This document shows, piece after piece, positions 1 through 43,134 of a stretch of 43,134 nt of DNA. The position numbers were made by a program, and so were the translations under genes. Location: contig JAFUPV010000015.1 of NCBI GenBank assembly GCA_017472605.1, forward strand, positions 1 to 43,134, read 5' to 3'. Position 1 is the stretch's first letter. Each line of letters starts with the position of its first letter. The stretch is from Lachnospiraceae bacterium. Its GTDB lineage: Bacteria > Bacillota > Clostridia > Lachnospirales > Lachnospiraceae. Below the pieces are notes generated by a model that did no database searches, was not told the origin of the DNA, and saw only the letters and a list, made by a program, of their open reading frames with translations.

Positions 1-53
1 AACCCACGTATCTAGCTTGGAAGGCTAGTGTTCTACCATAGAACAACACCCTC
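1..53 (-). tRNA. tRNA-Gly (anticodon TCC), cut by the window edge
   Basis: Read on the minus strand, this shows the first 53 nt of a tRNA. The 5' acceptor strand is GAGGGTG, the D-arm stem is GTTC/GAAC, and the anticodon stem CTAGC/GCTAG closes the loop CTTCCAA, which gives anticodon TCC (Gly). The T-loop and 3' acceptor strand lie outside the window. It follows the Phe-like tRNA by 4 nt, so both probably come from one transcript started at the promoter near 172-200. Confidence 0.88.
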
Positions 54-57
54 ACAT

Positions 58-130
58 TGCCCAGATCCGGAATCGAACCATCGAAACGAGGATATTCAGA
101 CCTCTGCTCTACAAACTGAGCTATCTGGGC
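58..130 (-). tRNA. tRNA-Phe-like (anticodon GAA) with imperfect arms
   Basis: A 73-nt cloverleaf on the minus strand. The acceptor stem GCCCAGA/TCTGGGC and D-stem GCTC/GAGC are perfect. The anticodon loop CTGAATA gives GAA (Phe). Several positions are unusual: the innermost anticodon stem pair is T-T, position 37 is T instead of the usual purine, and the T-stem GATGG/CCGGA keeps only two Watson-Crick pairs and one G-U pair around a normal TTCGATT loop. No CCA is encoded. It may be a functional but divergent tRNA or a decaying copy. Confidence 0.7.
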
Positions 131-171
131 GTTTCCACCGGAACTTGTTGTTGTCCGTGTCAACGAAACAT

Positions 172-200
172 ATAATACACCATAAATGCATTTCTGTCAA
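172..200 (-). promoter_or_regulatory. Sigma-A promoter of the tRNA operon
   Basis: On the minus strand a TTGACA -35 (195-200) and a TATTAT -10 (172-177) are separated by exactly 17 bp, about 40 bp upstream of the Phe-like tRNA. Confidence 0.8.
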
Positions 201-374
201 TAGGTTTTTTGAAATTTTTTTTATTTTTTTTGTATTTTTGTTTTTGTGTACAATTTGCCCCAAATCCATACAATAATCCGGCATACCAGTGTCTGTCACC
301 CTTCCTTTCTGCTGCTTTCCTGCACGGCAGACGGCAGTTTTCCTTCTGCCCGGACCGGATGCGCCGGAGTGTTC

Positions 375-403
375 TTGCCATATTGAAAAAATAATGTTAC
401 AAT
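375..403 (+). promoter_or_regulatory. Sigma-A promoter of the transglutaminase-like lipoprotein gene
   Basis: TTGCCA (375-380) and TACAAT (398-403) with a 17-bp spacer, about 55 bp upstream of the ATG at 461. Confidence 0.7.
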
Positions 404-460
404 GATGAAAAGATTCTCTGTCCGACGGACGGTTCCCGATTGACCCAGAAAGGAGTTTCT

Positions 461-1723
461 ATGATCCGATTCCATTTTTCCCGCTGTAAACAGCTGTACT
501 TTCTTCCGGCGTGCATCGCTGCCATCCTTTCTCTGACCGGCTGCGGAAACCTTGTGGACATTACCGGCCGGCTTCTGACTGATCCGTCTGCTTCTTCTGT
601 GTCTGAGCCGGCAGAAATCCCGCAGACGCAGCCACAGACGCAGGCGCCTCCTGCGCTTTCTGATATCACACCGGACAGTTCTGCTCCGGCTTCTTCCTAC
701 ACAGCAACCCAGGAGCCTCTCTACGCGTCATACAGCTTCTTTCTTCCGGAACTTTCCGCTGCCCAGTACAGCAATTTCACTGCACTCTATCAGGGCATTC
801 TCGCCTTCCAGGAATCCATTCCCCTTCCTGTCGCTGCCACATCCCAGGAGGTAAAGGATCTGATGGCTCTTCTTTCCAATGAATGTCCGGAACTGATGCA
901 TCTTGACAACGTATGGTCGCAGCGTTCCAATCTGCTGGGTTCCGTCACGACAGTCAGTCCATCCTATACCATGGATCCGGAGACTTACCGTACCAAACGG
1001 GGAGCCGTGGAGACACTTCTCGCCCGCTTTTCTTCTGCCCTTGCCGATGCGGATTCCTACCAGTCTGAGCTGGAAATTTTCGATTACCTGATCAGCAACT
1101 GCTCCTACAGTACGACTGCGGAAGACTGCGGCAATGCCTACGGCGCACTGATTGGCGGCCAGGCCAAATGTGACGGAAGAGCGGAGGCGATGGTCTGGGC
1201 TCTGCGCAGCCTTGGCATTACCAGCTCCGTTCTCACCGGTTCTGACCACGCCTGGGTAACTGCTAAAATTGACGGCTATGTCTTCAATGTGGATCCCACC
1301 TATGACGACAACGAGAACGGAACCACCCAGTATCCCTGTTCCTACGCTCATTTTAACGTTCCCCAGTCGGCAATCGCAACGGATCCCTATCCGGTTGACG
1401 AGCTCTACGAGCGTCTGGGCTATCCGTCTACCGTTCAGTGGAACAGCAATTACCATGTTCAGACAGGCGCATGGGTTCCTGCCGGCAGTGACGGAGCAGA
1501 CCTTTTCCGCTCTCAGCTTGCCATTGCAGGCGCCACCGGAACCGGAACGATTAACATCCGCTTTGAACGGGCTGAGGATTACAAGGCCGCAGCTGCCGCC
1601 TACGGTGGGTGGATTCAGACCTATCTGGACGAAAACCACCTGAGCTGCAACGCTACCACCTATGACTGCAGTGAATTTAACATCATTTTTATGCAGCTTA
1701 CGTTTACCCCAACCCAGCCATAA
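461..1723 (+). CDS. Transglutaminase-like domain lipoprotein
   Basis: A 420-residue secreted lipoprotein. The ATG at 461 is chosen because AAAGGAG sits just upstream; an in-frame TTG at 440 would put that site inside the gene. The N-terminus has a basic start, a hydrophobic stretch and the lipobox LTGC, so the protein should be anchored to the outer face of the membrane. A Ser/Pro/Thr/Gln-rich linker follows. In the second half, GQAKCDGRA, GSDHAWV and FNVDPTYDD carry the Cys, His and Asp expected of the transglutaminase-like catalytic triad. Members of this fold act as cysteine peptidases or cross-linking enzymes on cell-wall or protein substrates; the substrate here cannot be told. The CinA-type gene follows after 17 bp, probably in the same transcript. 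Confidence 0.82.
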   Translation: MIRFHFSRCKQLYFLPACIAAILSLTGCGNLVDITGRLLTDPSASSVSEPAEIPQTQPQTQAPPALSDITPDSSAPASSYTATQEPLYASYSFFLPELSAAQYSNFTALYQGILAFQESIPLPVAATSQEVKDLMALLSNECPELMHLDNVWSQRSNLLGSVTTVSPSYTMDPETYRTKRGAVETLLARFSSALADADSYQSELEIFDYLISNCSYSTTAEDCGNAYGALIGGQAKCDGRAEAMVWALRSLGITSSVLTGSDHAWVTAKIDGYVFNVDPTYDDNENGTTQYPCSYAHFNVPQSAIATDPYPVDELYERLGYPSTVQWNSNYHVQTGAWVPAGSDGADLFRSQLAIAGATGTGTINIRFERAEDYKAAAAAYGGWIQTYLDENHLSCNATTYDCSEFNIIFMQLTFTPTQP

Positions 1724-1740
1724 CAGAAGGAGATTTTCCC

Positions 1741-2241
1741 ATGAGATTCCCATTCATCCACTCTGCTGCGCCGGAAGAGGAACTGGTTTCCCTTCTGATG
1801 CAAAAAAATTACCGGATCTGCTGTGCCGAATCCTGTACCGGCGGTCTTCTGGCCGCCTCCATCGTCAACGTTCCAAATGCTTCATCGGTTCTCGATGTCA
1901 GCTTTGTCACCTATGCCAACGAGGCAAAGATCTCCTGTCTCAGCGTTGATCCTGATACCATTGCAGAACATGGCGTTGTAAGCAGCGAAGTCGCCGCCCA
2001 GATGGCAGCCGGTGCCGCAGCCCGCGCAAACGCCCAGGTCGGTGTCGGCATATCCGGAATTGCCGGTCCTTCCGGCGGCACGAAAGAAAAGCCGGTGGGC
2101 ATGGTATGTTTCGGTTTCTGGGTAAACGGCCGCCAGAAAACGGTCACCCGGTATTTCGGCTCCATCGGACGAAACAGGGTGCGCAGAGCTTCCGTGAACT
2201 TCGCCATCCGTTTTCTCTGCCGGATGCTTTCCGAGGAATAG
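1741..2241 (+). CDS. pncC: CinA C-terminal domain protein, nicotinamide-nucleotide amidase
   Basis: 166 residues, the length of a stand-alone CinA C-terminal domain (PncC) without the N-terminal molybdopterin-binding-like domain. Family signatures are AESCTGGLL near residue 30 and SGIAGPSGGTKEKPVG near residues 105-120. The family hydrolyses nicotinamide mononucleotide to nicotinate mononucleotide and ammonia, a salvage step in pyridine nucleotide recycling in the cytoplasm. The ribosome binding site AAGGAG lies about 10 nt upstream of the ATG. It ends 14 bp from the stop codon of the convergent DHHW gene, so the two transcripts probably overlap at their ends. Confidence 0.85.
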   Translation: MRFPFIHSAAPEEELVSLLMQKNYRICCAESCTGGLLAASIVNVPNASSVLDVSFVTYANEAKISCLSVDPDTIAEHGVVSSEVAAQMAAGAAARANAQVGVGISGIAGPSGGTKEKPVGMVCFGFWVNGRQKTVTRYFGSIGRNRVRRASVNFAIRFLCRMLSEE

Positions 2242-2255
2242 AAGACCGTCTCTTC

Positions 2256-3380
2256 TTACTTCAGGATAAAACTGTCATTGATAATCTCGGTATTGTACAG
2301 AAACAGCACATCCGGCACGTTCCTTCCCATTCCTTTGAAGTTCACATACTGTCCAAGCACTGCCGAATTGACATAACGCAGATCGATCAGCGTGATTTTG
2401 GAGTAGGATTCGATCATCAGCGGAATCAGGCTGCTTCCGAACGAATCGCGGAACACGATCAGCTCCTTCCGGTTTTTCGCCGCCGGATTGGTGATTACCT
2501 GAAGGGCATCGGCTCCGGAAAGGTAGATGTCGTACATGTCTACGCTCCTGGGATCGGTCAGCTTTGCCAGATCATAGACACCGGTCTTTGTGTTTGTTTC
2601 CATGTGAAGGACAACTGCCTGCTCTGCTGCCGTTCCGGTCAGATAGACAATTTCCTCTCCCTCCATCGGCAGCGCCGCCTGCCCGTAATAGCTTCCATAA
2701 AATCCCGGGATCCGGTTCTCCTCATAGGAAGACCAGTCCGGGATGTTTTCCGCACCCATCCATGTCAGAAGTGACTCTGCCACATCTGTGATTGCTTCCT
2801 GTCTCCAGTGAATGTCCGTCCGGTAGTAATCGTCGGCTTCCAGCAGATTTGTCAGCTCCCGAAATTCAATTCCGTTCACACCCTCCTCCAGCATCGACCA
2901 CATCGTTTCATAGTCCATGTCCGGATACCCGTTTGGCGCAGCCAGATAATAGTTTTTGCTGGGAATCACAGCCAGATACGTGTCTGACTGTGGGAACAGG
3001 GTCGTTTTCAATGTATTAATTTTGTTCAGAAAATAAGTAACGCCGGATTCATTCAGTTCACCGGTCAGTTTTCCGGCATGACCGTCCGCCAGATAAATTC
3101 CCTGATTATCCTGCATCTGAAGCACATGGTACCAGGTCCACGCCTTCAGCTGCCGGAAGGACTGCCTCATGGGAAACTGATCCTGCAGCCAGCTTTCCGT
3201 ATCTGTCATGAATGAGCCTGATAAAACCGCCTCTGCCGCTGCCTTCGGCATCTGATCCAGTTTTCTCCGCTCTGCTTTTGAGATTGCTTCATCCGGTGTC
3301 AGGATCTGCCAGATCATTCCGCCGGTCAGAAGCGCCACGCACAGAATTCCTGTGCTCCATTCGATCCATTTCTTCTTCAT
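2256..3380 (-). CDS. DHHW family protein, partner of the MBOAT acyltransferase
   Basis: 374 residues from the ATG at 3380, which follows GGGAGG; a start at 3416 would lack a site. One membrane-spanning signal anchor (about residues 8-27) is followed by an extracytoplasmic domain. Landmarks match the DHHW family, which resembles alginate acetylation proteins AlgJ/AlgX: PSKNYY near 140, DIHW at 189-192 and RDSFGSS at 311-317. In this family an SGNH-like enzyme moves acetyl groups from the MBOAT membrane protein to a surface polymer. The motif here reads D-I-H-W instead of D-H-H-W. It is the third gene of the minus-strand cassette, 63 bp after the MBOAT gene. The acceptor polymer is unknown. Confidence 0.85.
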   Translation of the reverse strand: MKKKWIEWSTGILCVALLTGGMIWQILTPDEAISKAERRKLDQMPKAAAEAVLSGSFMTDTESWLQDQFPMRQSFRQLKAWTWYHVLQMQDNQGIYLADGHAGKLTGELNESGVTYFLNKINTLKTTLFPQSDTYLAVIPSKNYYLAAPNGYPDMDYETMWSMLEEGVNGIEFRELTNLLEADDYYRTDIHWRQEAITDVAESLLTWMGAENIPDWSSYEENRIPGFYGSYYGQAALPMEGEEIVYLTGTAAEQAVVLHMETNTKTGVYDLAKLTDPRSVDMYDIYLSGADALQVITNPAAKNRKELIVFRDSFGSSLIPLMIESYSKITLIDLRYVNSAVLGQYVNFKGMGRNVPDVLFLYNTEIINDSFILK

Positions 3381-3443
3381 TTTTTCCTCCCTGTCGTTCT
3401 GACAATCCATTTCCATTCTGCTGCCATTCCTTCACGCAAACAA

Positions 3444-4865
3444 TCAGAACCGGAAATACAGGAACGGATTGAACGATCCGTCAACCAGAAATGCCGTGCA
3501 GAGGATCAGCAGTCCGGCAAGCACAACCGGACGCGCCAGAATCACCAGCTGCTCTCCGATTGCACTGCTGCGGATTTTCTTCATGCACCATGCAGGAACA
3601 GGTGTCGCGCCTGCCGCCGCGATGGCAAACAGCACCCCATAGCTCCTCAGATAGTACAGACTTTCCGCAGTAACCGCTTTTCCGCTCACCAGGGCCTTCA
3701 GATTGGTTCCGATTCCGCTGATTCCTTCGCTGTCAAAGATCAGAAAACTTACCATGATCAGGACAATCGTGATCATCCAGCGCAGCACAGACGGAAGCTT
3801 TTCCAGCAGTTTTCCCCAGAACAGCTTTTCGCAGGTCAGAAGAACACCGAAATACAGTCCCCACAGCAGAAAATTCCAGTCCGCGCCGTGCCACAGGCCG
3901 GTCAGCCCCCAGACAACCAGCAGGTTTCCCATCCATCGAAGTTTGGACACGCGGTTTCCTCCCATGGGAATGTACACGTAGTCGCGGAACCAGCCGCCAA
4001 GCGTCATGTGCCAGCGGCGCCAGAATTCCGTGATTGACCGGCAGATGAAGGGATAACGGAAGTTCTCCGGAAACGTGAATCCAAACATCGTTCCCAGGCC
4101 AATCGCCATGTCAGAATATCCGGAGAAGTCGAAATACAGCTGCAGCGACACAGCTGCAGCGTAAAGCCACGCAAACAGCATTCCGCCTTCCGTGCTGCCT
4201 CTGTACACACTGCAGAAGTCGCCCAGCACGTTGGCAATCAGTACTTTTTTCGCCAGACCAATCACAAACCGCTCCATGCCGGCAGAAAGCCGGGTCAGAC
4301 TGGTCTCCCGCTCTTTCAGTTCCTTCTCCACCTCTGCATAGCGGACGATTGGTCCCGCAATCAGCTGAGGAAACAGCGACACATACAGCGCCAGCCGATC
4401 CGGCCGCTTCTGCACACGGATCCGTCCCCAGTTCAGATCGATCAGATAGCTGAGAATCTGAAAGGTGTAAAAGGAGATTCCCACAGGCAAAGCCAGACCG
4501 GGAAGCGGCACCTGGACGCCAAACCAGCTATTTACCGCACGGATCAGAAAATCCGCATACTTAAAGACAATCAGAGGAATCAGCGTAACCGCCACTGACA
4601 GTGCGAAGAACGGGCCCCGCAGACGGCTTTCTGTTTGAATCAGCCGATCCAGAATCAGTCCCATTCCATAAACCGCACCGATTACCCCAAGCATCAGCAG
4701 CAGGTAAACCGGCTCTCCCCAAAAGTAAAAAAACAACGATGCCAGAAGAAGAACTGCATTCCGCAGCTCCAGTCCGACTCTCCCCCTCAGCATACTGACT
4801 GCCAGATATACAATCAGTACAACAGGAAGAAAATAGTACAAAAACGTAATTCCAGAAAATACCAT
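3444..4865 (-). CDS. MBOAT family O-acyltransferase (AlgI-like)
   Basis: 473 residues, the usual size for AlgI/PatA-type membrane-bound O-acyltransferases, with many hydrophobic segments along the whole chain. The N-terminus MVFSGITFLYYFLP is typical of the family. Signature regions are EFWRRWHMTL and YIPMGGNR in the middle, followed by LTGLWHGADWNF, whose His is the proposed catalytic residue. The protein probably carries acetyl groups across the membrane for modification of an exopolysaccharide or wall polymer, working with the DHHW protein encoded next. The site GGGAGGGA precedes the ATG. The three genes 5493 to 2256 are codirectional and likely one operon. Confidence 0.93.
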   Translation of the reverse strand: MVFSGITFLYYFLPVVLIVYLAVSMLRGRVGLELRNAVLLLASLFFYFWGEPVYLLLMLGVIGAVYGMGLILDRLIQTESRLRGPFFALSVAVTLIPLIVFKYADFLIRAVNSWFGVQVPLPGLALPVGISFYTFQILSYLIDLNWGRIRVQKRPDRLALYVSLFPQLIAGPIVRYAEVEKELKERETSLTRLSAGMERFVIGLAKKVLIANVLGDFCSVYRGSTEGGMLFAWLYAAAVSLQLYFDFSGYSDMAIGLGTMFGFTFPENFRYPFICRSITEFWRRWHMTLGGWFRDYVYIPMGGNRVSKLRWMGNLLVVWGLTGLWHGADWNFLLWGLYFGVLLTCEKLFWGKLLEKLPSVLRWMITIVLIMVSFLIFDSEGISGIGTNLKALVSGKAVTAESLYYLRSYGVLFAIAAAGATPVPAWCMKKIRSSAIGEQLVILARPVVLAGLLILCTAFLVDGSFNPFLYFRF

Positions 4866-4917
4866 CTTTCCCTCCCGATTTTCTTACGCATGCCGTGCAT
4901 ACCGCACCGCTCTTCTT

Positions 4918-5493
4918 TTATTTCCTTATCAGGTTTCCAACCTTCATCCCCAGTTCCTCTGCTGTTTCCACAGCTGCCTGATAAAGGCTCTCGCCCAGAT
5001 CGGAGTTCACCATCATCACAAACACATTCTCATCAAAGGTCACGCCTCTGACATCATCTGCCGTCACACAGACCCATTTTGATGGATTGACGCCGTCCAT
5101 CACCATTTCCAGCAGCTGCCCGCCATCCATTCCTTCCTCCGGCGTCACATAGATCAGGGAATAGGCAATGGAAGACATCATCGGTTCCGAAATCACAACC
5201 GATTCAATCCCGTCCGCCGACTCCAGTCCCGTATGATAGGCCAGCATCTCCAGATCGCCCAGATCCAGTTCGGTACTGCTTACCAATGGCATCTGATCCG
5301 GATCGATTTTCTCATACATCGCATCAAAAAAGGCGACTGCTTCTTCTCCCGCCATCTTCTCTTCTGACGGCGAATCGCTCTCCGCTGCCGTTTCAACCGA
5401 CTGCATCTGCGGTTCCGTTTTCGTTCTGCACCCAACTGCCCCCATCAGCCCGGCAAGCACCAGAAAAGCTGCTCTCATCTTTGCATTCCTCAT
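4918..5493 (-). CDS. Lipoprotein, probable DUF4358 family, first gene of the acetylation cassette
   Basis: 191 residues from the ATG at 5493, which has AGGAG 9 nt upstream. The open frame continues upstream to 5667, but only because three 45-bp repeats are in frame, so the longer start is rejected. A short N-terminal hydrophobic segment ends in the lipobox AVGC near residue 22, followed by an acidic Ser/Glu linker and a mixed alpha/beta domain (PMMSSIAYSL, NPSKWVCV, FVMMVNS). This layout and the position beside MBOAT and DHHW genes resemble DUF4358 lipoproteins of Lachnospiraceae; that family assignment is from memory and moderate. It may be an accessory factor for surface acetylation. Confidence 0.6.
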   Translation of the reverse strand: MRNAKMRAAFLVLAGLMGAVGCRTKTEPQMQSVETAAESDSPSEEKMAGEEAVAFFDAMYEKIDPDQMPLVSSTELDLGDLEMLAYHTGLESADGIESVVISEPMMSSIAYSLIYVTPEEGMDGGQLLEMVMDGVNPSKWVCVTADDVRGVTFDENVFVMMVNSDLGESLYQAAVETAEELGMKVGNLIRK

Positions 5494-5510
5494 ATTCTCA
5501 CACTCCTGTA

Positions 5511-5646
5511 TCCGATCGAACATGCCACCGGCATGTTCGCCTGGATGTATAAACAATCCGATCGAACTGTCACCGGCATGTTCGCCTGGATGTATAAACA
5601 ATCCGATCGAACTGTCACCGGCATGTTCGCCTGGATGTATAAACAA
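5511..5646 (+). repeat. Three tandem copies of a 45-bp dispersed hairpin element
   Basis: Units at 5511-5556, 5557-5601 and 5602-5646 begin TCCGATCGAAC and end CTGGATGTATAAACAA. The first unit has one extra base that makes a perfect hairpin, GAACATGCC / GGCATGTTC around ACC. The other two units are identical to each other and have an imperfect version. The same element occurs singly at about 10001, 13461, 17032 and 31150. Confidence 0.92.
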
Positions 5647-5752
5647 TCTGTGAAGTCCGCCCATCAAACCTATGGACAGGATCTCACATCCATACCATAA
5701 CCATTCTCACGCTTTCTATGCACCCGACTCGCTGCCTGCGCCAATTCCAAAC

Positions 5753-5827
5753 AGAACCGGGAAAGACAACGGAAGCCTTTGGAAGTACTTAGGCTCTTCC
5801 AAAGGCTCCCCCGTCTTCCCCGGTTCT
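5753..5827 (-). terminator. Long hairpin downstream of dnaB
   Basis: An extended inverted repeat. The outer arms AGAACCGGG (5753-5761) and CCCGGTTCT (5819-5827) enclose AAGAC/GTCTT and a perfect 12-bp inner stem, AGCCTTTGGAAG / CTTCCAAAGGCT, with a 10-nt loop. It lies just past the dnaB stop codon and may end or protect the gdpP-rplI-dnaB transcript. There is no clear T-run, so intrinsic termination is uncertain. Confidence 0.5.
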
Positions 5828-5849
5828 GCGTTACCTGAAAATGGAACAA

Positions 5850-7187
5850 TCAATTGCCATAATCTTTGTTGGCAAACCTTGTCAGATCAGCCAGCCATAC
5901 CAATTCAATGGTTCCAACCGGACCATTACGCTGTTTTGCAATAATTACTTCGGCCAGTCCCTTGGACTCTGAATCTTTGTTATAGTACTCGTCACGATAC
6001 AGGAACATAACAACGTCCGCATCCTGCTCAATCGCACCGGACTCACGCAGGTCAGACAGCATCGGCCGGTGATCCTGACGCTGCTCACAGGCACGGGACA
6101 GCTGAGACAGCGCGATTACCGGCACATTCAGCTCTCTTGCCAGCGCTTTCAGAGAACGGGAAATGTCAGAAATTTCCTGCTGGCGGCTGTCTGTTCCGCG
6201 GCCGCTTCCGCTCATCAGCTGAAGGTAGTCGATGATGATGCAGTCCAGTCCGCCTTCCAGCTTGAACTTACGGCATTTTGACCGAAGCTCACCAACTGTA
6301 ATACCAGGGGTATCATCAATCAGAAGTCTTGTCTGCGCGATGACGCTGGAGCTTTCCACCAGCTGATCCCAGTCGCTGTCAGAAAGATTACCGGTACGCA
6401 TGCTCTGGCCATCGACACGGGATTCCATGGAAAGCATACGGTTGACCAGCTGTTCCTTGGACATCTCAAGCGAAAAGATGGCAACACTGTATCCGCCTGT
6501 TACGGTCAGATTCCGGGCCAGGTTCAGCACGAACGCGGTCTTACCCATGGAAGGACGTGCCGCAATCAATACCAGATCGGAACGCTGCAGACCGGAGGTC
6601 TGGCGATCCAGGTCCACAAAACCGGTTGCAAGTCCGGTTACCGTGCTCTTGGATTTGGATGCCTGCTCAATTTTGTTGATTACGTTAATGACCACATCAC
6701 GGATCGGCACAAAATCACTGGTCTGGCGATGCTCCAGCAAGCCGAAAATCTTTTTCTCCGTGTACTCCAGGATGTCATTGACTTCCTGTTTCTCCATGTA
6801 GCACTCGTTGGCAATCTCCTCCGTCTGACGGATCAGGCGGCGAAGCAGTGCCTTGTTGTAAACAATCTGCGCATACTGACGGATGTTGGCTGAAGTGGGA
6901 ACCATGTTCAGAAGTTCACGGAACGCCGCAATGCTGCAGAGCTCCGGCGGGATGTCCTTCGTCTTCAGACGGTCCTGAAGAGTCACCAGATCCGTCGGCT
7001 GTCCTTCGTTGTAAAGCTCGGAGATCGCTTCAAACATGACCCCATACTGATGCTGGTAGAAGTCATCCGCATGGATCATCTCGCAGGCGACCACAATTGC
7101 TTCTTTATCCAGAAGCATAGAACCAATTACTGACTGTTCCGCCTCCACGCTGTGAGGCAGCACCCGTTTAATTAACGCTTCTTCCAT
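5850..7187 (-). CDS. dnaB: Replicative DNA helicase DnaB (DnaC in Bacillus)
   Basis: 445 residues, normal for bacterial DnaB-type helicases. The N-terminal domain (about 1-105) starts with LPHSVEAEQSVIGSML. A linker follows, then the RecA-like ATPase domain with Walker A AARPSMGKT near residue 212, SLEMSKEQL, the Walker B region IIIDYLQLMSG and SDLRESGAIEQDADVV near the end. The hexameric enzyme unwinds DNA ahead of the replication fork and recruits primase. It is the last gene of the gdpP-rplI-dnaB operon, only 3 bp after rplI, the same order as in Bacillus and many Clostridia. Confidence 0.97.
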   Translation of the reverse strand: MEEALIKRVLPHSVEAEQSVIGSMLLDKEAIVVACEMIHADDFYQHQYGVMFEAISELYNEGQPTDLVTLQDRLKTKDIPPELCSIAAFRELLNMVPTSANIRQYAQIVYNKALLRRLIRQTEEIANECYMEKQEVNDILEYTEKKIFGLLEHRQTSDFVPIRDVVINVINKIEQASKSKSTVTGLATGFVDLDRQTSGLQRSDLVLIAARPSMGKTAFVLNLARNLTVTGGYSVAIFSLEMSKEQLVNRMLSMESRVDGQSMRTGNLSDSDWDQLVESSSVIAQTRLLIDDTPGITVGELRSKCRKFKLEGGLDCIIIDYLQLMSGSGRGTDSRQQEISDISRSLKALARELNVPVIALSQLSRACEQRQDHRPMLSDLRESGAIEQDADVVMFLYRDEYYNKDSESKGLAEVIIAKQRNGPVGTIELVWLADLTRFANKDYGN

Positions 7188-7190
7188 TTT

Positions 7191-7637
7191 TTACGCTTCC
7201 TGAACCTTTACCGTCAGCTGTGCGGTTACATCCTTGTGAAGCTTCACCGGAATGATTACCGTTCCGCAGGCGCGGATCGGATCCGCCAGAACCATTTTCT
7301 TCTTGTCAATCTCAAAGCCCAGCTGCGCTACACACGCCGCAGCGATTTCCTTTGTGGAAACGGAACCGAAAATCCGTCCGCCTTCACCAGCCTTTACCTT
7401 GACGGTTACTGCCTTCTCCTGAATCTTTTCTGCCAGCTGTTTTGCCTCTTCCAGCTTCTGAGCGGCGATTCTGTCCTCATTCGCCTTCTGCAGCTTCAGA
7501 TCATTCAGATTCTTTGCCGTTGCTTCAATTCCAAGCTTCTTGGGAAGAATGAAGTTTCTTGCATAGCCGTCGTTTACCTTTACGCGCTCGCCCTTCTTTC
7601 CAAGGGTCTTAACATCCTGTAATAAAATAATTTCCAT
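7191..7637 (-). CDS. rplI: 50S ribosomal protein L9
   Basis: 148 residues from the ATG at 7637, which is preceded by GCAGGAG; the frame is open to 7679 but the L9 family starts at [16 protein letters not shown]. The N-terminal globular domain contains the conserved [13 protein letters not shown], then a long connecting helix rich in Ala, Lys and Glu, then the C-terminal rRNA-binding domain (GRIFGSVS). L9 binds 23S rRNA near the L1 stalk and helps keep the reading frame. The gene sits 25 bp after gdpP and 3 bp before dnaB. Confidence 0.97.
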
Positions 7638-7662
7638 ATTCTCCTGCCTTTCTGTCTCCGGC

Positions 7663-9849
7663 TTACTTTGCCGGAACAATGTCTTTCTGCTGTTTCAGAA
7701 CTTCCTTCAGAAGCGTCTTCGCCTGCTCAACAGTCGTATCCTTCAGCTGCGCACCGGCCACACTGAGATGACCGCCGCCGCCCAGCTTCTCCATGATCAC
7801 CTGAACGTTCAGCTCGTCGATGGAGCGGGCGCTGATGTAAATCTGATGGTCATAGTCCGTCAGAACAAAGGACGCCTTGATGTTCTGGATTCCAAGCAGC
7901 TCGTTGGCCGCCTGAGCCGCGATCACAGTCGGACTCTGAGTCATGGCTGCCGGGCATACGCTGATCGCATAGCATCCCATGAACACTTCCATGCTTCGCA
8001 CAACCTCAGCCTTTGCCTTATAGTCTGACATGTCGTCGCGGAACAGCTTGCGGACTCTGGTGACATCGGCTCCGTTTCTGCGGAGGAACGCTGCCGCTTC
8101 AAAGGTTCGCACGCCTGTTTTATTCATAAAGTTGTTGGTATCTACAACAATACCTGCATAGAGCGCTTCTGAGTCTGTGGGTTTTAAGCGGATATCCTCA
8201 TCATAGTACTGGAGAATTTCCGAAACCATCTCAGAGGCGGAGGACGCATAGGGCTCCACATAGGACAGCACCGTGTTTTCGATGTAATCCTTTGTCTGGC
8301 GATGGTGGTCGATGACGACTACATTTCTTGCCAGATTGACCAGACCCGGACACTCGGAATAGCTTGCGCGGTTATTGTCCACAACAACAAGAAGGGTTCC
8401 GTGGTGGATCTTTCCAAATGCCGCACTGTTGTTAATGAACAGATCCGGTTCATAGTCCGGATTGTTTTTAAACCGCTCGATCAGCGGCTTGATGTTATTG
8501 GACACCGTGTCGAGAACGATGTGAGCGCGTTTTCTGGAAAAGACTGCCGCGCGATAGATTCCGGCTGCCGCACCGATACAGTCCGCGTCACTGATGTGAT
8601 GGCCCATGATCAGCACATCGTCTGCTGACTCAATCAGCTCACGAAGCGCCTGCGCCTTCACTCTTGCCTTTACACGGGTATTCTTTCCCTGGTTTTCCGC
8701 CTTGCCGCCATAGTAGGTGATGTTGTCCTTATTTTTCAAAACAACCTGATCGCCGCCGCGGCCAAGTGCCATGTCAATCGCCGCTCTCGCATATTCATAG
8801 TCCTTCGTATAGCTGCCGCCATTGACACCAAGGCCCATGCTGATGGTAACAGCGGTGGTGTTGCCGATGTTTACTTTCTTTACATCCTCGATCAGCGAGA
8901 AGTGATTTTCCTGCATTTCCAGAAGATGCTTATAGGTAAAAATCGCAAAATACTTATCATTTTCCAGGCGCTGGATGACGCCCTGGTAGCTGTTAATGTA
9001 CTTGTTGATCTGACGGTCAATCAGCGCAATCAGAAGTGTCTTTCGAACCTCCTCGATGCTGTCCAGCGCTTCATCGTAGTTATCCAGATAGATCAGGGCT
9101 GTTACCAGCTTTTCATCTTCGATCTGCTGTTTGCATGCCAGCATCTCCGTCTCATCGTAGAGATACACGGCGTACATCTGCGGGGACAGACTTTCATGCT
9201 CACCGGTATCCAGTACACTGGTCACAATGTCCTGCAGGGCAACTCCTTTGATCGTTACCTGATATTTTCTGTCCTGATAGGAGCTGTGGATCACCATCGG
9301 CTCTCCGTTTTTCGGATATTTCCGGTGAATATCCGGAAACAGCGACGTCAGATTCCTGTGGCCGCGGATCTCCGTCTTTGCGATTTCCTTAAATGCGGAA
9401 TTCATCCAGATCAGATAGCCCTTTTCATCCGTAACCGCATAGGGCACGTTCATTTCCTGCAGCAGCTGCTTCTGGATCTGGGCATAGCCGGCGCCGAAGG
9501 TAACCATGTCACTGCTGACACGGCGATAGTAGTACAGAGTCAAGCCGACCAGAATCAGAACGATCACGATGCAGATCACACTGGCAATTCCGCCTGCCAC
9601 CCAGTCAACAGCCGTGATGGCAGCACACAGAACCAGAAGGCCAATGCTGACCCAGATGGGCCAGTTCATGTAGGCACTGAGGCTTCCGCGGGCACGTTTT
9701 TCATATTCCCGGCGTTCTGCCCCTTTCTTTTTCCGCAGCGCCTTCTGCTCCGCCTCCGGAACGGACTGGTTCACCGGCTCCGGATGCAGGGAAGCTTCCG
9801 CCTGCTTTTCTTCTTTATTTTCATTTACTTCCGAAATATCTTTATTCAT
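7663..9849 (-). CDS. gdpP: Cyclic-di-AMP phosphodiesterase GdpP
   Basis: 728 residues from the ATG at 9849, placed after GGGAG; an upstream in-frame start at 9942 lacks support. After a charged N-terminal tail come two membrane helices (around residues 65-115), a degenerate PAS domain ([17 protein letters not shown]), a degenerate GGDEF domain, and the DHH/DHHA1 phosphodiesterase. The DHH part shows [14 protein letters not shown] and VVVIDHHRQ; the DHHA1 part shows [13 protein letters not shown]. The enzyme hydrolyses c-di-AMP to pApA at the membrane and so affects potassium and osmotic balance, wall stress and beta-lactam tolerance in Firmicutes. It opens the operon with rplI and dnaB and has its own promoter at 9952-9980. 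Confidence 0.95.
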
Positions 9850-9951
9850 TGACATCTCTCCCTGTTTATCCATGCATGCCGAACGAAACGCTCTGCATGC
9901 CGAAAACTGACTCCCTTTATGGGAATTACAGAATATCCCCATAATACGTTC

Positions 9952-9980
9952 AGTATACCAAAAGAGACGCAGCTTTTCAA
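9952..9980 (-). promoter_or_regulatory. Sigma-A promoter of gdpP-rplI-dnaB
   Basis: On the minus strand TTGAAA (9975-9980) and TATACT (9952-9957) with a 17-bp spacer, about 100 bp upstream of the gdpP start. The leader between contains two direct copies of TTCGGCATGCA 21 bp apart (9873-9883 and 9894-9904). Confidence 0.75.
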
Positions 9981-10000
9981 GCTAAGGTTTTTTTTAACAA

Positions 10001-10042
10001 TGTTTCCGTCACTGGTACGTCCGCCCGGACGTATCAAGAACA
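10001..10042 (+). repeat. Single copy of the dispersed hairpin element
   Basis: From GTCACTGG onward this matches the 31150 copy at nearly every position, with mostly C/T transitions, ending in GGACGTATCAAGAACA. In this copy the downstream part forms a perfect hairpin, TACGTCCG / CGGACGTA (10016-10033). It lies between the rpsR terminator and the gdpP promoter. Confidence 0.75.
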
Positions 10043-10083
10043 AAAAAACTGCCTGACCAGACGTTTCCGCCAGCCAGACAGTT
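10042..10083 (-). terminator. Intrinsic terminator of rpsF-ssb-rpsR
   Basis: On the minus strand the stem AACTGTCTG / CAGGCAGTT is followed directly by a run of T residues, 20 bp after the rpsR stop codon. Confidence 0.85.
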
Positions 10084-10102
10084 CATCATTCAACGTTGGA
10101 AA

Positions 10103-10366
10103 TTAATCAACGGTGTACGGCATCAGAGCGATGTGACGAGCTCTCTTGATAGCTACAGTCAGTGCTCTCTGGTGCTTTGCACAGGTTCCGGTGATTCTTC
10201 TCGGAAGGATCTTTCCTCTCTCGGAAACATACTTCTTCAGCAGTGCAACGTTCTTGTAATCGATTGTTCCGTTGTTCTCTCCACAGAATACGCAAACTTT
10301 CTTTCTTCTGCGCGGTACTCTTCTCTTCTGGGAGGAATCCGGTCTCTCTGTCTTATTGTAAGCCAT
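10103..10366 (-). CDS. rpsR: 30S ribosomal protein S18
   Basis: 87 residues from the ATG at 10366, which follows AAAGGAG; the frame extends upstream but the family starts at [10 protein letters not shown] basic N-terminus ([14 protein letters not shown]) is followed by the core [19 protein letters not shown] and TGTCAKHQR. The CxxC and the later Cys resemble the zinc-binding form of S18. S18 pairs with S6 on the platform of the small subunit, which fits its place in the rpsF-ssb-rpsR operon, about 70 bp after ssb. Confidence 0.97.
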
Positions 10367-10435
10367 GTTCTTCTCTCCTTTACTACCTGTCCACCGGGCA
10401 ATGGTTCCTGCCGCGGTTCTCTGTCTTATCAAACT

Positions 10436-10903
10436 TTAGTTAAACGGAAGACCCTCGTCATCGACACCGTCCGGGATGTTGATAAAGCCCGGAGCAACTG
10501 CCTCTGCCGGAGCAGGTCTTGATGCAGATGAAGACGGTGCACGCCATCCGCCGGCATTTCCACTGTTCTCACTGCTTGCTTTGCTCTCTGCGAACTCCTG
10601 GTCCTCTACGATCACGTCGGTCGTATAAACCTTCTGTCCGTCTCTGTTTGTGTAGCTTCCGGTCTGGATTCGTCCGGTTACCAGCATCTTGGTTCCCTGA
10701 CGAAGATACTTCTCAGCGAACTCGGCTGCGCGGTCGAAGGCTACACACTGAATAAAGTCTGCTGTTGACTCGTTGTTTCCGCTCTGGCGTCCTCTTCTGT
10801 CTACAGCCAGGGTATATCTGGCAATCGCCATCTGACGTTCTCCCTGAGAATAGCGAACCTCCGGGTCTCTTGTCAGTCTTCCCATCAAAATAACTTTATT
10901 CAT
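10436..10903 (-). CDS. ssb: Single-stranded DNA-binding protein
   Basis: 155 residues. The N-terminal OB-fold spans about residues 1-105 and starts MNKVILMGRLTRDPEVRYS, with FIQCVAFDRAAEFAEKYL and the typical VTGRIQTGSYTNRDG. A Gly/Ser/Pro-rich linker leads to the acidic tail DDEGLPFN, which has one residue after the usual final Pro-Phe. The tail recruits replication and repair partners. GAGAGG precedes the ATG, and the gene lies 18 bp after rpsF as in most Firmicutes. Confidence 0.97.
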   Translation of the reverse strand: MNKVILMGRLTRDPEVRYSQGERQMAIARYTLAVDRRGRQSGNNESTADFIQCVAFDRAAEFAEKYLRQGTKMLVTGRIQTGSYTNRDGQKVYTTDVIVEDQEFAESKASSENSGNAGGWRAPSSSASRPAPAEAVAPGFINIPDGVDDEGLPFN

Positions 10904-10921
10904 TCCAATTACCTCTCTTTT

Positions 10922-11209
10922 TTAAGCTTCCTGCTTAACGCAAAGATATCTGACTACAGGCTCCATGATGCGAACATGACGCTCAACCTCGTTCGGACAC
11001 TCAGAGTCACTCTCAAACTGAATGAAATAGTAGTAAGCTTCCTTCATCTTCTGAATCTCGTAAGCCAGTCTCTTCTTACCCCAGTCATCTACGTTGTTTA
11101 CAGTACCGTTGTAACGGGTAATGTAGTTCTTTACCTTCTCGATGGCAGCGGTTCTCTCTTCTTCCTCAAGCTTAGCGCTGATTACGACAACTAACTCGTA
11201 CTTGTTCAT
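10922..11209 (-). CDS. rpsF: 30S ribosomal protein S6
   Basis: 95 residues, full length for S6. It starts MNKYELVVVISAKLEEEER and has the conserved WGKKRLAYEI, YYYFIQFES and ERHVRIMEPVVRYLCV segments. S6 binds S18 on the small subunit. The ATG has AAGGAGGT 7 nt upstream. It is the first gene of rpsF-ssb-rpsR with a promoter at 11285-11313 and a leader of about 70 nt. In Firmicutes this leader can bind S6-S18 for feedback control; a small hairpin GCTCG/CGAGT is visible but I cannot confirm that motif. Confidence 0.97.
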   Translation of the reverse strand: MNKYELVVVISAKLEEEERTAAIEKVKNYITRYNGTVNNVDDWGKKRLAYEIQKMKEAYYYFIQFESDSECPNEVERHVRIMEPVVRYLCVKQEA

Positions 11210-11284
11210 CTTTCTACCTCCTTATGGTCTCTGGCCACTCGTCTGTGCGAGCAGCAAGGATATGATAATACATCACAATTCCCA

Positions 11285-11313
11285 ATTTTACCATAAGCGT
11301 GTCCGTTTGGCAA
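11285..11313 (-). promoter_or_regulatory. Sigma-A promoter of rpsF-ssb-rpsR
   Basis: On the minus strand TTGCCA (11308-11313) and TAAAAT (11285-11290) with a 17-bp spacer, 75 bp upstream of the rpsF ATG. Confidence 0.75.
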
Positions 11314-11339
11314 GCACTTTTTTCAATTATTTTGCAGGA

Positions 11340-11378
11340 AAAATGGCGGCAGATCCTTTTGGACGCTGCCGCCATTTT
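11340..11378 (-). terminator. Intrinsic terminator after the decayed gene region
   Basis: A 13-bp stem, AAAATGGCGGCAG / CTGCCGCCATTTT, with flanking T-runs on the minus strand, 9 bp past the last open frame of the decayed region. It separates that region from the rpsF promoter. Confidence 0.85.
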
Positions 11379-11387
11379 CCTTTCCGG

Positions 11388-12768
11388 TTATTCCGAAATT
11401 TCCCGCTTAAACCGATATGTTTTTCCGCTCCAGTCATCATTGTAGAATCTGGAATCCGGTTCCACCGGCTCCCACTTCGCAATACTCTCCGTTTCGGATT
11501 TCCGATAGATCCGACATTCATTCGCATCAAAATTCATTTGCATGTCCTTTAAGGAATCGCTCGCCGGATACGATTCACGGATCACTCCGATATACTCACA
11601 CTGTGCAAGTTCTTCGTCGGAAACCTCATCTCCCTTTGGGCGAATAATCGTTATATAAAGATCCGCGGATGCTGCTGAATCAGTTCTTTTGCTTCCTGTC
11701 ATCGGATATTTCATCGAAACAGTCAAAATCTAATTTCTCCACCGCCCGATACATTTGACCGTCTATCGCAAGCAGTTCCGGTGTATAACAGACAATCTCT
11801 CCTGTACAGTCTCCATCCGCATCGTACAGGTTCAAGCGAATCCATGCACCATACTCCCTGTATGAATCATTCCGCCTTATGTATCCAGTCTGAGCAAAAA
11901 CATTCATCACAAGTTCGTATGTCTGAGAATGTTCTGTCTGATCAATCAAACATTTTTTCGTTATCTGACTGCCCTGAATCCATTCCAGGCAGCAGCTTTC
12001 ACTCTGCCGGAATCGATTTTGTATCTCCTCCGCTGAAATGGAAGGAATCTCCATCCATTCCTCCAGCACAGGAAGAACGGTCTGCGCCGAACCATCATAC
12101 ACAAGAACCGGATGATCTCCTCTTTGTTTATCCAGATTGATTTCTTCAAAAATGCTCCAGTGGAACCGCGGGAATCCGGAAGCTTCCAGTTGTGTATACC
12201 AATCGGTTATCAGGACATCCTGCGAATATCGAATCCGGGACATCACTGTATCACTCATGTACACATTTTCTTCCCCGTTCCATGTCTCTGCCAATTGCTT
12301 CTCAATCTCTTCGCATCCGTTCTTCCCGATCAGTTCCCTTGTCAATCACAGAGCTGAAAAAAGAAAGGGAATCTAACTGGCTGCATAGCTGAAGTTCATC
12401 CATGTTATAGGCGCAGCCGAATGGCAGCTGACTGATATCGACATTCTGCTCTTCATAGGAAGAAACGTTTCTGCTCCAAATACCAGCTCCAGATTCCTCT
12501 CAATCGCCTGCATCACCAGTTGGGGACTGTTCTGATACCAGTGAATGATTTCTGCTTCCTCCGCATTCTCATCACAGGGAAAATGGATCGGCAATCAAAA
12601 TTCCACGTTCTGGTCAATTTCACATTCATTTAGCAGTTGTAAATACTGATAAATCTGATTCTTCCATTCGTCATTAAGGAGATTCTCTTCTGCCAGAGCA
12701 GCGTTTGTGCCAATCAACTGGAGGAAAATGAGAAGTCCAATCCAGCTTTTTTTTAATGCTTTTATCAT
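11388..12768 (-). pseudogene. Decayed gene(s) for a secreted protein, broken by stop and frameshifts
   Basis: Protein-like sequence continues along the minus strand but changes frame. It starts with an ATG at 12768 and a clear signal peptide (KKSWIGLLIFLQLIG, then NAALA), and stops at TGA 12595-12597. The same frame resumes at once and runs to 12373 (AEEAEIIHWYQNSPQLVMQA). A second frame, containing YEEQNVDISQLPFGCAYNMD, overlaps its end. A third frame is open 12345-11680 (221 codons; DVLITDWYTQLEASGFPRF) and a fourth 11726-11388 (DLYITIIRPKGDEVSDEEL). The pieces read as one or two exported proteins of unknown family with at least one in-frame stop and two or three frameshifts. The 221-codon and 112-codon frames could still be translated. 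A terminator follows at 11340. Confidence 0.6.
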
Positions 12769-13204
12769 TTACCACCTTTTTCTCTTCTGCCAACTGTATA
12801 AATACTTCATTTTTCCATCGTATACGCATACCTGATACAGTCTAACAGCCAATCAACATTATATTCACGTTCCTGTCCATTGGAATCACCTCCATCATGG
12901 CAACCGTCCTTTATTCTCCTAACTATAGAATATCACATATATATCATTTGTCAATAATAATTCATCCAGAACACTTACAAATACCAAAATTCAACACCTA
13001 AAATACATAAAATCAGCCAATTTCCAAAGTAGATACACAGCAGAACTTTTTACGAATTCCTTCTTTCCTCTTGAACTTCCCTCCGATTTCCGCTATACTC
13101 TATCATATTATCAGCCGCAGAAACACCGGATTCTGTCAATCCGATTTCTGCTCACCCGATTTTGATTCGAACGGTTTCATCCCTATTCGTTCCGGAGGTA
13201 CACT
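12769..13204. other. AT-rich intergenic region with a coding remnant and the DUF951 promoter
   Basis: The left part (about 12800-12930, minus strand) still reads as protein in one frame, containing GCHDGGDSNGQEREYNVD and ending in TMEK before a stop. It has no supported start, so it looks like another fragment of the decayed locus. Around 12930-13020 the DNA is plain AT-rich sequence with nothing recognisable. The right end carries the plus-strand promoter at 13071-13099 and the DUF951 ribosome binding site. Confidence 0.5.
13071..13099 (+). promoter_or_regulatory. Sigma-A promoter of the DUF951 gene
   Basis: TTGAAC (13071-13076) and TATACT (13094-13099) with a 17-bp spacer, about 105 bp upstream of the ATG. 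Confidence 0.75.
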
Positions 13205-13390
13205 ATGAATTTCACTTACGAAGTCGGTGACATCGTCACCTTAAAAAAGCCCCATCCCTGCAAAAGTCATGACTGGGAAATTCTCCGTGTCGGCATGGAT
13301 TTCCGTCTCCGCTGCATGGGCTGCAGCCATCAGGTCATGGTCCCGAGAAAACTGGTTGAAAAAAGTACAAAAGGAGTGCGTAAGCCGTGA
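13205..13390 (+). CDS. DUF951 domain-containing protein (YyzM-like)
   Basis: 61 residues. The pattern VGDIVTLKKPHPCKSHDWEILRVGMDFRLRC followed by MGCSHQVMVPR is characteristic of DUF951, a small conserved protein found across Firmicutes, often near ribosomal, ychF or parB genes. The paired Cys residues (CMGC plus an earlier Cys) suggest a small metal-binding or nucleic-acid-binding fold, but the function is unknown. GGAGG lies 8 nt before the ATG. It is a single-gene unit with its own promoter and a terminator that overlaps its last codons. Confidence 0.88.
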   Translation: MNFTYEVGDIVTLKKPHPCKSHDWEILRVGMDFRLRCMGCSHQVMVPRKLVEKSTKGVRKP

Positions 13391-13407
13391 ACTTACGCAC
13401 TCCTTTT
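13369..13407 (+). terminator. Intrinsic terminator containing the DUF951 stop codon
   Basis: A perfect 16-bp stem, AAAAGGAGTGCGTAAG / CTTACGCACTCCTTTT, with the loop CCGTGAA. The TGA stop codon of the gene is in the loop, so the last five codons form the left arm. Confidence 0.88.
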
Positions 13408-13460
13408 CCTGCGCGGGCGCCGCGACAGCGGGCAAAACCCGCGCAACGTGTGTTTCTCAT

Positions 13461-13507
13461 TGTTTATCCCTTCCGGCGAACGTGCAGTGACGCGTTTGGT
13501 CAGATCG
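13461..13507 (-). repeat. Single copy of the dispersed hairpin element (minus orientation)
   Basis: Read on the minus strand it runs ACCAAACGCGTCACTGCACG, then TTCGCCGGAAGGGATAAACAA, matching the family core and tail with one base missing after CACTG. It overlaps the last codons of the sirtuin gene. Confidence 0.7.
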
Positions 13508-14237
13508 TTCCGATGTCCTCACAGGCTGCTTCCAGCACTCCGCCAATCGATTCCCGGATTACCAGATCTGCCATGCCGTCCCGCGGTGTTGCGTCCCGGT
13601 TGATCAGAACCAGCTTTTTTCCACGGTAGTAGTCGATCAGACCAGCTGCCGGGTAGACGGTCAGCGACGTTCCGCCGACGATAAGAAGATCCGCGTTTCG
13701 GATGTGTGCGATGGAATTCTGCAGGATTTCGGAATCCAGTCCTTCTTCGTAAAGAACTACATCGGGCTTAATCCGGCCGCCGCAGCTGCATTTGGGAATG
13801 CCGGAAGAATTCAGAATTGCTTCCAGCCCGTAAAACGCGCCGCATTCCTCGCAGTAATTGCGCAGGACGCTGCCATGAAGCTCATAGACCGCCCTGCTTC
13901 CCGCCAGCTGATGAAGTCCGTCAATGTTCTGAGTCACTACTGCCTTCAGCTTTCCTGCCTGCTCCAGCTTTGCCAGGGCAAGATGGGCTTTGTTTTGCTT
14001 TGCGCCGGGGAACAGCATCTTGTTTCGGTAAAACCGGAAAAATTCCTCCGGACGCCGGCGATAGAAGGTGTGGCTCAGAATGGTTTCCGGCGGATAGTCG
14101 TATTCCTGATTATACAGGCCGTCTGTGCTCCGAAAGTCCGGAATGCTGCTTTCGGTTGACACACCGGCACCGCCAAAGAAAACGATCCGGCTGCTTTCCT
14201 GCACCCATTGTTTCAGTTTCATTACTTCTTCCGTCAT
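13500..14237 (-). CDS. NAD-dependent protein deacylase of the SIR2 family
   Basis: 245 residues, typical of a bacterial sirtuin. The NAD-binding Rossmann fold shows GGAGVSTESSIPDFRS near residue 22, TQNIDGLHQLAGS near 108 with the catalytic His in LHGS soon after, and GGTSLTVYPAAGL near 197. A small zinc module has CEECG and CSCGG. The enzyme removes acyl groups from lysines using NAD and makes nicotinamide. The neighbouring pncC gene acts on nicotinamide nucleotide, but it is 11 kb away and no link is implied. AGGGGG precedes the ATG, and a candidate 39-codon ORF ends 1 nt before it. Confidence 0.95.
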   Translation of the reverse strand: MTEEVMKLKQWVQESSRIVFFGGAGVSTESSIPDFRSTDGLYNQEYDYPPETILSHTFYRRRPEEFFRFYRNKMLFPGAKQNKAHLALAKLEQAGKLKAVVTQNIDGLHQLAGSRAVYELHGSVLRNYCEECGAFYGLEAILNSSGIPKCSCGGRIKPDVVLYEEGLDSEILQNSIAHIRNADLLIVGGTSLTVYPAAGLIDYYRGKKLVLINRDATPRDGMADLVIRESIGGVLEAACEDIGTI

Positions 14238-14238
14238 G

Positions 14239-14358
14239 TCAGTTCCCCCTTCTTATCAATCCTTCAAATGCAGCGCAGGCCGCACATCCTCTGGCAACAA
14301 CGATCCGGATGTACAGCCTGTTATGTTCTGTCGGAATCATCGTTCCATGATCCGGCAT
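14239..14358 (-). CDS. Candidate 39-residue ORF between the S1 and sirtuin genes
   Basis: An open frame of 39 codons starts at ATG 14358, 11 bp after the S1-domain gene, and its TGA ends 1 nt before the sirtuin ATG. The product contains EHNRLYIRIVVARGCAACAA and is basic at the end (IRRGN), with a CxxC pair. The sirtuin ribosome binding site lies in its last codons, so translation could be coupled. The ORF's own site is weak (GAAAGAGAAC). I do not recognise a family; it may simply be non-coding spacer. Confidence 0.35.
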   Translation of the reverse strand: MPDHGTMIPTEHNRLYIRIVVARGCAACAAFEGLIRRGN

Positions 14359-14369
14359 GTTCTCTTTCG

Positions 14370-15311
14370 TTAATTCAGCTTGAACCCTTTTAACAAAGCG
14401 CCAAGACCGGTCGCAATCACCGTATCGTCCTTATACTCCGGAACGTCCTCGTCAACCTCATTGCTGGTTACCTCAGCCGCTTCCTTCATGCTCAGGCTGA
14501 TCTTGTTGTCGGCAATCTTGGTAATCTTTACCTTGATCACATCGCCTTCCTTCAGTACCTGGCTCGGATGCTTTAAGCGCTTGTCGCTGATCTGGGAGAT
14601 GTGGAGCAGACCGCTGATGCCGTCACCGATATCAACAAAGGCGCCATAGTCTTTCAGCTGCTCAACCTTACCCTCAACAATCGTTCCGACCGCATACTTG
14701 TTGATGCGCTTATTTTTCTCTTCCATTGCCTTCTGCTGAAGCAGTTCACGGGCAGAAACGATTACCTTCTTTTCCGCCTCATTCACCTCAGTAACAATGA
14801 AATCAATCTCCTGATTCAGGTAAGGAGTGGTATCCTCCACGTAGGTCAGAGCCAGTCTGGACGCCGGCATGAACGCGCGGATTCCCTCAACATAAACAAC
14901 GACTCCGCTCTTTACGATGCCGCCGACCTTTGCATGGTAAACCTTCTTTGTCTTTTTTGCTTCCTCCAGACGCTCCCACGCCAGCGTATCATCTGCATCC
15001 TTGCAGGACAGCAGCATGTTTCCGGCGCCGTCATCGGTCTTAATTACGGTTGCGGTGATCCTGTCACCAGGGAATACGCGCTCCGCCGCAACAAAAGTCG
15101 GGTCGTTGCTCATCTCCTCTGCCGGAATTCTTCCCGGAGCGTAGTACTCGAAATCGATGATCACATCTTTTTCGTTTACGTCAATTACCGTTCCCGTTAC
15201 AATGTCACCCGGACGGATTCTGCGGTAGGAAGCCTCCAGCAGATCCTTGTAATCTTCCATTGTCTCAACCTTTTCTTCCTGCACCTGGGCAGTGGTCTTT
15301 GTCTCTTCCAT
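14370..15311 (-). CDS. S1 RNA-binding domain protein (RpsA-like, three S1 repeats)
   Basis: 313 residues from the ATG at 15311, preceded by AAAGGAAA; a GTG six codons earlier would overlap that site. Three S1 OB-fold repeats occur at about residues 30-105 (IRPGDIVTGTVIDVNEKDV), 115-190 (KVYHAKVGGIVKSGVVVYVEG) and 200-275 (VGTIVEGKVEQLKDYGAFVDIG, GLLHISQIS). The first two are more divergent than the third. Clostridial genomes carry such short S1 proteins in place of the six-repeat S1 of E. coli; they bind mRNA and may act at the ribosome. The acidic tail and Glu-rich start are also typical. The gene lies 142 bp after the BlaI-type gene. Confidence 0.85.
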   Translation of the reverse strand: MEETKTTAQVQEEKVETMEDYKDLLEASYRRIRPGDIVTGTVIDVNEKDVIIDFEYYAPGRIPAEEMSNDPTFVAAERVFPGDRITATVIKTDDGAGNMLLSCKDADDTLAWERLEEAKKTKKVYHAKVGGIVKSGVVVYVEGIRAFMPASRLALTYVEDTTPYLNQEIDFIVTEVNEAEKKVIVSARELLQQKAMEEKNKRINKYAVGTIVEGKVEQLKDYGAFVDIGDGISGLLHISQISDKRLKHPSQVLKEGDVIKVKITKIADNKISLSMKEAAEVTSNEVDEDVPEYKDDTVIATGLGALLKGFKLN

Positions 15312-15340
15312 GGTCTGTTTCCTTTCCACTTAACTTTCAG

Positions 15341-15457
15341 CGGCTGCAGTCTGTCTGCAGCCCATTTCGATTCCGGTCACCGGGCCGGTTCTCATCTTTC
15401 ATCAGCTGCAGCCTGCCTGCAGTCCATTTCGATTCCGGTCACCGGACCGGTTCTCAT
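15341..15457 (-). repeat. Two copies of a 55-bp hairpin-rich sequence
   Basis: Copies at 15341-15395 and 15403-15457 differ at a handful of positions. Each has a small hairpin, GCTGCAG / CTGCAGC or CTGCAGT, with a 5-nt loop and then ATTCCGGTCACCGG followed by CCGGTTCTCAT. The GTCACCGG...GTTC core resembles the dispersed element but the tail differs. They fill the space between the BlaI-type and S1 genes. Confidence 0.85.
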
Positions 15458-15834
15458 TTTTCCAGTTCACGAAGCTGCTCAAGAAGAGCCGCGCTGTCCT
15501 TCTTCGGAACTTTTTTCACAGTCAGAGCCGCACTCATCAGCTCGCTGACGGATCCGCCGAACCAGAAATCAATGAACTGTCTGGTCTGCTCTTCTGTGAA
15601 TTTTTTGTTGTTGATTGCGGACGAATAGTAGAACGTGCGTCCGCTTCTTGTGCCTGTCACATATCCCTTTTCAATCAGGTGGGCAATGAATGTGCAGACA
15701 GTTGAACGTTTCCAGTCCTTCTGGTATTTCTCTTCAAGAATGTCCATGATGCGGACAAGAGAAATTGGTTCCTTTGACTCCTGGATGCAGCGAAAAACAA
15801 GCATTTCGCAATCGGTAATATCAGAAAATAGCAT
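15454..15834 (-). CDS. BlaI/MecI/CopY family transcriptional repressor
   Basis: 126 residues, the family length. An N-terminal winged helix-turn-helix begins ITDCEMLVFRCIQE and continues with WKRSTVCTFIAHLIEKGYVTGTRSGRTFYY, the recognition helix and wing. The C-terminal part (EEQTRQFIDFWFGGSVSELMSAAL) is the dimerisation segment. These repressors control beta-lactam, copper or other stress genes and are usually cleaved by a BlaR1-type sensor peptidase or released by metal. No BlaR1-like gene is next to it here, so its targets and signal are unknown. GGAGG precedes the ATG. It probably controls itself. Confidence 0.9.
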   Translation of the reverse strand: MLFSDITDCEMLVFRCIQESKEPISLVRIMDILEEKYQKDWKRSTVCTFIAHLIEKGYVTGTRSGRTFYYSSAINNKKFTEEQTRQFIDFWFGGSVSELMSAALTVKKVPKKDSAALLEQLRELEK

Positions 15835-15862
15835 ATTGTCCTCCTATCTGTAAAATCCCCCC

Positions 15863-15908
15863 GCCAAAAAACAGAACTGCGCCTCTTTTAGTGACCCCGT
15901 TTTTTGGC
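15863..15908 (-). promoter_or_regulatory. Inverted repeat in the leader of the BlaI-type gene
   Basis: The 10-bp arms GCCAAAAAAC (15863-15872) and GTTTTTTGGC (15899-15908) are 26 bp apart. On the minus strand they lie between a TTGACA-like -35 (rc of 15944-15949) and the gene. The sequence TATTAGTCTAGAATA close to the probable -10 is partly palindromic and could be a repressor operator. Confidence 0.4.
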
Positions 15909-16018
15909 TTCTTATTCTAGACTAATACATCCAAAAACGTTTGTCAATCAAAACAGACGATAAAAACCGCAGATCACAAAACTTTTAGATTTTTTACCTC
16001 CTGTTTACGGAGATATCA

Positions 16019-16975
16019 TCAATAAAACCCATCAGACAGAAGCGGAATCAGAACTGCCATTGCCAGTACCGCTGCTGTCAGCAGACCAAGCGCATATGCT
16101 CTTCTGACTCTTCTCTGGCGCATCCCGATCACAATCTGTACCAGCATCAGAACTGCGGCGACGATTGCTGAAAGCACGGCAGGATAGGTCAGCGTTACCG
16201 GGCCAAACAGGCAGGCACCCCCAAGTCCTCCGCAAAACGCAAGAGAAGCAGGTCCATAGAGTCCGGGCTGAACATGGCTGCTTCCCTTTCTCCATTCCTT
16301 CAAAACCGGGACTGCAAAAAAAAGCACTGCCATCAGAATCCCAAGAAGAAGTCCCCAGAAAGCCGGATACTTTTTACCGGAATCTACCAGAATTCCTGCC
16401 TGCTCTCCCGTCAGAAATCCTCCGATCACCGCAATACAGAGCCCAGTCCCCGCAAGAAGCAGAGCCGGCACCGCCGGCCAGGATGTCTTGTGTTTTTCCA
16501 ATGGATATCCGCGCATGGATTCTGCCAGAAGCCCCACACATTCCGCAGCAAACAGCAGCAGGAGCAGAACACCGCTGATCCATCCCAGCGTCACATCCGG
16601 ATGCGTTTTTGTCAGTGTTCTGGCGCCAACCATGATCAGATAGATTAATACATAAAAGATAACTGCGCACTCTCTTCGCCACACAGAGCGATAGCAGGAA
16701 TACGGACTGATCAGACCGAGAAGCCCGCTGGCAGCCATAACTCCGTAAACACCTGCCCCCAACAGAAACAACAGCAGCAGATTGGACTGACGCAGTACCG
16801 AAAAAGAAGAAGCCAGCACGATCACCGGCAGTGCCTGCCGTCCCAGTATTGTCAGAAATCCAACAAGCAGAGAACTCTTTTTTCCCTTATCAACCGAAAG
16901 ACAAAGCCCGATCGCCGCGACAAAGCTTCCTGCCGCCGCCGTCAATATGCTTCCAATGAACAATAACCAGTTCAT
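16019..16975 (-). CDS. Polytopic membrane protein of unknown function
   Basis: 318 residues from the ATG at 16975, which has AAGGAGG 5 nt upstream; the frame continues to 17044 without a better site. About ten hydrophobic segments cover nearly the whole chain, for example WLLFIGSILTAAAGSFVAAI at the start and a run of alternating loops later, with short basic loops such as RRECAV and RQRRVRRAY. I do not recognise a family and see no obvious catalytic motif, so a transporter or membrane scaffold are both possible. It follows fba by 153 bp, with a terminator-like hairpin in between. Confidence 0.65.
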   Translation of the reverse strand: MNWLLFIGSILTAAAGSFVAAIGLCLSVDKGKKSSLLVGFLTILGRQALPVIVLASSFSVLRQSNLLLLFLLGAGVYGVMAASGLLGLISPYSCYRSVWRRECAVIFYVLIYLIMVGARTLTKTHPDVTLGWISGVLLLLLFAAECVGLLAESMRGYPLEKHKTSWPAVPALLLAGTGLCIAVIGGFLTGEQAGILVDSGKKYPAFWGLLLGILMAVLFFAVPVLKEWRKGSSHVQPGLYGPASLAFCGGLGGACLFGPVTLTYPAVLSAIVAAVLMLVQIVIGMRQRRVRRAYALGLLTAAVLAMAVLIPLLSDGFY

Positions 16976-16991
16976 GGACACCTCCTTATAC

Positions 16992-17031
16992 AAAAGGAGA
17001 TCCCCGTCTTTTTCAACGGACATCTCCTTTT
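16992..17031 (-). terminator. Terminator-like hairpin between fba and the membrane protein gene
   Basis: On the minus strand AAAAGGAGATGTCCGT pairs with ACGGGGATCTCCTTTT (one mismatch) around an 8-nt loop and ends in TTTTGTAT. The left arm resembles the downstream ribosome binding region AAGGAGGTGTCC. It probably ends most fba transcripts, with some read-through into 16975. Confidence 0.7.
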
Positions 17032-17080
17032 CTCGCTTATGCATTCAGTCAGATCTGCCAGTGACAGATCCACGGATCGT
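17032..17080 (-). repeat. Single copy of the dispersed hairpin element (minus orientation)
   Basis: On the minus strand: GATCTG, then TCACTGG, then CAGATC, then TGACTGAATGCATAAGCGA. The arms GATCTG/CAGATC form a perfect stem that differs in sequence from the other copies, while the tail is kept. It lies in the 3' untranslated region of fba. Confidence 0.75.
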
Positions 17081-17128
17081 TTCCGCATCCGCACGGATCA
17101 TCTTCCTGACACAATCTGCGCACAGCAA

Positions 17129-17995
17129 TTATTCAGCCTTGCCAACAGAACCGAACAGTTCCATCTTCTCACGTACAGTAGCCTTGATTGCCTCGGTTCC
17201 CGGAGCCAGAAGCTTACGCGGGTCAAAGCCCTTGCCCTTCTGATCCTTGCCAGCCTCGATATATTCACGGGTCGCTGCAGCGAAGGACAGCTGGCACTCA
17301 GTGTTTACGTTGATCTTGGATACGCCAAGAGAGATAGCCTTCTTGATCATCTCTTCCGGAATTCCGGTACCGCCGTGAAGTACAAGCGGCATGTCGCCAA
17401 CCTTCTCGCTTACTGCAGCCAGAGTCTCAAAGCTCAGTCCCTGCCAGTTTTCCGGATATACACCGTGGATGTTTCCGATACCTGCAGCCAGCATGGTTAC
17501 GCCCAGATCAGCAATTGCCTTGCACTCGTTCGGATCTGCGCACTCGCCCATACCAACAACGCCGTCTTCCTCGCCGCCGATGGAACCAACCTCAGCCTCA
17601 AGGGACAGACCCATTGCCTTACATACAGAAACCAGCTCCTTGGTCTTTGCAACGTTCTCATCAATCGGGAAGTGAGAACCGTCAAACATGATGGAGGAGA
17701 AGCCAGCCTTGATGCACTTGTAGCATCCCTCGTAGCTGCCGTGATCCAGATGAAGGGCAACCGGAACGGTAATGTTCATCTCTTCGATCATTGCCTTTAC
17801 CATTGCTGCAACGGTACCAAAACCGGTCATATACTTTCCTGCCCCCTCAGAAACACCAAGGATAACCGGGCTCTTTAACTCCTGAGCAGTAGCAAGGATT
17901 GCCTTTGTCCACTCCAGATTGTTGATATTGAACTGACCAACTGCATATTTGCCGGCTTTTGCTTTCTTTAACATCTCTTCTGCTGTTACTAACAT
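17129..17995 (-). CDS. fba: Class II fructose-1,6-bisphosphate aldolase
   Basis: 288 residues, full length for the zinc-dependent class II enzyme of Firmicutes. It opens LVTAEEMLKKAKAGKYAVGQFNINN. Metal-binding and catalytic segments are ALHLDHGS near residue 83, EAEVGSIGGEEDGV near 135, and PLVLHGGTGIP with ISLGVSKINVNTE near 205-235. It splits fructose 1,6-bisphosphate into dihydroxyacetone phosphate and glyceraldehyde 3-phosphate in glycolysis and does the reverse in gluconeogenesis. The ATG has AAGGAGGT upstream. It has its own strong promoter at 18055-18083 and is divergent from the small membrane protein at 18186. Confidence 0.97.
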   Translation of the reverse strand: MLVTAEEMLKKAKAGKYAVGQFNINNLEWTKAILATAQELKSPVILGVSEGAGKYMTGFGTVAAMVKAMIEEMNITVPVALHLDHGSYEGCYKCIKAGFSSIMFDGSHFPIDENVAKTKELVSVCKAMGLSLEAEVGSIGGEEDGVVGMGECADPNECKAIADLGVTMLAAGIGNIHGVYPENWQGLSFETLAAVSEKVGDMPLVLHGGTGIPEEMIKKAISLGVSKINVNTECQLSFAAATREYIEAGKDQKGKGFDPRKLLAPGTEAIKATVREKMELFGSVGKAE

Positions 17996-18054
17996 AAAAC
18001 GTGACCTCCTTAAACTTGGGCGGATTGTCTTTTATTTCACAACCTCTGCATTTC

Positions 18055-18083
18055 AGTATAGCATTGTTCGGTCGGCATTTCAA
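18055..18083 (-). promoter_or_regulatory. Sigma-A promoter of fba
   Basis: On the minus strand TTGAAA (18078-18083) and TATACT (18055-18060) with a 17-bp spacer, about 60 bp upstream of the ATG. Confidence 0.8.
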
Positions 18084-18127
18084 CCTTTTATTTATGAAAA
18101 TTTCATTCTTTGCCTGTCGCGCGCCGA

Positions 18128-18156
18128 TTGACTTTTGATGCCCGTGAGGGTATGAT
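18128..18156 (+). promoter_or_regulatory. Sigma-A promoter of the small membrane protein gene
   Basis: TTGACT (18128-18133) and TATGAT (18151-18156) with a 17-bp spacer, 30 bp before the ATG at 18186. Confidence 0.75.
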
Positions 18157-18185
18157 TGAGTCATATTCTGGAAAGGGGATTTGTT

Positions 18186-18602
18186 ATGTTAAAGAAAGGA
18201 TCTGATTTCAGGGTAAGAATTCTTCCCTGGATCTGCGTTGGCATCGGAACTGTGGCTACAGCCGTCCTGATCATCGGTAAGCTGGTGATGGTTCCGGAGC
18301 TGTTATCAATTTTTTATACCCTGCTGCTGGCAGCGGCGGGACTTGCTGCCGGATTTGTTCTGATCCGGAACATCAATAAGAAACCGTACTCCAAACGGGA
18401 TTATTTTGCAATGAACGGAACGATGATCCTCTGCTGGGTCGGTTCTCTGGCTGTGATCCTTACTGTCACAGAAATGAGCTGGGTTTATCTGGTATGCCTT
18501 CCGGTATCCACCTTCTGCATCACGTTCTACATTGGCTACATCCCAAAACGCATCGCCCTTCTCGACGAGATCAAACGCCGCGAATCCATGCACCGCAGCT
18601 AA
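18186..18602 (+). CDS. Small four-helix membrane protein, unknown function
   Basis: 138 residues from the ATG at 18186, which follows GAAAGGGG. Four hydrophobic segments are visible (around residues 10-28, 35-60, 77-97 and 100-122), joined by short loops; the loop KKPYSKRDYF between helices 2 and 3 is positively charged and likely cytoplasmic. The C-terminus is basic (IKRRESMHRS). I do not recognise a family. It stands alone, with its own promoter and a shared bidirectional terminator at 18679. Confidence 0.7.
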   Translation: MLKKGSDFRVRILPWICVGIGTVATAVLIIGKLVMVPELLSIFYTLLLAAAGLAAGFVLIRNINKKPYSKRDYFAMNGTMILCWVGSLAVILTVTEMSWVYLVCLPVSTFCITFYIGYIPKRIALLDEIKRRESMHRS

Positions 18603-18678
18603 GCGCTGATGGCCAGGCACACAGCTGACAGACGCGCTGACGACAAATCAAACTGCGAACCAGACACTGCATGTACCG

Positions 18679-18717
18679 AAAAAAATACGCTCTGCTCCAC
18701 GCAGGGCGTATTTTTTT
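18679..18717. terminator. Bidirectional intrinsic terminator
   Basis: A 17-bp stem starting with seven A residues and ending with seven T residues (core ATACGC / GCGTAT) around a 5-nt loop. It serves both the plus-strand membrane protein gene and the minus-strand PrcB-like gene. Confidence 0.92.
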
Positions 18718-18727
18718 CAATCACTCA

Positions 18728-19177
18728 TCACTGAAACAGCACCGGTTCTTCCCGTTTCTCCGTCTTCACCACCGCATAAGGATAGCTGATGTTCGCGGGC
18801 TCTTCGCCTTCCGGCCCAAGAAGGATGCTTTCGAAAACAATGCTTCCATCTTTCAAATATACCCGCGGAATCTGAATGCTGTATCCGCCAGTTGTCTGTC
18901 TTCCATAGCCGACCGCAATGTAAAGGTAGTCGCCATCCAGATAGGTCAGCTTAAATTCCCCCTCCTTCTTCTGATCAATGATCGTTTTCAGCTCCTGCGG
19001 CAATTCCTGCGGCGACACCACCGTATATGCAATTTCCTGCATTTCACTGTCCTCACGGTTCTTTGCGCATCCGAATGCCAGGCTGACGGAAACGAGGAGG
19101 AGCAGGAACAGACAGAGACACCGGCTGCCGCGGCTATTGCAGGCATCTGATTTCTTCCACTGCATCTGTTCAGACAT
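18728..19177 (-). CDS. PrcB C-terminal domain lipoprotein
   Basis: 149 residues. A polar start is followed by a strong hydrophobic segment (CLCLFLLLLVSVSLAF) and the lipobox AFGC, so the protein is probably lipid-anchored outside the cell. The rest resembles the PrcB_C domain, known as an accessory subunit of a surface protease: YTVVSPQELPQELKTIID, then GEFKLTYLDGDYLYIAVGYGRQTTGGYSI. A partner protease is not seen here. The likely ribosome binding site, GGAG, lies in the right arm of the hairpin at 19184-19219, 7 nt before the ATG, so expression may depend on that hairpin. Confidence 0.75.
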   Translation of the reverse strand: MSEQMQWKKSDACNSRGSRCLCLFLLLLVSVSLAFGCAKNREDSEMQEIAYTVVSPQELPQELKTIIDQKKEGEFKLTYLDGDYLYIAVGYGRQTTGGYSIQIPRVYLKDGSIVFESILLGPEGEEPANISYPYAVVKTEKREEPVLFQ

Positions 19178-19183
19178 AAAAAG

Positions 19184-19219
19184 GCTCCATAAAATAGGCT
19201 TTGGTCTATTTTATGGAGC
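19184..19219 (-). terminator. Terminator-like hairpin that includes the PrcB-like ribosome binding site
   Basis: On the minus strand GCTCCATAAAATAG pairs perfectly with CTATTTTATGGAGC (14 bp, 8-nt loop), followed by CTTTTT and then the ATG of the next gene. It can stop transcripts from the FtsL-like gene, and it also hides the GGAG of the next gene. Confidence 0.8.
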
Positions 19220-19230
19220 TTCTGCTCTGC

Positions 19231-19785
19231 TTATTCCGATTTTTGTGGGATCTCATCCAGCTGATAAACGGAACCGTTATCCTGTTTCTGGTAATAAACA
19301 ATCTGCGACTTATCCGGATATTTCATCCCAAGCGTATTTACCGCATAGTCATAGATTGCCTGATAGTCAATTTCTGTCTCGATCATGCCGCTCAGCGCAT
19401 TATTATCCCGCACCAGAGTTACATATTTCGCTTCCAGGCTGCTGTTGGTCCGAAGCATACCGGTTGCGGCTGCCTGCTGATAAAGCAGGAAGCTGCAGGC
19501 CGCCAGCATCACGACCATGACAGCAGAAATCGCTGCCATTTCCACTCTGCTCCAGCGGTTTGCTTTATCAAAGCGGCTGCGGACTTCACGCTCGATCGCA
19601 TGCTTTCTGACATTGCGTTCCCAGCGTTTTCTGCGCTCTTCACGAATTCGTTCTTCTCTGGTTTTTACCGGCTGAAGAACCCGTTTCGGCTGTGCCGCCT
19701 CCTGTCTCACTGTACTTTCTCTGGTGTACACCGAATAGGAGCGGCTACCTGAATGTAGTCTTACTATCTTCTGTTGTTCCTGCAT
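19231..19785 (-). CDS. FtsL-like septum protein (single membrane helix, coiled coil)
   Basis: 184 residues. The long N-terminal part (about 1-80) is very basic and probably cytoplasmic (REERIREERRKRWERNVRK). One membrane helix spans about residues 84-105 (ISAVMVVMLAACSFLLY). The extracytoplasmic part has a short heptad-like segment and the phrase YDYAVNTLGMKYPDKSQIVYY, which is typical of FtsL/DivIC-type division proteins. Such proteins form a complex with FtsB/DivIC and FtsQ/DivIB at the septum. The gene stands alone, with a promoter at 19905-19933. The basic tail is longer than in classical FtsL, so the exact role is inferred. Confidence 0.6.
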   Translation of the reverse strand: MQEQQKIVRLHSGSRSYSVYTRESTVRQEAAQPKRVLQPVKTREERIREERRKRWERNVRKHAIEREVRSRFDKANRWSRVEMAAISAVMVVMLAACSFLLYQQAAATGMLRTNSSLEAKYVTLVRDNNALSGMIETEIDYQAIYDYAVNTLGMKYPDKSQIVYYQKQDNGSVYQLDEIPQKSE

Positions 19786-19904
19786 CTCTTATCCTCGTGC
19801 ACCTGCCAGTTACTCACTGTTTCTATCAAAAGAATCCATCGATACCGTTAACTCGTACCGATTTCGCTCAATTTCGTCACTATGTCCAAAATTTTACGCA
19901 TACT

Positions 19905-19933
19905 ATTGTACACCATGACACGAGGAAAGTCAA
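19905..19933 (-). promoter_or_regulatory. Sigma-A promoter of the FtsL-like gene
   Basis: On the minus strand TTGACT (19928-19933) and TACAAT (19905-19910) with a 17-bp spacer, 120 bp upstream of the ATG. Confidence 0.75.
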
Positions 19934-20044
19934 TCCTATTTGTCGATTTACGCGAAATCCTTTTCGCAAATTCTGACACTTTTTCTCTTGTCCGTCATCA
20001 AAACCGAACAGGAACCAGCTGTCTGCATTTCGATTTTTCTCCCG

Positions 20045-22144
20045 TTACTCCTCTTCCGCAACATAGATTGTCGCCGTCTGAGGGCCAACGTACACTTCCA
20101 GAATTCCATTGTGAACCGTTTCCACAATGACTCCCACATTATATCCGCCTGCATTCGTCTGCATGACACGCTTCATGGCAGCTTCCTGCTTCACATTTGC
20201 CTGCCAGACCGGAATCTGAACGCGAATCCCTACCTTATTGTTATTTACCAGCACAACAGCCTGTCCGCCCTTTCCAAAGCGGCCGTATGCAAGCCAGTGC
20301 TTTCCGCCTGCCAGCGGCTTGTAGGAACCGTCACGGAAGAAGGAATAGCGCTTGTGGATCTGAATGGCATAGCGGTGGAATTCGATCAGCTCCCAGTCCT
20401 CTTTTCCCCAGGGATAGGTTCTGCGGTTATCCGGATCGGTCCAGCCGACCTGACCGGCTTCATCCGCATAGTAAATGGTCGGAGCACCCGGCAATGTCAT
20501 CTGCATCACAACTGCTGCGCGGAAAACGCCTTTTTCGACACCGCGGCCCGCCGCATCGGCGCCTGCCGTTGCCAATCTTCCAACGGTGCGGTTTGTCCTG
20601 GTCAGGAAACGGGAATGGTCGTGATTGGAAAGCTCATTCATTGCCGTATCCAGCGAGCAGCGCTGGAATTTGCTCATGTTCCGGCTCATGGTGCGGAAAA
20701 ACCAGTCACTGTTGCCGTAAAGCTCTTCCTTATATTCGTCGCTGTGCTTTTCCATTCCGGTCAGGAACCAGGTTACCGGCTCCATGAACGCATCGTAGTT
20801 CATGACAGTATCCCACTGATCGCCCTCGATCCAGCTGCTGGGATCTCCGTAATGCTCCGCAAGAATGATCGCGTTGGGATTTGCCTCCTTGACGCTCTTT
20901 CGGAAATCCCGCCAGAACTGGTGATTGACTTCGGGGCTGTGTCCCAGATCAGCCGCCACATCAAGACGCCATCCGTCTGCGTTGAACGGCGGGCTTACCC
21001 ACTTCTTTCCCACATTCAGAATATAGTCATAGAGCTGACGGGAGCCTTCATAGTTCAGCTTCGGCAGCGTGTCATGGCCCCACCAGCCGTCGTAATGATC
21101 GTTATAGGGCCAGCGGTCATCATCGATGAAGTCAAAATAGTCGTGATAGGGGCTGTCCGCGGAAACATAGGCGCCTTTTTCATAGCCGGACTGGTTCTCA
21201 TAGATTTCCTCACGGTCAAGCCACTTGTTGAAGGAACCGCAGTGGTTAAACACGCCGTCCAGAATGACTTTCATGCCGCGGGCATGGATCTTTTCCACCA
21301 GCGCGATAAAATATTCATTGCTGGCTTCCAGATTTTCCCGTGAGGTCACACGGGTAATGTAGCGTTCCGCCTTCGTGTTGTCCATGGACTTTCTGGGCAG
21401 AAGCTTTCCGCCGTCCTTTTTGATCACCGCCAGATGGGGATCAATGTAATCATAGTCCTGGCTGTCATATTTATGGTTGGACGGAGACACGAACATGGGA
21501 TTGAAATAGATGACTTCCACTCCAAGATGCTGGAGATAGTCCAGCTTCGCCTCAACACCCTGCAGATCGCCCCCGTAAAAACGACAGACATCCAGGGCAG
21601 AGGGAATGCTGTTCCAGTCCTTTACCTGCTCACACTGCATGTTAATGTAGCCATATTCTCCGGTCAGAACATCGTTATCCGGGTTTCCGTTGCAGAAACG
21701 GTCGGTATAGATCTGGTAGATTACGGCTCCCTTTGCCCACTGCGGCGCATGAAAGCCGGGGGTGATCCGGAAGGAATAGGGCGCTTCCACCGAACCATCC
21801 GGTCCCAGTTTATTGTAAAAACAGTCATTGCCGTCACATGTTATCTTAAAATAGTAGGAAACCGCCTGTTCTCCCACTGTCAGTTCCGTTTCATAGTAGT
21901 CAAAGCGGCCTGCTGTCGTTGCCTTTTTCATTTCGTAACATCCGGCAGAAGCAGTTTTCTTCTCTCCCGCTGCGGATTCTTTTTCGGTTCCGCCAGTGAT
22001 CAGATACACATGATCCACGTTATCTGCAGCGGTCCGGAAGCGGATCGTTACGGTATCTCCCTGCTCAGGTTCTGCCGGAATGCGGTACGCCTCTGTCTCA
22101 TCGCAAAACAGAGCACCTTTATTTAATAATAAGCTGCTGTGCAT
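20045..22144 (-). CDS. Glycoside hydrolase family 13, alpha-amylase/neopullulanase type
   Basis: 699 residues. The N-terminal 125 residues look like the CBM34-type domain of neopullulanases and maltogenic amylases. The catalytic barrel starts at GAVIYQIYTDRFCNG. The three expected acidic residues are present: D395 (GWRLDVAAD), E430 (ILAEHYGD) and D509 (SNHDHSRF). A C-terminal beta domain ends the protein. There is no signal peptide, so it probably acts in the cytoplasm on imported malto-oligosaccharides. The start at 22144 has only a weak site (GGATGG). The gene has a long leader reaching back towards ftsH, with a GC-rich hairpin at 22308-22339. Confidence 0.93.
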   Translation of the reverse strand: MHSSLLLNKGALFCDETEAYRIPAEPEQGDTVTIRFRTAADNVDHVYLITGGTEKESAAGEKKTASAGCYEMKKATTAGRFDYYETELTVGEQAVSYYFKITCDGNDCFYNKLGPDGSVEAPYSFRITPGFHAPQWAKGAVIYQIYTDRFCNGNPDNDVLTGEYGYINMQCEQVKDWNSIPSALDVCRFYGGDLQGVEAKLDYLQHLGVEVIYFNPMFVSPSNHKYDSQDYDYIDPHLAVIKKDGGKLLPRKSMDNTKAERYITRVTSRENLEASNEYFIALVEKIHARGMKVILDGVFNHCGSFNKWLDREEIYENQSGYEKGAYVSADSPYHDYFDFIDDDRWPYNDHYDGWWGHDTLPKLNYEGSRQLYDYILNVGKKWVSPPFNADGWRLDVAADLGHSPEVNHQFWRDFRKSVKEANPNAIILAEHYGDPSSWIEGDQWDTVMNYDAFMEPVTWFLTGMEKHSDEYKEELYGNSDWFFRTMSRNMSKFQRCSLDTAMNELSNHDHSRFLTRTNRTVGRLATAGADAAGRGVEKGVFRAAVVMQMTLPGAPTIYYADEAGQVGWTDPDNRRTYPWGKEDWELIEFHRYAIQIHKRYSFFRDGSYKPLAGGKHWLAYGRFGKGGQAVVLVNNNKVGIRVQIPVWQANVKQEAAMKRVMQTNAGGYNVGVIVETVHNGILEVYVGPQTATIYVAEEE

Positions 22145-22576
22145 TGTAATAAACCATCCATTCTATTTTTACATGATTTTCTATTTTATTATAGATATTT
22201 AAATAAAACAAGCTGTTTTTTGTTCAATTCCGTTCACTTTCAAACATTTCCCCAAATTGCACAAAAAATCATTCGCTTTTTCTACGCCGCGCAAGCCGGT
22301 ATAACGGAGAAGAGACCGGCTTTGGCGCCGGTCTCTTCTGAGAAGGTATTTCATTTCTTATGGGGTGTAGCAAAAAACTATACAATGTATTGGGGGTTTA
22401 CATGTTGTATTATAACAGGATTCCGAAAACAAGTGTGCACAAACATTACAATTTCACGCCATTCTTTTTGTCAATCCTGCACAATTGCGTGTATTCCATG
22501 CAATTCCGCTTTCAGGGAGACAAATCCGTTCCAAGAGGGAATCTTCCGCTCTCACCCGGTTCGCCGCTCACGCAAA
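22145..22576 (-). other. Long leader region of the amylase gene
   Basis: On the minus strand two possible promoters are visible: TTGACA (22469-22474) with TGTAAT (22445-22450), 18-bp spacer, and an extended -10 TGTTATAAT at 22409-22417. A perfect 13-bp hairpin AGAAGAGACCGGC / GCCGGTCTCTTCT with a 6-nt loop (22308-22339) follows, without a T-run. Closer to the gene is another TATAAT (22188-22193) in an AT-rich stretch. The hairpin may also mark the end of the ftsH transcript. Confidence 0.5.
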
Positions 22577-24424
<1,848 letters not shown>

Positions 24425-24465
24425 AATAACAAATCCTCCTTAAGCCACCTGGCTCTGCTGCTCCG

Positions 24466-26037
24466 TTATACGGTAACTTTCTGCGTGCGGTTTGATTGAG
24501 AACAGCCGGACATGCACTGTCTGGATGCCTTCTCCCAGATCAGTTCCACTTCCAGAACAAGCCTCGTTCTTTCTGTCACCCTGCAGCTCTCGTCCATCCG
24601 GTATCCGGGGATCCATAAAATCCGGTTCCCTTCTGCCAGAAGAGGCCAACTGCTCCGCGCCCAGACCGGCATTCCGGAATCGATCAGGCACTGCTTCAGC
24701 TTCCTGTGTTTTCCGGCACCGACACCGATGAGGTCTCCCGCCATCCGGTTCCGCAGAATAAGTCTATTTTTTATTGTATCATAATCGAACCGGTTTACAC
24801 AACAATTTTGCGGTACTTTTTTTGCATTCTTAACCGGAAAAACACGGATCCGGACTGAAAACTCCGGTACTTCCCGTTTTTCCTCCGCTGACAGCCAAAG
24901 AAAATCGCCGGATACAAGAACGTGCACACCACCCGGCAGCTCCATTCTGCGTCCGCTCTGTCCCTTCGCCAGCTCAATCACCGACTCCAGATGTTTTCTG
25001 GAAATGTCCTTCAGTCCGGCTCCCAGCTCTCTGAGAGAATGGCGGATCAGATAGACAAGAAGAAGACGGGGCTGTTCCAAAAACAGCTTCCGGTTCATCC
25101 GGACTGCCGGCGGCGCAAGCAGCCGCCCGATCTGTTCCCGCAGTGCCTCCGCGGTGCTGCCTGCTTCCGTTCCGTTTGCCGCTGCCGCCGCTCCTCCCGC
25201 TTCCGCTCCGTTTCCCGCTGCCGCCGCTCCTCCTGCTTCCGTTCCGTTTCCCGCTGCCGCCGCTCCTCCCGTTTCCGTTCCGTTTCCCGCTGCCGCCGCC
25301 CGTCCCGTTTCCTCCAGAAACAGCCGCTCTGCCTCACGGCAGAACCAGGCATCTGCTTCCTGCAGATCCGCCGCTGCCGCCGCAATGTGTTCCACTGCCC
25401 GCTCATTGCATGCCGAGGTCAGCTCCGGCAGCAGATTTCTCCGGATCCGGTTGCGCAGATAAGTATCCTCCAGATTGGTCCGGTCTGTCTGCCAGCCGAT
25501 TCCCTCCCTGATCAGATAGTCTTCAATCTCCTGTCTGCGTACGCAGAGAAACGGCCGGATGATCCGGTCTCTTCTTGCTGCTATCCCGGCCATTCCTTTC
25601 AGACCGCTTCCCCGTGCCAGATTCATCAGCACCGTTTCCGCCAGATCATCCATGTGGTGAGCCACTGCGATCCGGTCATAGTCCAGCTGCCTCCGCACTT
25701 CTTCCAGACGCTGATACCGGATCATGCGTCCGGCTTCCTCCAGCGAAAGCCGGTTTTCTCTGGCCATCTGGGGCACGTCCTCCACGAAACAGAAAAGACG
25801 CACGCCCCATTCCCGGCAAAGCTTCTCCACATAGCCCATATCCTCAAAAGCCTCTTCCCCGCGGATTCCATGGTGAACATGAACCGCTGCCAGCTTCAGA
25901 TCCCACTCGCCGCGCAGTCCGCAGAACACATGCAGAAGCGCCACCGAATCCGCTCCGCCGGAAACACCGATGACCACACCGTCCCCCGGCTCAAACAGCA
26001 TTTCTTTTCTGGAAAATTCTGAAATCCTCTTTCTCAT
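24466..26037 (-). CDS. tilS: tRNA(Ile)-lysidine synthetase with an internal repeat insertion
   Basis: 523 residues, slightly long for the family. The PP-loop SGGADS is at 26-31, followed by VHVHHGIRGEEA and VAHHMDDLAETVLMNLARGSGLKG, the catalytic core that binds ATP. The enzyme puts lysine on C34 of tRNA-Ile(CAU), allowing reading of AUA; it is essential in most bacteria. Residues about 244-291 consist of four 12-residue units rich in Ala and Gly, an insertion between the catalytic core and the C-terminal tRNA-binding domains. The C-terminus (KHRKLKQCLIDSGMP...RILWIPGYRMD) is intact, so the gene looks functional. It lies 61 bp after spoIIE. Confidence 0.95.
   Translation of the reverse strand: MRKRISEFSRKEMLFEPGDGVVIGVSGGADSVALLHVFCGLRGEWDLKLAAVHVHHGIRGEEAFEDMGYVEKLCREWGVRLFCFVEDVPQMARENRLSLEEAGRMIRYQRLEEVRRQLDYDRIAVAHHMDDLAETVLMNLARGSGLKGMAGIAARRDRIIRPFLCVRRQEIEDYLIREGIGWQTDRTNLEDTYLRNRIRRNLLPELTSACNERAVEHIAAAAADLQEADAWFCREAERLFLEETGRAAAAGNGTETGGAAAAGNGTEAGGAAAAGNGAEAGGAAAAANGTEAGSTAEALREQIGRLLAPPAVRMNRKLFLEQPRLLLVYLIRHSLRELGAGLKDISRKHLESVIELAKGQSGRRMELPGGVHVLVSGDFLWLSAEEKREVPEFSVRIRVFPVKNAKKVPQNCCVNRFDYDTIKNRLILRNRMAGDLIGVGAGKHRKLKQCLIDSGMPVWARSSWPLLAEGNRILWIPGYRMDESCRVTERTRLVLEVELIWEKASRQCMSGCSQSNRTQKVTV
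25163..25306 (-). repeat. 36-bp minisatellite inside tilS (four units)
   Basis: Units start at 25163, 25199, 25235 and 25271 and differ by a few bases. Each encodes a 12-residue block resembling GGAAAAGNGTEA. The unit length is a multiple of three, so gain or loss of copies keeps the frame. Confidence 0.93.
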
Positions 26038-26098
26038 CCGTTCCTCTCAATCCGGCTGCCCCCACCGGCCAGCCCGCTGATTTCCATCCATAACTATA

Positions 26099-27697
26099 TC
26101 ATTTCTTCCAGATTCCCGCAACCAGAACTGTCATATCGTCTCTTGCCGCCCCAAAGCTCTGCGCATAGGAAAGAATCCTCGATGCATATTCCCGCGGCTT
26201 CTGGGTTCGGTGCTCCAGGCAGAACGCTTTCATCTGTTCTTCCTTATTCATCCCGGGCAGCGCCTCCAGCACATCGTCCGTCATCATGATGATCATATCT
26301 CCGGCTCCCAGCTTCAGCATCCGTTCCACCGGCGCACTCTCCCTCAAAATTCCCACCGGCAGACTGTCCCCGGTCAGCTCCTCCACCTCATCTGCCCTGC
26401 TGATGAAGGAAACACATGCGCCGGATTTTGTAAAATCACAGATTCCGCTGTAGAGATCCACGTGCCCCATGTCGACGGTTACCGGCCGTTCCGTCCCCTG
26501 CACCATCAGCGCGTTGTTGATCAGCCGGACAATCATCTGAGAGGAAAATCCGGCACGGCACAGCTGCTCCGCCAGCTCCGTTACTCTGGCGCTTTCCTCC
26601 TGCGCGCGGATTCCGCTTCCCATCCCGTCACAGAGAAAGAAAACAGCCTGTCCGCAGTCCGGCTCCAGGAAGGAAAAGCTGTCACCGGAAAAACCGGAGC
26701 CTTCCTTTTTTGTCTGAGCAACGCCGTGGAGCATGAAGAAGGCGGGATTCTCCTGAAACCGGACCATGCGGGGCGTTCTGGAGACAATGGCCGACTGTTC
26801 CTGCTGCAAAACCATTGGCCGTCCAAGGACCTGGCTGACCGCTTCACTGACCAGCTTCATAGTTACACAACGCTCCGTTTTTGACGACATCAGCAGAAAC
26901 AGGTCGCCGCGCCGACCGTCTCCTCTTGCCACCACAATCCGCTCCACATCAACACCGAGGCTGTCCAGCTGACTGGAGAGCTTCTTCTGCAGATCCGCAG
27001 GCAGTCCGGCCGATTCCCCAACAATCTGACCAATATGTTCCATCATCTGCGCACACTCCGTCATCTGTTCCGAAAACAGCAGCCGAAGCTCCAGGTAGTA
27101 TTCCCTCCAGTTTCTGTCTTCTTTTCGCTCACGGATCATTTCCGCCAGATTTTCATCCGCAAAATAGCCGGAAAGCATCTGACATGCCCCCTGCGCCTGA
27201 CGAAGCTTCTCACCGGCGGCCCCTTCCATGGTCCGGTATTCCAGCACAGGAAAGTCCCTGTTTTCCGGCTGCAGGTCAATCAGCTTTGCCGGAAGGAGAA
27301 GAAAGAGGATCCCGCCCAGCATGACGGCTATGATAAATTCAAACAGAAGAGCCGGGGAATAAAGCAGCCCGACACCGAAGGCAGCCGTCAGATAGGCGGT
27401 GGCGCTTGCCGCACGGCCAAGGCGGCGAAACGCTCCGCTAAACACACCAAGCACGCTGAACATGCCCATCTGGGCCAGTTCTTTTGTCCAGAATCCCATC
27501 AGCAGCCCGCAGATGCTTCCCACCACTGCTCCCGTCCCCGAACCAAACCGATATCCGAAGAAAAGAACCGCAAACAGCATGCTGACCTCAGCCACCAGGT
27601 ACGAAGTCTGGCTGCTCTGCATGACAAACCAGACGAAAAAGACCGTTGTTGCAGCCAGCATGCAAAGGCGCCAGCTCAAAACCCACCGATTCCACAT
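26099..27697 (-). CDS. spoIIE: Stage II sporulation protein E, PP2C-type serine phosphatase
   Basis: 532 residues from the ATG at 27697 after GGGGGA; a start at 27712 is possible. The first 145 residues hold five or six membrane helices, a middle region of about 170 residues has helical and coiled segments, and the last 210 residues form the PP2C/SpoIIE phosphatase (FLCDGMGSGIRAQEES, GACVSFIS, MIIMMTDDVLEAL). It is shorter than Bacillus SpoIIE (about 830 residues), with a reduced membrane and linker part. SpoIIE dephosphorylates SpoIIAA to activate sigma-F in the forespore. Place in the yab-divIC-spoIIE-tilS-ftsH order and a Spo0A-type promoter support the assignment. Confidence 0.92.
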   Translation of the reverse strand: MWNRWVLSWRLCMLAATTVFFVWFVMQSSQTSYLVAEVSMLFAVLFFGYRFGSGTGAVVGSICGLLMGFWTKELAQMGMFSVLGVFSGAFRRLGRAASATAYLTAAFGVGLLYSPALLFEFIIAVMLGGILFLLLPAKLIDLQPENRDFPVLEYRTMEGAAGEKLRQAQGACQMLSGYFADENLAEMIRERKEDRNWREYYLELRLLFSEQMTECAQMMEHIGQIVGESAGLPADLQKKLSSQLDSLGVDVERIVVARGDGRRGDLFLLMSSKTERCVTMKLVSEAVSQVLGRPMVLQQEQSAIVSRTPRMVRFQENPAFFMLHGVAQTKKEGSGFSGDSFSFLEPDCGQAVFFLCDGMGSGIRAQEESARVTELAEQLCRAGFSSQMIVRLINNALMVQGTERPVTVDMGHVDLYSGICDFTKSGACVSFISRADEVEELTGDSLPVGILRESAPVERMLKLGAGDMIIMMTDDVLEALPGMNKEEQMKAFCLEHRTQKPREYASRILSYAQSFGAARDDMTVLVAGIWKK

Positions 27698-27741
27698 AGA
27701 CGTTTCCCCCATTTCCGCTTTCGCTTCACAGTATCGCGCCT

Positions 27742-27807
27742 ATCATAACCAATCCGAAACGAAAAGTCTGTCAAAGACGGGCAGGCAGCCGGAAAAAGTT
27801 TTCGACA
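27742..27807 (-). promoter_or_regulatory. Spo0A-controlled promoter of spoIIE
   Basis: On the minus strand a 0A box TGTCGAA (27801-27807) lies 26 bp upstream of TTGACA (27769-27774), which is followed by TATGAT (27742-27747) after a 21-bp spacer. Bacillus spoIIE and spoIIG promoters are sigma-A dependent, need Spo0A-P and have a similarly long spacer. Confidence 0.8.
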
Positions 27808-27824
27808 TTTTGAAACAGACAATC

Positions 27825-27848
27825 AAAAAGGCCCTGCTTTCGCAGGGC
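27825..27848 (-). terminator. Intrinsic terminator of the yabP-yabQ-divIC unit
   Basis: On the minus strand the stem GCCCTGC / GCAGGGC with loop GAAA is followed by CTTTTTG, 14 bp past the DivIC-like stop codon. Confidence 0.88.
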
Positions 27849-27862
27849 ACAGATGATCCGTT

Positions 27863-28171
27863 TTATTCACTTTTGAAAATAATTTCGTTTTCCTGAACAA
27901 GCCCGAGACGCGCTTTCGCGTACCATTCGGCAAATTCAGTGGTCTTTGTGTACTCGCGGTATTCTTCCAGCTCTGCAGCACGTTTTTCTTCTTCTGCGAT
28001 TTTCAGCTCCAGTTCCTGACGCGTTTTTTCATATTCGCTGTTACGCGCCTGCAGACGGAAGCCTTCCCAGAAAGCAAGTACCGTCAGCACGGCAACTACA
28101 CTTGCTACAAGAAGAATGCTCCTGCGATTCGCCCGGTTTCTTGACACTGTCCTGCCCGCCAACCTGATCAC
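27863..28171 (-). CDS. divIC: Septum formation initiator, DivIC/FtsB family
   Basis: 102 residues starting at GTG 28171, which overlaps the yabQ stop codon as GTGA; a TTG at 28162 with better spacing from AGGAG is an alternative. A basic N-terminus is followed by a membrane helix (about 18-36, ILLVASVVAVLTVLAFWEGF), a coiled coil (about 40-75, rich in Glu, Lys and Leu), and the C-terminal segment FAEWYAKARLGLVQENEIIF, which is the family signature. DivIC joins FtsL and DivIB at the septum. The position between yabQ and spoIIE matches Bacillus. Confidence 0.9.
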   Translation of the reverse strand: MIRLAGRTVSRNRANRRSILLVASVVAVLTVLAFWEGFRLQARNSEYEKTRQELELKIAEEEKRAAELEEYREYTKTTEFAEWYAKARLGLVQENEIIFKSE

Positions 28172-28596
28172 TCCTTGTGTATCTGAATTTTCTTTTTTAT
28201 TCTAACCGCTTTCTTTCTTTTTTGCAAGACCTCTCTGACATTTTCCCCAAATATTTTTCCACACCGCTTCCCTATCCCCAGTCCTTTGTCGAAAAGTCCA
28301 CAGACAATCCGGCTTGGACCAAGATGATACATGCTCATCCCCAAAATCAGCCCGACCAGCGCAAACAGCCTTGGCGTTCCATTGTTTTCCCGAAACAGCA
28401 GACCGAACATCATCACGCTGCCGACGAGCCAGAAAAACAGATCCTCCAGCGAGACGAAAAAACGGGAATGTTTCAGAATCCGGCGGAGCAGAAGCAGTCC
28501 GTCATAGCCCATCCGCAGGCAGAAACCGAGCCAGAACGCATGAAGGAAAAAATGGATCTCCCACGCCACTCCGGTCAACGCAGAAGCCGTTTCCAA
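28168..28596 (-). CDS. yabQ: Spore cortex biosynthesis protein YabQ
   Basis: 142 residues starting at TTG 28596, 8 nt after GGGGGA and inside the end of yabP (22-bp overlap). Four to five membrane helices are visible; the first (IHFFLHAFWLGFCLRMGYDGLLLLR) and the segment FFVSLEDLFFWLVGSVMMFGLL are typical of YabQ. The C-terminus is basic (KKRKKAVRIKKKIQIHK). In Bacillus, YabQ is made in the mother cell under sigma-E and is needed for cortex formation. Order and overlap with yabP and divIC support the call. Confidence 0.9.
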   Translation of the reverse strand: METASALTGVAWEIHFFLHAFWLGFCLRMGYDGLLLLRRILKHSRFFVSLEDLFFWLVGSVMMFGLLFRENNGTPRLFALVGLILGMSMYHLGPSRIVCGLFDKGLGIGKRCGKIFGENVREVLQKRKKAVRIKKKIQIHKE

Positions 28597-28856
28597 AAGG
28601 ATTCCCCCTGTTTGCGATATCCATTGTCCTGATATTCCATGCTGCTTACCAGTCCCTCCAGCTCCACCAGACCGGCTTCCAGCGTCAGCTCACGGATATG
28701 CAGATTTTCCCCGCGGATTTCCAGATCACCCAATTCCGTCTTCAGCAGAACAATATGTTCATCAAAAGCCACCACATCCCGGATACCGGTCATGTGACAG
28801 CTCTTCCTGCGGTCCATGCTGACACTGTGCTCACTTTCGATCAGCTTCTCTTCCAT
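28575..28856 (-). CDS. yabP: Sporulation protein YabP
   Basis: 93 residues from the ATG at 28856, preceded by GAGGAGG; the open frame reaches 28988, but the family starts here. Segments DRRKSCHMTGIRDVVAFDEHIVLL and GDLEIRGENLHIRELTLEAG, then GLVSSMEY, match the YabP/YqfC family of spore coat or cortex morphogenesis proteins. In Bacillus it is a sigma-E-dependent mother-cell gene next to yabQ. It lies 128 bp downstream of rqcP, and its end overlaps yabQ. I see no convincing promoter in the 128-bp gap. Confidence 0.92.
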   Translation of the reverse strand: MEEKLIESEHSVSMDRRKSCHMTGIRDVVAFDEHIVLLKTELGDLEIRGENLHIRELTLEAGLVELEGLVSSMEYQDNGYRKQGESFWKRLLR

Positions 28857-28984
28857 AACAAAAACACGCCTCCTCTCCCGAACCTGGGACCGGCAGTAAT
28901 CGGATGCCGATACCGGCTTCTCCTGCCATTGTCCCGTATAATCCAGTATATTGGAAAGCGTGTCTGAATAGCACACAAAAATGA

Positions 28985-29224
28985 TCACAGATAGCGATAC
29001 ATTTCTTTTGCTTCATCTTTCTTTGCAGTTTCCTCGATGCTCACCACCTCAACCTTAACGGTTCTTGTACCAAAACCGATCTCGATGATGTCGGAAACCT
29101 TCACGTCGGCAGAGGCTTTTGCCACCTTGCCATTGATCAATACCCTGCCTGCGTCGCATGCCTCATTGGCAACGGTTCTTCGTTTGATCAGGCGGGATAC
29201 TTTCAGGTATTTATCTAATCTCAT
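28985..29224 (-). CDS. rqcP: RqcP, S4-domain protein of ribosome quality control
   Basis: 79 residues forming one S4 RNA-binding domain: MRLDKYLKVSRLIKRRTVANEACDAGRVLINGK, then KASADVKVSDIIEIGFG. The family (YabO, HslR-like) binds the obstructed 50S subunit with tRNA at the P site and works with RqcH to add alanine tails to stalled chains. It lies just after the HU gene (8 bp) and before yabP, as in Bacillus, and is probably in one transcript with HU. Confidence 0.92.
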   Translation of the reverse strand: MRLDKYLKVSRLIKRRTVANEACDAGRVLINGKVAKASADVKVSDIIEIGFGTRTVKVEVVSIEETAKKDEAKEMYRYL

Positions 29225-29232
29225 ATCACCAG

Positions 29233-29508
29233 TTATGCGTTCATCGCATCCTTTAAAGCCTTACCCGGCTTGAACTTCGGGCTCTTGGAAGCCGGAATGA
29301 TCATGGTCTCGCCGCTCTTCGGGTTTCTTCCCTCTCTCTCCTTGCGCTCAGCTACCTCAAAGGTACCAAAGCCAACAAGAGCAACCTTTCCGCCATTCTG
29401 TAACTCTTCTGTAACTACCTCAGCGAAAGCCTCAAGAACCTTCTCTGCGTCTGTCTTCTTCACATCACACTTATCAGCAATTGCTGCTACTAATTCCTTC
29501 TTATTCAT
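29233..29508 (-). CDS. HU family DNA-binding protein
   Basis: 91 residues from the ATG at 29508, with AGGAGG 6 nt upstream; the frame extends to 29547 but the family starts at MNKKELVAAIADK. The beta-arm with VALVGFGTFEVAERKEREGRNP and the C-terminal ASKSPKFKPGKALKDAMNA are standard. HU packages the nucleoid and assists replication and repair. Its promoter is at 29566-29594, and rqcP follows. Confidence 0.97.
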   Translation of the reverse strand: MNKKELVAAIADKCDVKKTDAEKVLEAFAEVVTEELQNGGKVALVGFGTFEVAERKEREGRNPKSGETMIIPASKSPKFKPGKALKDAMNA

Positions 29509-29565
29509 GTCATTCCTCCTAAACTGATTGACTGCGTGCGTTTTCAACGCATGTCCCGCTTAATA

Positions 29566-29594
29566 GTTATAATAGGAATCAGCCGCTTTGTCAA
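29566..29594 (-). promoter_or_regulatory. Sigma-A promoter of the HU gene
   Basis: On the minus strand TTGACA (29589-29594) and TATAAC (29566-29571) with a 17-bp spacer, about 58 bp upstream of the ATG. The leader contains a small hairpin, TGCGTT / AACGCA. Confidence 0.8.
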
Positions 29595-29654
29595 GAGATT
29601 TGCCCGTGTTCTGCAGAAAATACCGGGCAGGTTTCGTCATTTTCCGGTTCCTGC

Positions 29655-30203
29655 TTATCCCTCCATCTGCCGTCCGAGAAACATGGCTGCACAGGCTGCC
29701 GCTTTCTGCTCCGATTCCGTGAAACGGACACGCTGTTCCCGGCTGTAGAGAAGAACCGCTCCGGCACTGTCACCCTCCACGACAATCGGATAAATAATCT
29801 GCGCACTGTAGCCCTCCTCATCGCCCTGTACCAGCGGGATCATCCGGTCGTTCTTTCCGGACTGACCGCTGCTTTCCCGGTTGACAATGAATTCCTCCAG
29901 CTCCCTGCTGATCGGTTTTCCCAGCAGCTCCTTCTTTCCGCCGCCTGCTGCCGCAATGATCTGATCGCGGTCACAGACTGCCACCTTCTGATTCAGGGAG
30001 GAAGCAAGGCTTTCCGCATACTGCTTTGCAAATCCTCCCAGCTCTGCCATAGGCGAATATTTCTTCAGAATTACTTCCCCTTCTTTGTCTGTAAAGATCT
30101 CCAGCGGAGTCCCTTCGTGAAGACGCATTGTCCTTCTGATTTCCTTTGGTATGACAATTCTTCCCAGATCATCAATTCTTCTTACAATTCCTGTAGCTTT
30201 CAT
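29655..30203 (-). CDS. spoVT: Stage V sporulation protein T, AbrB-type regulator
   Basis: 182 residues, full length. The N-terminal AbrB swapped-hairpin DNA-binding domain is MKATGIVRRIDDLGRIVIPKEIRR followed by LHEGTPLEIFTD. Residues about 60-180 form a GAF domain (VAVCDRDQIIAAAGGGKKELLGKPIS, SAQIIYPIVVEGDSAGAVLLYS). SpoVT adjusts sigma-G-dependent gene expression in the forespore and affects spore germination properties. The ATG has GGAGGAA upstream. A candidate sigma-G promoter lies at 30253-30283. Confidence 0.95.
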   Translation of the reverse strand: MKATGIVRRIDDLGRIVIPKEIRRTMRLHEGTPLEIFTDKEGEVILKKYSPMAELGGFAKQYAESLASSLNQKVAVCDRDQIIAAAGGGKKELLGKPISRELEEFIVNRESSGQSGKNDRMIPLVQGDEEGYSAQIIYPIVVEGDSAGAVLLYSREQRVRFTESEQKAAACAAMFLGRQMEG

Positions 30204-30252
30204 GTATCAATTCCTCCATGTACTTTTCTTTTCCTTTTCTGGAAGTAGTATC

Positions 30253-30283
30253 TGTAAATGGAGGAATTTTATGCGTTTATTCA
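30253..30283 (-). promoter_or_regulatory. Candidate sigma-G promoter of spoVT
   Basis: On the minus strand TGAATA (30278-30283) and CATTTACA (30253-30260), spacer 17 bp, resemble sigma-G elements (TGAATA and CATACTA). Bacillus spoVT is a sigma-G gene. The -10 match is only partial. Confidence 0.4.
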
Positions 30284-30408
30284 TTTACATAAACTAACAG
30301 TTTCCATTTCTTAGTTCTTTCACCTTTACCAATACTTTTTCCAACGGCATACACAGTTCGATCGGATATTCTTCAAAAAGATTTTTTCGATTCCCTACAC
30401 AGAAATGA

Positions 30409-30437
30409 TTGAAGTGATGGTAAAATTATGATACAAT
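30409..30437 (+). promoter_or_regulatory. Sigma-A promoter of hpt
   Basis: TTGAAG (30409-30414) and TACAAT (30432-30437) with a 17-bp spacer, about 88 bp before the ATG. Confidence 0.75.
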
Positions 30438-30524
30438 AAAAAAAATAAGGACGGTTACATACAGCGAATCCGGCAAATTTCCTTTGTCCGAAACCGTTAC
30501 AATCACAAAAACAGGAGCTGCGCA

Positions 30525-31079
30525 ATGAATACGAATGAGTCCATCGAAAAATTTAACAGTAAAATCAAGCGCGTGATCATCACCGAAGAGGAGATCCGTG
30601 CGGCAATCCAGAAAGCTGGAAAAGAAATCAGCGATTCCTATGACGGACGCCCGATCCTGCTGGTAAGCATCTTAAAAGGTGCCTTTGTTTTTATGGCCGA
30701 TCTCTGCCGTGCCATTACCGTTCCCTGTGAAATTGGTTTCATGTGCGCAAAAAGCTATTACAGCGGCACTGTTTCTGTCGGCGCAGTGAAGATCACCATG
30801 GATCTGGAGCAGGACATCAGCAAGTACCATGTCATTCTTGTGGAGGACATCATTGACACCGGAAGAACCTTAAATGATGTCTGCAATCTGCTGAAAGCCC
30901 GTAATCCGCTTTCTCTGCGTGTTGTTACTCTGCTGGATAAGCCGTCCAGAAGAAAGGTGGATTTCAAAGCAGATCTGTCTCTGTTCACCATCCCGGACTA
31001 TTTTGTGATTGGCTATGGTCTGGACTGCGCGGAATATTACCGCAACCTGCCTTACATCGCGGAATACAACGAAGAGTAA
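30525..31079 (+). CDS. hpt: Hypoxanthine phosphoribosyltransferase
   Basis: 184 residues, standard length. The PRPP-binding signature VILVEDIIDTGRTL lies near residue 105, and the substrate regions LVSILKGAFVFMADLCRAI and KPSRRKVDFKADLSLFTIPDYFVIGYG are complete. It converts hypoxanthine (and guanine) with PRPP into IMP or GMP in purine salvage. AGGAG precedes the ATG. In Bacillus hprT lies between tilS and ftsH; here it has moved to the other side of the sporulation cluster, as a single divergent gene with its own promoter. Confidence 0.96.
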   Translation: MNTNESIEKFNSKIKRVIITEEEIRAAIQKAGKEISDSYDGRPILLVSILKGAFVFMADLCRAITVPCEIGFMCAKSYYSGTVSVGAVKITMDLEQDISKYHVILVEDIIDTGRTLNDVCNLLKARNPLSLRVVTLLDKPSRRKVDFKADLSLFTIPDYFVIGYGLDCAEYYRNLPYIAEYNEE

Positions 31080-31149
31080 AGAATCTGGTCCGGCATATCT
31101 GTCGGAATGAAGGTCGGTTTTTCACCTTAGAATAACTTCCATATATAAA

Positions 31150-31197
31150 TCCGACCAAACGTGTCACTGGCACGTTTGTCTGGATGCATAAACAACA
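31150..31197 (+). repeat. Single copy of the dispersed hairpin element
   Basis: Starts TCCGACC, then the hairpin AAACGTGTC / GGCACGTTT around ACT, then TGTCTGGATGCATAAACAAC. It lies in the 3' untranslated region of hpt, just before the terminator. The stem sequence differs from the 5511 copy but pairs as well. Confidence 0.85.
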
Positions 31198-31199
31198 CT

Positions 31200-31243
31200 A
31201 AGAGCCTCAGTCGATGTCCGGTTGGATATCAACTAAGGCTCTT
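31200..31243. terminator. Bidirectional terminator between hpt and the GH43 gene
   Basis: The arms AAGAGCCT (31200-31207) and AGGCTCTT (31236-31243) extend inward with AGT/ACT and GAT/ATC pairing. The hairpin sits in the middle of two convergent genes. Confidence 0.75.
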
Positions 31244-31252
31244 ATTCTATCC

Positions 31253-32572
31253 TCATTTCATAAACACAAAGCTCTCCAGCTCAAAAAGCTGTCTGTCCTT
31301 ATACCAGTCCACAAACCAGCCTTCGTAGTTATGCTCGATTTGAAAGAACACGGAATGTCTGCCAGTGACATTCTTCACAACGGAGGTATAACAGCCGCTT
31401 GCAGAGCCGATTTTACAGCTTCCGATTTCCGTACCCTCCTCACCGTCAATGAAGATTTTTATAGTTGCCGAACAGCCGGAACCGTTTACCTTAGCGGCAA
31501 ACTCCATCGTTTCGGAGCTGTAATCCTCACCGAAATCAAAATATTTATAACCGATAACACATCCAGACTTTATGCTTGTTATAACCCTTGTAAACGGGTC
31601 AAATTCAGTAACGAAGCAGCCGCCTTTCAGTACGCAGGCGATGTCTGCATTTGTGATTTTGTAAGGATTAAGCGATGTTTCAAAACCGAGAGAGGTCATT
31701 TCAACCTGCGGAATTGTTCCATCAGGAAGAATTTCAATTCGCTCCACACACGCACGTCTTGATGTAATTGTTGCGTTGGTCATTCTGTGATAAAAAATAT
31801 ACCATTGTCCGTTTATATTGCAGATCGAACCGTGATTGTTTCCTGCGGGATAATTAATGCCGTTGTCAATGATTGTTCCCCGGTATGAAAACGGTCCAGA
31901 CGGAGAGCCCGAGGTCATGTATTCAAGCCTGTTACCCTTGTTCGGCGAGTAAATCAAGTAGTAAGTGCTGCCAACCTTACGTATTGAGCAAGCCTCAAAA
32001 AAGCCTTTTTCGCTTTCCTTGTCGGCAAGGATAATATCACGCTTGTAGCTTTCGGGAATAACCTCATACATATTATCTTTAAGCTCCGCCATATATGAAC
32101 GCTCAAACCCGCAATAAATGTAAACACGTCCGTCGTCGTCAACCAGTACCCCAGGGTCTACAAATGCACCTTCCTCAACCAGATTGTCAGGAAGGTCGTA
32201 TTTGTACTGCGACAACAACCGGAACGGTCCTTCCGGTTTATCAGCAACAGCCACACAGCCCCTGTTCCAAAGAATATAGCAGTAAAGATAATACGTTCCG
32301 TCCTTTTCAACAACATCGGGTGCATAAAGTGGGTTGTCAGTCCAATCCGTATCGGAAGGATGGTCACGGTCAGGTCTTGTGTGAAAAATGTCACCATGAC
32401 AAGTCCAGTTGTTCAAATCGTCAACAGGTGCAGACCAGACCTTCAGCTTGTAATCGCAGAAGCTGTCCGAGCCTGCATTGTCGTGTGAACCGTAGATGTA
32501 AACTCTGTCGCCGAACACCCTCGGCTCACCGTCGGGAATGTACTCCCAAAGGGGAAGAAATGGATTAGCCAT
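31253..32572 (-). CDS. Glycoside hydrolase family 43 with C-terminal carbohydrate-binding domain
   Basis: 439 residues with no signal peptide. The five-bladed propeller begins MANPFLPLWEYIPDGEPRVF, continues with RVYIYGSHD and the acidic residues of NPLYAPDVVEKDG and FFEACSIRKVG, as in GH43 arabinofuranosidases and xylosidases. About residues 310-439 look like a CBM6-type beta-sandwich (VTGRHSVFFQIEHNYEG). It probably trims arabinose or xylose from imported plant oligosaccharides. AAGGAGC precedes the ATG. Codon use is visibly more AT-rich than in the neighbours, which hints at transfer. It has its own promoter at 32623-32651. Confidence 0.9.
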   Translation of the reverse strand: MANPFLPLWEYIPDGEPRVFGDRVYIYGSHDNAGSDSFCDYKLKVWSAPVDDLNNWTCHGDIFHTRPDRDHPSDTDWTDNPLYAPDVVEKDGTYYLYCYILWNRGCVAVADKPEGPFRLLSQYKYDLPDNLVEEGAFVDPGVLVDDDGRVYIYCGFERSYMAELKDNMYEVIPESYKRDIILADKESEKGFFEACSIRKVGSTYYLIYSPNKGNRLEYMTSGSPSGPFSYRGTIIDNGINYPAGNNHGSICNINGQWYIFYHRMTNATITSRRACVERIEILPDGTIPQVEMTSLGFETSLNPYKITNADIACVLKGGCFVTEFDPFTRVITSIKSGCVIGYKYFDFGEDYSSETMEFAAKVNGSGCSATIKIFIDGEEGTEIGSCKIGSASGCYTSVVKNVTGRHSVFFQIEHNYEGWFVDWYKDRQLFELESFVFMK

Positions 32573-32622
32573 AATAATGCTCCTTATCCAAAAGTAAGTC
32601 CGCTGATTGTATATCGTTATAT

Positions 32623-32651
32623 ATTATACTCGTTTGCGCGAATGAAATCAA
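32623..32651 (-). promoter_or_regulatory. Sigma-A promoter of the GH43 gene
   Basis: On the minus strand TTGATT (32646-32651) and TATAAT (32623-32628) with a 17-bp spacer, about 50 bp upstream of the ATG. Confidence 0.75.
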
Positions 32652-32734
32652 GATTCCCGCCGGGATCTCAGAAACGAATTTACCAAAGCCTGAAATAAGG
32701 ATGTACAGACGTGATGTACAGCTTTCCTTCACTC

Positions 32735-33844
32735 TTACTTCCACCCATAGGATATCATCACCCCGTTCACCCTGGTCAGCGCCACGTTTCCCCGGTTTTC
32801 TTTCAGATACCGCACAATCCCGTTTTCCTTTCTGCAGTATTCCTCCGCTTCCCGGTAGCTCATTCCATGGTTCATGAAGTAGGCAATGTCATCCTGCTGC
32901 TGTATCTTTGTCTTTTCGTCATCCCAGTGATCCGCCCGGATCATTCCGGACAGAATCTCCTGATATTCCTCCTGCTGTGGCTCCAGAAATGTTACCCGGT
33001 CATTCATCCGGCACCCGATATCATGCAGGCCGGCCTGTTTCATGTAATGGGGAATCTTCATGGCAATGGAATAGTCCCGATTCTGGTTTCTCAGCTCAGT
33101 TGTCCACAGCTTTTTCAGTCCGCTGTGCTCACACAAATCACCGTAGTCCATTCCTTCCAGATATAAACCGGCTGCCTCAAATTCCCGGTTGCACTCCATG
33201 CTGACTACCAGACCGCCCTCTCCCACAAAGCCGATCATCCGATCCAGGAAAAATTTTCCGTCATTTACATGGCGCAGAACCGCCTGACTGACCACCATGT
33301 CATAAGTTTCCCTCGGACGCCAGGAAGCGATGTCCGCCAGAATAAATTCCGCATCATATGCAAGTCCGCCATAGATCCGCTTTGCTTCTGCGATCATGTT
33401 TTCGTTGAAGTCAATTCCCACATACCGGCTTCCTTTCGGAAGAATCGGAAGGAGCATCAGCCCCAGAGATCCATAACCGCAGCCGCAGTCCAGAATGGTG
33501 ACCGGCTTTTCGAGCTTCCAGACAGACCGAACCAGAAACTCCATGTAATCTTCGTTCCACATGATTTTCCTTGTCCGCTTCAGATAATCAATCCGGTTTG
33601 ACCAGTACTCCGCCGTTCCGGAATTGGCCGGTTGATATGTTTCATCCAGTGGAACAAGACCAAGGAGTGCGTCCACCGATACACCGAACCAGGTACTGAT
33701 CCGCGGCAGCATGGTAATGTCGGGCGACACGACGCCGTTTTCCCATTTGCTGATTGTCTGATAGGAGACACCGAGGGCTTCCCCCAGCTCCTGCTGCGTG
33801 AGGTTATTCTTCTTTCGTAACTCTGCCAGTTTGAAATTGATCAT
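32735..33844 (-). CDS. HTH regulator fused to a SAM-dependent methyltransferase
   Basis: 369 residues from the ATG at 33844, 7 nt after GGCGGGA; an ATG two codons earlier is too close to that site. Residues 1-65 are a Cro/C1-type helix-turn-helix (LAELRKKNNLTQQELGEALG, then SYQTISKWENG). Residues about 115-240 are a class I methyltransferase with motif I ILDCGCGYGSLGL, the acidic VGIDFN that follows, and FILADIASW. The C-terminus (about 250-369) is of unclear fold. The target of methylation is unknown; the fusion suggests a regulator that senses or uses SAM, or a methyltransferase targeted to DNA. A weak -10 (TATGAT, 33896-33901) lies upstream. Confidence 0.82.
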   Translation of the reverse strand: MINFKLAELRKKNNLTQQELGEALGVSYQTISKWENGVVSPDITMLPRISTWFGVSVDALLGLVPLDETYQPANSGTAEYWSNRIDYLKRTRKIMWNEDYMEFLVRSVWKLEKPVTILDCGCGYGSLGLMLLPILPKGSRYVGIDFNENMIAEAKRIYGGLAYDAEFILADIASWRPRETYDMVVSQAVLRHVNDGKFFLDRMIGFVGEGGLVVSMECNREFEAAGLYLEGMDYGDLCEHSGLKKLWTTELRNQNRDYSIAMKIPHYMKQAGLHDIGCRMNDRVTFLEPQQEEYQEILSGMIRADHWDDEKTKIQQQDDIAYFMNHGMSYREAEEYCRKENGIVRYLKENRGNVALTRVNGVMISYGWK

Positions 33845-34229
33845 TTGCATTCCCGCCTTTTCTTTTTTTGCGCATCCGGATCGTGATTTCATCCTATCAT
33901 AAAAACGGCATCCTGTCTTTACCGGAAACTTCGATTTCATTCGCTTAACCGGCGAATTCTTCTTTTCTGTACAGCCTGCACCCATTCTTCCGCGATAAAC
34001 CGATACATCGTTTTCAAAACCACATTTCCTATTCTTTCGTTCCTTATCCCTTGACAAGCGATGGATAGAATAGTATACTCTTTTATATTGAATTTCAAAT
34101 TATTATATTTTCAACAAATGCAGGACAGGCGTACGTCTCACCGTCAGTTTTCGCGCTTTATGCGGAGCAGACAGGATTGCATGGTACTTGTGCGTCTTTG
34201 TTTTCTGTCATTCAAAGGAGTTAACGATT
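33845..34229. other. Divergent intergenic region between the HTH-methyltransferase and oxidoreductase genes
   Basis: 385 bp. A weak minus-strand -10 near 33896-33901 may serve the HTH-methyltransferase gene. On the right is a strong plus-strand promoter at 34051-34079, followed by a 150-nt leader with an AT-rich tract at 34080-34115. No hairpin or ORF stands out. Confidence 0.55.
34051..34079 (+). promoter_or_regulatory. Sigma-A promoter of the flavin oxidoreductase gene
   Basis: A consensus TTGACA (34051-34056) and TATACT (34074-34079) with a 17-bp spacer. The leader is about 145 nt long. Confidence 0.85.
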
Positions 34230-35291
34230 ATGAATATGAAGCCACTTGTCCTTGGCAATCGCTCTGCCAGATATCCCATCATTCAGGGCGGCATGGGTGT
34301 TGGCGTCAGCCTTTCCCGACTGGCCGGCGCCGTTGCAAAAGCAGGCGGAGTCGGAATCATTTCCGCCGCACAGATCGGATTTGAGGAAGATGATTTTCTT
34401 ACGAACTGCAAAGAAGCCAACCTCCGCGCCTTAACGAAACATGTGAAGCTGGCAAAGGCGCAGGCGGACGGCGGTCTGGTCGGTGTAAACATCATGGTGG
34501 CTACCAGTCAGTACCGGGAGCAGGTTATTGCCGCATGCGAAGCCGGTGCCGATGTGATCATCAGCGGAGCCGGTCTTCCAACGGAGCTGCCCTCTCTGGT
34601 GAAGGGATACGAGGAAACAACAAAGATTGCCCCCATTGTCTCCACTGCCCGCTCGGCCCAGGTGATTCTGAAGCTTTGGGATAAGCATGACCATCGGACG
34701 GCGGACTTTGTGGTGATCGAAGGACCAAAAGCCGGAGGCCATCTCGGATTTACCAGAGAGCAGCTGGATGCCTTCACCCAGGAAACCTATGATGAGGAGA
34801 TCCGCAAAATTATCGATGTTGTTGGTACCTTCCGTGAAAAATACAGCCAGCCGATCCCTGTCATTGTAGCCGGTGGTATTTTTGATCAGGCAGATATCCG
34901 TCGTGTCCTGTCCCTTGGCGCAGACGGGGTTCAGATCGCTACCCGTTTTGTTGTAACAGAAGAATGCGATGCGTCCGAGGCTTATAAACAGGCTTATCTT
35001 GCGGCAGATGAGACAGACATTGAAATTATTAAGAGTCCTGTCGGAATGCCGGGACGTGCCGTTCATAATCATTTTCTGGATCAGGTAGAGAAAGGACAGG
35101 TTCCGTTTCACCGCTGTCTTGCCTGCCTGAAAGCCTGCAAACCGGCCCAAACGCCTTACTGCATTACCAAAGCGCTGATTGACGCGGTAAAGGGAGATGT
35201 GGAAAACGGGCTTGTTTTCTGCGGTTCCAACGCAGCCCGGCTGAAAGAAATGACGACTGTGCCAAAGCTGATGAAGGAGCTTGTTTTCTGA
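34230..35291 (+). CDS. NAD(P)H-dependent flavin oxidoreductase, nitronate monooxygenase family
   Basis: 353 residues from the ATG at 34230, with AAAGGAG upstream. A TIM barrel of the 2-nitropropane dioxygenase/FabK group: YPIIQGGMGVGVSLSRLAGAVAKAGGVGIIS near the start, ISGAGLPTELP, VIEGPKAGGHLGFT and VIVAGGIFDQADIRRVLSLGADGVQIATRF, which bind FMN. The C-terminal CLACLKACKPAQTPYC is common in the clostridial branch. Possible activities are nitronate oxidation or enoyl-ACP reduction (FabK); no fatty acid genes are near, so the former is preferred. The gene ends 21 bp from the stop codon of the convergent AEC transporter gene. Confidence 0.85.
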   Translation: MNMKPLVLGNRSARYPIIQGGMGVGVSLSRLAGAVAKAGGVGIISAAQIGFEEDDFLTNCKEANLRALTKHVKLAKAQADGGLVGVNIMVATSQYREQVIAACEAGADVIISGAGLPTELPSLVKGYEETTKIAPIVSTARSAQVILKLWDKHDHRTADFVVIEGPKAGGHLGFTREQLDAFTQETYDEEIRKIIDVVGTFREKYSQPIPVIVAGGIFDQADIRRVLSLGADGVQIATRFVVTEECDASEAYKQAYLAADETDIEIIKSPVGMPGRAVHNHFLDQVEKGQVPFHRCLACLKACKPAQTPYCITKALIDAVKGDVENGLVFCGSNAARLKEMTTVPKLMKELVF

Positions 35292-35312
35292 TTGTTTTCC
35301 GGGACTGCATCA

Positions 35313-36221
35313 CTACAGCATAACAGAAAGCATGGTTACGATAATCAGAATGCTTATGATGATCGAAATGGAATTTACGGCACTGGACAATCCAACATCC
35401 CCTTTCATCTCACCGGTAAATGCCGGAGCCGCCGAAGCAATGGGGCCGAACGCAAGAATGGTCAGCGTCTGGCGAATCTCCAGTGAAAACGGAAGAAGGA
35501 AATAGAAGCAGCCTGCAAGCACAGCCGCAACACTGTATCGGATCGCAAGAAGCTTGATAATAGAGCCAATCTGAGTCCGGTCGCCGGTCAGCCGGAATCC
35601 GACGCCAATCATCAGCATCGCCATGAACGCGTTGGCATCCGCCGCAATCTGAGCAAAGGACAGCACAGCGGCAGGCAGCGCGATTCGCGCAAGGTTCATT
35701 GACGCCATGATGAGATAAGTCAGAAATGGAACCGACTGCAGAAGCGCTTTGGCAATCCGCTTCACCGAAAACCCGTTTCCATCTTTCACCATGGACGCGG
35801 CTCCATAGGCACCGCCCAGACAGACAACCGCGTTTCCAGTGTCAAAGAGGCTGGTTATGATGACTCCGTTTGGTCCAAGAAAGCTCTGGACAAAAGGGAG
35901 GGTGAAATTGCCGATGTTGTAGCCGGAAAGATTCAGCACAGCGAACGCCCGATTCTCTCTGGTGTTTCTGAGGTTTGCCAGATATCCCAGCGCCATGTAG
36001 ATGACTCCGCCGCCCAGACCGAGAAGAATGACAGACAGCATGGACGGATCAATCTGCCGGCTGGAAAAACTGATGACGATGGATGCGGGCAGTGTGATCC
36101 GGATCACCACGTTCGACAGCACGCGAAAGTCCTCTTCCCGGAACAATCCGATCCGGCGCAGCGCAAAGCCAAGTATGATGATGGCAATAAAGCATCCTGC
36201 CCGTGTAATAATTTCCTGCAT
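35313..36221 (-). CDS. AEC family transporter (auxin efflux carrier-like)
   Basis: 302 residues with about ten membrane helices in two similar halves. The N-terminus IIILGFALRRIGLFREEDFRVLSNVVIRITLPASI and the middle NLSGYNIGNFTLPFVQSFLG are typical of the AEC/membrane transport protein family, which exports or imports small organic acids such as malate or malonate. The substrate cannot be inferred from the sequence. AGGAAAC precedes the ATG. It lies 15 bp after the metallo-hydrolase gene, so both are probably cotranscribed. Confidence 0.88.
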   Translation of the reverse strand: MQEIITRAGCFIAIIILGFALRRIGLFREEDFRVLSNVVIRITLPASIVISFSSRQIDPSMLSVILLGLGGGVIYMALGYLANLRNTRENRAFAVLNLSGYNIGNFTLPFVQSFLGPNGVIITSLFDTGNAVVCLGGAYGAASMVKDGNGFSVKRIAKALLQSVPFLTYLIMASMNLARIALPAAVLSFAQIAADANAFMAMLMIGVGFRLTGDRTQIGSIIKLLAIRYSVAAVLAGCFYFLLPFSLEIRQTLTILAFGPIASAAPAFTGEMKGDVGLSSAVNSISIIISILIIVTMLSVML

Positions 36222-36236
36222 GATCTGTTTCCTCCC

Positions 36237-37085
36237 TTAATCCGTCTCAATCTCCATTCCGTCAAACGCAAAGCGGATTCCGTCATATTCCTTCTCCAGT
36301 TCCAGATAATCGTCGTAGGATTTTCCCCAGTCTTCTTCCAGATGGGTGATCACCACCTGTCGGATCTGATATTTCTTCTTCAGTGCCAGAATCTCATCCA
36401 TGTCAAACAGATCCGTTTTCAGCGGATTATCCGCCTCCATCACAAATCCGTTTTTCAGAACATCACCTACAATCGTATTTCCGATGATCAGCACATCTGC
36501 CTGCTCAAAAATCGGGTTTTCCGGGAATGGTTTCACATCACACGGCGCATAGATGATTTTCTTTCCCGCTTCTGTCAGGACAAAAACCGTTACCTGCTCT
36601 GTTTCATCCACCGGGATCAGGTCAATCCGAAGAGAGCCCTTTTCCACAACATGGCAGCCGGTTATCCGGACAAGACCGCAAATTTCATAGTAAGACAGAA
36701 CGGAACCAAACCGGGTTGCCTGTTTCCTCAGCCCATCCACAACACAGGGCAAGGCAGCCATTTCAATGGGATTGGTGCATTCCTTCCCCACAGACCGGCC
36801 AAGCCAGTCCATCCGCAGCTGTTCAAACACGCGCATGCCCATGGTGTGATCCGGATCCGTGTGACTGAACAGAACACAGTCGACTGTTTCCACGTTCGCA
36901 TGATTCAGTCCCTGATTGATATCCTCCGGCGTGTCAATCAGAATTCCCGCGTCCTCAATGTACAGACTGCAGCCGCTTCTTGCATATGGAACCCCTTTTT
37001 CTCTTGCCTCCCGGCAGACGCGGCAGCTGCAGCAGGGGCGCGGGATGCTGACACATCCTCCGGAACCAATAATTTTTACTTTCAT
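36237..37085 (-). CDS. Metallo-beta-lactamase-fold hydrolase (PhnP-like)
   Basis: 282 residues from the ATG at 37085, preceded by AAGGAGGG. The N-terminus MKVKIIGSGGCVSIPRPCC has a Cys-rich segment (PCCSCRVC) like the structural zinc site of PhnP. The metal motif reads SHTDPDHTMG, i.e. His-x-Asp-x-Asp-His where the usual form is His-x-His-x-Asp-His. Later His and Asp ligands (ITGCHVV, IYAPCD, VVITHLEEDW) are present. PhnP-like enzymes cleave cyclic phosphodiesters; here the substrate is unknown. It is probably cotranscribed with the AEC transporter that follows. Confidence 0.82.
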   Translation of the reverse strand: MKVKIIGSGGCVSIPRPCCSCRVCREAREKGVPYARSGCSLYIEDAGILIDTPEDINQGLNHANVETVDCVLFSHTDPDHTMGMRVFEQLRMDWLGRSVGKECTNPIEMAALPCVVDGLRKQATRFGSVLSYYEICGLVRITGCHVVEKGSLRIDLIPVDETEQVTVFVLTEAGKKIIYAPCDVKPFPENPIFEQADVLIIGNTIVGDVLKNGFVMEADNPLKTDLFDMDEILALKKKYQIRQVVITHLEEDWGKSYDDYLELEKEYDGIRFAFDGMEIETD

Positions 37086-37181
37086 CGTACTTCCCTCCTT
37101 TTTCAGACACTGCACAGATATCATCCCACCGTATCTGCTCTCTGTCAACAAATTCCTGTGTTTTCCGGCAATAAAGTTTGT

Positions 37182-37209
37182 TTGCTTTTCGAAGGATTCA
37201 TGTTATACT
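37182..37209 (+). promoter_or_regulatory. Sigma-A promoter of the lipid kinase gene
   Basis: TTGCTT (37182-37187) and TATACT (37204-37209) with a 16-bp spacer, about 75 bp before the ATG. Confidence 0.65.
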
Positions 37210-37281
37210 GTAAGAAATCACACAGCCGCGGAATTCTTGCAAAAGAGAAAAACGCGCAGAAATAAACTGGGGAGTTTACAA

Positions 37282-38250
37282 ATGATACATTTTATTATTA
37301 ATCCGACGTCCCGCTCCGGGCGCGGAATCCATCTTTGGGAAGCACTGAAGAGCCAGCTTGATGGCGCGCAGATGGCATACGACTGCTATTTTACAAAAAG
37401 CTATGAGGAAACCGTTTCCTATGTGGCAGGAATCACTGCCTTTGATCAGGACGATGCGGATCTGGCACTGCCGGGCAGGAAGTTTCTTCATCACATTGCG
37501 GTGCTCGGAGGAGACGGTACGGTCAATGAAGTCCTCAACGGTGTCGTTGACCGGGAGCATACCTGCATTTCCTATCTTCCAACCGGCTCCGGCAACGATC
37601 TGGCACGCTCCATCGGTCTTCGTTCCAGCGCCAAAGAAGCCTTTTCCCATCTGACCGGCGAATTAAAGCCGCTGACCGTTGATGTCGGACGCGTGAGCGG
37701 TGTGGACGAAAACGGAGTCTCCGTCAGCCGGATGTTTGCCATCAGCAGCGGAATCGGATTCGACGCTGCTGCCTGTGCAAAATCAACCGGAAACGGTGCG
37801 AAGAAGCTTCTGAACCGAATCGGTCTTGGAAAGCTGACCTATCTTGCCAACGCGCTTGTTTGTCTGTTCCAGACACCGGACAGTTCCTGCACCATCACAC
37901 TGGATGACAAAACGAAGCTGACCCGCGCCAGTCTGTTTTTCTGTGTTTCCATGATTCAGAAATTTGAGGGCGGCGGTTTCCCCTTCTGTCCGGCAGCAGA
38001 CAGTCAGGACGGCATGTTTGATGTCTGTGTTGTTTCCGATATCAAAAAGCGCCATGTCAGCTATGTCCTGCCGCTGGCACTGTTCGGCAAGCATACCATC
38101 ACCCGGTTTGTTCAGATTCTGCGGGCAAAGAAGATTGAAATCGAAACCTCCATTCCGCTCTGGGTTCATACAGATGGCGAGGTTCCCGGGAAATTCAGCC
38201 GCATTGTGATTGAGCAGCCGGAACAGGGGCATATTACCTTCCTTTTATAA
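37282..38250 (+). CDS. Diacylglycerol kinase family lipid kinase
   Basis: 322 residues from the ATG at 37282, which has GGGGAG about 7 nt upstream; the open frame continues 122 codons further but has no support there. The N-terminal domain starts MIHFIINPTSRSGRG and has the nucleotide motif GGDGTVNEVLNGV near residue 78 and LPTGSGNDLARS near 100. The C-terminal beta domain includes GIGFDAAAC, GGGFPFCPAADSQDGMFDVCVV and the end VHTDGEVPG. The family phosphorylates diacylglycerol or related lipids at the membrane, recycling lipid released by wall polymer synthesis. It is a single gene with its own promoter and terminator. Confidence 0.92.
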   Translation: MIHFIINPTSRSGRGIHLWEALKSQLDGAQMAYDCYFTKSYEETVSYVAGITAFDQDDADLALPGRKFLHHIAVLGGDGTVNEVLNGVVDREHTCISYLPTGSGNDLARSIGLRSSAKEAFSHLTGELKPLTVDVGRVSGVDENGVSVSRMFAISSGIGFDAAACAKSTGNGAKKLLNRIGLGKLTYLANALVCLFQTPDSSCTITLDDKTKLTRASLFFCVSMIQKFEGGGFPFCPAADSQDGMFDVCVVSDIKKRHVSYVLPLALFGKHTITRFVQILRAKKIEIETSIPLWVHTDGEVPGKFSRIVIEQPEQGHITFLL

Positions 38251-38326
38251 GTGCAGCATGGTGCACTGTAAAAATGTCGGACCAAATGCTCGGTAGTCGT
38301 AAAGCAGTAATATTTGAATTTCCTGA

Positions 38327-38354
38327 AACAGGCATGATTTCGATCATGCCTGTT
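38327..38354 (+). terminator. Intrinsic terminator of the lipid kinase gene
   Basis: An 11-bp perfect stem, AACAGGCATGA / TCATGCCTGTT, with the loop TTTCGA, followed by CCGCTTTT. The T-run is short. Confidence 0.7.
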
Positions 38355-38434
38355 CCGCTTTTATCAATTCATCCACGGGAATGCAGCCAACAAGGTCATA
38401 TACAGCTCGGATATCATGACCGCTGCAATCGTAT

Positions 38435-39148
38435 TTATACCGTCACATAAAGCAAACCTTCATTGAGAATCGGCAATTCTCTTTGAATTACACCTCCAAA
38501 GAATTGAACTGCGCCACCAAAGGCATCACCATCACAGATGGAGTTGATATACAGAGTATTTTCGCAACACAGTTTCGCTTGCTCTGCGTATTCAAGCTTA
38601 GCGCCATTTTCCCATTCTTCTTTTGTCCAGCACACATACACTGGCCACAAAAGGATATCTTCGCCAAGAGCAAATCTTTCGGGATAATCCCACAAATCGC
38701 CGCACAGACCAATTACACATTTCTTGTCTTTATAGTCAAACACTTCAACCGACAAACCCTCTTTGTAGTGTTTATCCGTTTTGGAGTATTCTTTCCATCC
38801 TCTTGAAATGCGGCGGTAGTTATAGATAATCTCACCGCTTGAAATTAGAGCGCAGGATGAATAGAGAATGTCATCTTCGAGCTCGTTATATCCAAATAAA
38901 ACATCAATACCGATTTCTTTGGTTAATGTCTTTATTTGAGTAAATTCCTGCGAAGAAGTCGTCAATGCTATTTCCCTGTCTTCTTCATACTGCCACGAGA
39001 GCGCATTGAATCCTTGCAGAAAGGCCTCGCCAAAGCATACAAGGTCTGCACTATTTGTTTTGGCTTCTTTCATATAGCGTTCCATTTGTGAAAGATTATA
39101 GTTTATATCCCGGTCAACAATTCGTGCCGAGGCAAGTGCGATTTTCAT
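38435..39148 (-). CDS. Carbon-nitrogen hydrolase (nitrilase superfamily)
   Basis: 237 residues, somewhat short for the family. The catalytic triad can be seen: Glu in CFGEAFLQG near residue 42, Lys in the YRRISRGWKEYSKTDKHYKEG segment and Cys in VIGLCGDLWDYPE. The enzyme should hydrolyse an amide or nitrile of a small molecule in the cytoplasm; the substrate is unknown. The sequence is more AT-rich than its neighbours. GGGAG precedes the ATG. It has a strong promoter at 39294-39321 and a leader of about 140 nt with stable secondary structure, which suggests regulation at the RNA level. Confidence 0.85.
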   Translation of the reverse strand: MKIALASARIVDRDINYNLSQMERYMKEAKTNSADLVCFGEAFLQGFNALSWQYEEDREIALTTSSQEFTQIKTLTKEIGIDVLFGYNELEDDILYSSCALISSGEIIYNYRRISRGWKEYSKTDKHYKEGLSVEVFDYKDKKCVIGLCGDLWDYPERFALGEDILLWPVYVCWTKEEWENGAKLEYAEQAKLCCENTLYINSICDGDAFGGAVQFFGGVIQRELPILNEGLLYVTV

Positions 39149-39287
39149 ACATTTCTCCCAACTACAAAATTAATTCAAATACACCGCCGTCAAACACAAT
39201 ACGATTGCCGCTGGTAACCTTGTATAAAGTTACCTTCTCGCATTCAATCCGTGCAACAGGCGGTGTACTTTTGTTATTGTGTGCACA
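39149..39287 (-). ncRNA. Candidate structured leader RNA of the nitrilase-family gene
   Basis: On the minus strand the 9-bp arms TACACCGCC (rc of 39259-39267) and GGCGGTGTA (rc of 39180-39188) close a 70-nt domain. Inside is a stem GGTAAC(TTT) / (AAG)GTTACC with a 4-nt loop (39213-39234), and GGATTG can pair with CAATC. The 3' arm ends 31 nt before the ATG. I cannot match it to a known riboswitch or T-box. Confidence 0.5.
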
Positions 39288-39293
39288 CACATT

Positions 39294-39321
39294 ATTATAC
39301 ACGGTTTTCGCAGTTTTTCAA
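39294..39321 (-). promoter_or_regulatory. Sigma-A promoter of the nitrilase-family gene
   Basis: On the minus strand TTGAAA (39316-39321) and TATAAT (39294-39299) with a 16-bp spacer. Confidence 0.8.
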
Positions 39322-39415
39322 CACGATATAAATTCATCACATTAAAGTGTGACTTTGTCTGTTTTTCTTTCAGAAACAAATATGATCACCCATGGTAAAT
39401 TTTCATAAAAATACG

Positions 39416-39444
39416 TTGACTTTTCCGGTTTTATGTGTTAAAGT
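39416..39444 (+). promoter_or_regulatory. Sigma-A promoter of the symporter gene
   Basis: TTGACT (39416-39421) and TAAAGT (39439-39444) with a 17-bp spacer, 65 bp before the ATG. The -10 is inside the repeated motif GTTAAAGTG. Confidence 0.65.
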
Positions 39445-39509
39445 GTCTATAGTTTTACGATTCAACGCTTTCATGCGTTAAAGTTATCAAAAATGGGGAG
39501 GAAACTGTT

Positions 39510-41042
39510 ATGAAATTTGTGCTCTTGATTCTGTACTTTGCAGTCATGATCGGAATTGGACTGTACTGCAGAAAGCATGCAACTGATGTAAACGGATTCG
39601 TTCTTGGCGGACGTTCCGTTGGACCGTGGCTGACCGCTTTTGCCTATGGCACATCCTACTTCTCAGCCGTTGTTTTCGTTGGATATGCCGGACAGTTCGG
39701 CTGGAAATATGGTATTGCCGCCACCTGGGCAGGTATCGGCAATGCAATTCTCGGTTCGCTTCTGCCCTGGATCGTCCTTGGAAGACGTACCAGAATCATG
39801 ACTCAGCATCTGGATTCCGCGACCATGCCTCAGTTTTTCGGCAGCCGCTTCGACAGCAAGGCGCTGAAGATTGCTGCATCCGTGATCATTTTTATCTTCA
39901 TGATCCCTTACACGGCATCCCTTTACAACGGTCTGTCCCGCCTGTTCGGTATGGCATTCAACATTGACTACTCCTTCTGTATCATTCTGATGGCAGTTCT
40001 GACTGCAATCTATGTGATCGCAGGCGGTTACATGGCGACTGCAATTAACGACTTCATTCAGGGAATTATCATGCTGGTTGGTATCATTGCTGTAATCGCT
40101 GCCGTTCTTTCAAACAATGGCGGATTCATGGCTGCCTACGAAGGTCTTTCCCAGATTTCCGATCCGGCTGTTTCTGACATGCCTGGTGCTTTCGCATCCT
40201 TCCTGGGACCGGATCCGCTGAACCTGATGTTCGTTGTTCTCCTTACCTCTCTCGGCACCTGGGGACTTCCGCAGATGGTTCAGAAGTTCTACTCGATCAA
40301 AAACGAGGCTTCCATTGCAAAGGGAACCATCATTTCTACTCTGTTTGCACTGGTTGTCTCCGGAGGCTGCTATTTCCTTGGCGGATTCGGACGTCTTTAT
40401 TCCGATCAGATCGACATCGCTGCCAACGGCTATGACTCCGTCATCCCGACCATGCTTGAGAATCTGAGCCCGGGACTGATCGCACTTGTTGTTATTCTTG
40501 TTCTCTCTGCATCCATGTCCACGCTGTCTTCTCTTGTCATGGCTTCCAGCTCCACGCTGACCATGGACTTCCTGAAGGACAACTTCATTAAGGATATGGA
40601 CGATAAGAAGCAGGTTCTCTGGATCCGCGGTCTGATCGTTGTTTTCATCGCAATCTCTTCCATTCTGGCACTGATCCAGTATAAGAGCTCTGTTACCTTC
40701 ATTGCACAGCTGATGGGTATCTCCTGGGGCGCAATGGCCGGTTCTTTCCTGGCACCGTTCCTCTACTCCCTGTACTGGAAGAAGACAACAAAGGCAGCCT
40801 GCTGGGTATCCTTCGTCTTCGGTACGGTTCTCATGATTGTTGACATGGTTGCTCCTTCCGTTCTTCCGGCAGTGATGCGCTCCCCGATCAACTGCGGCGC
40901 CATCGCAATGCTGGCTGGTCTGGTGATCGTTCCGATTGTCAGCCTTGTTACGCCGAAACCGGATAAGAAATTTGTGGATGAGGCATTTGCATGTTATGAG
41001 GCACCGAAGGTAGTGGCTCAGAAGTCTTCGTTGGGTAAGTAA
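39510..41042 (+). CDS. Sodium:solute symporter family protein
   Basis: 510 residues with about 13 membrane helices, the layout of the SSS (PutP/SglT) family. Signature regions include GGRSVGPWLTAFAYGTSYFSAVVFVGYAG in the first two helices, YVIAGGYMATAINDFIQGIIML and GTWGLPQMVQKFYSIKNE. SSMSTLSSLVMASSSTLTMDF holds Ser/Thr residues equivalent to a sodium site. The substrate (amino acid, pantothenate, sugar or nucleoside) is not evident. GGGGAGG lies about 9 nt before the ATG. The gene is alone, with its own promoter and terminator. The nearest gene, divergent, encodes a nitrilase-family enzyme; a functional link is possible but unproven. Confidence 0.92.
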   Translation: MKFVLLILYFAVMIGIGLYCRKHATDVNGFVLGGRSVGPWLTAFAYGTSYFSAVVFVGYAGQFGWKYGIAATWAGIGNAILGSLLPWIVLGRRTRIMTQHLDSATMPQFFGSRFDSKALKIAASVIIFIFMIPYTASLYNGLSRLFGMAFNIDYSFCIILMAVLTAIYVIAGGYMATAINDFIQGIIMLVGIIAVIAAVLSNNGGFMAAYEGLSQISDPAVSDMPGAFASFLGPDPLNLMFVVLLTSLGTWGLPQMVQKFYSIKNEASIAKGTIISTLFALVVSGGCYFLGGFGRLYSDQIDIAANGYDSVIPTMLENLSPGLIALVVILVLSASMSTLSSLVMASSSTLTMDFLKDNFIKDMDDKKQVLWIRGLIVVFIAISSILALIQYKSSVTFIAQLMGISWGAMAGSFLAPFLYSLYWKKTTKAACWVSFVFGTVLMIVDMVAPSVLPAVMRSPINCGAIAMLAGLVIVPIVSLVTPKPDKKFVDEAFACYEAPKVVAQKSSLGK

Positions 41043-41078
41043 AATTGATCACCGGGACATTCTCCTGGTGGTCTGTAT

Positions 41079-41125
41079 AAAAAGAGTGGGAATTTGATGA
41101 GTTTCATCGATTCCCGCTCTTTTTT
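41079..41125. terminator. Bidirectional intrinsic terminator
   Basis: A 15-bp stem, AAAAAGAGTGGGAAT / ATTCCCGCTCTTTTT (one T-G pair), flanked by T-runs in both directions. It serves the symporter gene and the convergent toxin-antitoxin operon. Confidence 0.9.
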
Positions 41126-41162
41126 CTTTCGTCATTTCAATTTCACACACAGACAGTCCCTT

Positions 41163-42197
41163 TTATGGCACTTCATCAATGAACAAATCCTGTGCAAATT
41201 GATATGAAATAATATCATTCAGCTTCGTTTCCTGATATGCCCGTTCTCTGTGCATCCTCTTTACAATCTGATCCTTCGTATCGCTTCCGCATACCTCAAT
41301 TACAATGTCGAGAAGATGTTTATCTTCATCACTTAAAAAGGGGTAACTTCCATTCTGATCTCCGATAAAACGGTATCCGGTCTTATCTTCATATTCAATC
41401 TCTTCATATGAGATTCCCTTCAGATTGATGATGGATCGATGAGCAATCGGTACTGCACCCATCGGCAGTGCAGTATACACCAATCCCATCATTGAACTCT
41501 GTCTCCTCTTATAAGAAAGAAAGTCCGCAAACCATAGAAGTTGCATCAGTTTTACCTTATACAGCGATATCACTCGTCCTGAGTTTGCGTAATAACGGAT
41601 GACATCTACTACTTTATCCAGGTTTACATTCATGCCGCCGTTACACAGCTCTGCATGACAGTACTTTGCGTACTGTGCCAAAATTGATTTTCTTAAATAC
41701 TTGTCCCGATCTCCTTCAAACACCTGCAGTGCCGCATTATGGTATTTCAGATATGCCATTTCCGGAAAACAGTTCCTACGTTCTTCAAGGATTGCGAGAA
41801 ACCACTCCGGATCCGCATCAATTTTTCGAAGAATTGTATCATGCGCCATATCCTGAACCTGATGAGATTCATAGCGGGTTATTGTTTTCTCTCCCCAGCC
41901 AAGAAGCTTTGCCAGATCATTTTGTGTGATTTGATATTTCTTTCGAATATCACTAATCTGCTGTGCAGTCAGCAGTTTCATGGCAATTCGGTACGCATTT
42001 TTCATTGCCAGATCGTTCTGCGAAATCATTTCGCCCGTTTCCAGATATTCGTCGGCACGATCGCAGTATTCATATACTGCTTCGTATTCAACCATAACCC
42101 TCTTGAAAATCGTATGATCCTTTTCTCTGACAATTTTCACTTCATGCGCATCCATGCAGCATGTACAAAGCTTTTTTTCAATTTTGATTGTTTCCAT
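41163..42197 (-). CDS. Panacea/SocA-domain antitoxin with MqsA-like HTH
   Basis: 344 residues in three parts. Residues 1-50 have a partial zinc-finger pattern (CTCCMDAHEV, then YEYCDRADEY), like a reduced MqsA/YgiT finger. Residues about 70-125 are an Xre/MqsA-type helix-turn-helix (IRKKYQITQNDLAKLLGWGE, then KTITRYE). Residues about 190-300 match the SocA/DUF4065 (Panacea) domain: VVDVIRYYANSG, LMQLLWFADFLSYKR and MGLVYTALPMGAVP. The domain neutralises many unrelated toxins and the HTH should repress the operon. The start codon lies 4 nt after the toxin stop; its ribosome binding site AGGAGG is made by the last codons of the toxin. Confidence 0.85.
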   Translation of the reverse strand: METIKIEKKLCTCCMDAHEVKIVREKDHTIFKRVMVEYEAVYEYCDRADEYLETGEMISQNDLAMKNAYRIAMKLLTAQQISDIRKKYQITQNDLAKLLGWGEKTITRYESHQVQDMAHDTILRKIDADPEWFLAILEERRNCFPEMAYLKYHNAALQVFEGDRDKYLRKSILAQYAKYCHAELCNGGMNVNLDKVVDVIRYYANSGRVISLYKVKLMQLLWFADFLSYKRRQSSMMGLVYTALPMGAVPIAHRSIINLKGISYEEIEYEDKTGYRFIGDQNGSYPFLSDEDKHLLDIVIEVCGSDTKDQIVKRMHRERAYQETKLNDIISYQFAQDLFIDEVP

Positions 42198-42201
42198 ATT
42201 G

Positions 42202-42636
42202 TCACCTCCTGCGATATGGAAATATTTCTTCCCGAAATGGTTTTACTGCATAATGAAATGACATTACAAACACAGTATGCGTTCCTAAATGGCTATTCAG
42301 CAGCTCTACCCGTATTTTAATATATACCTCTTCCACACCGTTATATACCTTACCGAATTCCCTCATTTCGCTTCGATTCGGAAAGCGGCTGTCTTTCACA
42401 GTTCTCAGATAGTTCTCGACCCGCAGATTCTGAAGTTCTCTCTTAAGGGCTTTCACTGGATCTTCATTCGGAAACAGGTCTGCGACTGTATATTTATTCG
42501 TATATCTCATCTCTCTGGTACTATCTACGTTTCTTTGACTCTGAAACGTGATTGATGCACCATTCTGTAATGCATATTTCAGATTGCCCAGATAAGCTCT
42601 GACTTCATCTTCTGTTTCAATTCGGCAAGTATCCAT
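42202..42636 (-). CDS. Putative toxin, MqsR-like, paired with the Panacea antitoxin
   Basis: 144 residues, first gene of the pair. The pattern YLGNLKYAL near the start, EMREFGKVYN in the middle and EVYIKIRVEL, then VFVMSFHYAVKP near the end, resembles MqsR-family mRNA interferases of Firmicutes, which also have an N-terminal helix, a central FGK-type segment and a closing beta-strand ending in SFH. This comparison is from memory, so the enzymatic activity is inferred. AAGGAGGG precedes the ATG. The C-terminus is basic (FPYRRR). Its promoter is a perfect consensus with a palindromic operator. Toxin-first order is usual for MqsRA-type systems. Confidence 0.65.
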   Translation of the reverse strand: MDTCRIETEDEVRAYLGNLKYALQNGASITFQSQRNVDSTREMRYTNKYTVADLFPNEDPVKALKRELQNLRVENYLRTVKDSRFPNRSEMREFGKVYNGVEEVYIKIRVELLNSHLGTHTVFVMSFHYAVKPFREEIFPYRRR

Positions 42637-42699
42637 TCGCTTTCCCTCCTTGAAACAATGAGCTCACATTCCTTTTGATATGGCTCGATATTTTAGAAA

Positions 42700-42713
42700 G
42701 TATCAATTGATAC
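42700..42713. promoter_or_regulatory. Palindromic operator of the toxin-antitoxin operon
   Basis: A perfect 14-bp palindrome, GTATCAATTGATAC, centred just downstream of the -10, over the expected transcription start. It is the likely binding site of the HTH antitoxin. Confidence 0.7.
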
Positions 42714-42717
42714 CTTT

Positions 42718-42746
42718 ATTATAATTCAGGATGCGAATTCTGTCAA
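42718..42746 (-). promoter_or_regulatory. Consensus sigma-A promoter of the toxin-antitoxin operon
   Basis: On the minus strand TTGACA (42741-42746) and TATAAT (42718-42723), both perfect, with a 17-bp spacer. Such a strong promoter suits an operon held down by its own repressor. Confidence 0.88.
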
Positions 42747-42778
42747 TCACGCGAAAATTATCAGAATCAAACAGAAAT

Positions 42779-42799
42779 AGGAGTGAAATTAATCACCCC
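42779..42799 (-). terminator. Weak hairpin after the ABC transporter gene
   Basis: On the minus strand GGGGTGA and TCACTCC can form a 7-bp stem about 35 bp past the ABC gene stop, followed by TATTTCTGTTT. A weak candidate terminator. Confidence 0.4.
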
Positions 42800-42833
42800 C
42801 ATGTCTGCGGCTTCATCAAAGTATCAGCCAATC

Positions 42834-43134
42834 TCAGTTCTGCACCACCCCATCCTTAATCGTCAGAATCCGGTCCGCATAATCCGCTGTCTGCTTATCA
42901 TGGGTTACCATGATGATGGTCTGCTGATAGAGACGCGCAGCCTTGCTCATCAGCATTACTACCTCATTGCTGTTCTCCGCATCCAGATTGCCGGTGGGCT
43001 CGTCTGCAAGGATGATTGCCGGGTGGACAGACAGCGCTCTTGCAATTGCCGTTCTCTGCTGCTCACCGCCCGACATTTCTGCCGGAAATTTGTCTCTGCA
43101 GGCGGAAATTCCCAGTGTCTGCATCAGTTCTTCA
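42834..43134 (-). CDS. ABC transporter ATP-binding protein, C-terminal part (cut by the window edge)
   Basis: About 100 residues are visible; the frame runs off the right end, so the Walker A is outside. The ABC signature MSGGEQQRTAIARAL, Walker B IILADEPTGNLD and the H-loop IIMVTHD are present. The form EPTGNLD is typical of MacB/LolD/FtsE-type ATPases that work with FtsX-like permeases in peptide or antimicrobial export, or lipoprotein handling. The permease gene should lie beyond the window or be absent on this side, because the gene is followed by a terminator-like hairpin and the toxin-antitoxin promoter. Confidence 0.93.
   Translation of the reverse strand, partial: EELMQTLGISACRDKFPAEMSGGEQQRTAIARALSVHPAIILADEPTGNLDAENSNEVVMLMSKAARLYQQTIIMVTHDKQTADYADRILTIKDGVVQN

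Follow-up and report, generated by a model that had tools for sequence, protein, structure and literature searches.

We uncovered in a Lachnospiraceae bacterium a dispersed family of short repeats, hereafter R, for which we directly observed a conserved structure with covariation in the stem, copy number, position and orientation at stem-loops, a 46-bp difference between two paralogous modules, as well as a family homologous to R in a second genus. R is a REP-like family with a placement rule and one clean filled/empty site, for which no RAYT was found in the host. On balance, we hold that R is probably a non-autonomous mobile DNA hairpin, akin to the REPs, that inserts 5′ of stem-loops by means of a trans-acting enzyme. 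The described REPs are mostly from Proteobacteria, and the Lachnospiraceae are common gut Firmicutes. No description of R was found in the open-access literature that we searched (a scope excluding subscription papers); the covarying tail mini-hairpin, the placement at stem-loops, the head-to-tail neighbors, the 46-bp filled/empty module and the homologous 39-nt family in another genus appear to be new.

Each R unit spans 46 nt and consists of an imperfect hairpin, with the 5′ foot consensus AA-TCCGA and the apex GTC-ACY-GGC, followed by a tail. Folding and column analysis give it a 14-bp stem with a 2×2 internal loop and a 3-nt terminal loop; by folding, the palindrome comprises only the first 35 nt. 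A wobble U.G near the apex is retained in 69 of 80 copies in the host genome and 29 of 31 in the second genus; on the opposite strand this pair would be an A.C mismatch. The + strand of R is the structured one. The tail forms a mini-hairpin, TGY-ATAA-RCA (columns 38-47 of the R1 covariance model), with one covarying pair, and ends in a final A: columns 40 and 45 display the highest mutual information among 1128 column pairs (TA 30, CG 25, TG 3 and CA 8 of 80 copies). On a wider set of tails, from which 14 loci were excluded as non-members on the basis of their title or inspection by eye, the mini-hairpin test was weak, with 45/65 tails reaching the score cut versus 42% of shuffles and several tails lacking a 3-bp hairpin by the scoring rule.

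The window, i.e., the whole 43,134-nt stretch of DNA analyzed, had been annotated initially with seven copies of a hairpin repeat. The seven sites are all genuine, if some need correction: six are recovered by R1 and the seventh by a half-unit pattern, yielding three tandem copies, three dispersed ones, of which one has decayed so far that it does not fold, plus a half copy. R1 was built from 26 copies located genome-wide by pattern, two of which are the window copies 31150 and 5511, whose matches are therefore by construction. Its ten rows in the window are the six R copies, two readings of the opposite strand and weak matches at 38361 (E 0.11) and 38828 (E 0.72), with most match ranges starting two flanking columns ahead of the unit. 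The + strand head-to-tail array is composed of unit 1 (5511..5556, 46 nt; R1 match 5509-5556, E 1.2e-19; fold −19.5 kcal/mol, z −4.8), which begins 17 nt away from position 5493, where the opposite-strand gene 4918-5493 is predicted to start, unit 2 (5557..5601, 45 nt with one stem base deleted; R1 match 5557-5599, E 1.5e-12, and 5555-5601 in the genome-wide search) and unit 3 (5602..5646, 45 nt; R1 match 5600-5646, E 2e-17). A promoter seen by eye in the reverse complement of these units was rejected, as the scan gave a single promoter-like site at 5835, outside them.

The dispersed copies 31150, 17033 and 13460 each have a stop codon on one side and a stem-loop on the other. The first (31150..31195, +, 46 nt; R1 match 31148-31195, E 7.4e-21; fold −16.6 kcal/mol, z −3.4) lies 70 nt past the stop of the + strand gene 30525-31079; its mini-hairpin TGC-ATAA-ACA (31185..31194, +) has C-A as the third pair, which is T-A or C-G in most copies, and from 3 nt past the unit a stem-loop (31199..31244, unstranded; fold −26.6 kcal/mol) occupies the space between convergent genes. 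The second (17033..17076, −; R1 match 17033-17078, E 2.3e-7; fold −13.2 kcal/mol, z −1.6), with the arms GATCTG/CAGATC, lies between gene 17129-17995 (−) and a stem-loop directly 3′ of its tail that ends in T residues (16992..17031, −, by folding). The third (13460..13504, −; R1 match 13460-13506, E 1e-6), at the stop codon of gene 13500-14237 (−), is decayed: its fold is no better than that of shuffles (z +1.15) and the stem no longer forms. Directly downstream of it is a copy of a second repeat family, Y, of ~97 nt (13366..13464, −; nhmmer E 2e-11, and folding), whose 3′ part runs into a terminator-like stem-loop of 18 pairs beyond both repeats (13369..13407, −, by terminator scan). A hammerhead-like motif in Y was discarded, since it is not conserved between Y copies.

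The copy placed by the initial annotation at 10001 stands in its right half: a degenerate half-unit pattern with 0 matches expected by chance fits exactly at 10009-10034, and apex, right arm and tail (10009..10045, +) are present, but the left arm is missing and R1 does not find the copy at E<=1. It is followed by a stem-loop, placed by eye at ~10047-10083, ahead of the 3′ end of gene 10103-10366 (−), and folds on its own into a different hairpin. Hence, the proposal that the divergent arms still pair fails for this half copy and for 13460. As had been noted, the window copies lie outside predicted genes, save for a few-nt overlap of 13460 with the end of gene 13500-14237. A simple terminator scan flags 13369-13407 beside 13460 and a part, 17003-17020, of the stem-loop beside 17033, with none beside 31150, 10009 or the triple array. 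Among the 4227 Rfam covariance models run over the window at the gathering score, only tRNA matched, leaving R unmatched.

The covariance-model search of the genome, suggested with the initial annotation as a check, recovered further copies, with at least 133 distinct places among the best 150 of 2558 candidates in the 3.68-Mb host genome (G000); this figure is a lower bound because the list misses the window copy 17033. Without the 18 tandem neighbors, 115 separate places remain. The compensating stem changes were also confirmed: in the 118-row alignment A3, which includes 11 opposite-strand readings and is fitted to the model, 60 cells show change on both sides versus 18.1 ± 3.4 in shuffles (0/500 as high), and nine base pairs show such change versus 5.5 (2/500 as high), the shuffles ignoring relatedness. 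Among 80 distinct ungapped copies, 36 cells are compensated versus 6-21 when the partner column is slid. Alignment A4, which holds opposite-strand duplicates, was left out of the analysis, and a combined two-genus alignment (A5) was set aside because its gaps break the pairing. Relative to genes predicted with a simple in-house codon-usage caller rather than a published tool, none of 107 copies (the 118 rows minus 11 opposite-strand matches) has an overlap of more than 20 nt. R avoids divergent gaps, which make up 6/101 of the gaps with R versus 38/216 of those without it. Neighboring units within 200 nt are head-to-tail in 18 of 18 pairs, with none inverted, at a spacing of 45-48 nt.

R usually has a stem-loop close to its 3′ end. 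A stem-loop of −12 kcal/mol or better lies within 10 nt of this end in 58 of 74 non-tandem copies (leaving out those below 35 bits, shorter than 44 nt or in tandem), as against 192/1500 random intergenic positions; on the upstream side 18/74 copies have one, likewise a little more than background. On the repeat strand, a T-run follows just 24 of these 58 downstream stem-loops; hence, not all of them are terminators. The A-run ahead of these stem-loops is confounded by the tail of R itself. The base preceding the unit is A in 58 of the 62 copies without another R directly ahead. In a tandemly duplicated module (L073), one copy reads ...CCGGGAAA|CCGAAGCCAGGCGGC and the other ...CCGGGAAA|46-bp R|CCGAAGCCAGGCGGC, placing R immediately 5′ of a stem-loop with no more duplication than an AA ambiguity of 0-2 nt. 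This is the one presence/absence site found; it contrasts 88%-identical paralogues rather than strains, and precise loss of R from one copy would look identical to insertion. Empty sites were also sought in two congeners, where synteny was found and the intergenic DNA was too diverged to align (most DNA matches being 69-80% identical).

Comparable repeats occur in a second genus (G132), whose genome contains a homologous family of 39-nt units, present in 48 copies, with covarying arms of its own (33 cells versus 14.2 ± 2.8 in shuffles, 0/500 as high, with two of five covariation measures near those of shuffles). The apex is conserved across the genera, whereas the tail of the G132 family has no clear mini-hairpin; in a locus of a relative (L161), a mini-hairpin with a UUCG loop is seen. 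A downstream stem-loop within 10 nt accompanies 22/28 of the G132 copies versus 164/560 shuffles, with 13 loci left out as non-family by title or by eye (a list differing from that of the tail test in L307, L309 and L323), and 6/33 copies overlap a predicted gene. In searches of other genomes the best ~149, 20 and 15 candidates per genome were scored; R1 gave no copy among the best ~149 candidates in each of two congeners (G001 and G002). The exact species-type R pattern had 0 matches in genome and viral contig collections from which the host's own genome is possibly left out, and Rfam at E<=1 over the relatives' loci L160-L162 and L173 gave one weak match, elsewhere in L161. The 133 places, the paralogue difference and the second family lend good support to the original suggestion of a small mobile element without a gene of its own.

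We accordingly favor movement rather than selection as what probably placed the R copies. Such movement might proceed through a single-stranded intermediate, with a trans-acting enzyme, HUH-like in its logic, that would work on single-stranded hairpins, breaking the strand just past an A lying 5′ of a stem-loop and joining the hairpin-plus-tail segment there. Any suitable stem-loop could then be a target, which would result in insertions next to stem-loops, terminators included, in either orientation with respect to the gene, and, where the target is R itself, in exact 45-46-nt head-to-tail arrays.

A different reading, which we regard as rather unlikely, is that R acts in cis as an RNA element within 3′ untranslated regions, functioning in stability, anti-termination or processing and selected next to terminators, with movement secondary or absent. 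The fixed structured strand, the apex conserved across genera and the UUCG loop are in keeping with it, as is the fact that 35 of the 56 copies downstream of a gene reading towards them start within 25 nt of its stop. However, among the 70 copies in co-directional gaps 43 are antisense and only 27 sense, so that the structured strand is not in the mRNA of the former genes; a palindromic DNA target, readable from both strands, would be expected to give this distribution. Moreover, R1 has no copy in the two congeners, the window alone has two decayed or halved copies, and one of the tandem paralogues lacks R, all of which speak against such an RNA element.

The enzyme mobilizing such a hairpin could be a RAYT if R were a true REP family, the RAYT having been lost or lying in the unassembled part of the genome, an option that we consider unlikely. 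R is like the REPs in its size and copy number, in lying outside genes, in its imperfect stem and in avoiding divergent gaps, and the assembly is 95.24% complete. Our searches for transposition enzymes covered Y1_Tnp, RAYT and RVT_1. Y1_Tnp (PF01797) had 0 matches in the host genome, while the same model matches in 5/14 control genomes; the sole RAYT match (NF047646, 17.5 bits) was rejected as sub-threshold and antisense to a threonine-aldolase-like frame (by eye). The linked REP-associated transposase that the initial annotation suggested checking for was thus not found. The single Y1_Tnp gene of G132 is by eye an IS200-type TnpA, scores 36 of the 80 bits of the RAYT cut-off, and has just one R-like copy in its locus, upstream of it. 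Neighboring genes of the host loci and 30 G132 loci include some homologs, with no consistent one; among 80 listed host loci the largest neighbor cluster spans 8 loci (ABC-transporter ATPases by eye), and the next 4 and 3.

The wider comparison with the REPs is likewise mixed. As PMC3733652 and PMC8266576 define them, GTAG-tagged REPs have a GTAG that stays unpaired at the foot of the hairpin on its 5′ side, and their RAYT, a Y1 HUH transposase, is flanked by the repeats; GTAG and CGTC families are mostly head-to-head or tail-to-tail (PMC3733652). R resembles GTAG REPs, REPtrons, REPINs and BIMEs in comprising short, extragenic, imperfect hairpins with roughly 100 or more copies, one structured strand and a lineage-specific distribution, and GTAG REPs in avoiding divergent gaps and forming mosaics with other repeats. 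Unlike them, it has no conserved GTAG or CGTC tag (a minority of copies contain GTAG, and then just in the tail) and no RAYT or Y1 transposase found in the host, its neighbors are exclusively head-to-tail, its tail carries its own mini-hairpin, and it usually lies 5′ of another stem-loop. The REP/BIME label of the initial annotation consequently fits in form (short, extragenic, imperfect, mosaic with a second repeat) and not in enzyme, tag or orientation. The CGTC REPs, as the same source describes them, have 8-9 bp stems, 4-5 nt loops and a terminal CGTC, form mostly head-to-head dimers and are without a dedicated transposase, REP families of this kind being an open question raised by its authors (PMC3733652). 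R shares with them the REP-like form without such a transposase, and differs in its 14-bp stem, 3-nt loop, missing terminal CGTC and head-to-tail neighbors. The source also gives REPs within palindromes (A. variabilis GTAG-15, T. roseum GTAG-23 and H. neapolitanus CGTC-1; PMC3733652), whereas the palindrome-associated R lies beside the stem-loop, mostly on its 5′ side; the word "firmicutes" is absent from the main text of PMC3733652. Since R is a REP-like family with a placement rule and no RAYT found, the missing enzyme becomes a concrete search target.

Three reverse transcriptase matches were found in the host, two of which are group II introns (L142 and L090; inferred class C) and the third at L145; a retron or retroelement origin was rejected, as R is not part of them. 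Group IIC introns insert beside terminator stem-loops in one orientation, as seen here at L142 and L090. It is conceivable, if very improbable, that R spreads through RNA in the manner of a SINE, copied by the reverse transcriptase of a group II intron: read on its other strand, R occupies the place downstream of terminator stem-loops into which class C introns insert, and the L090 intron directly follows an R hairpin. However, R is 46 nt long, has no reverse transcriptase within it and is not covered by any Rfam intron match, an intron of this type is present in G001 without an R1 match there, and at L090 the R hairpin looks like the terminator-like target of the intron rather than its cargo. 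Spread without mobility, merely by slippage and recombination between existing copies, was already disfavored and is scarcely credible: four near-identical units at L137 indicate that local duplication occurs, but against this reading stand the 115 separate places, the fact that few of the retrieved loci have long flanks in common, and the 46-bp difference at L073.

Extending the mobile-hairpin reading, we tentatively raise the possibility of a widespread Lachnospiraceae superfamily of two-hairpin elements, in which an enzyme unlike the known REP transposases might read the GTC-ACY-GGC apex and insert 5′ of any stem-loop, terminators and R alike serving as targets; separate amplifications would have occurred in at least two genera, the arms drifting by compensation. 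R is also comparable to MITEs in being short, non-autonomous, dispersed and devoid of coding capacity, and is distinguished from them by the lack of a target-site duplication longer than 0-2 nt at the single site observed, by no related full-length element having been found, and by the folding of most of the unit on one strand. Finally, R and Y adjoin in several loci, which recalls the BIMEs, in contrast to which neighboring R units do not alternate in orientation.

The intergenic hairpin repeat R has a 46-nt consensus unit (TCCGAYCGAACRTGTCACYGGCAYGTTCGYCTGGATGYATAAACAA on the structured strand), which folds 5′ to 3′ into 4 bp, a 2×2 internal loop, 10 bp, a triloop ACY and an 11-nt tail. Of the seven window copies in the initial annotation, all places are real: a head-to-tail array of three units (5511–5646) and single units at 31150–31195 (+) and 17033–17076 (−) stand as described, but 13460–13504 (−) is decayed and 10009–10045 (+) is only a half copy. 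A pattern allowing up to three mismatches finds 49 copies in the host genome and its reversed control none. Further copies there were also sought with R1, a covariance model of 26 host copies, which, with 150 of 2558 candidates scored, gives at least 138 matches at E≤0.1, or at least 133 places once five opposite-strand readings of the same hairpins are removed; this is a lower bound, because the window copy at 17033 is absent from the R1 list. All 18 neighbouring pairs are head-to-tail, spaced by 46 (14), 45 (3) or 48 nt (1). At locus L137 (2513–2704), four near-identical 45-nt variant units with a shortened tail suggest that an array grew locally.

The covariation of the arms, first noted in the window, holds genome-wide: in the 118 matches aligned to R1, an alignment fitted to that model and including 11 opposite-strand readings, 60 cells are changed on both sides of a pair versus 18.1 ± 3.4 in shuffles that ignore relatedness among copies (0/500 as high), and nine pairs have two-sided change versus 5.5 (2/500 as high). 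Without an alignment, 80 distinct ungapped 48-nt copies give 36 such cells, against 6–21 when the partner is slid by 1–3 columns. A U·G pair beside the closing C–G is retained in 69/80 copies; as it would be A·C on the other strand, the + strand of R is the structured one. Columns 40 and 45 have the top mutual information among all 1128 column pairs (T–A 30, C–G 25, T–G 3 and C–A 8 in 80 copies; Fisher p 4.6e-8, uncorrected for kinship among copies), while T38–A47 (62/80, with T–G in 14) and G39–C46 (62/80, with G–T in 7) pair with nearly no double changes. Thus, the tail reads as a mini-hairpin, TGY-ATAA-RCA plus A. Tails of relatives in other genera read AUGC-UUCG-GCAA, AUGC-UAAG-GCAU, AUAC-UUC-GUAA and, with an A·C mismatch, AUAC-UAAG-GCAU; no clear mini-hairpin was found in the tail (CATGGAAATA) of a homologous 39-nt repeat family in another genus (genome G132), and the test across a wider set of loci had a weak outcome.

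With gene positions from our own codon-usage gene caller, gene overlap is 20 nt or less in all 107 copies examined. Their neighbours, in the repeat's direction, are −/− (43), +/− (29), +/+ (27), divergent (6) or missing on one side (2); divergent gaps make up 6/101 of those with R versus 38/216 without (Fisher p 0.005), and convergent gaps 26/101 versus 17/216. Where the 5′ neighbour reads towards R, the unit starts at most 25 nt past the stop codon in 35/56 copies; where it reads away, at most 30 nt separate 11/49 copies from its predicted start, and R is likewise close to an opposite-strand gene start at window 5494–5511 and at L063 2545–2562. The strongest placement rule is a stem-loop on the 3′ side of the unit: in 58/74 non-tandem copies, one with a folding energy of −12 kcal/mol or lower begins no more than 10 nt from the 3′ end, as compared with 18/74 on the 5′ side and 192/1500 at random intergenic positions. 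R, then, usually has a stem-loop on its 3′ side, and an A directly precedes 58/62 copies lacking a preceding R. Since the adjacent stem-loop is a palindrome, R follows either one gene in sense or the next one in antisense; each arrangement is frequent between co-directional genes (27 sense, 43 antisense). Many of these stem-loops resemble terminators by eye; a T-run follows the stem on the repeat strand in 24/58, and A-runs before the stems are frequent but confounded by R's own tail. A simple terminator scan of the window flags the neighbouring stem-loops at 13369–13407 and 17003–17020, and none of those by 31150, 10009 or the triple array.

In locus L073, a small hydrophobic-protein module, which resembles a type I toxin, is duplicated in tandem (2150–2477 and 2570–2897; 88% identical over 329 bp). 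Copy 1 lacks R and runs from ...ATAATAAACTCCGGGAAA directly into CCGAAGCCAGGCGGCTTACCC; copy 2 runs from ...ATAATAAATCCGGGAAA through the 46 bp of R into CCGAAGCCAGGCGGCTTACCC. The flanks are alike on both sides, the left less well; the automatic alignment has a 45-column gap, the copies differing by another 1 nt upstream, and the junction is ambiguous by at most 2 nt (AA). The simplest reading of this one site is that R was inserted into copy 2, with its exact loss from copy 1 a possible alternative.

We therefore lean towards R being a REP-like, non-autonomous mobile DNA hairpin placed by a trans-acting enzyme. Such an enzyme would cleave behind an A located 5′ of a stem-loop and transfer the segment from the foot of that stem-loop to the foot of another; this single rule could account for where the units begin and end, how they form arrays, why they accompany stem-loops and how the presence/absence site arose. 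It has the same logic as the IS200/IS605 and REP single-strand hairpin transposases; the GTAG and CGTC REP definitions used for comparison are those set out in PMC3733652 and PMC8266576. However, the linked REP-associated transposase that the initial annotation proposed to look for failed to appear: the host yielded neither a Y1 transposase (positive in 5/14 control genomes) nor its REP-associated form, RAYT, and the enzyme may therefore have been lost, be missing from the assembly or belong to another family. The congener G001 has three Y1 genes and no R1 match; G132 has one, by eye IS200-type, with a single R-like copy upstream; and no candidate enzyme gene recurring beside the repeats was found. 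Sense copies may conceivably act as regulatory RNA, but many copies are antisense and R is absent from the congeners, which argues that its placement reflects insertion. That R is not mobile at all is very improbable; because only some of the neighbouring stem-loops are callable as terminators, this likelihood rises slightly and our confidence in the REP-like mobile hairpin falls slightly.

At E≤0.01, R1 has no match in 40 relatives, two congeners among them; among 299 family genomes it gives 1–2 weak matches in each of four other genera, with alignments that preserve the layout of R. A loose core pattern in 397 family genomes matches 33 times in the host and 13 in G132 (reversed control 0 in both), and 0–3 times in the rest (controls 0–2). 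An identical 26-nt stretch (GTCACTGGCATGGTTTAATCCTGTAT) occurs in three genera (G129, G154, G181), its arms not R-like. The G132 repeat has 48 matches to its own consensus at up to three mismatches (control 0) and a tandem spacing of 39 nt. Its arms covary (33 cells versus 14.2 ± 2.8 in shuffles; 0/500 as high), with pairs showing change (7 versus 5.5) and pair types (18 versus 17.2) not clearly above shuffles; the U·G is retained in 29/31 copies, a downstream stem-loop follows 22/28 non-tandem copies versus 164/560 shuffles, and 6/33 copies overlap a predicted gene. Its covariance model, R2, matches G132 alone among the 397 genomes. A 20-nt pattern from the low-copy relatives matched 119 stretches among 84,980 species; by our own count, the titles of the 80 matches listed comprise 63 Clostridia (Schaedlerella arabinosiphila appears five times among the 80), 4 just "bacterium" and 13 other groups. 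Twelve of these 13 look like ordinary terminators, each a near-perfect palindrome flanked by A and T tracts, and a few of the Clostridia matches (e.g., L309, L323) do too; the 13th (L307), from a Bacteroidales-titled metagenome bin, is the same stretch as in G206. The downstream stem-loop is weaker in this wider set (26/66 versus 77/660 shuffles; other groups 4/13), and at L160 the hairpin of the repeat is not visible when the surrounding 168 nt are folded. The family whose genomes were searched is probably Lachnospiraceae.

We also uncovered a second intergenic family, Y (~97 nt; nhmmer gives 24 matches across the 539 kb fetched), which starts AACGAGAAGAAACACGC and finishes GCGTAAA, with copies at window 13366–13464 (−) and L073 4984–5080; window 5721–5735 (+) is a short pattern match only, with no nhmmer match. 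Y adjoins R, either preceding or following it, and intergenic mosaics thus form. At L090 (~680–2555), an R hairpin and a Y-like stretch flank a group II intron whose reverse transcriptase is frame-disrupted. This intron, probably class C judging by its insertion site, comes directly after the hairpin read on its other strand; another, at L142, follows an ordinary terminator-like stem-loop. Hence, R hairpins seem to be terminator-like targets for such introns. Elsewhere in the window, a 62-nt direct tandem repeat (15329–15452; 87% identical, with CTGCAG-type palindromes) sits between the genes 14370–15311 (−) and 15454–15834 (−), and a 36-nt tandem repeat (25149–25328) lies inside the predicted gene 24466–26001 (−).
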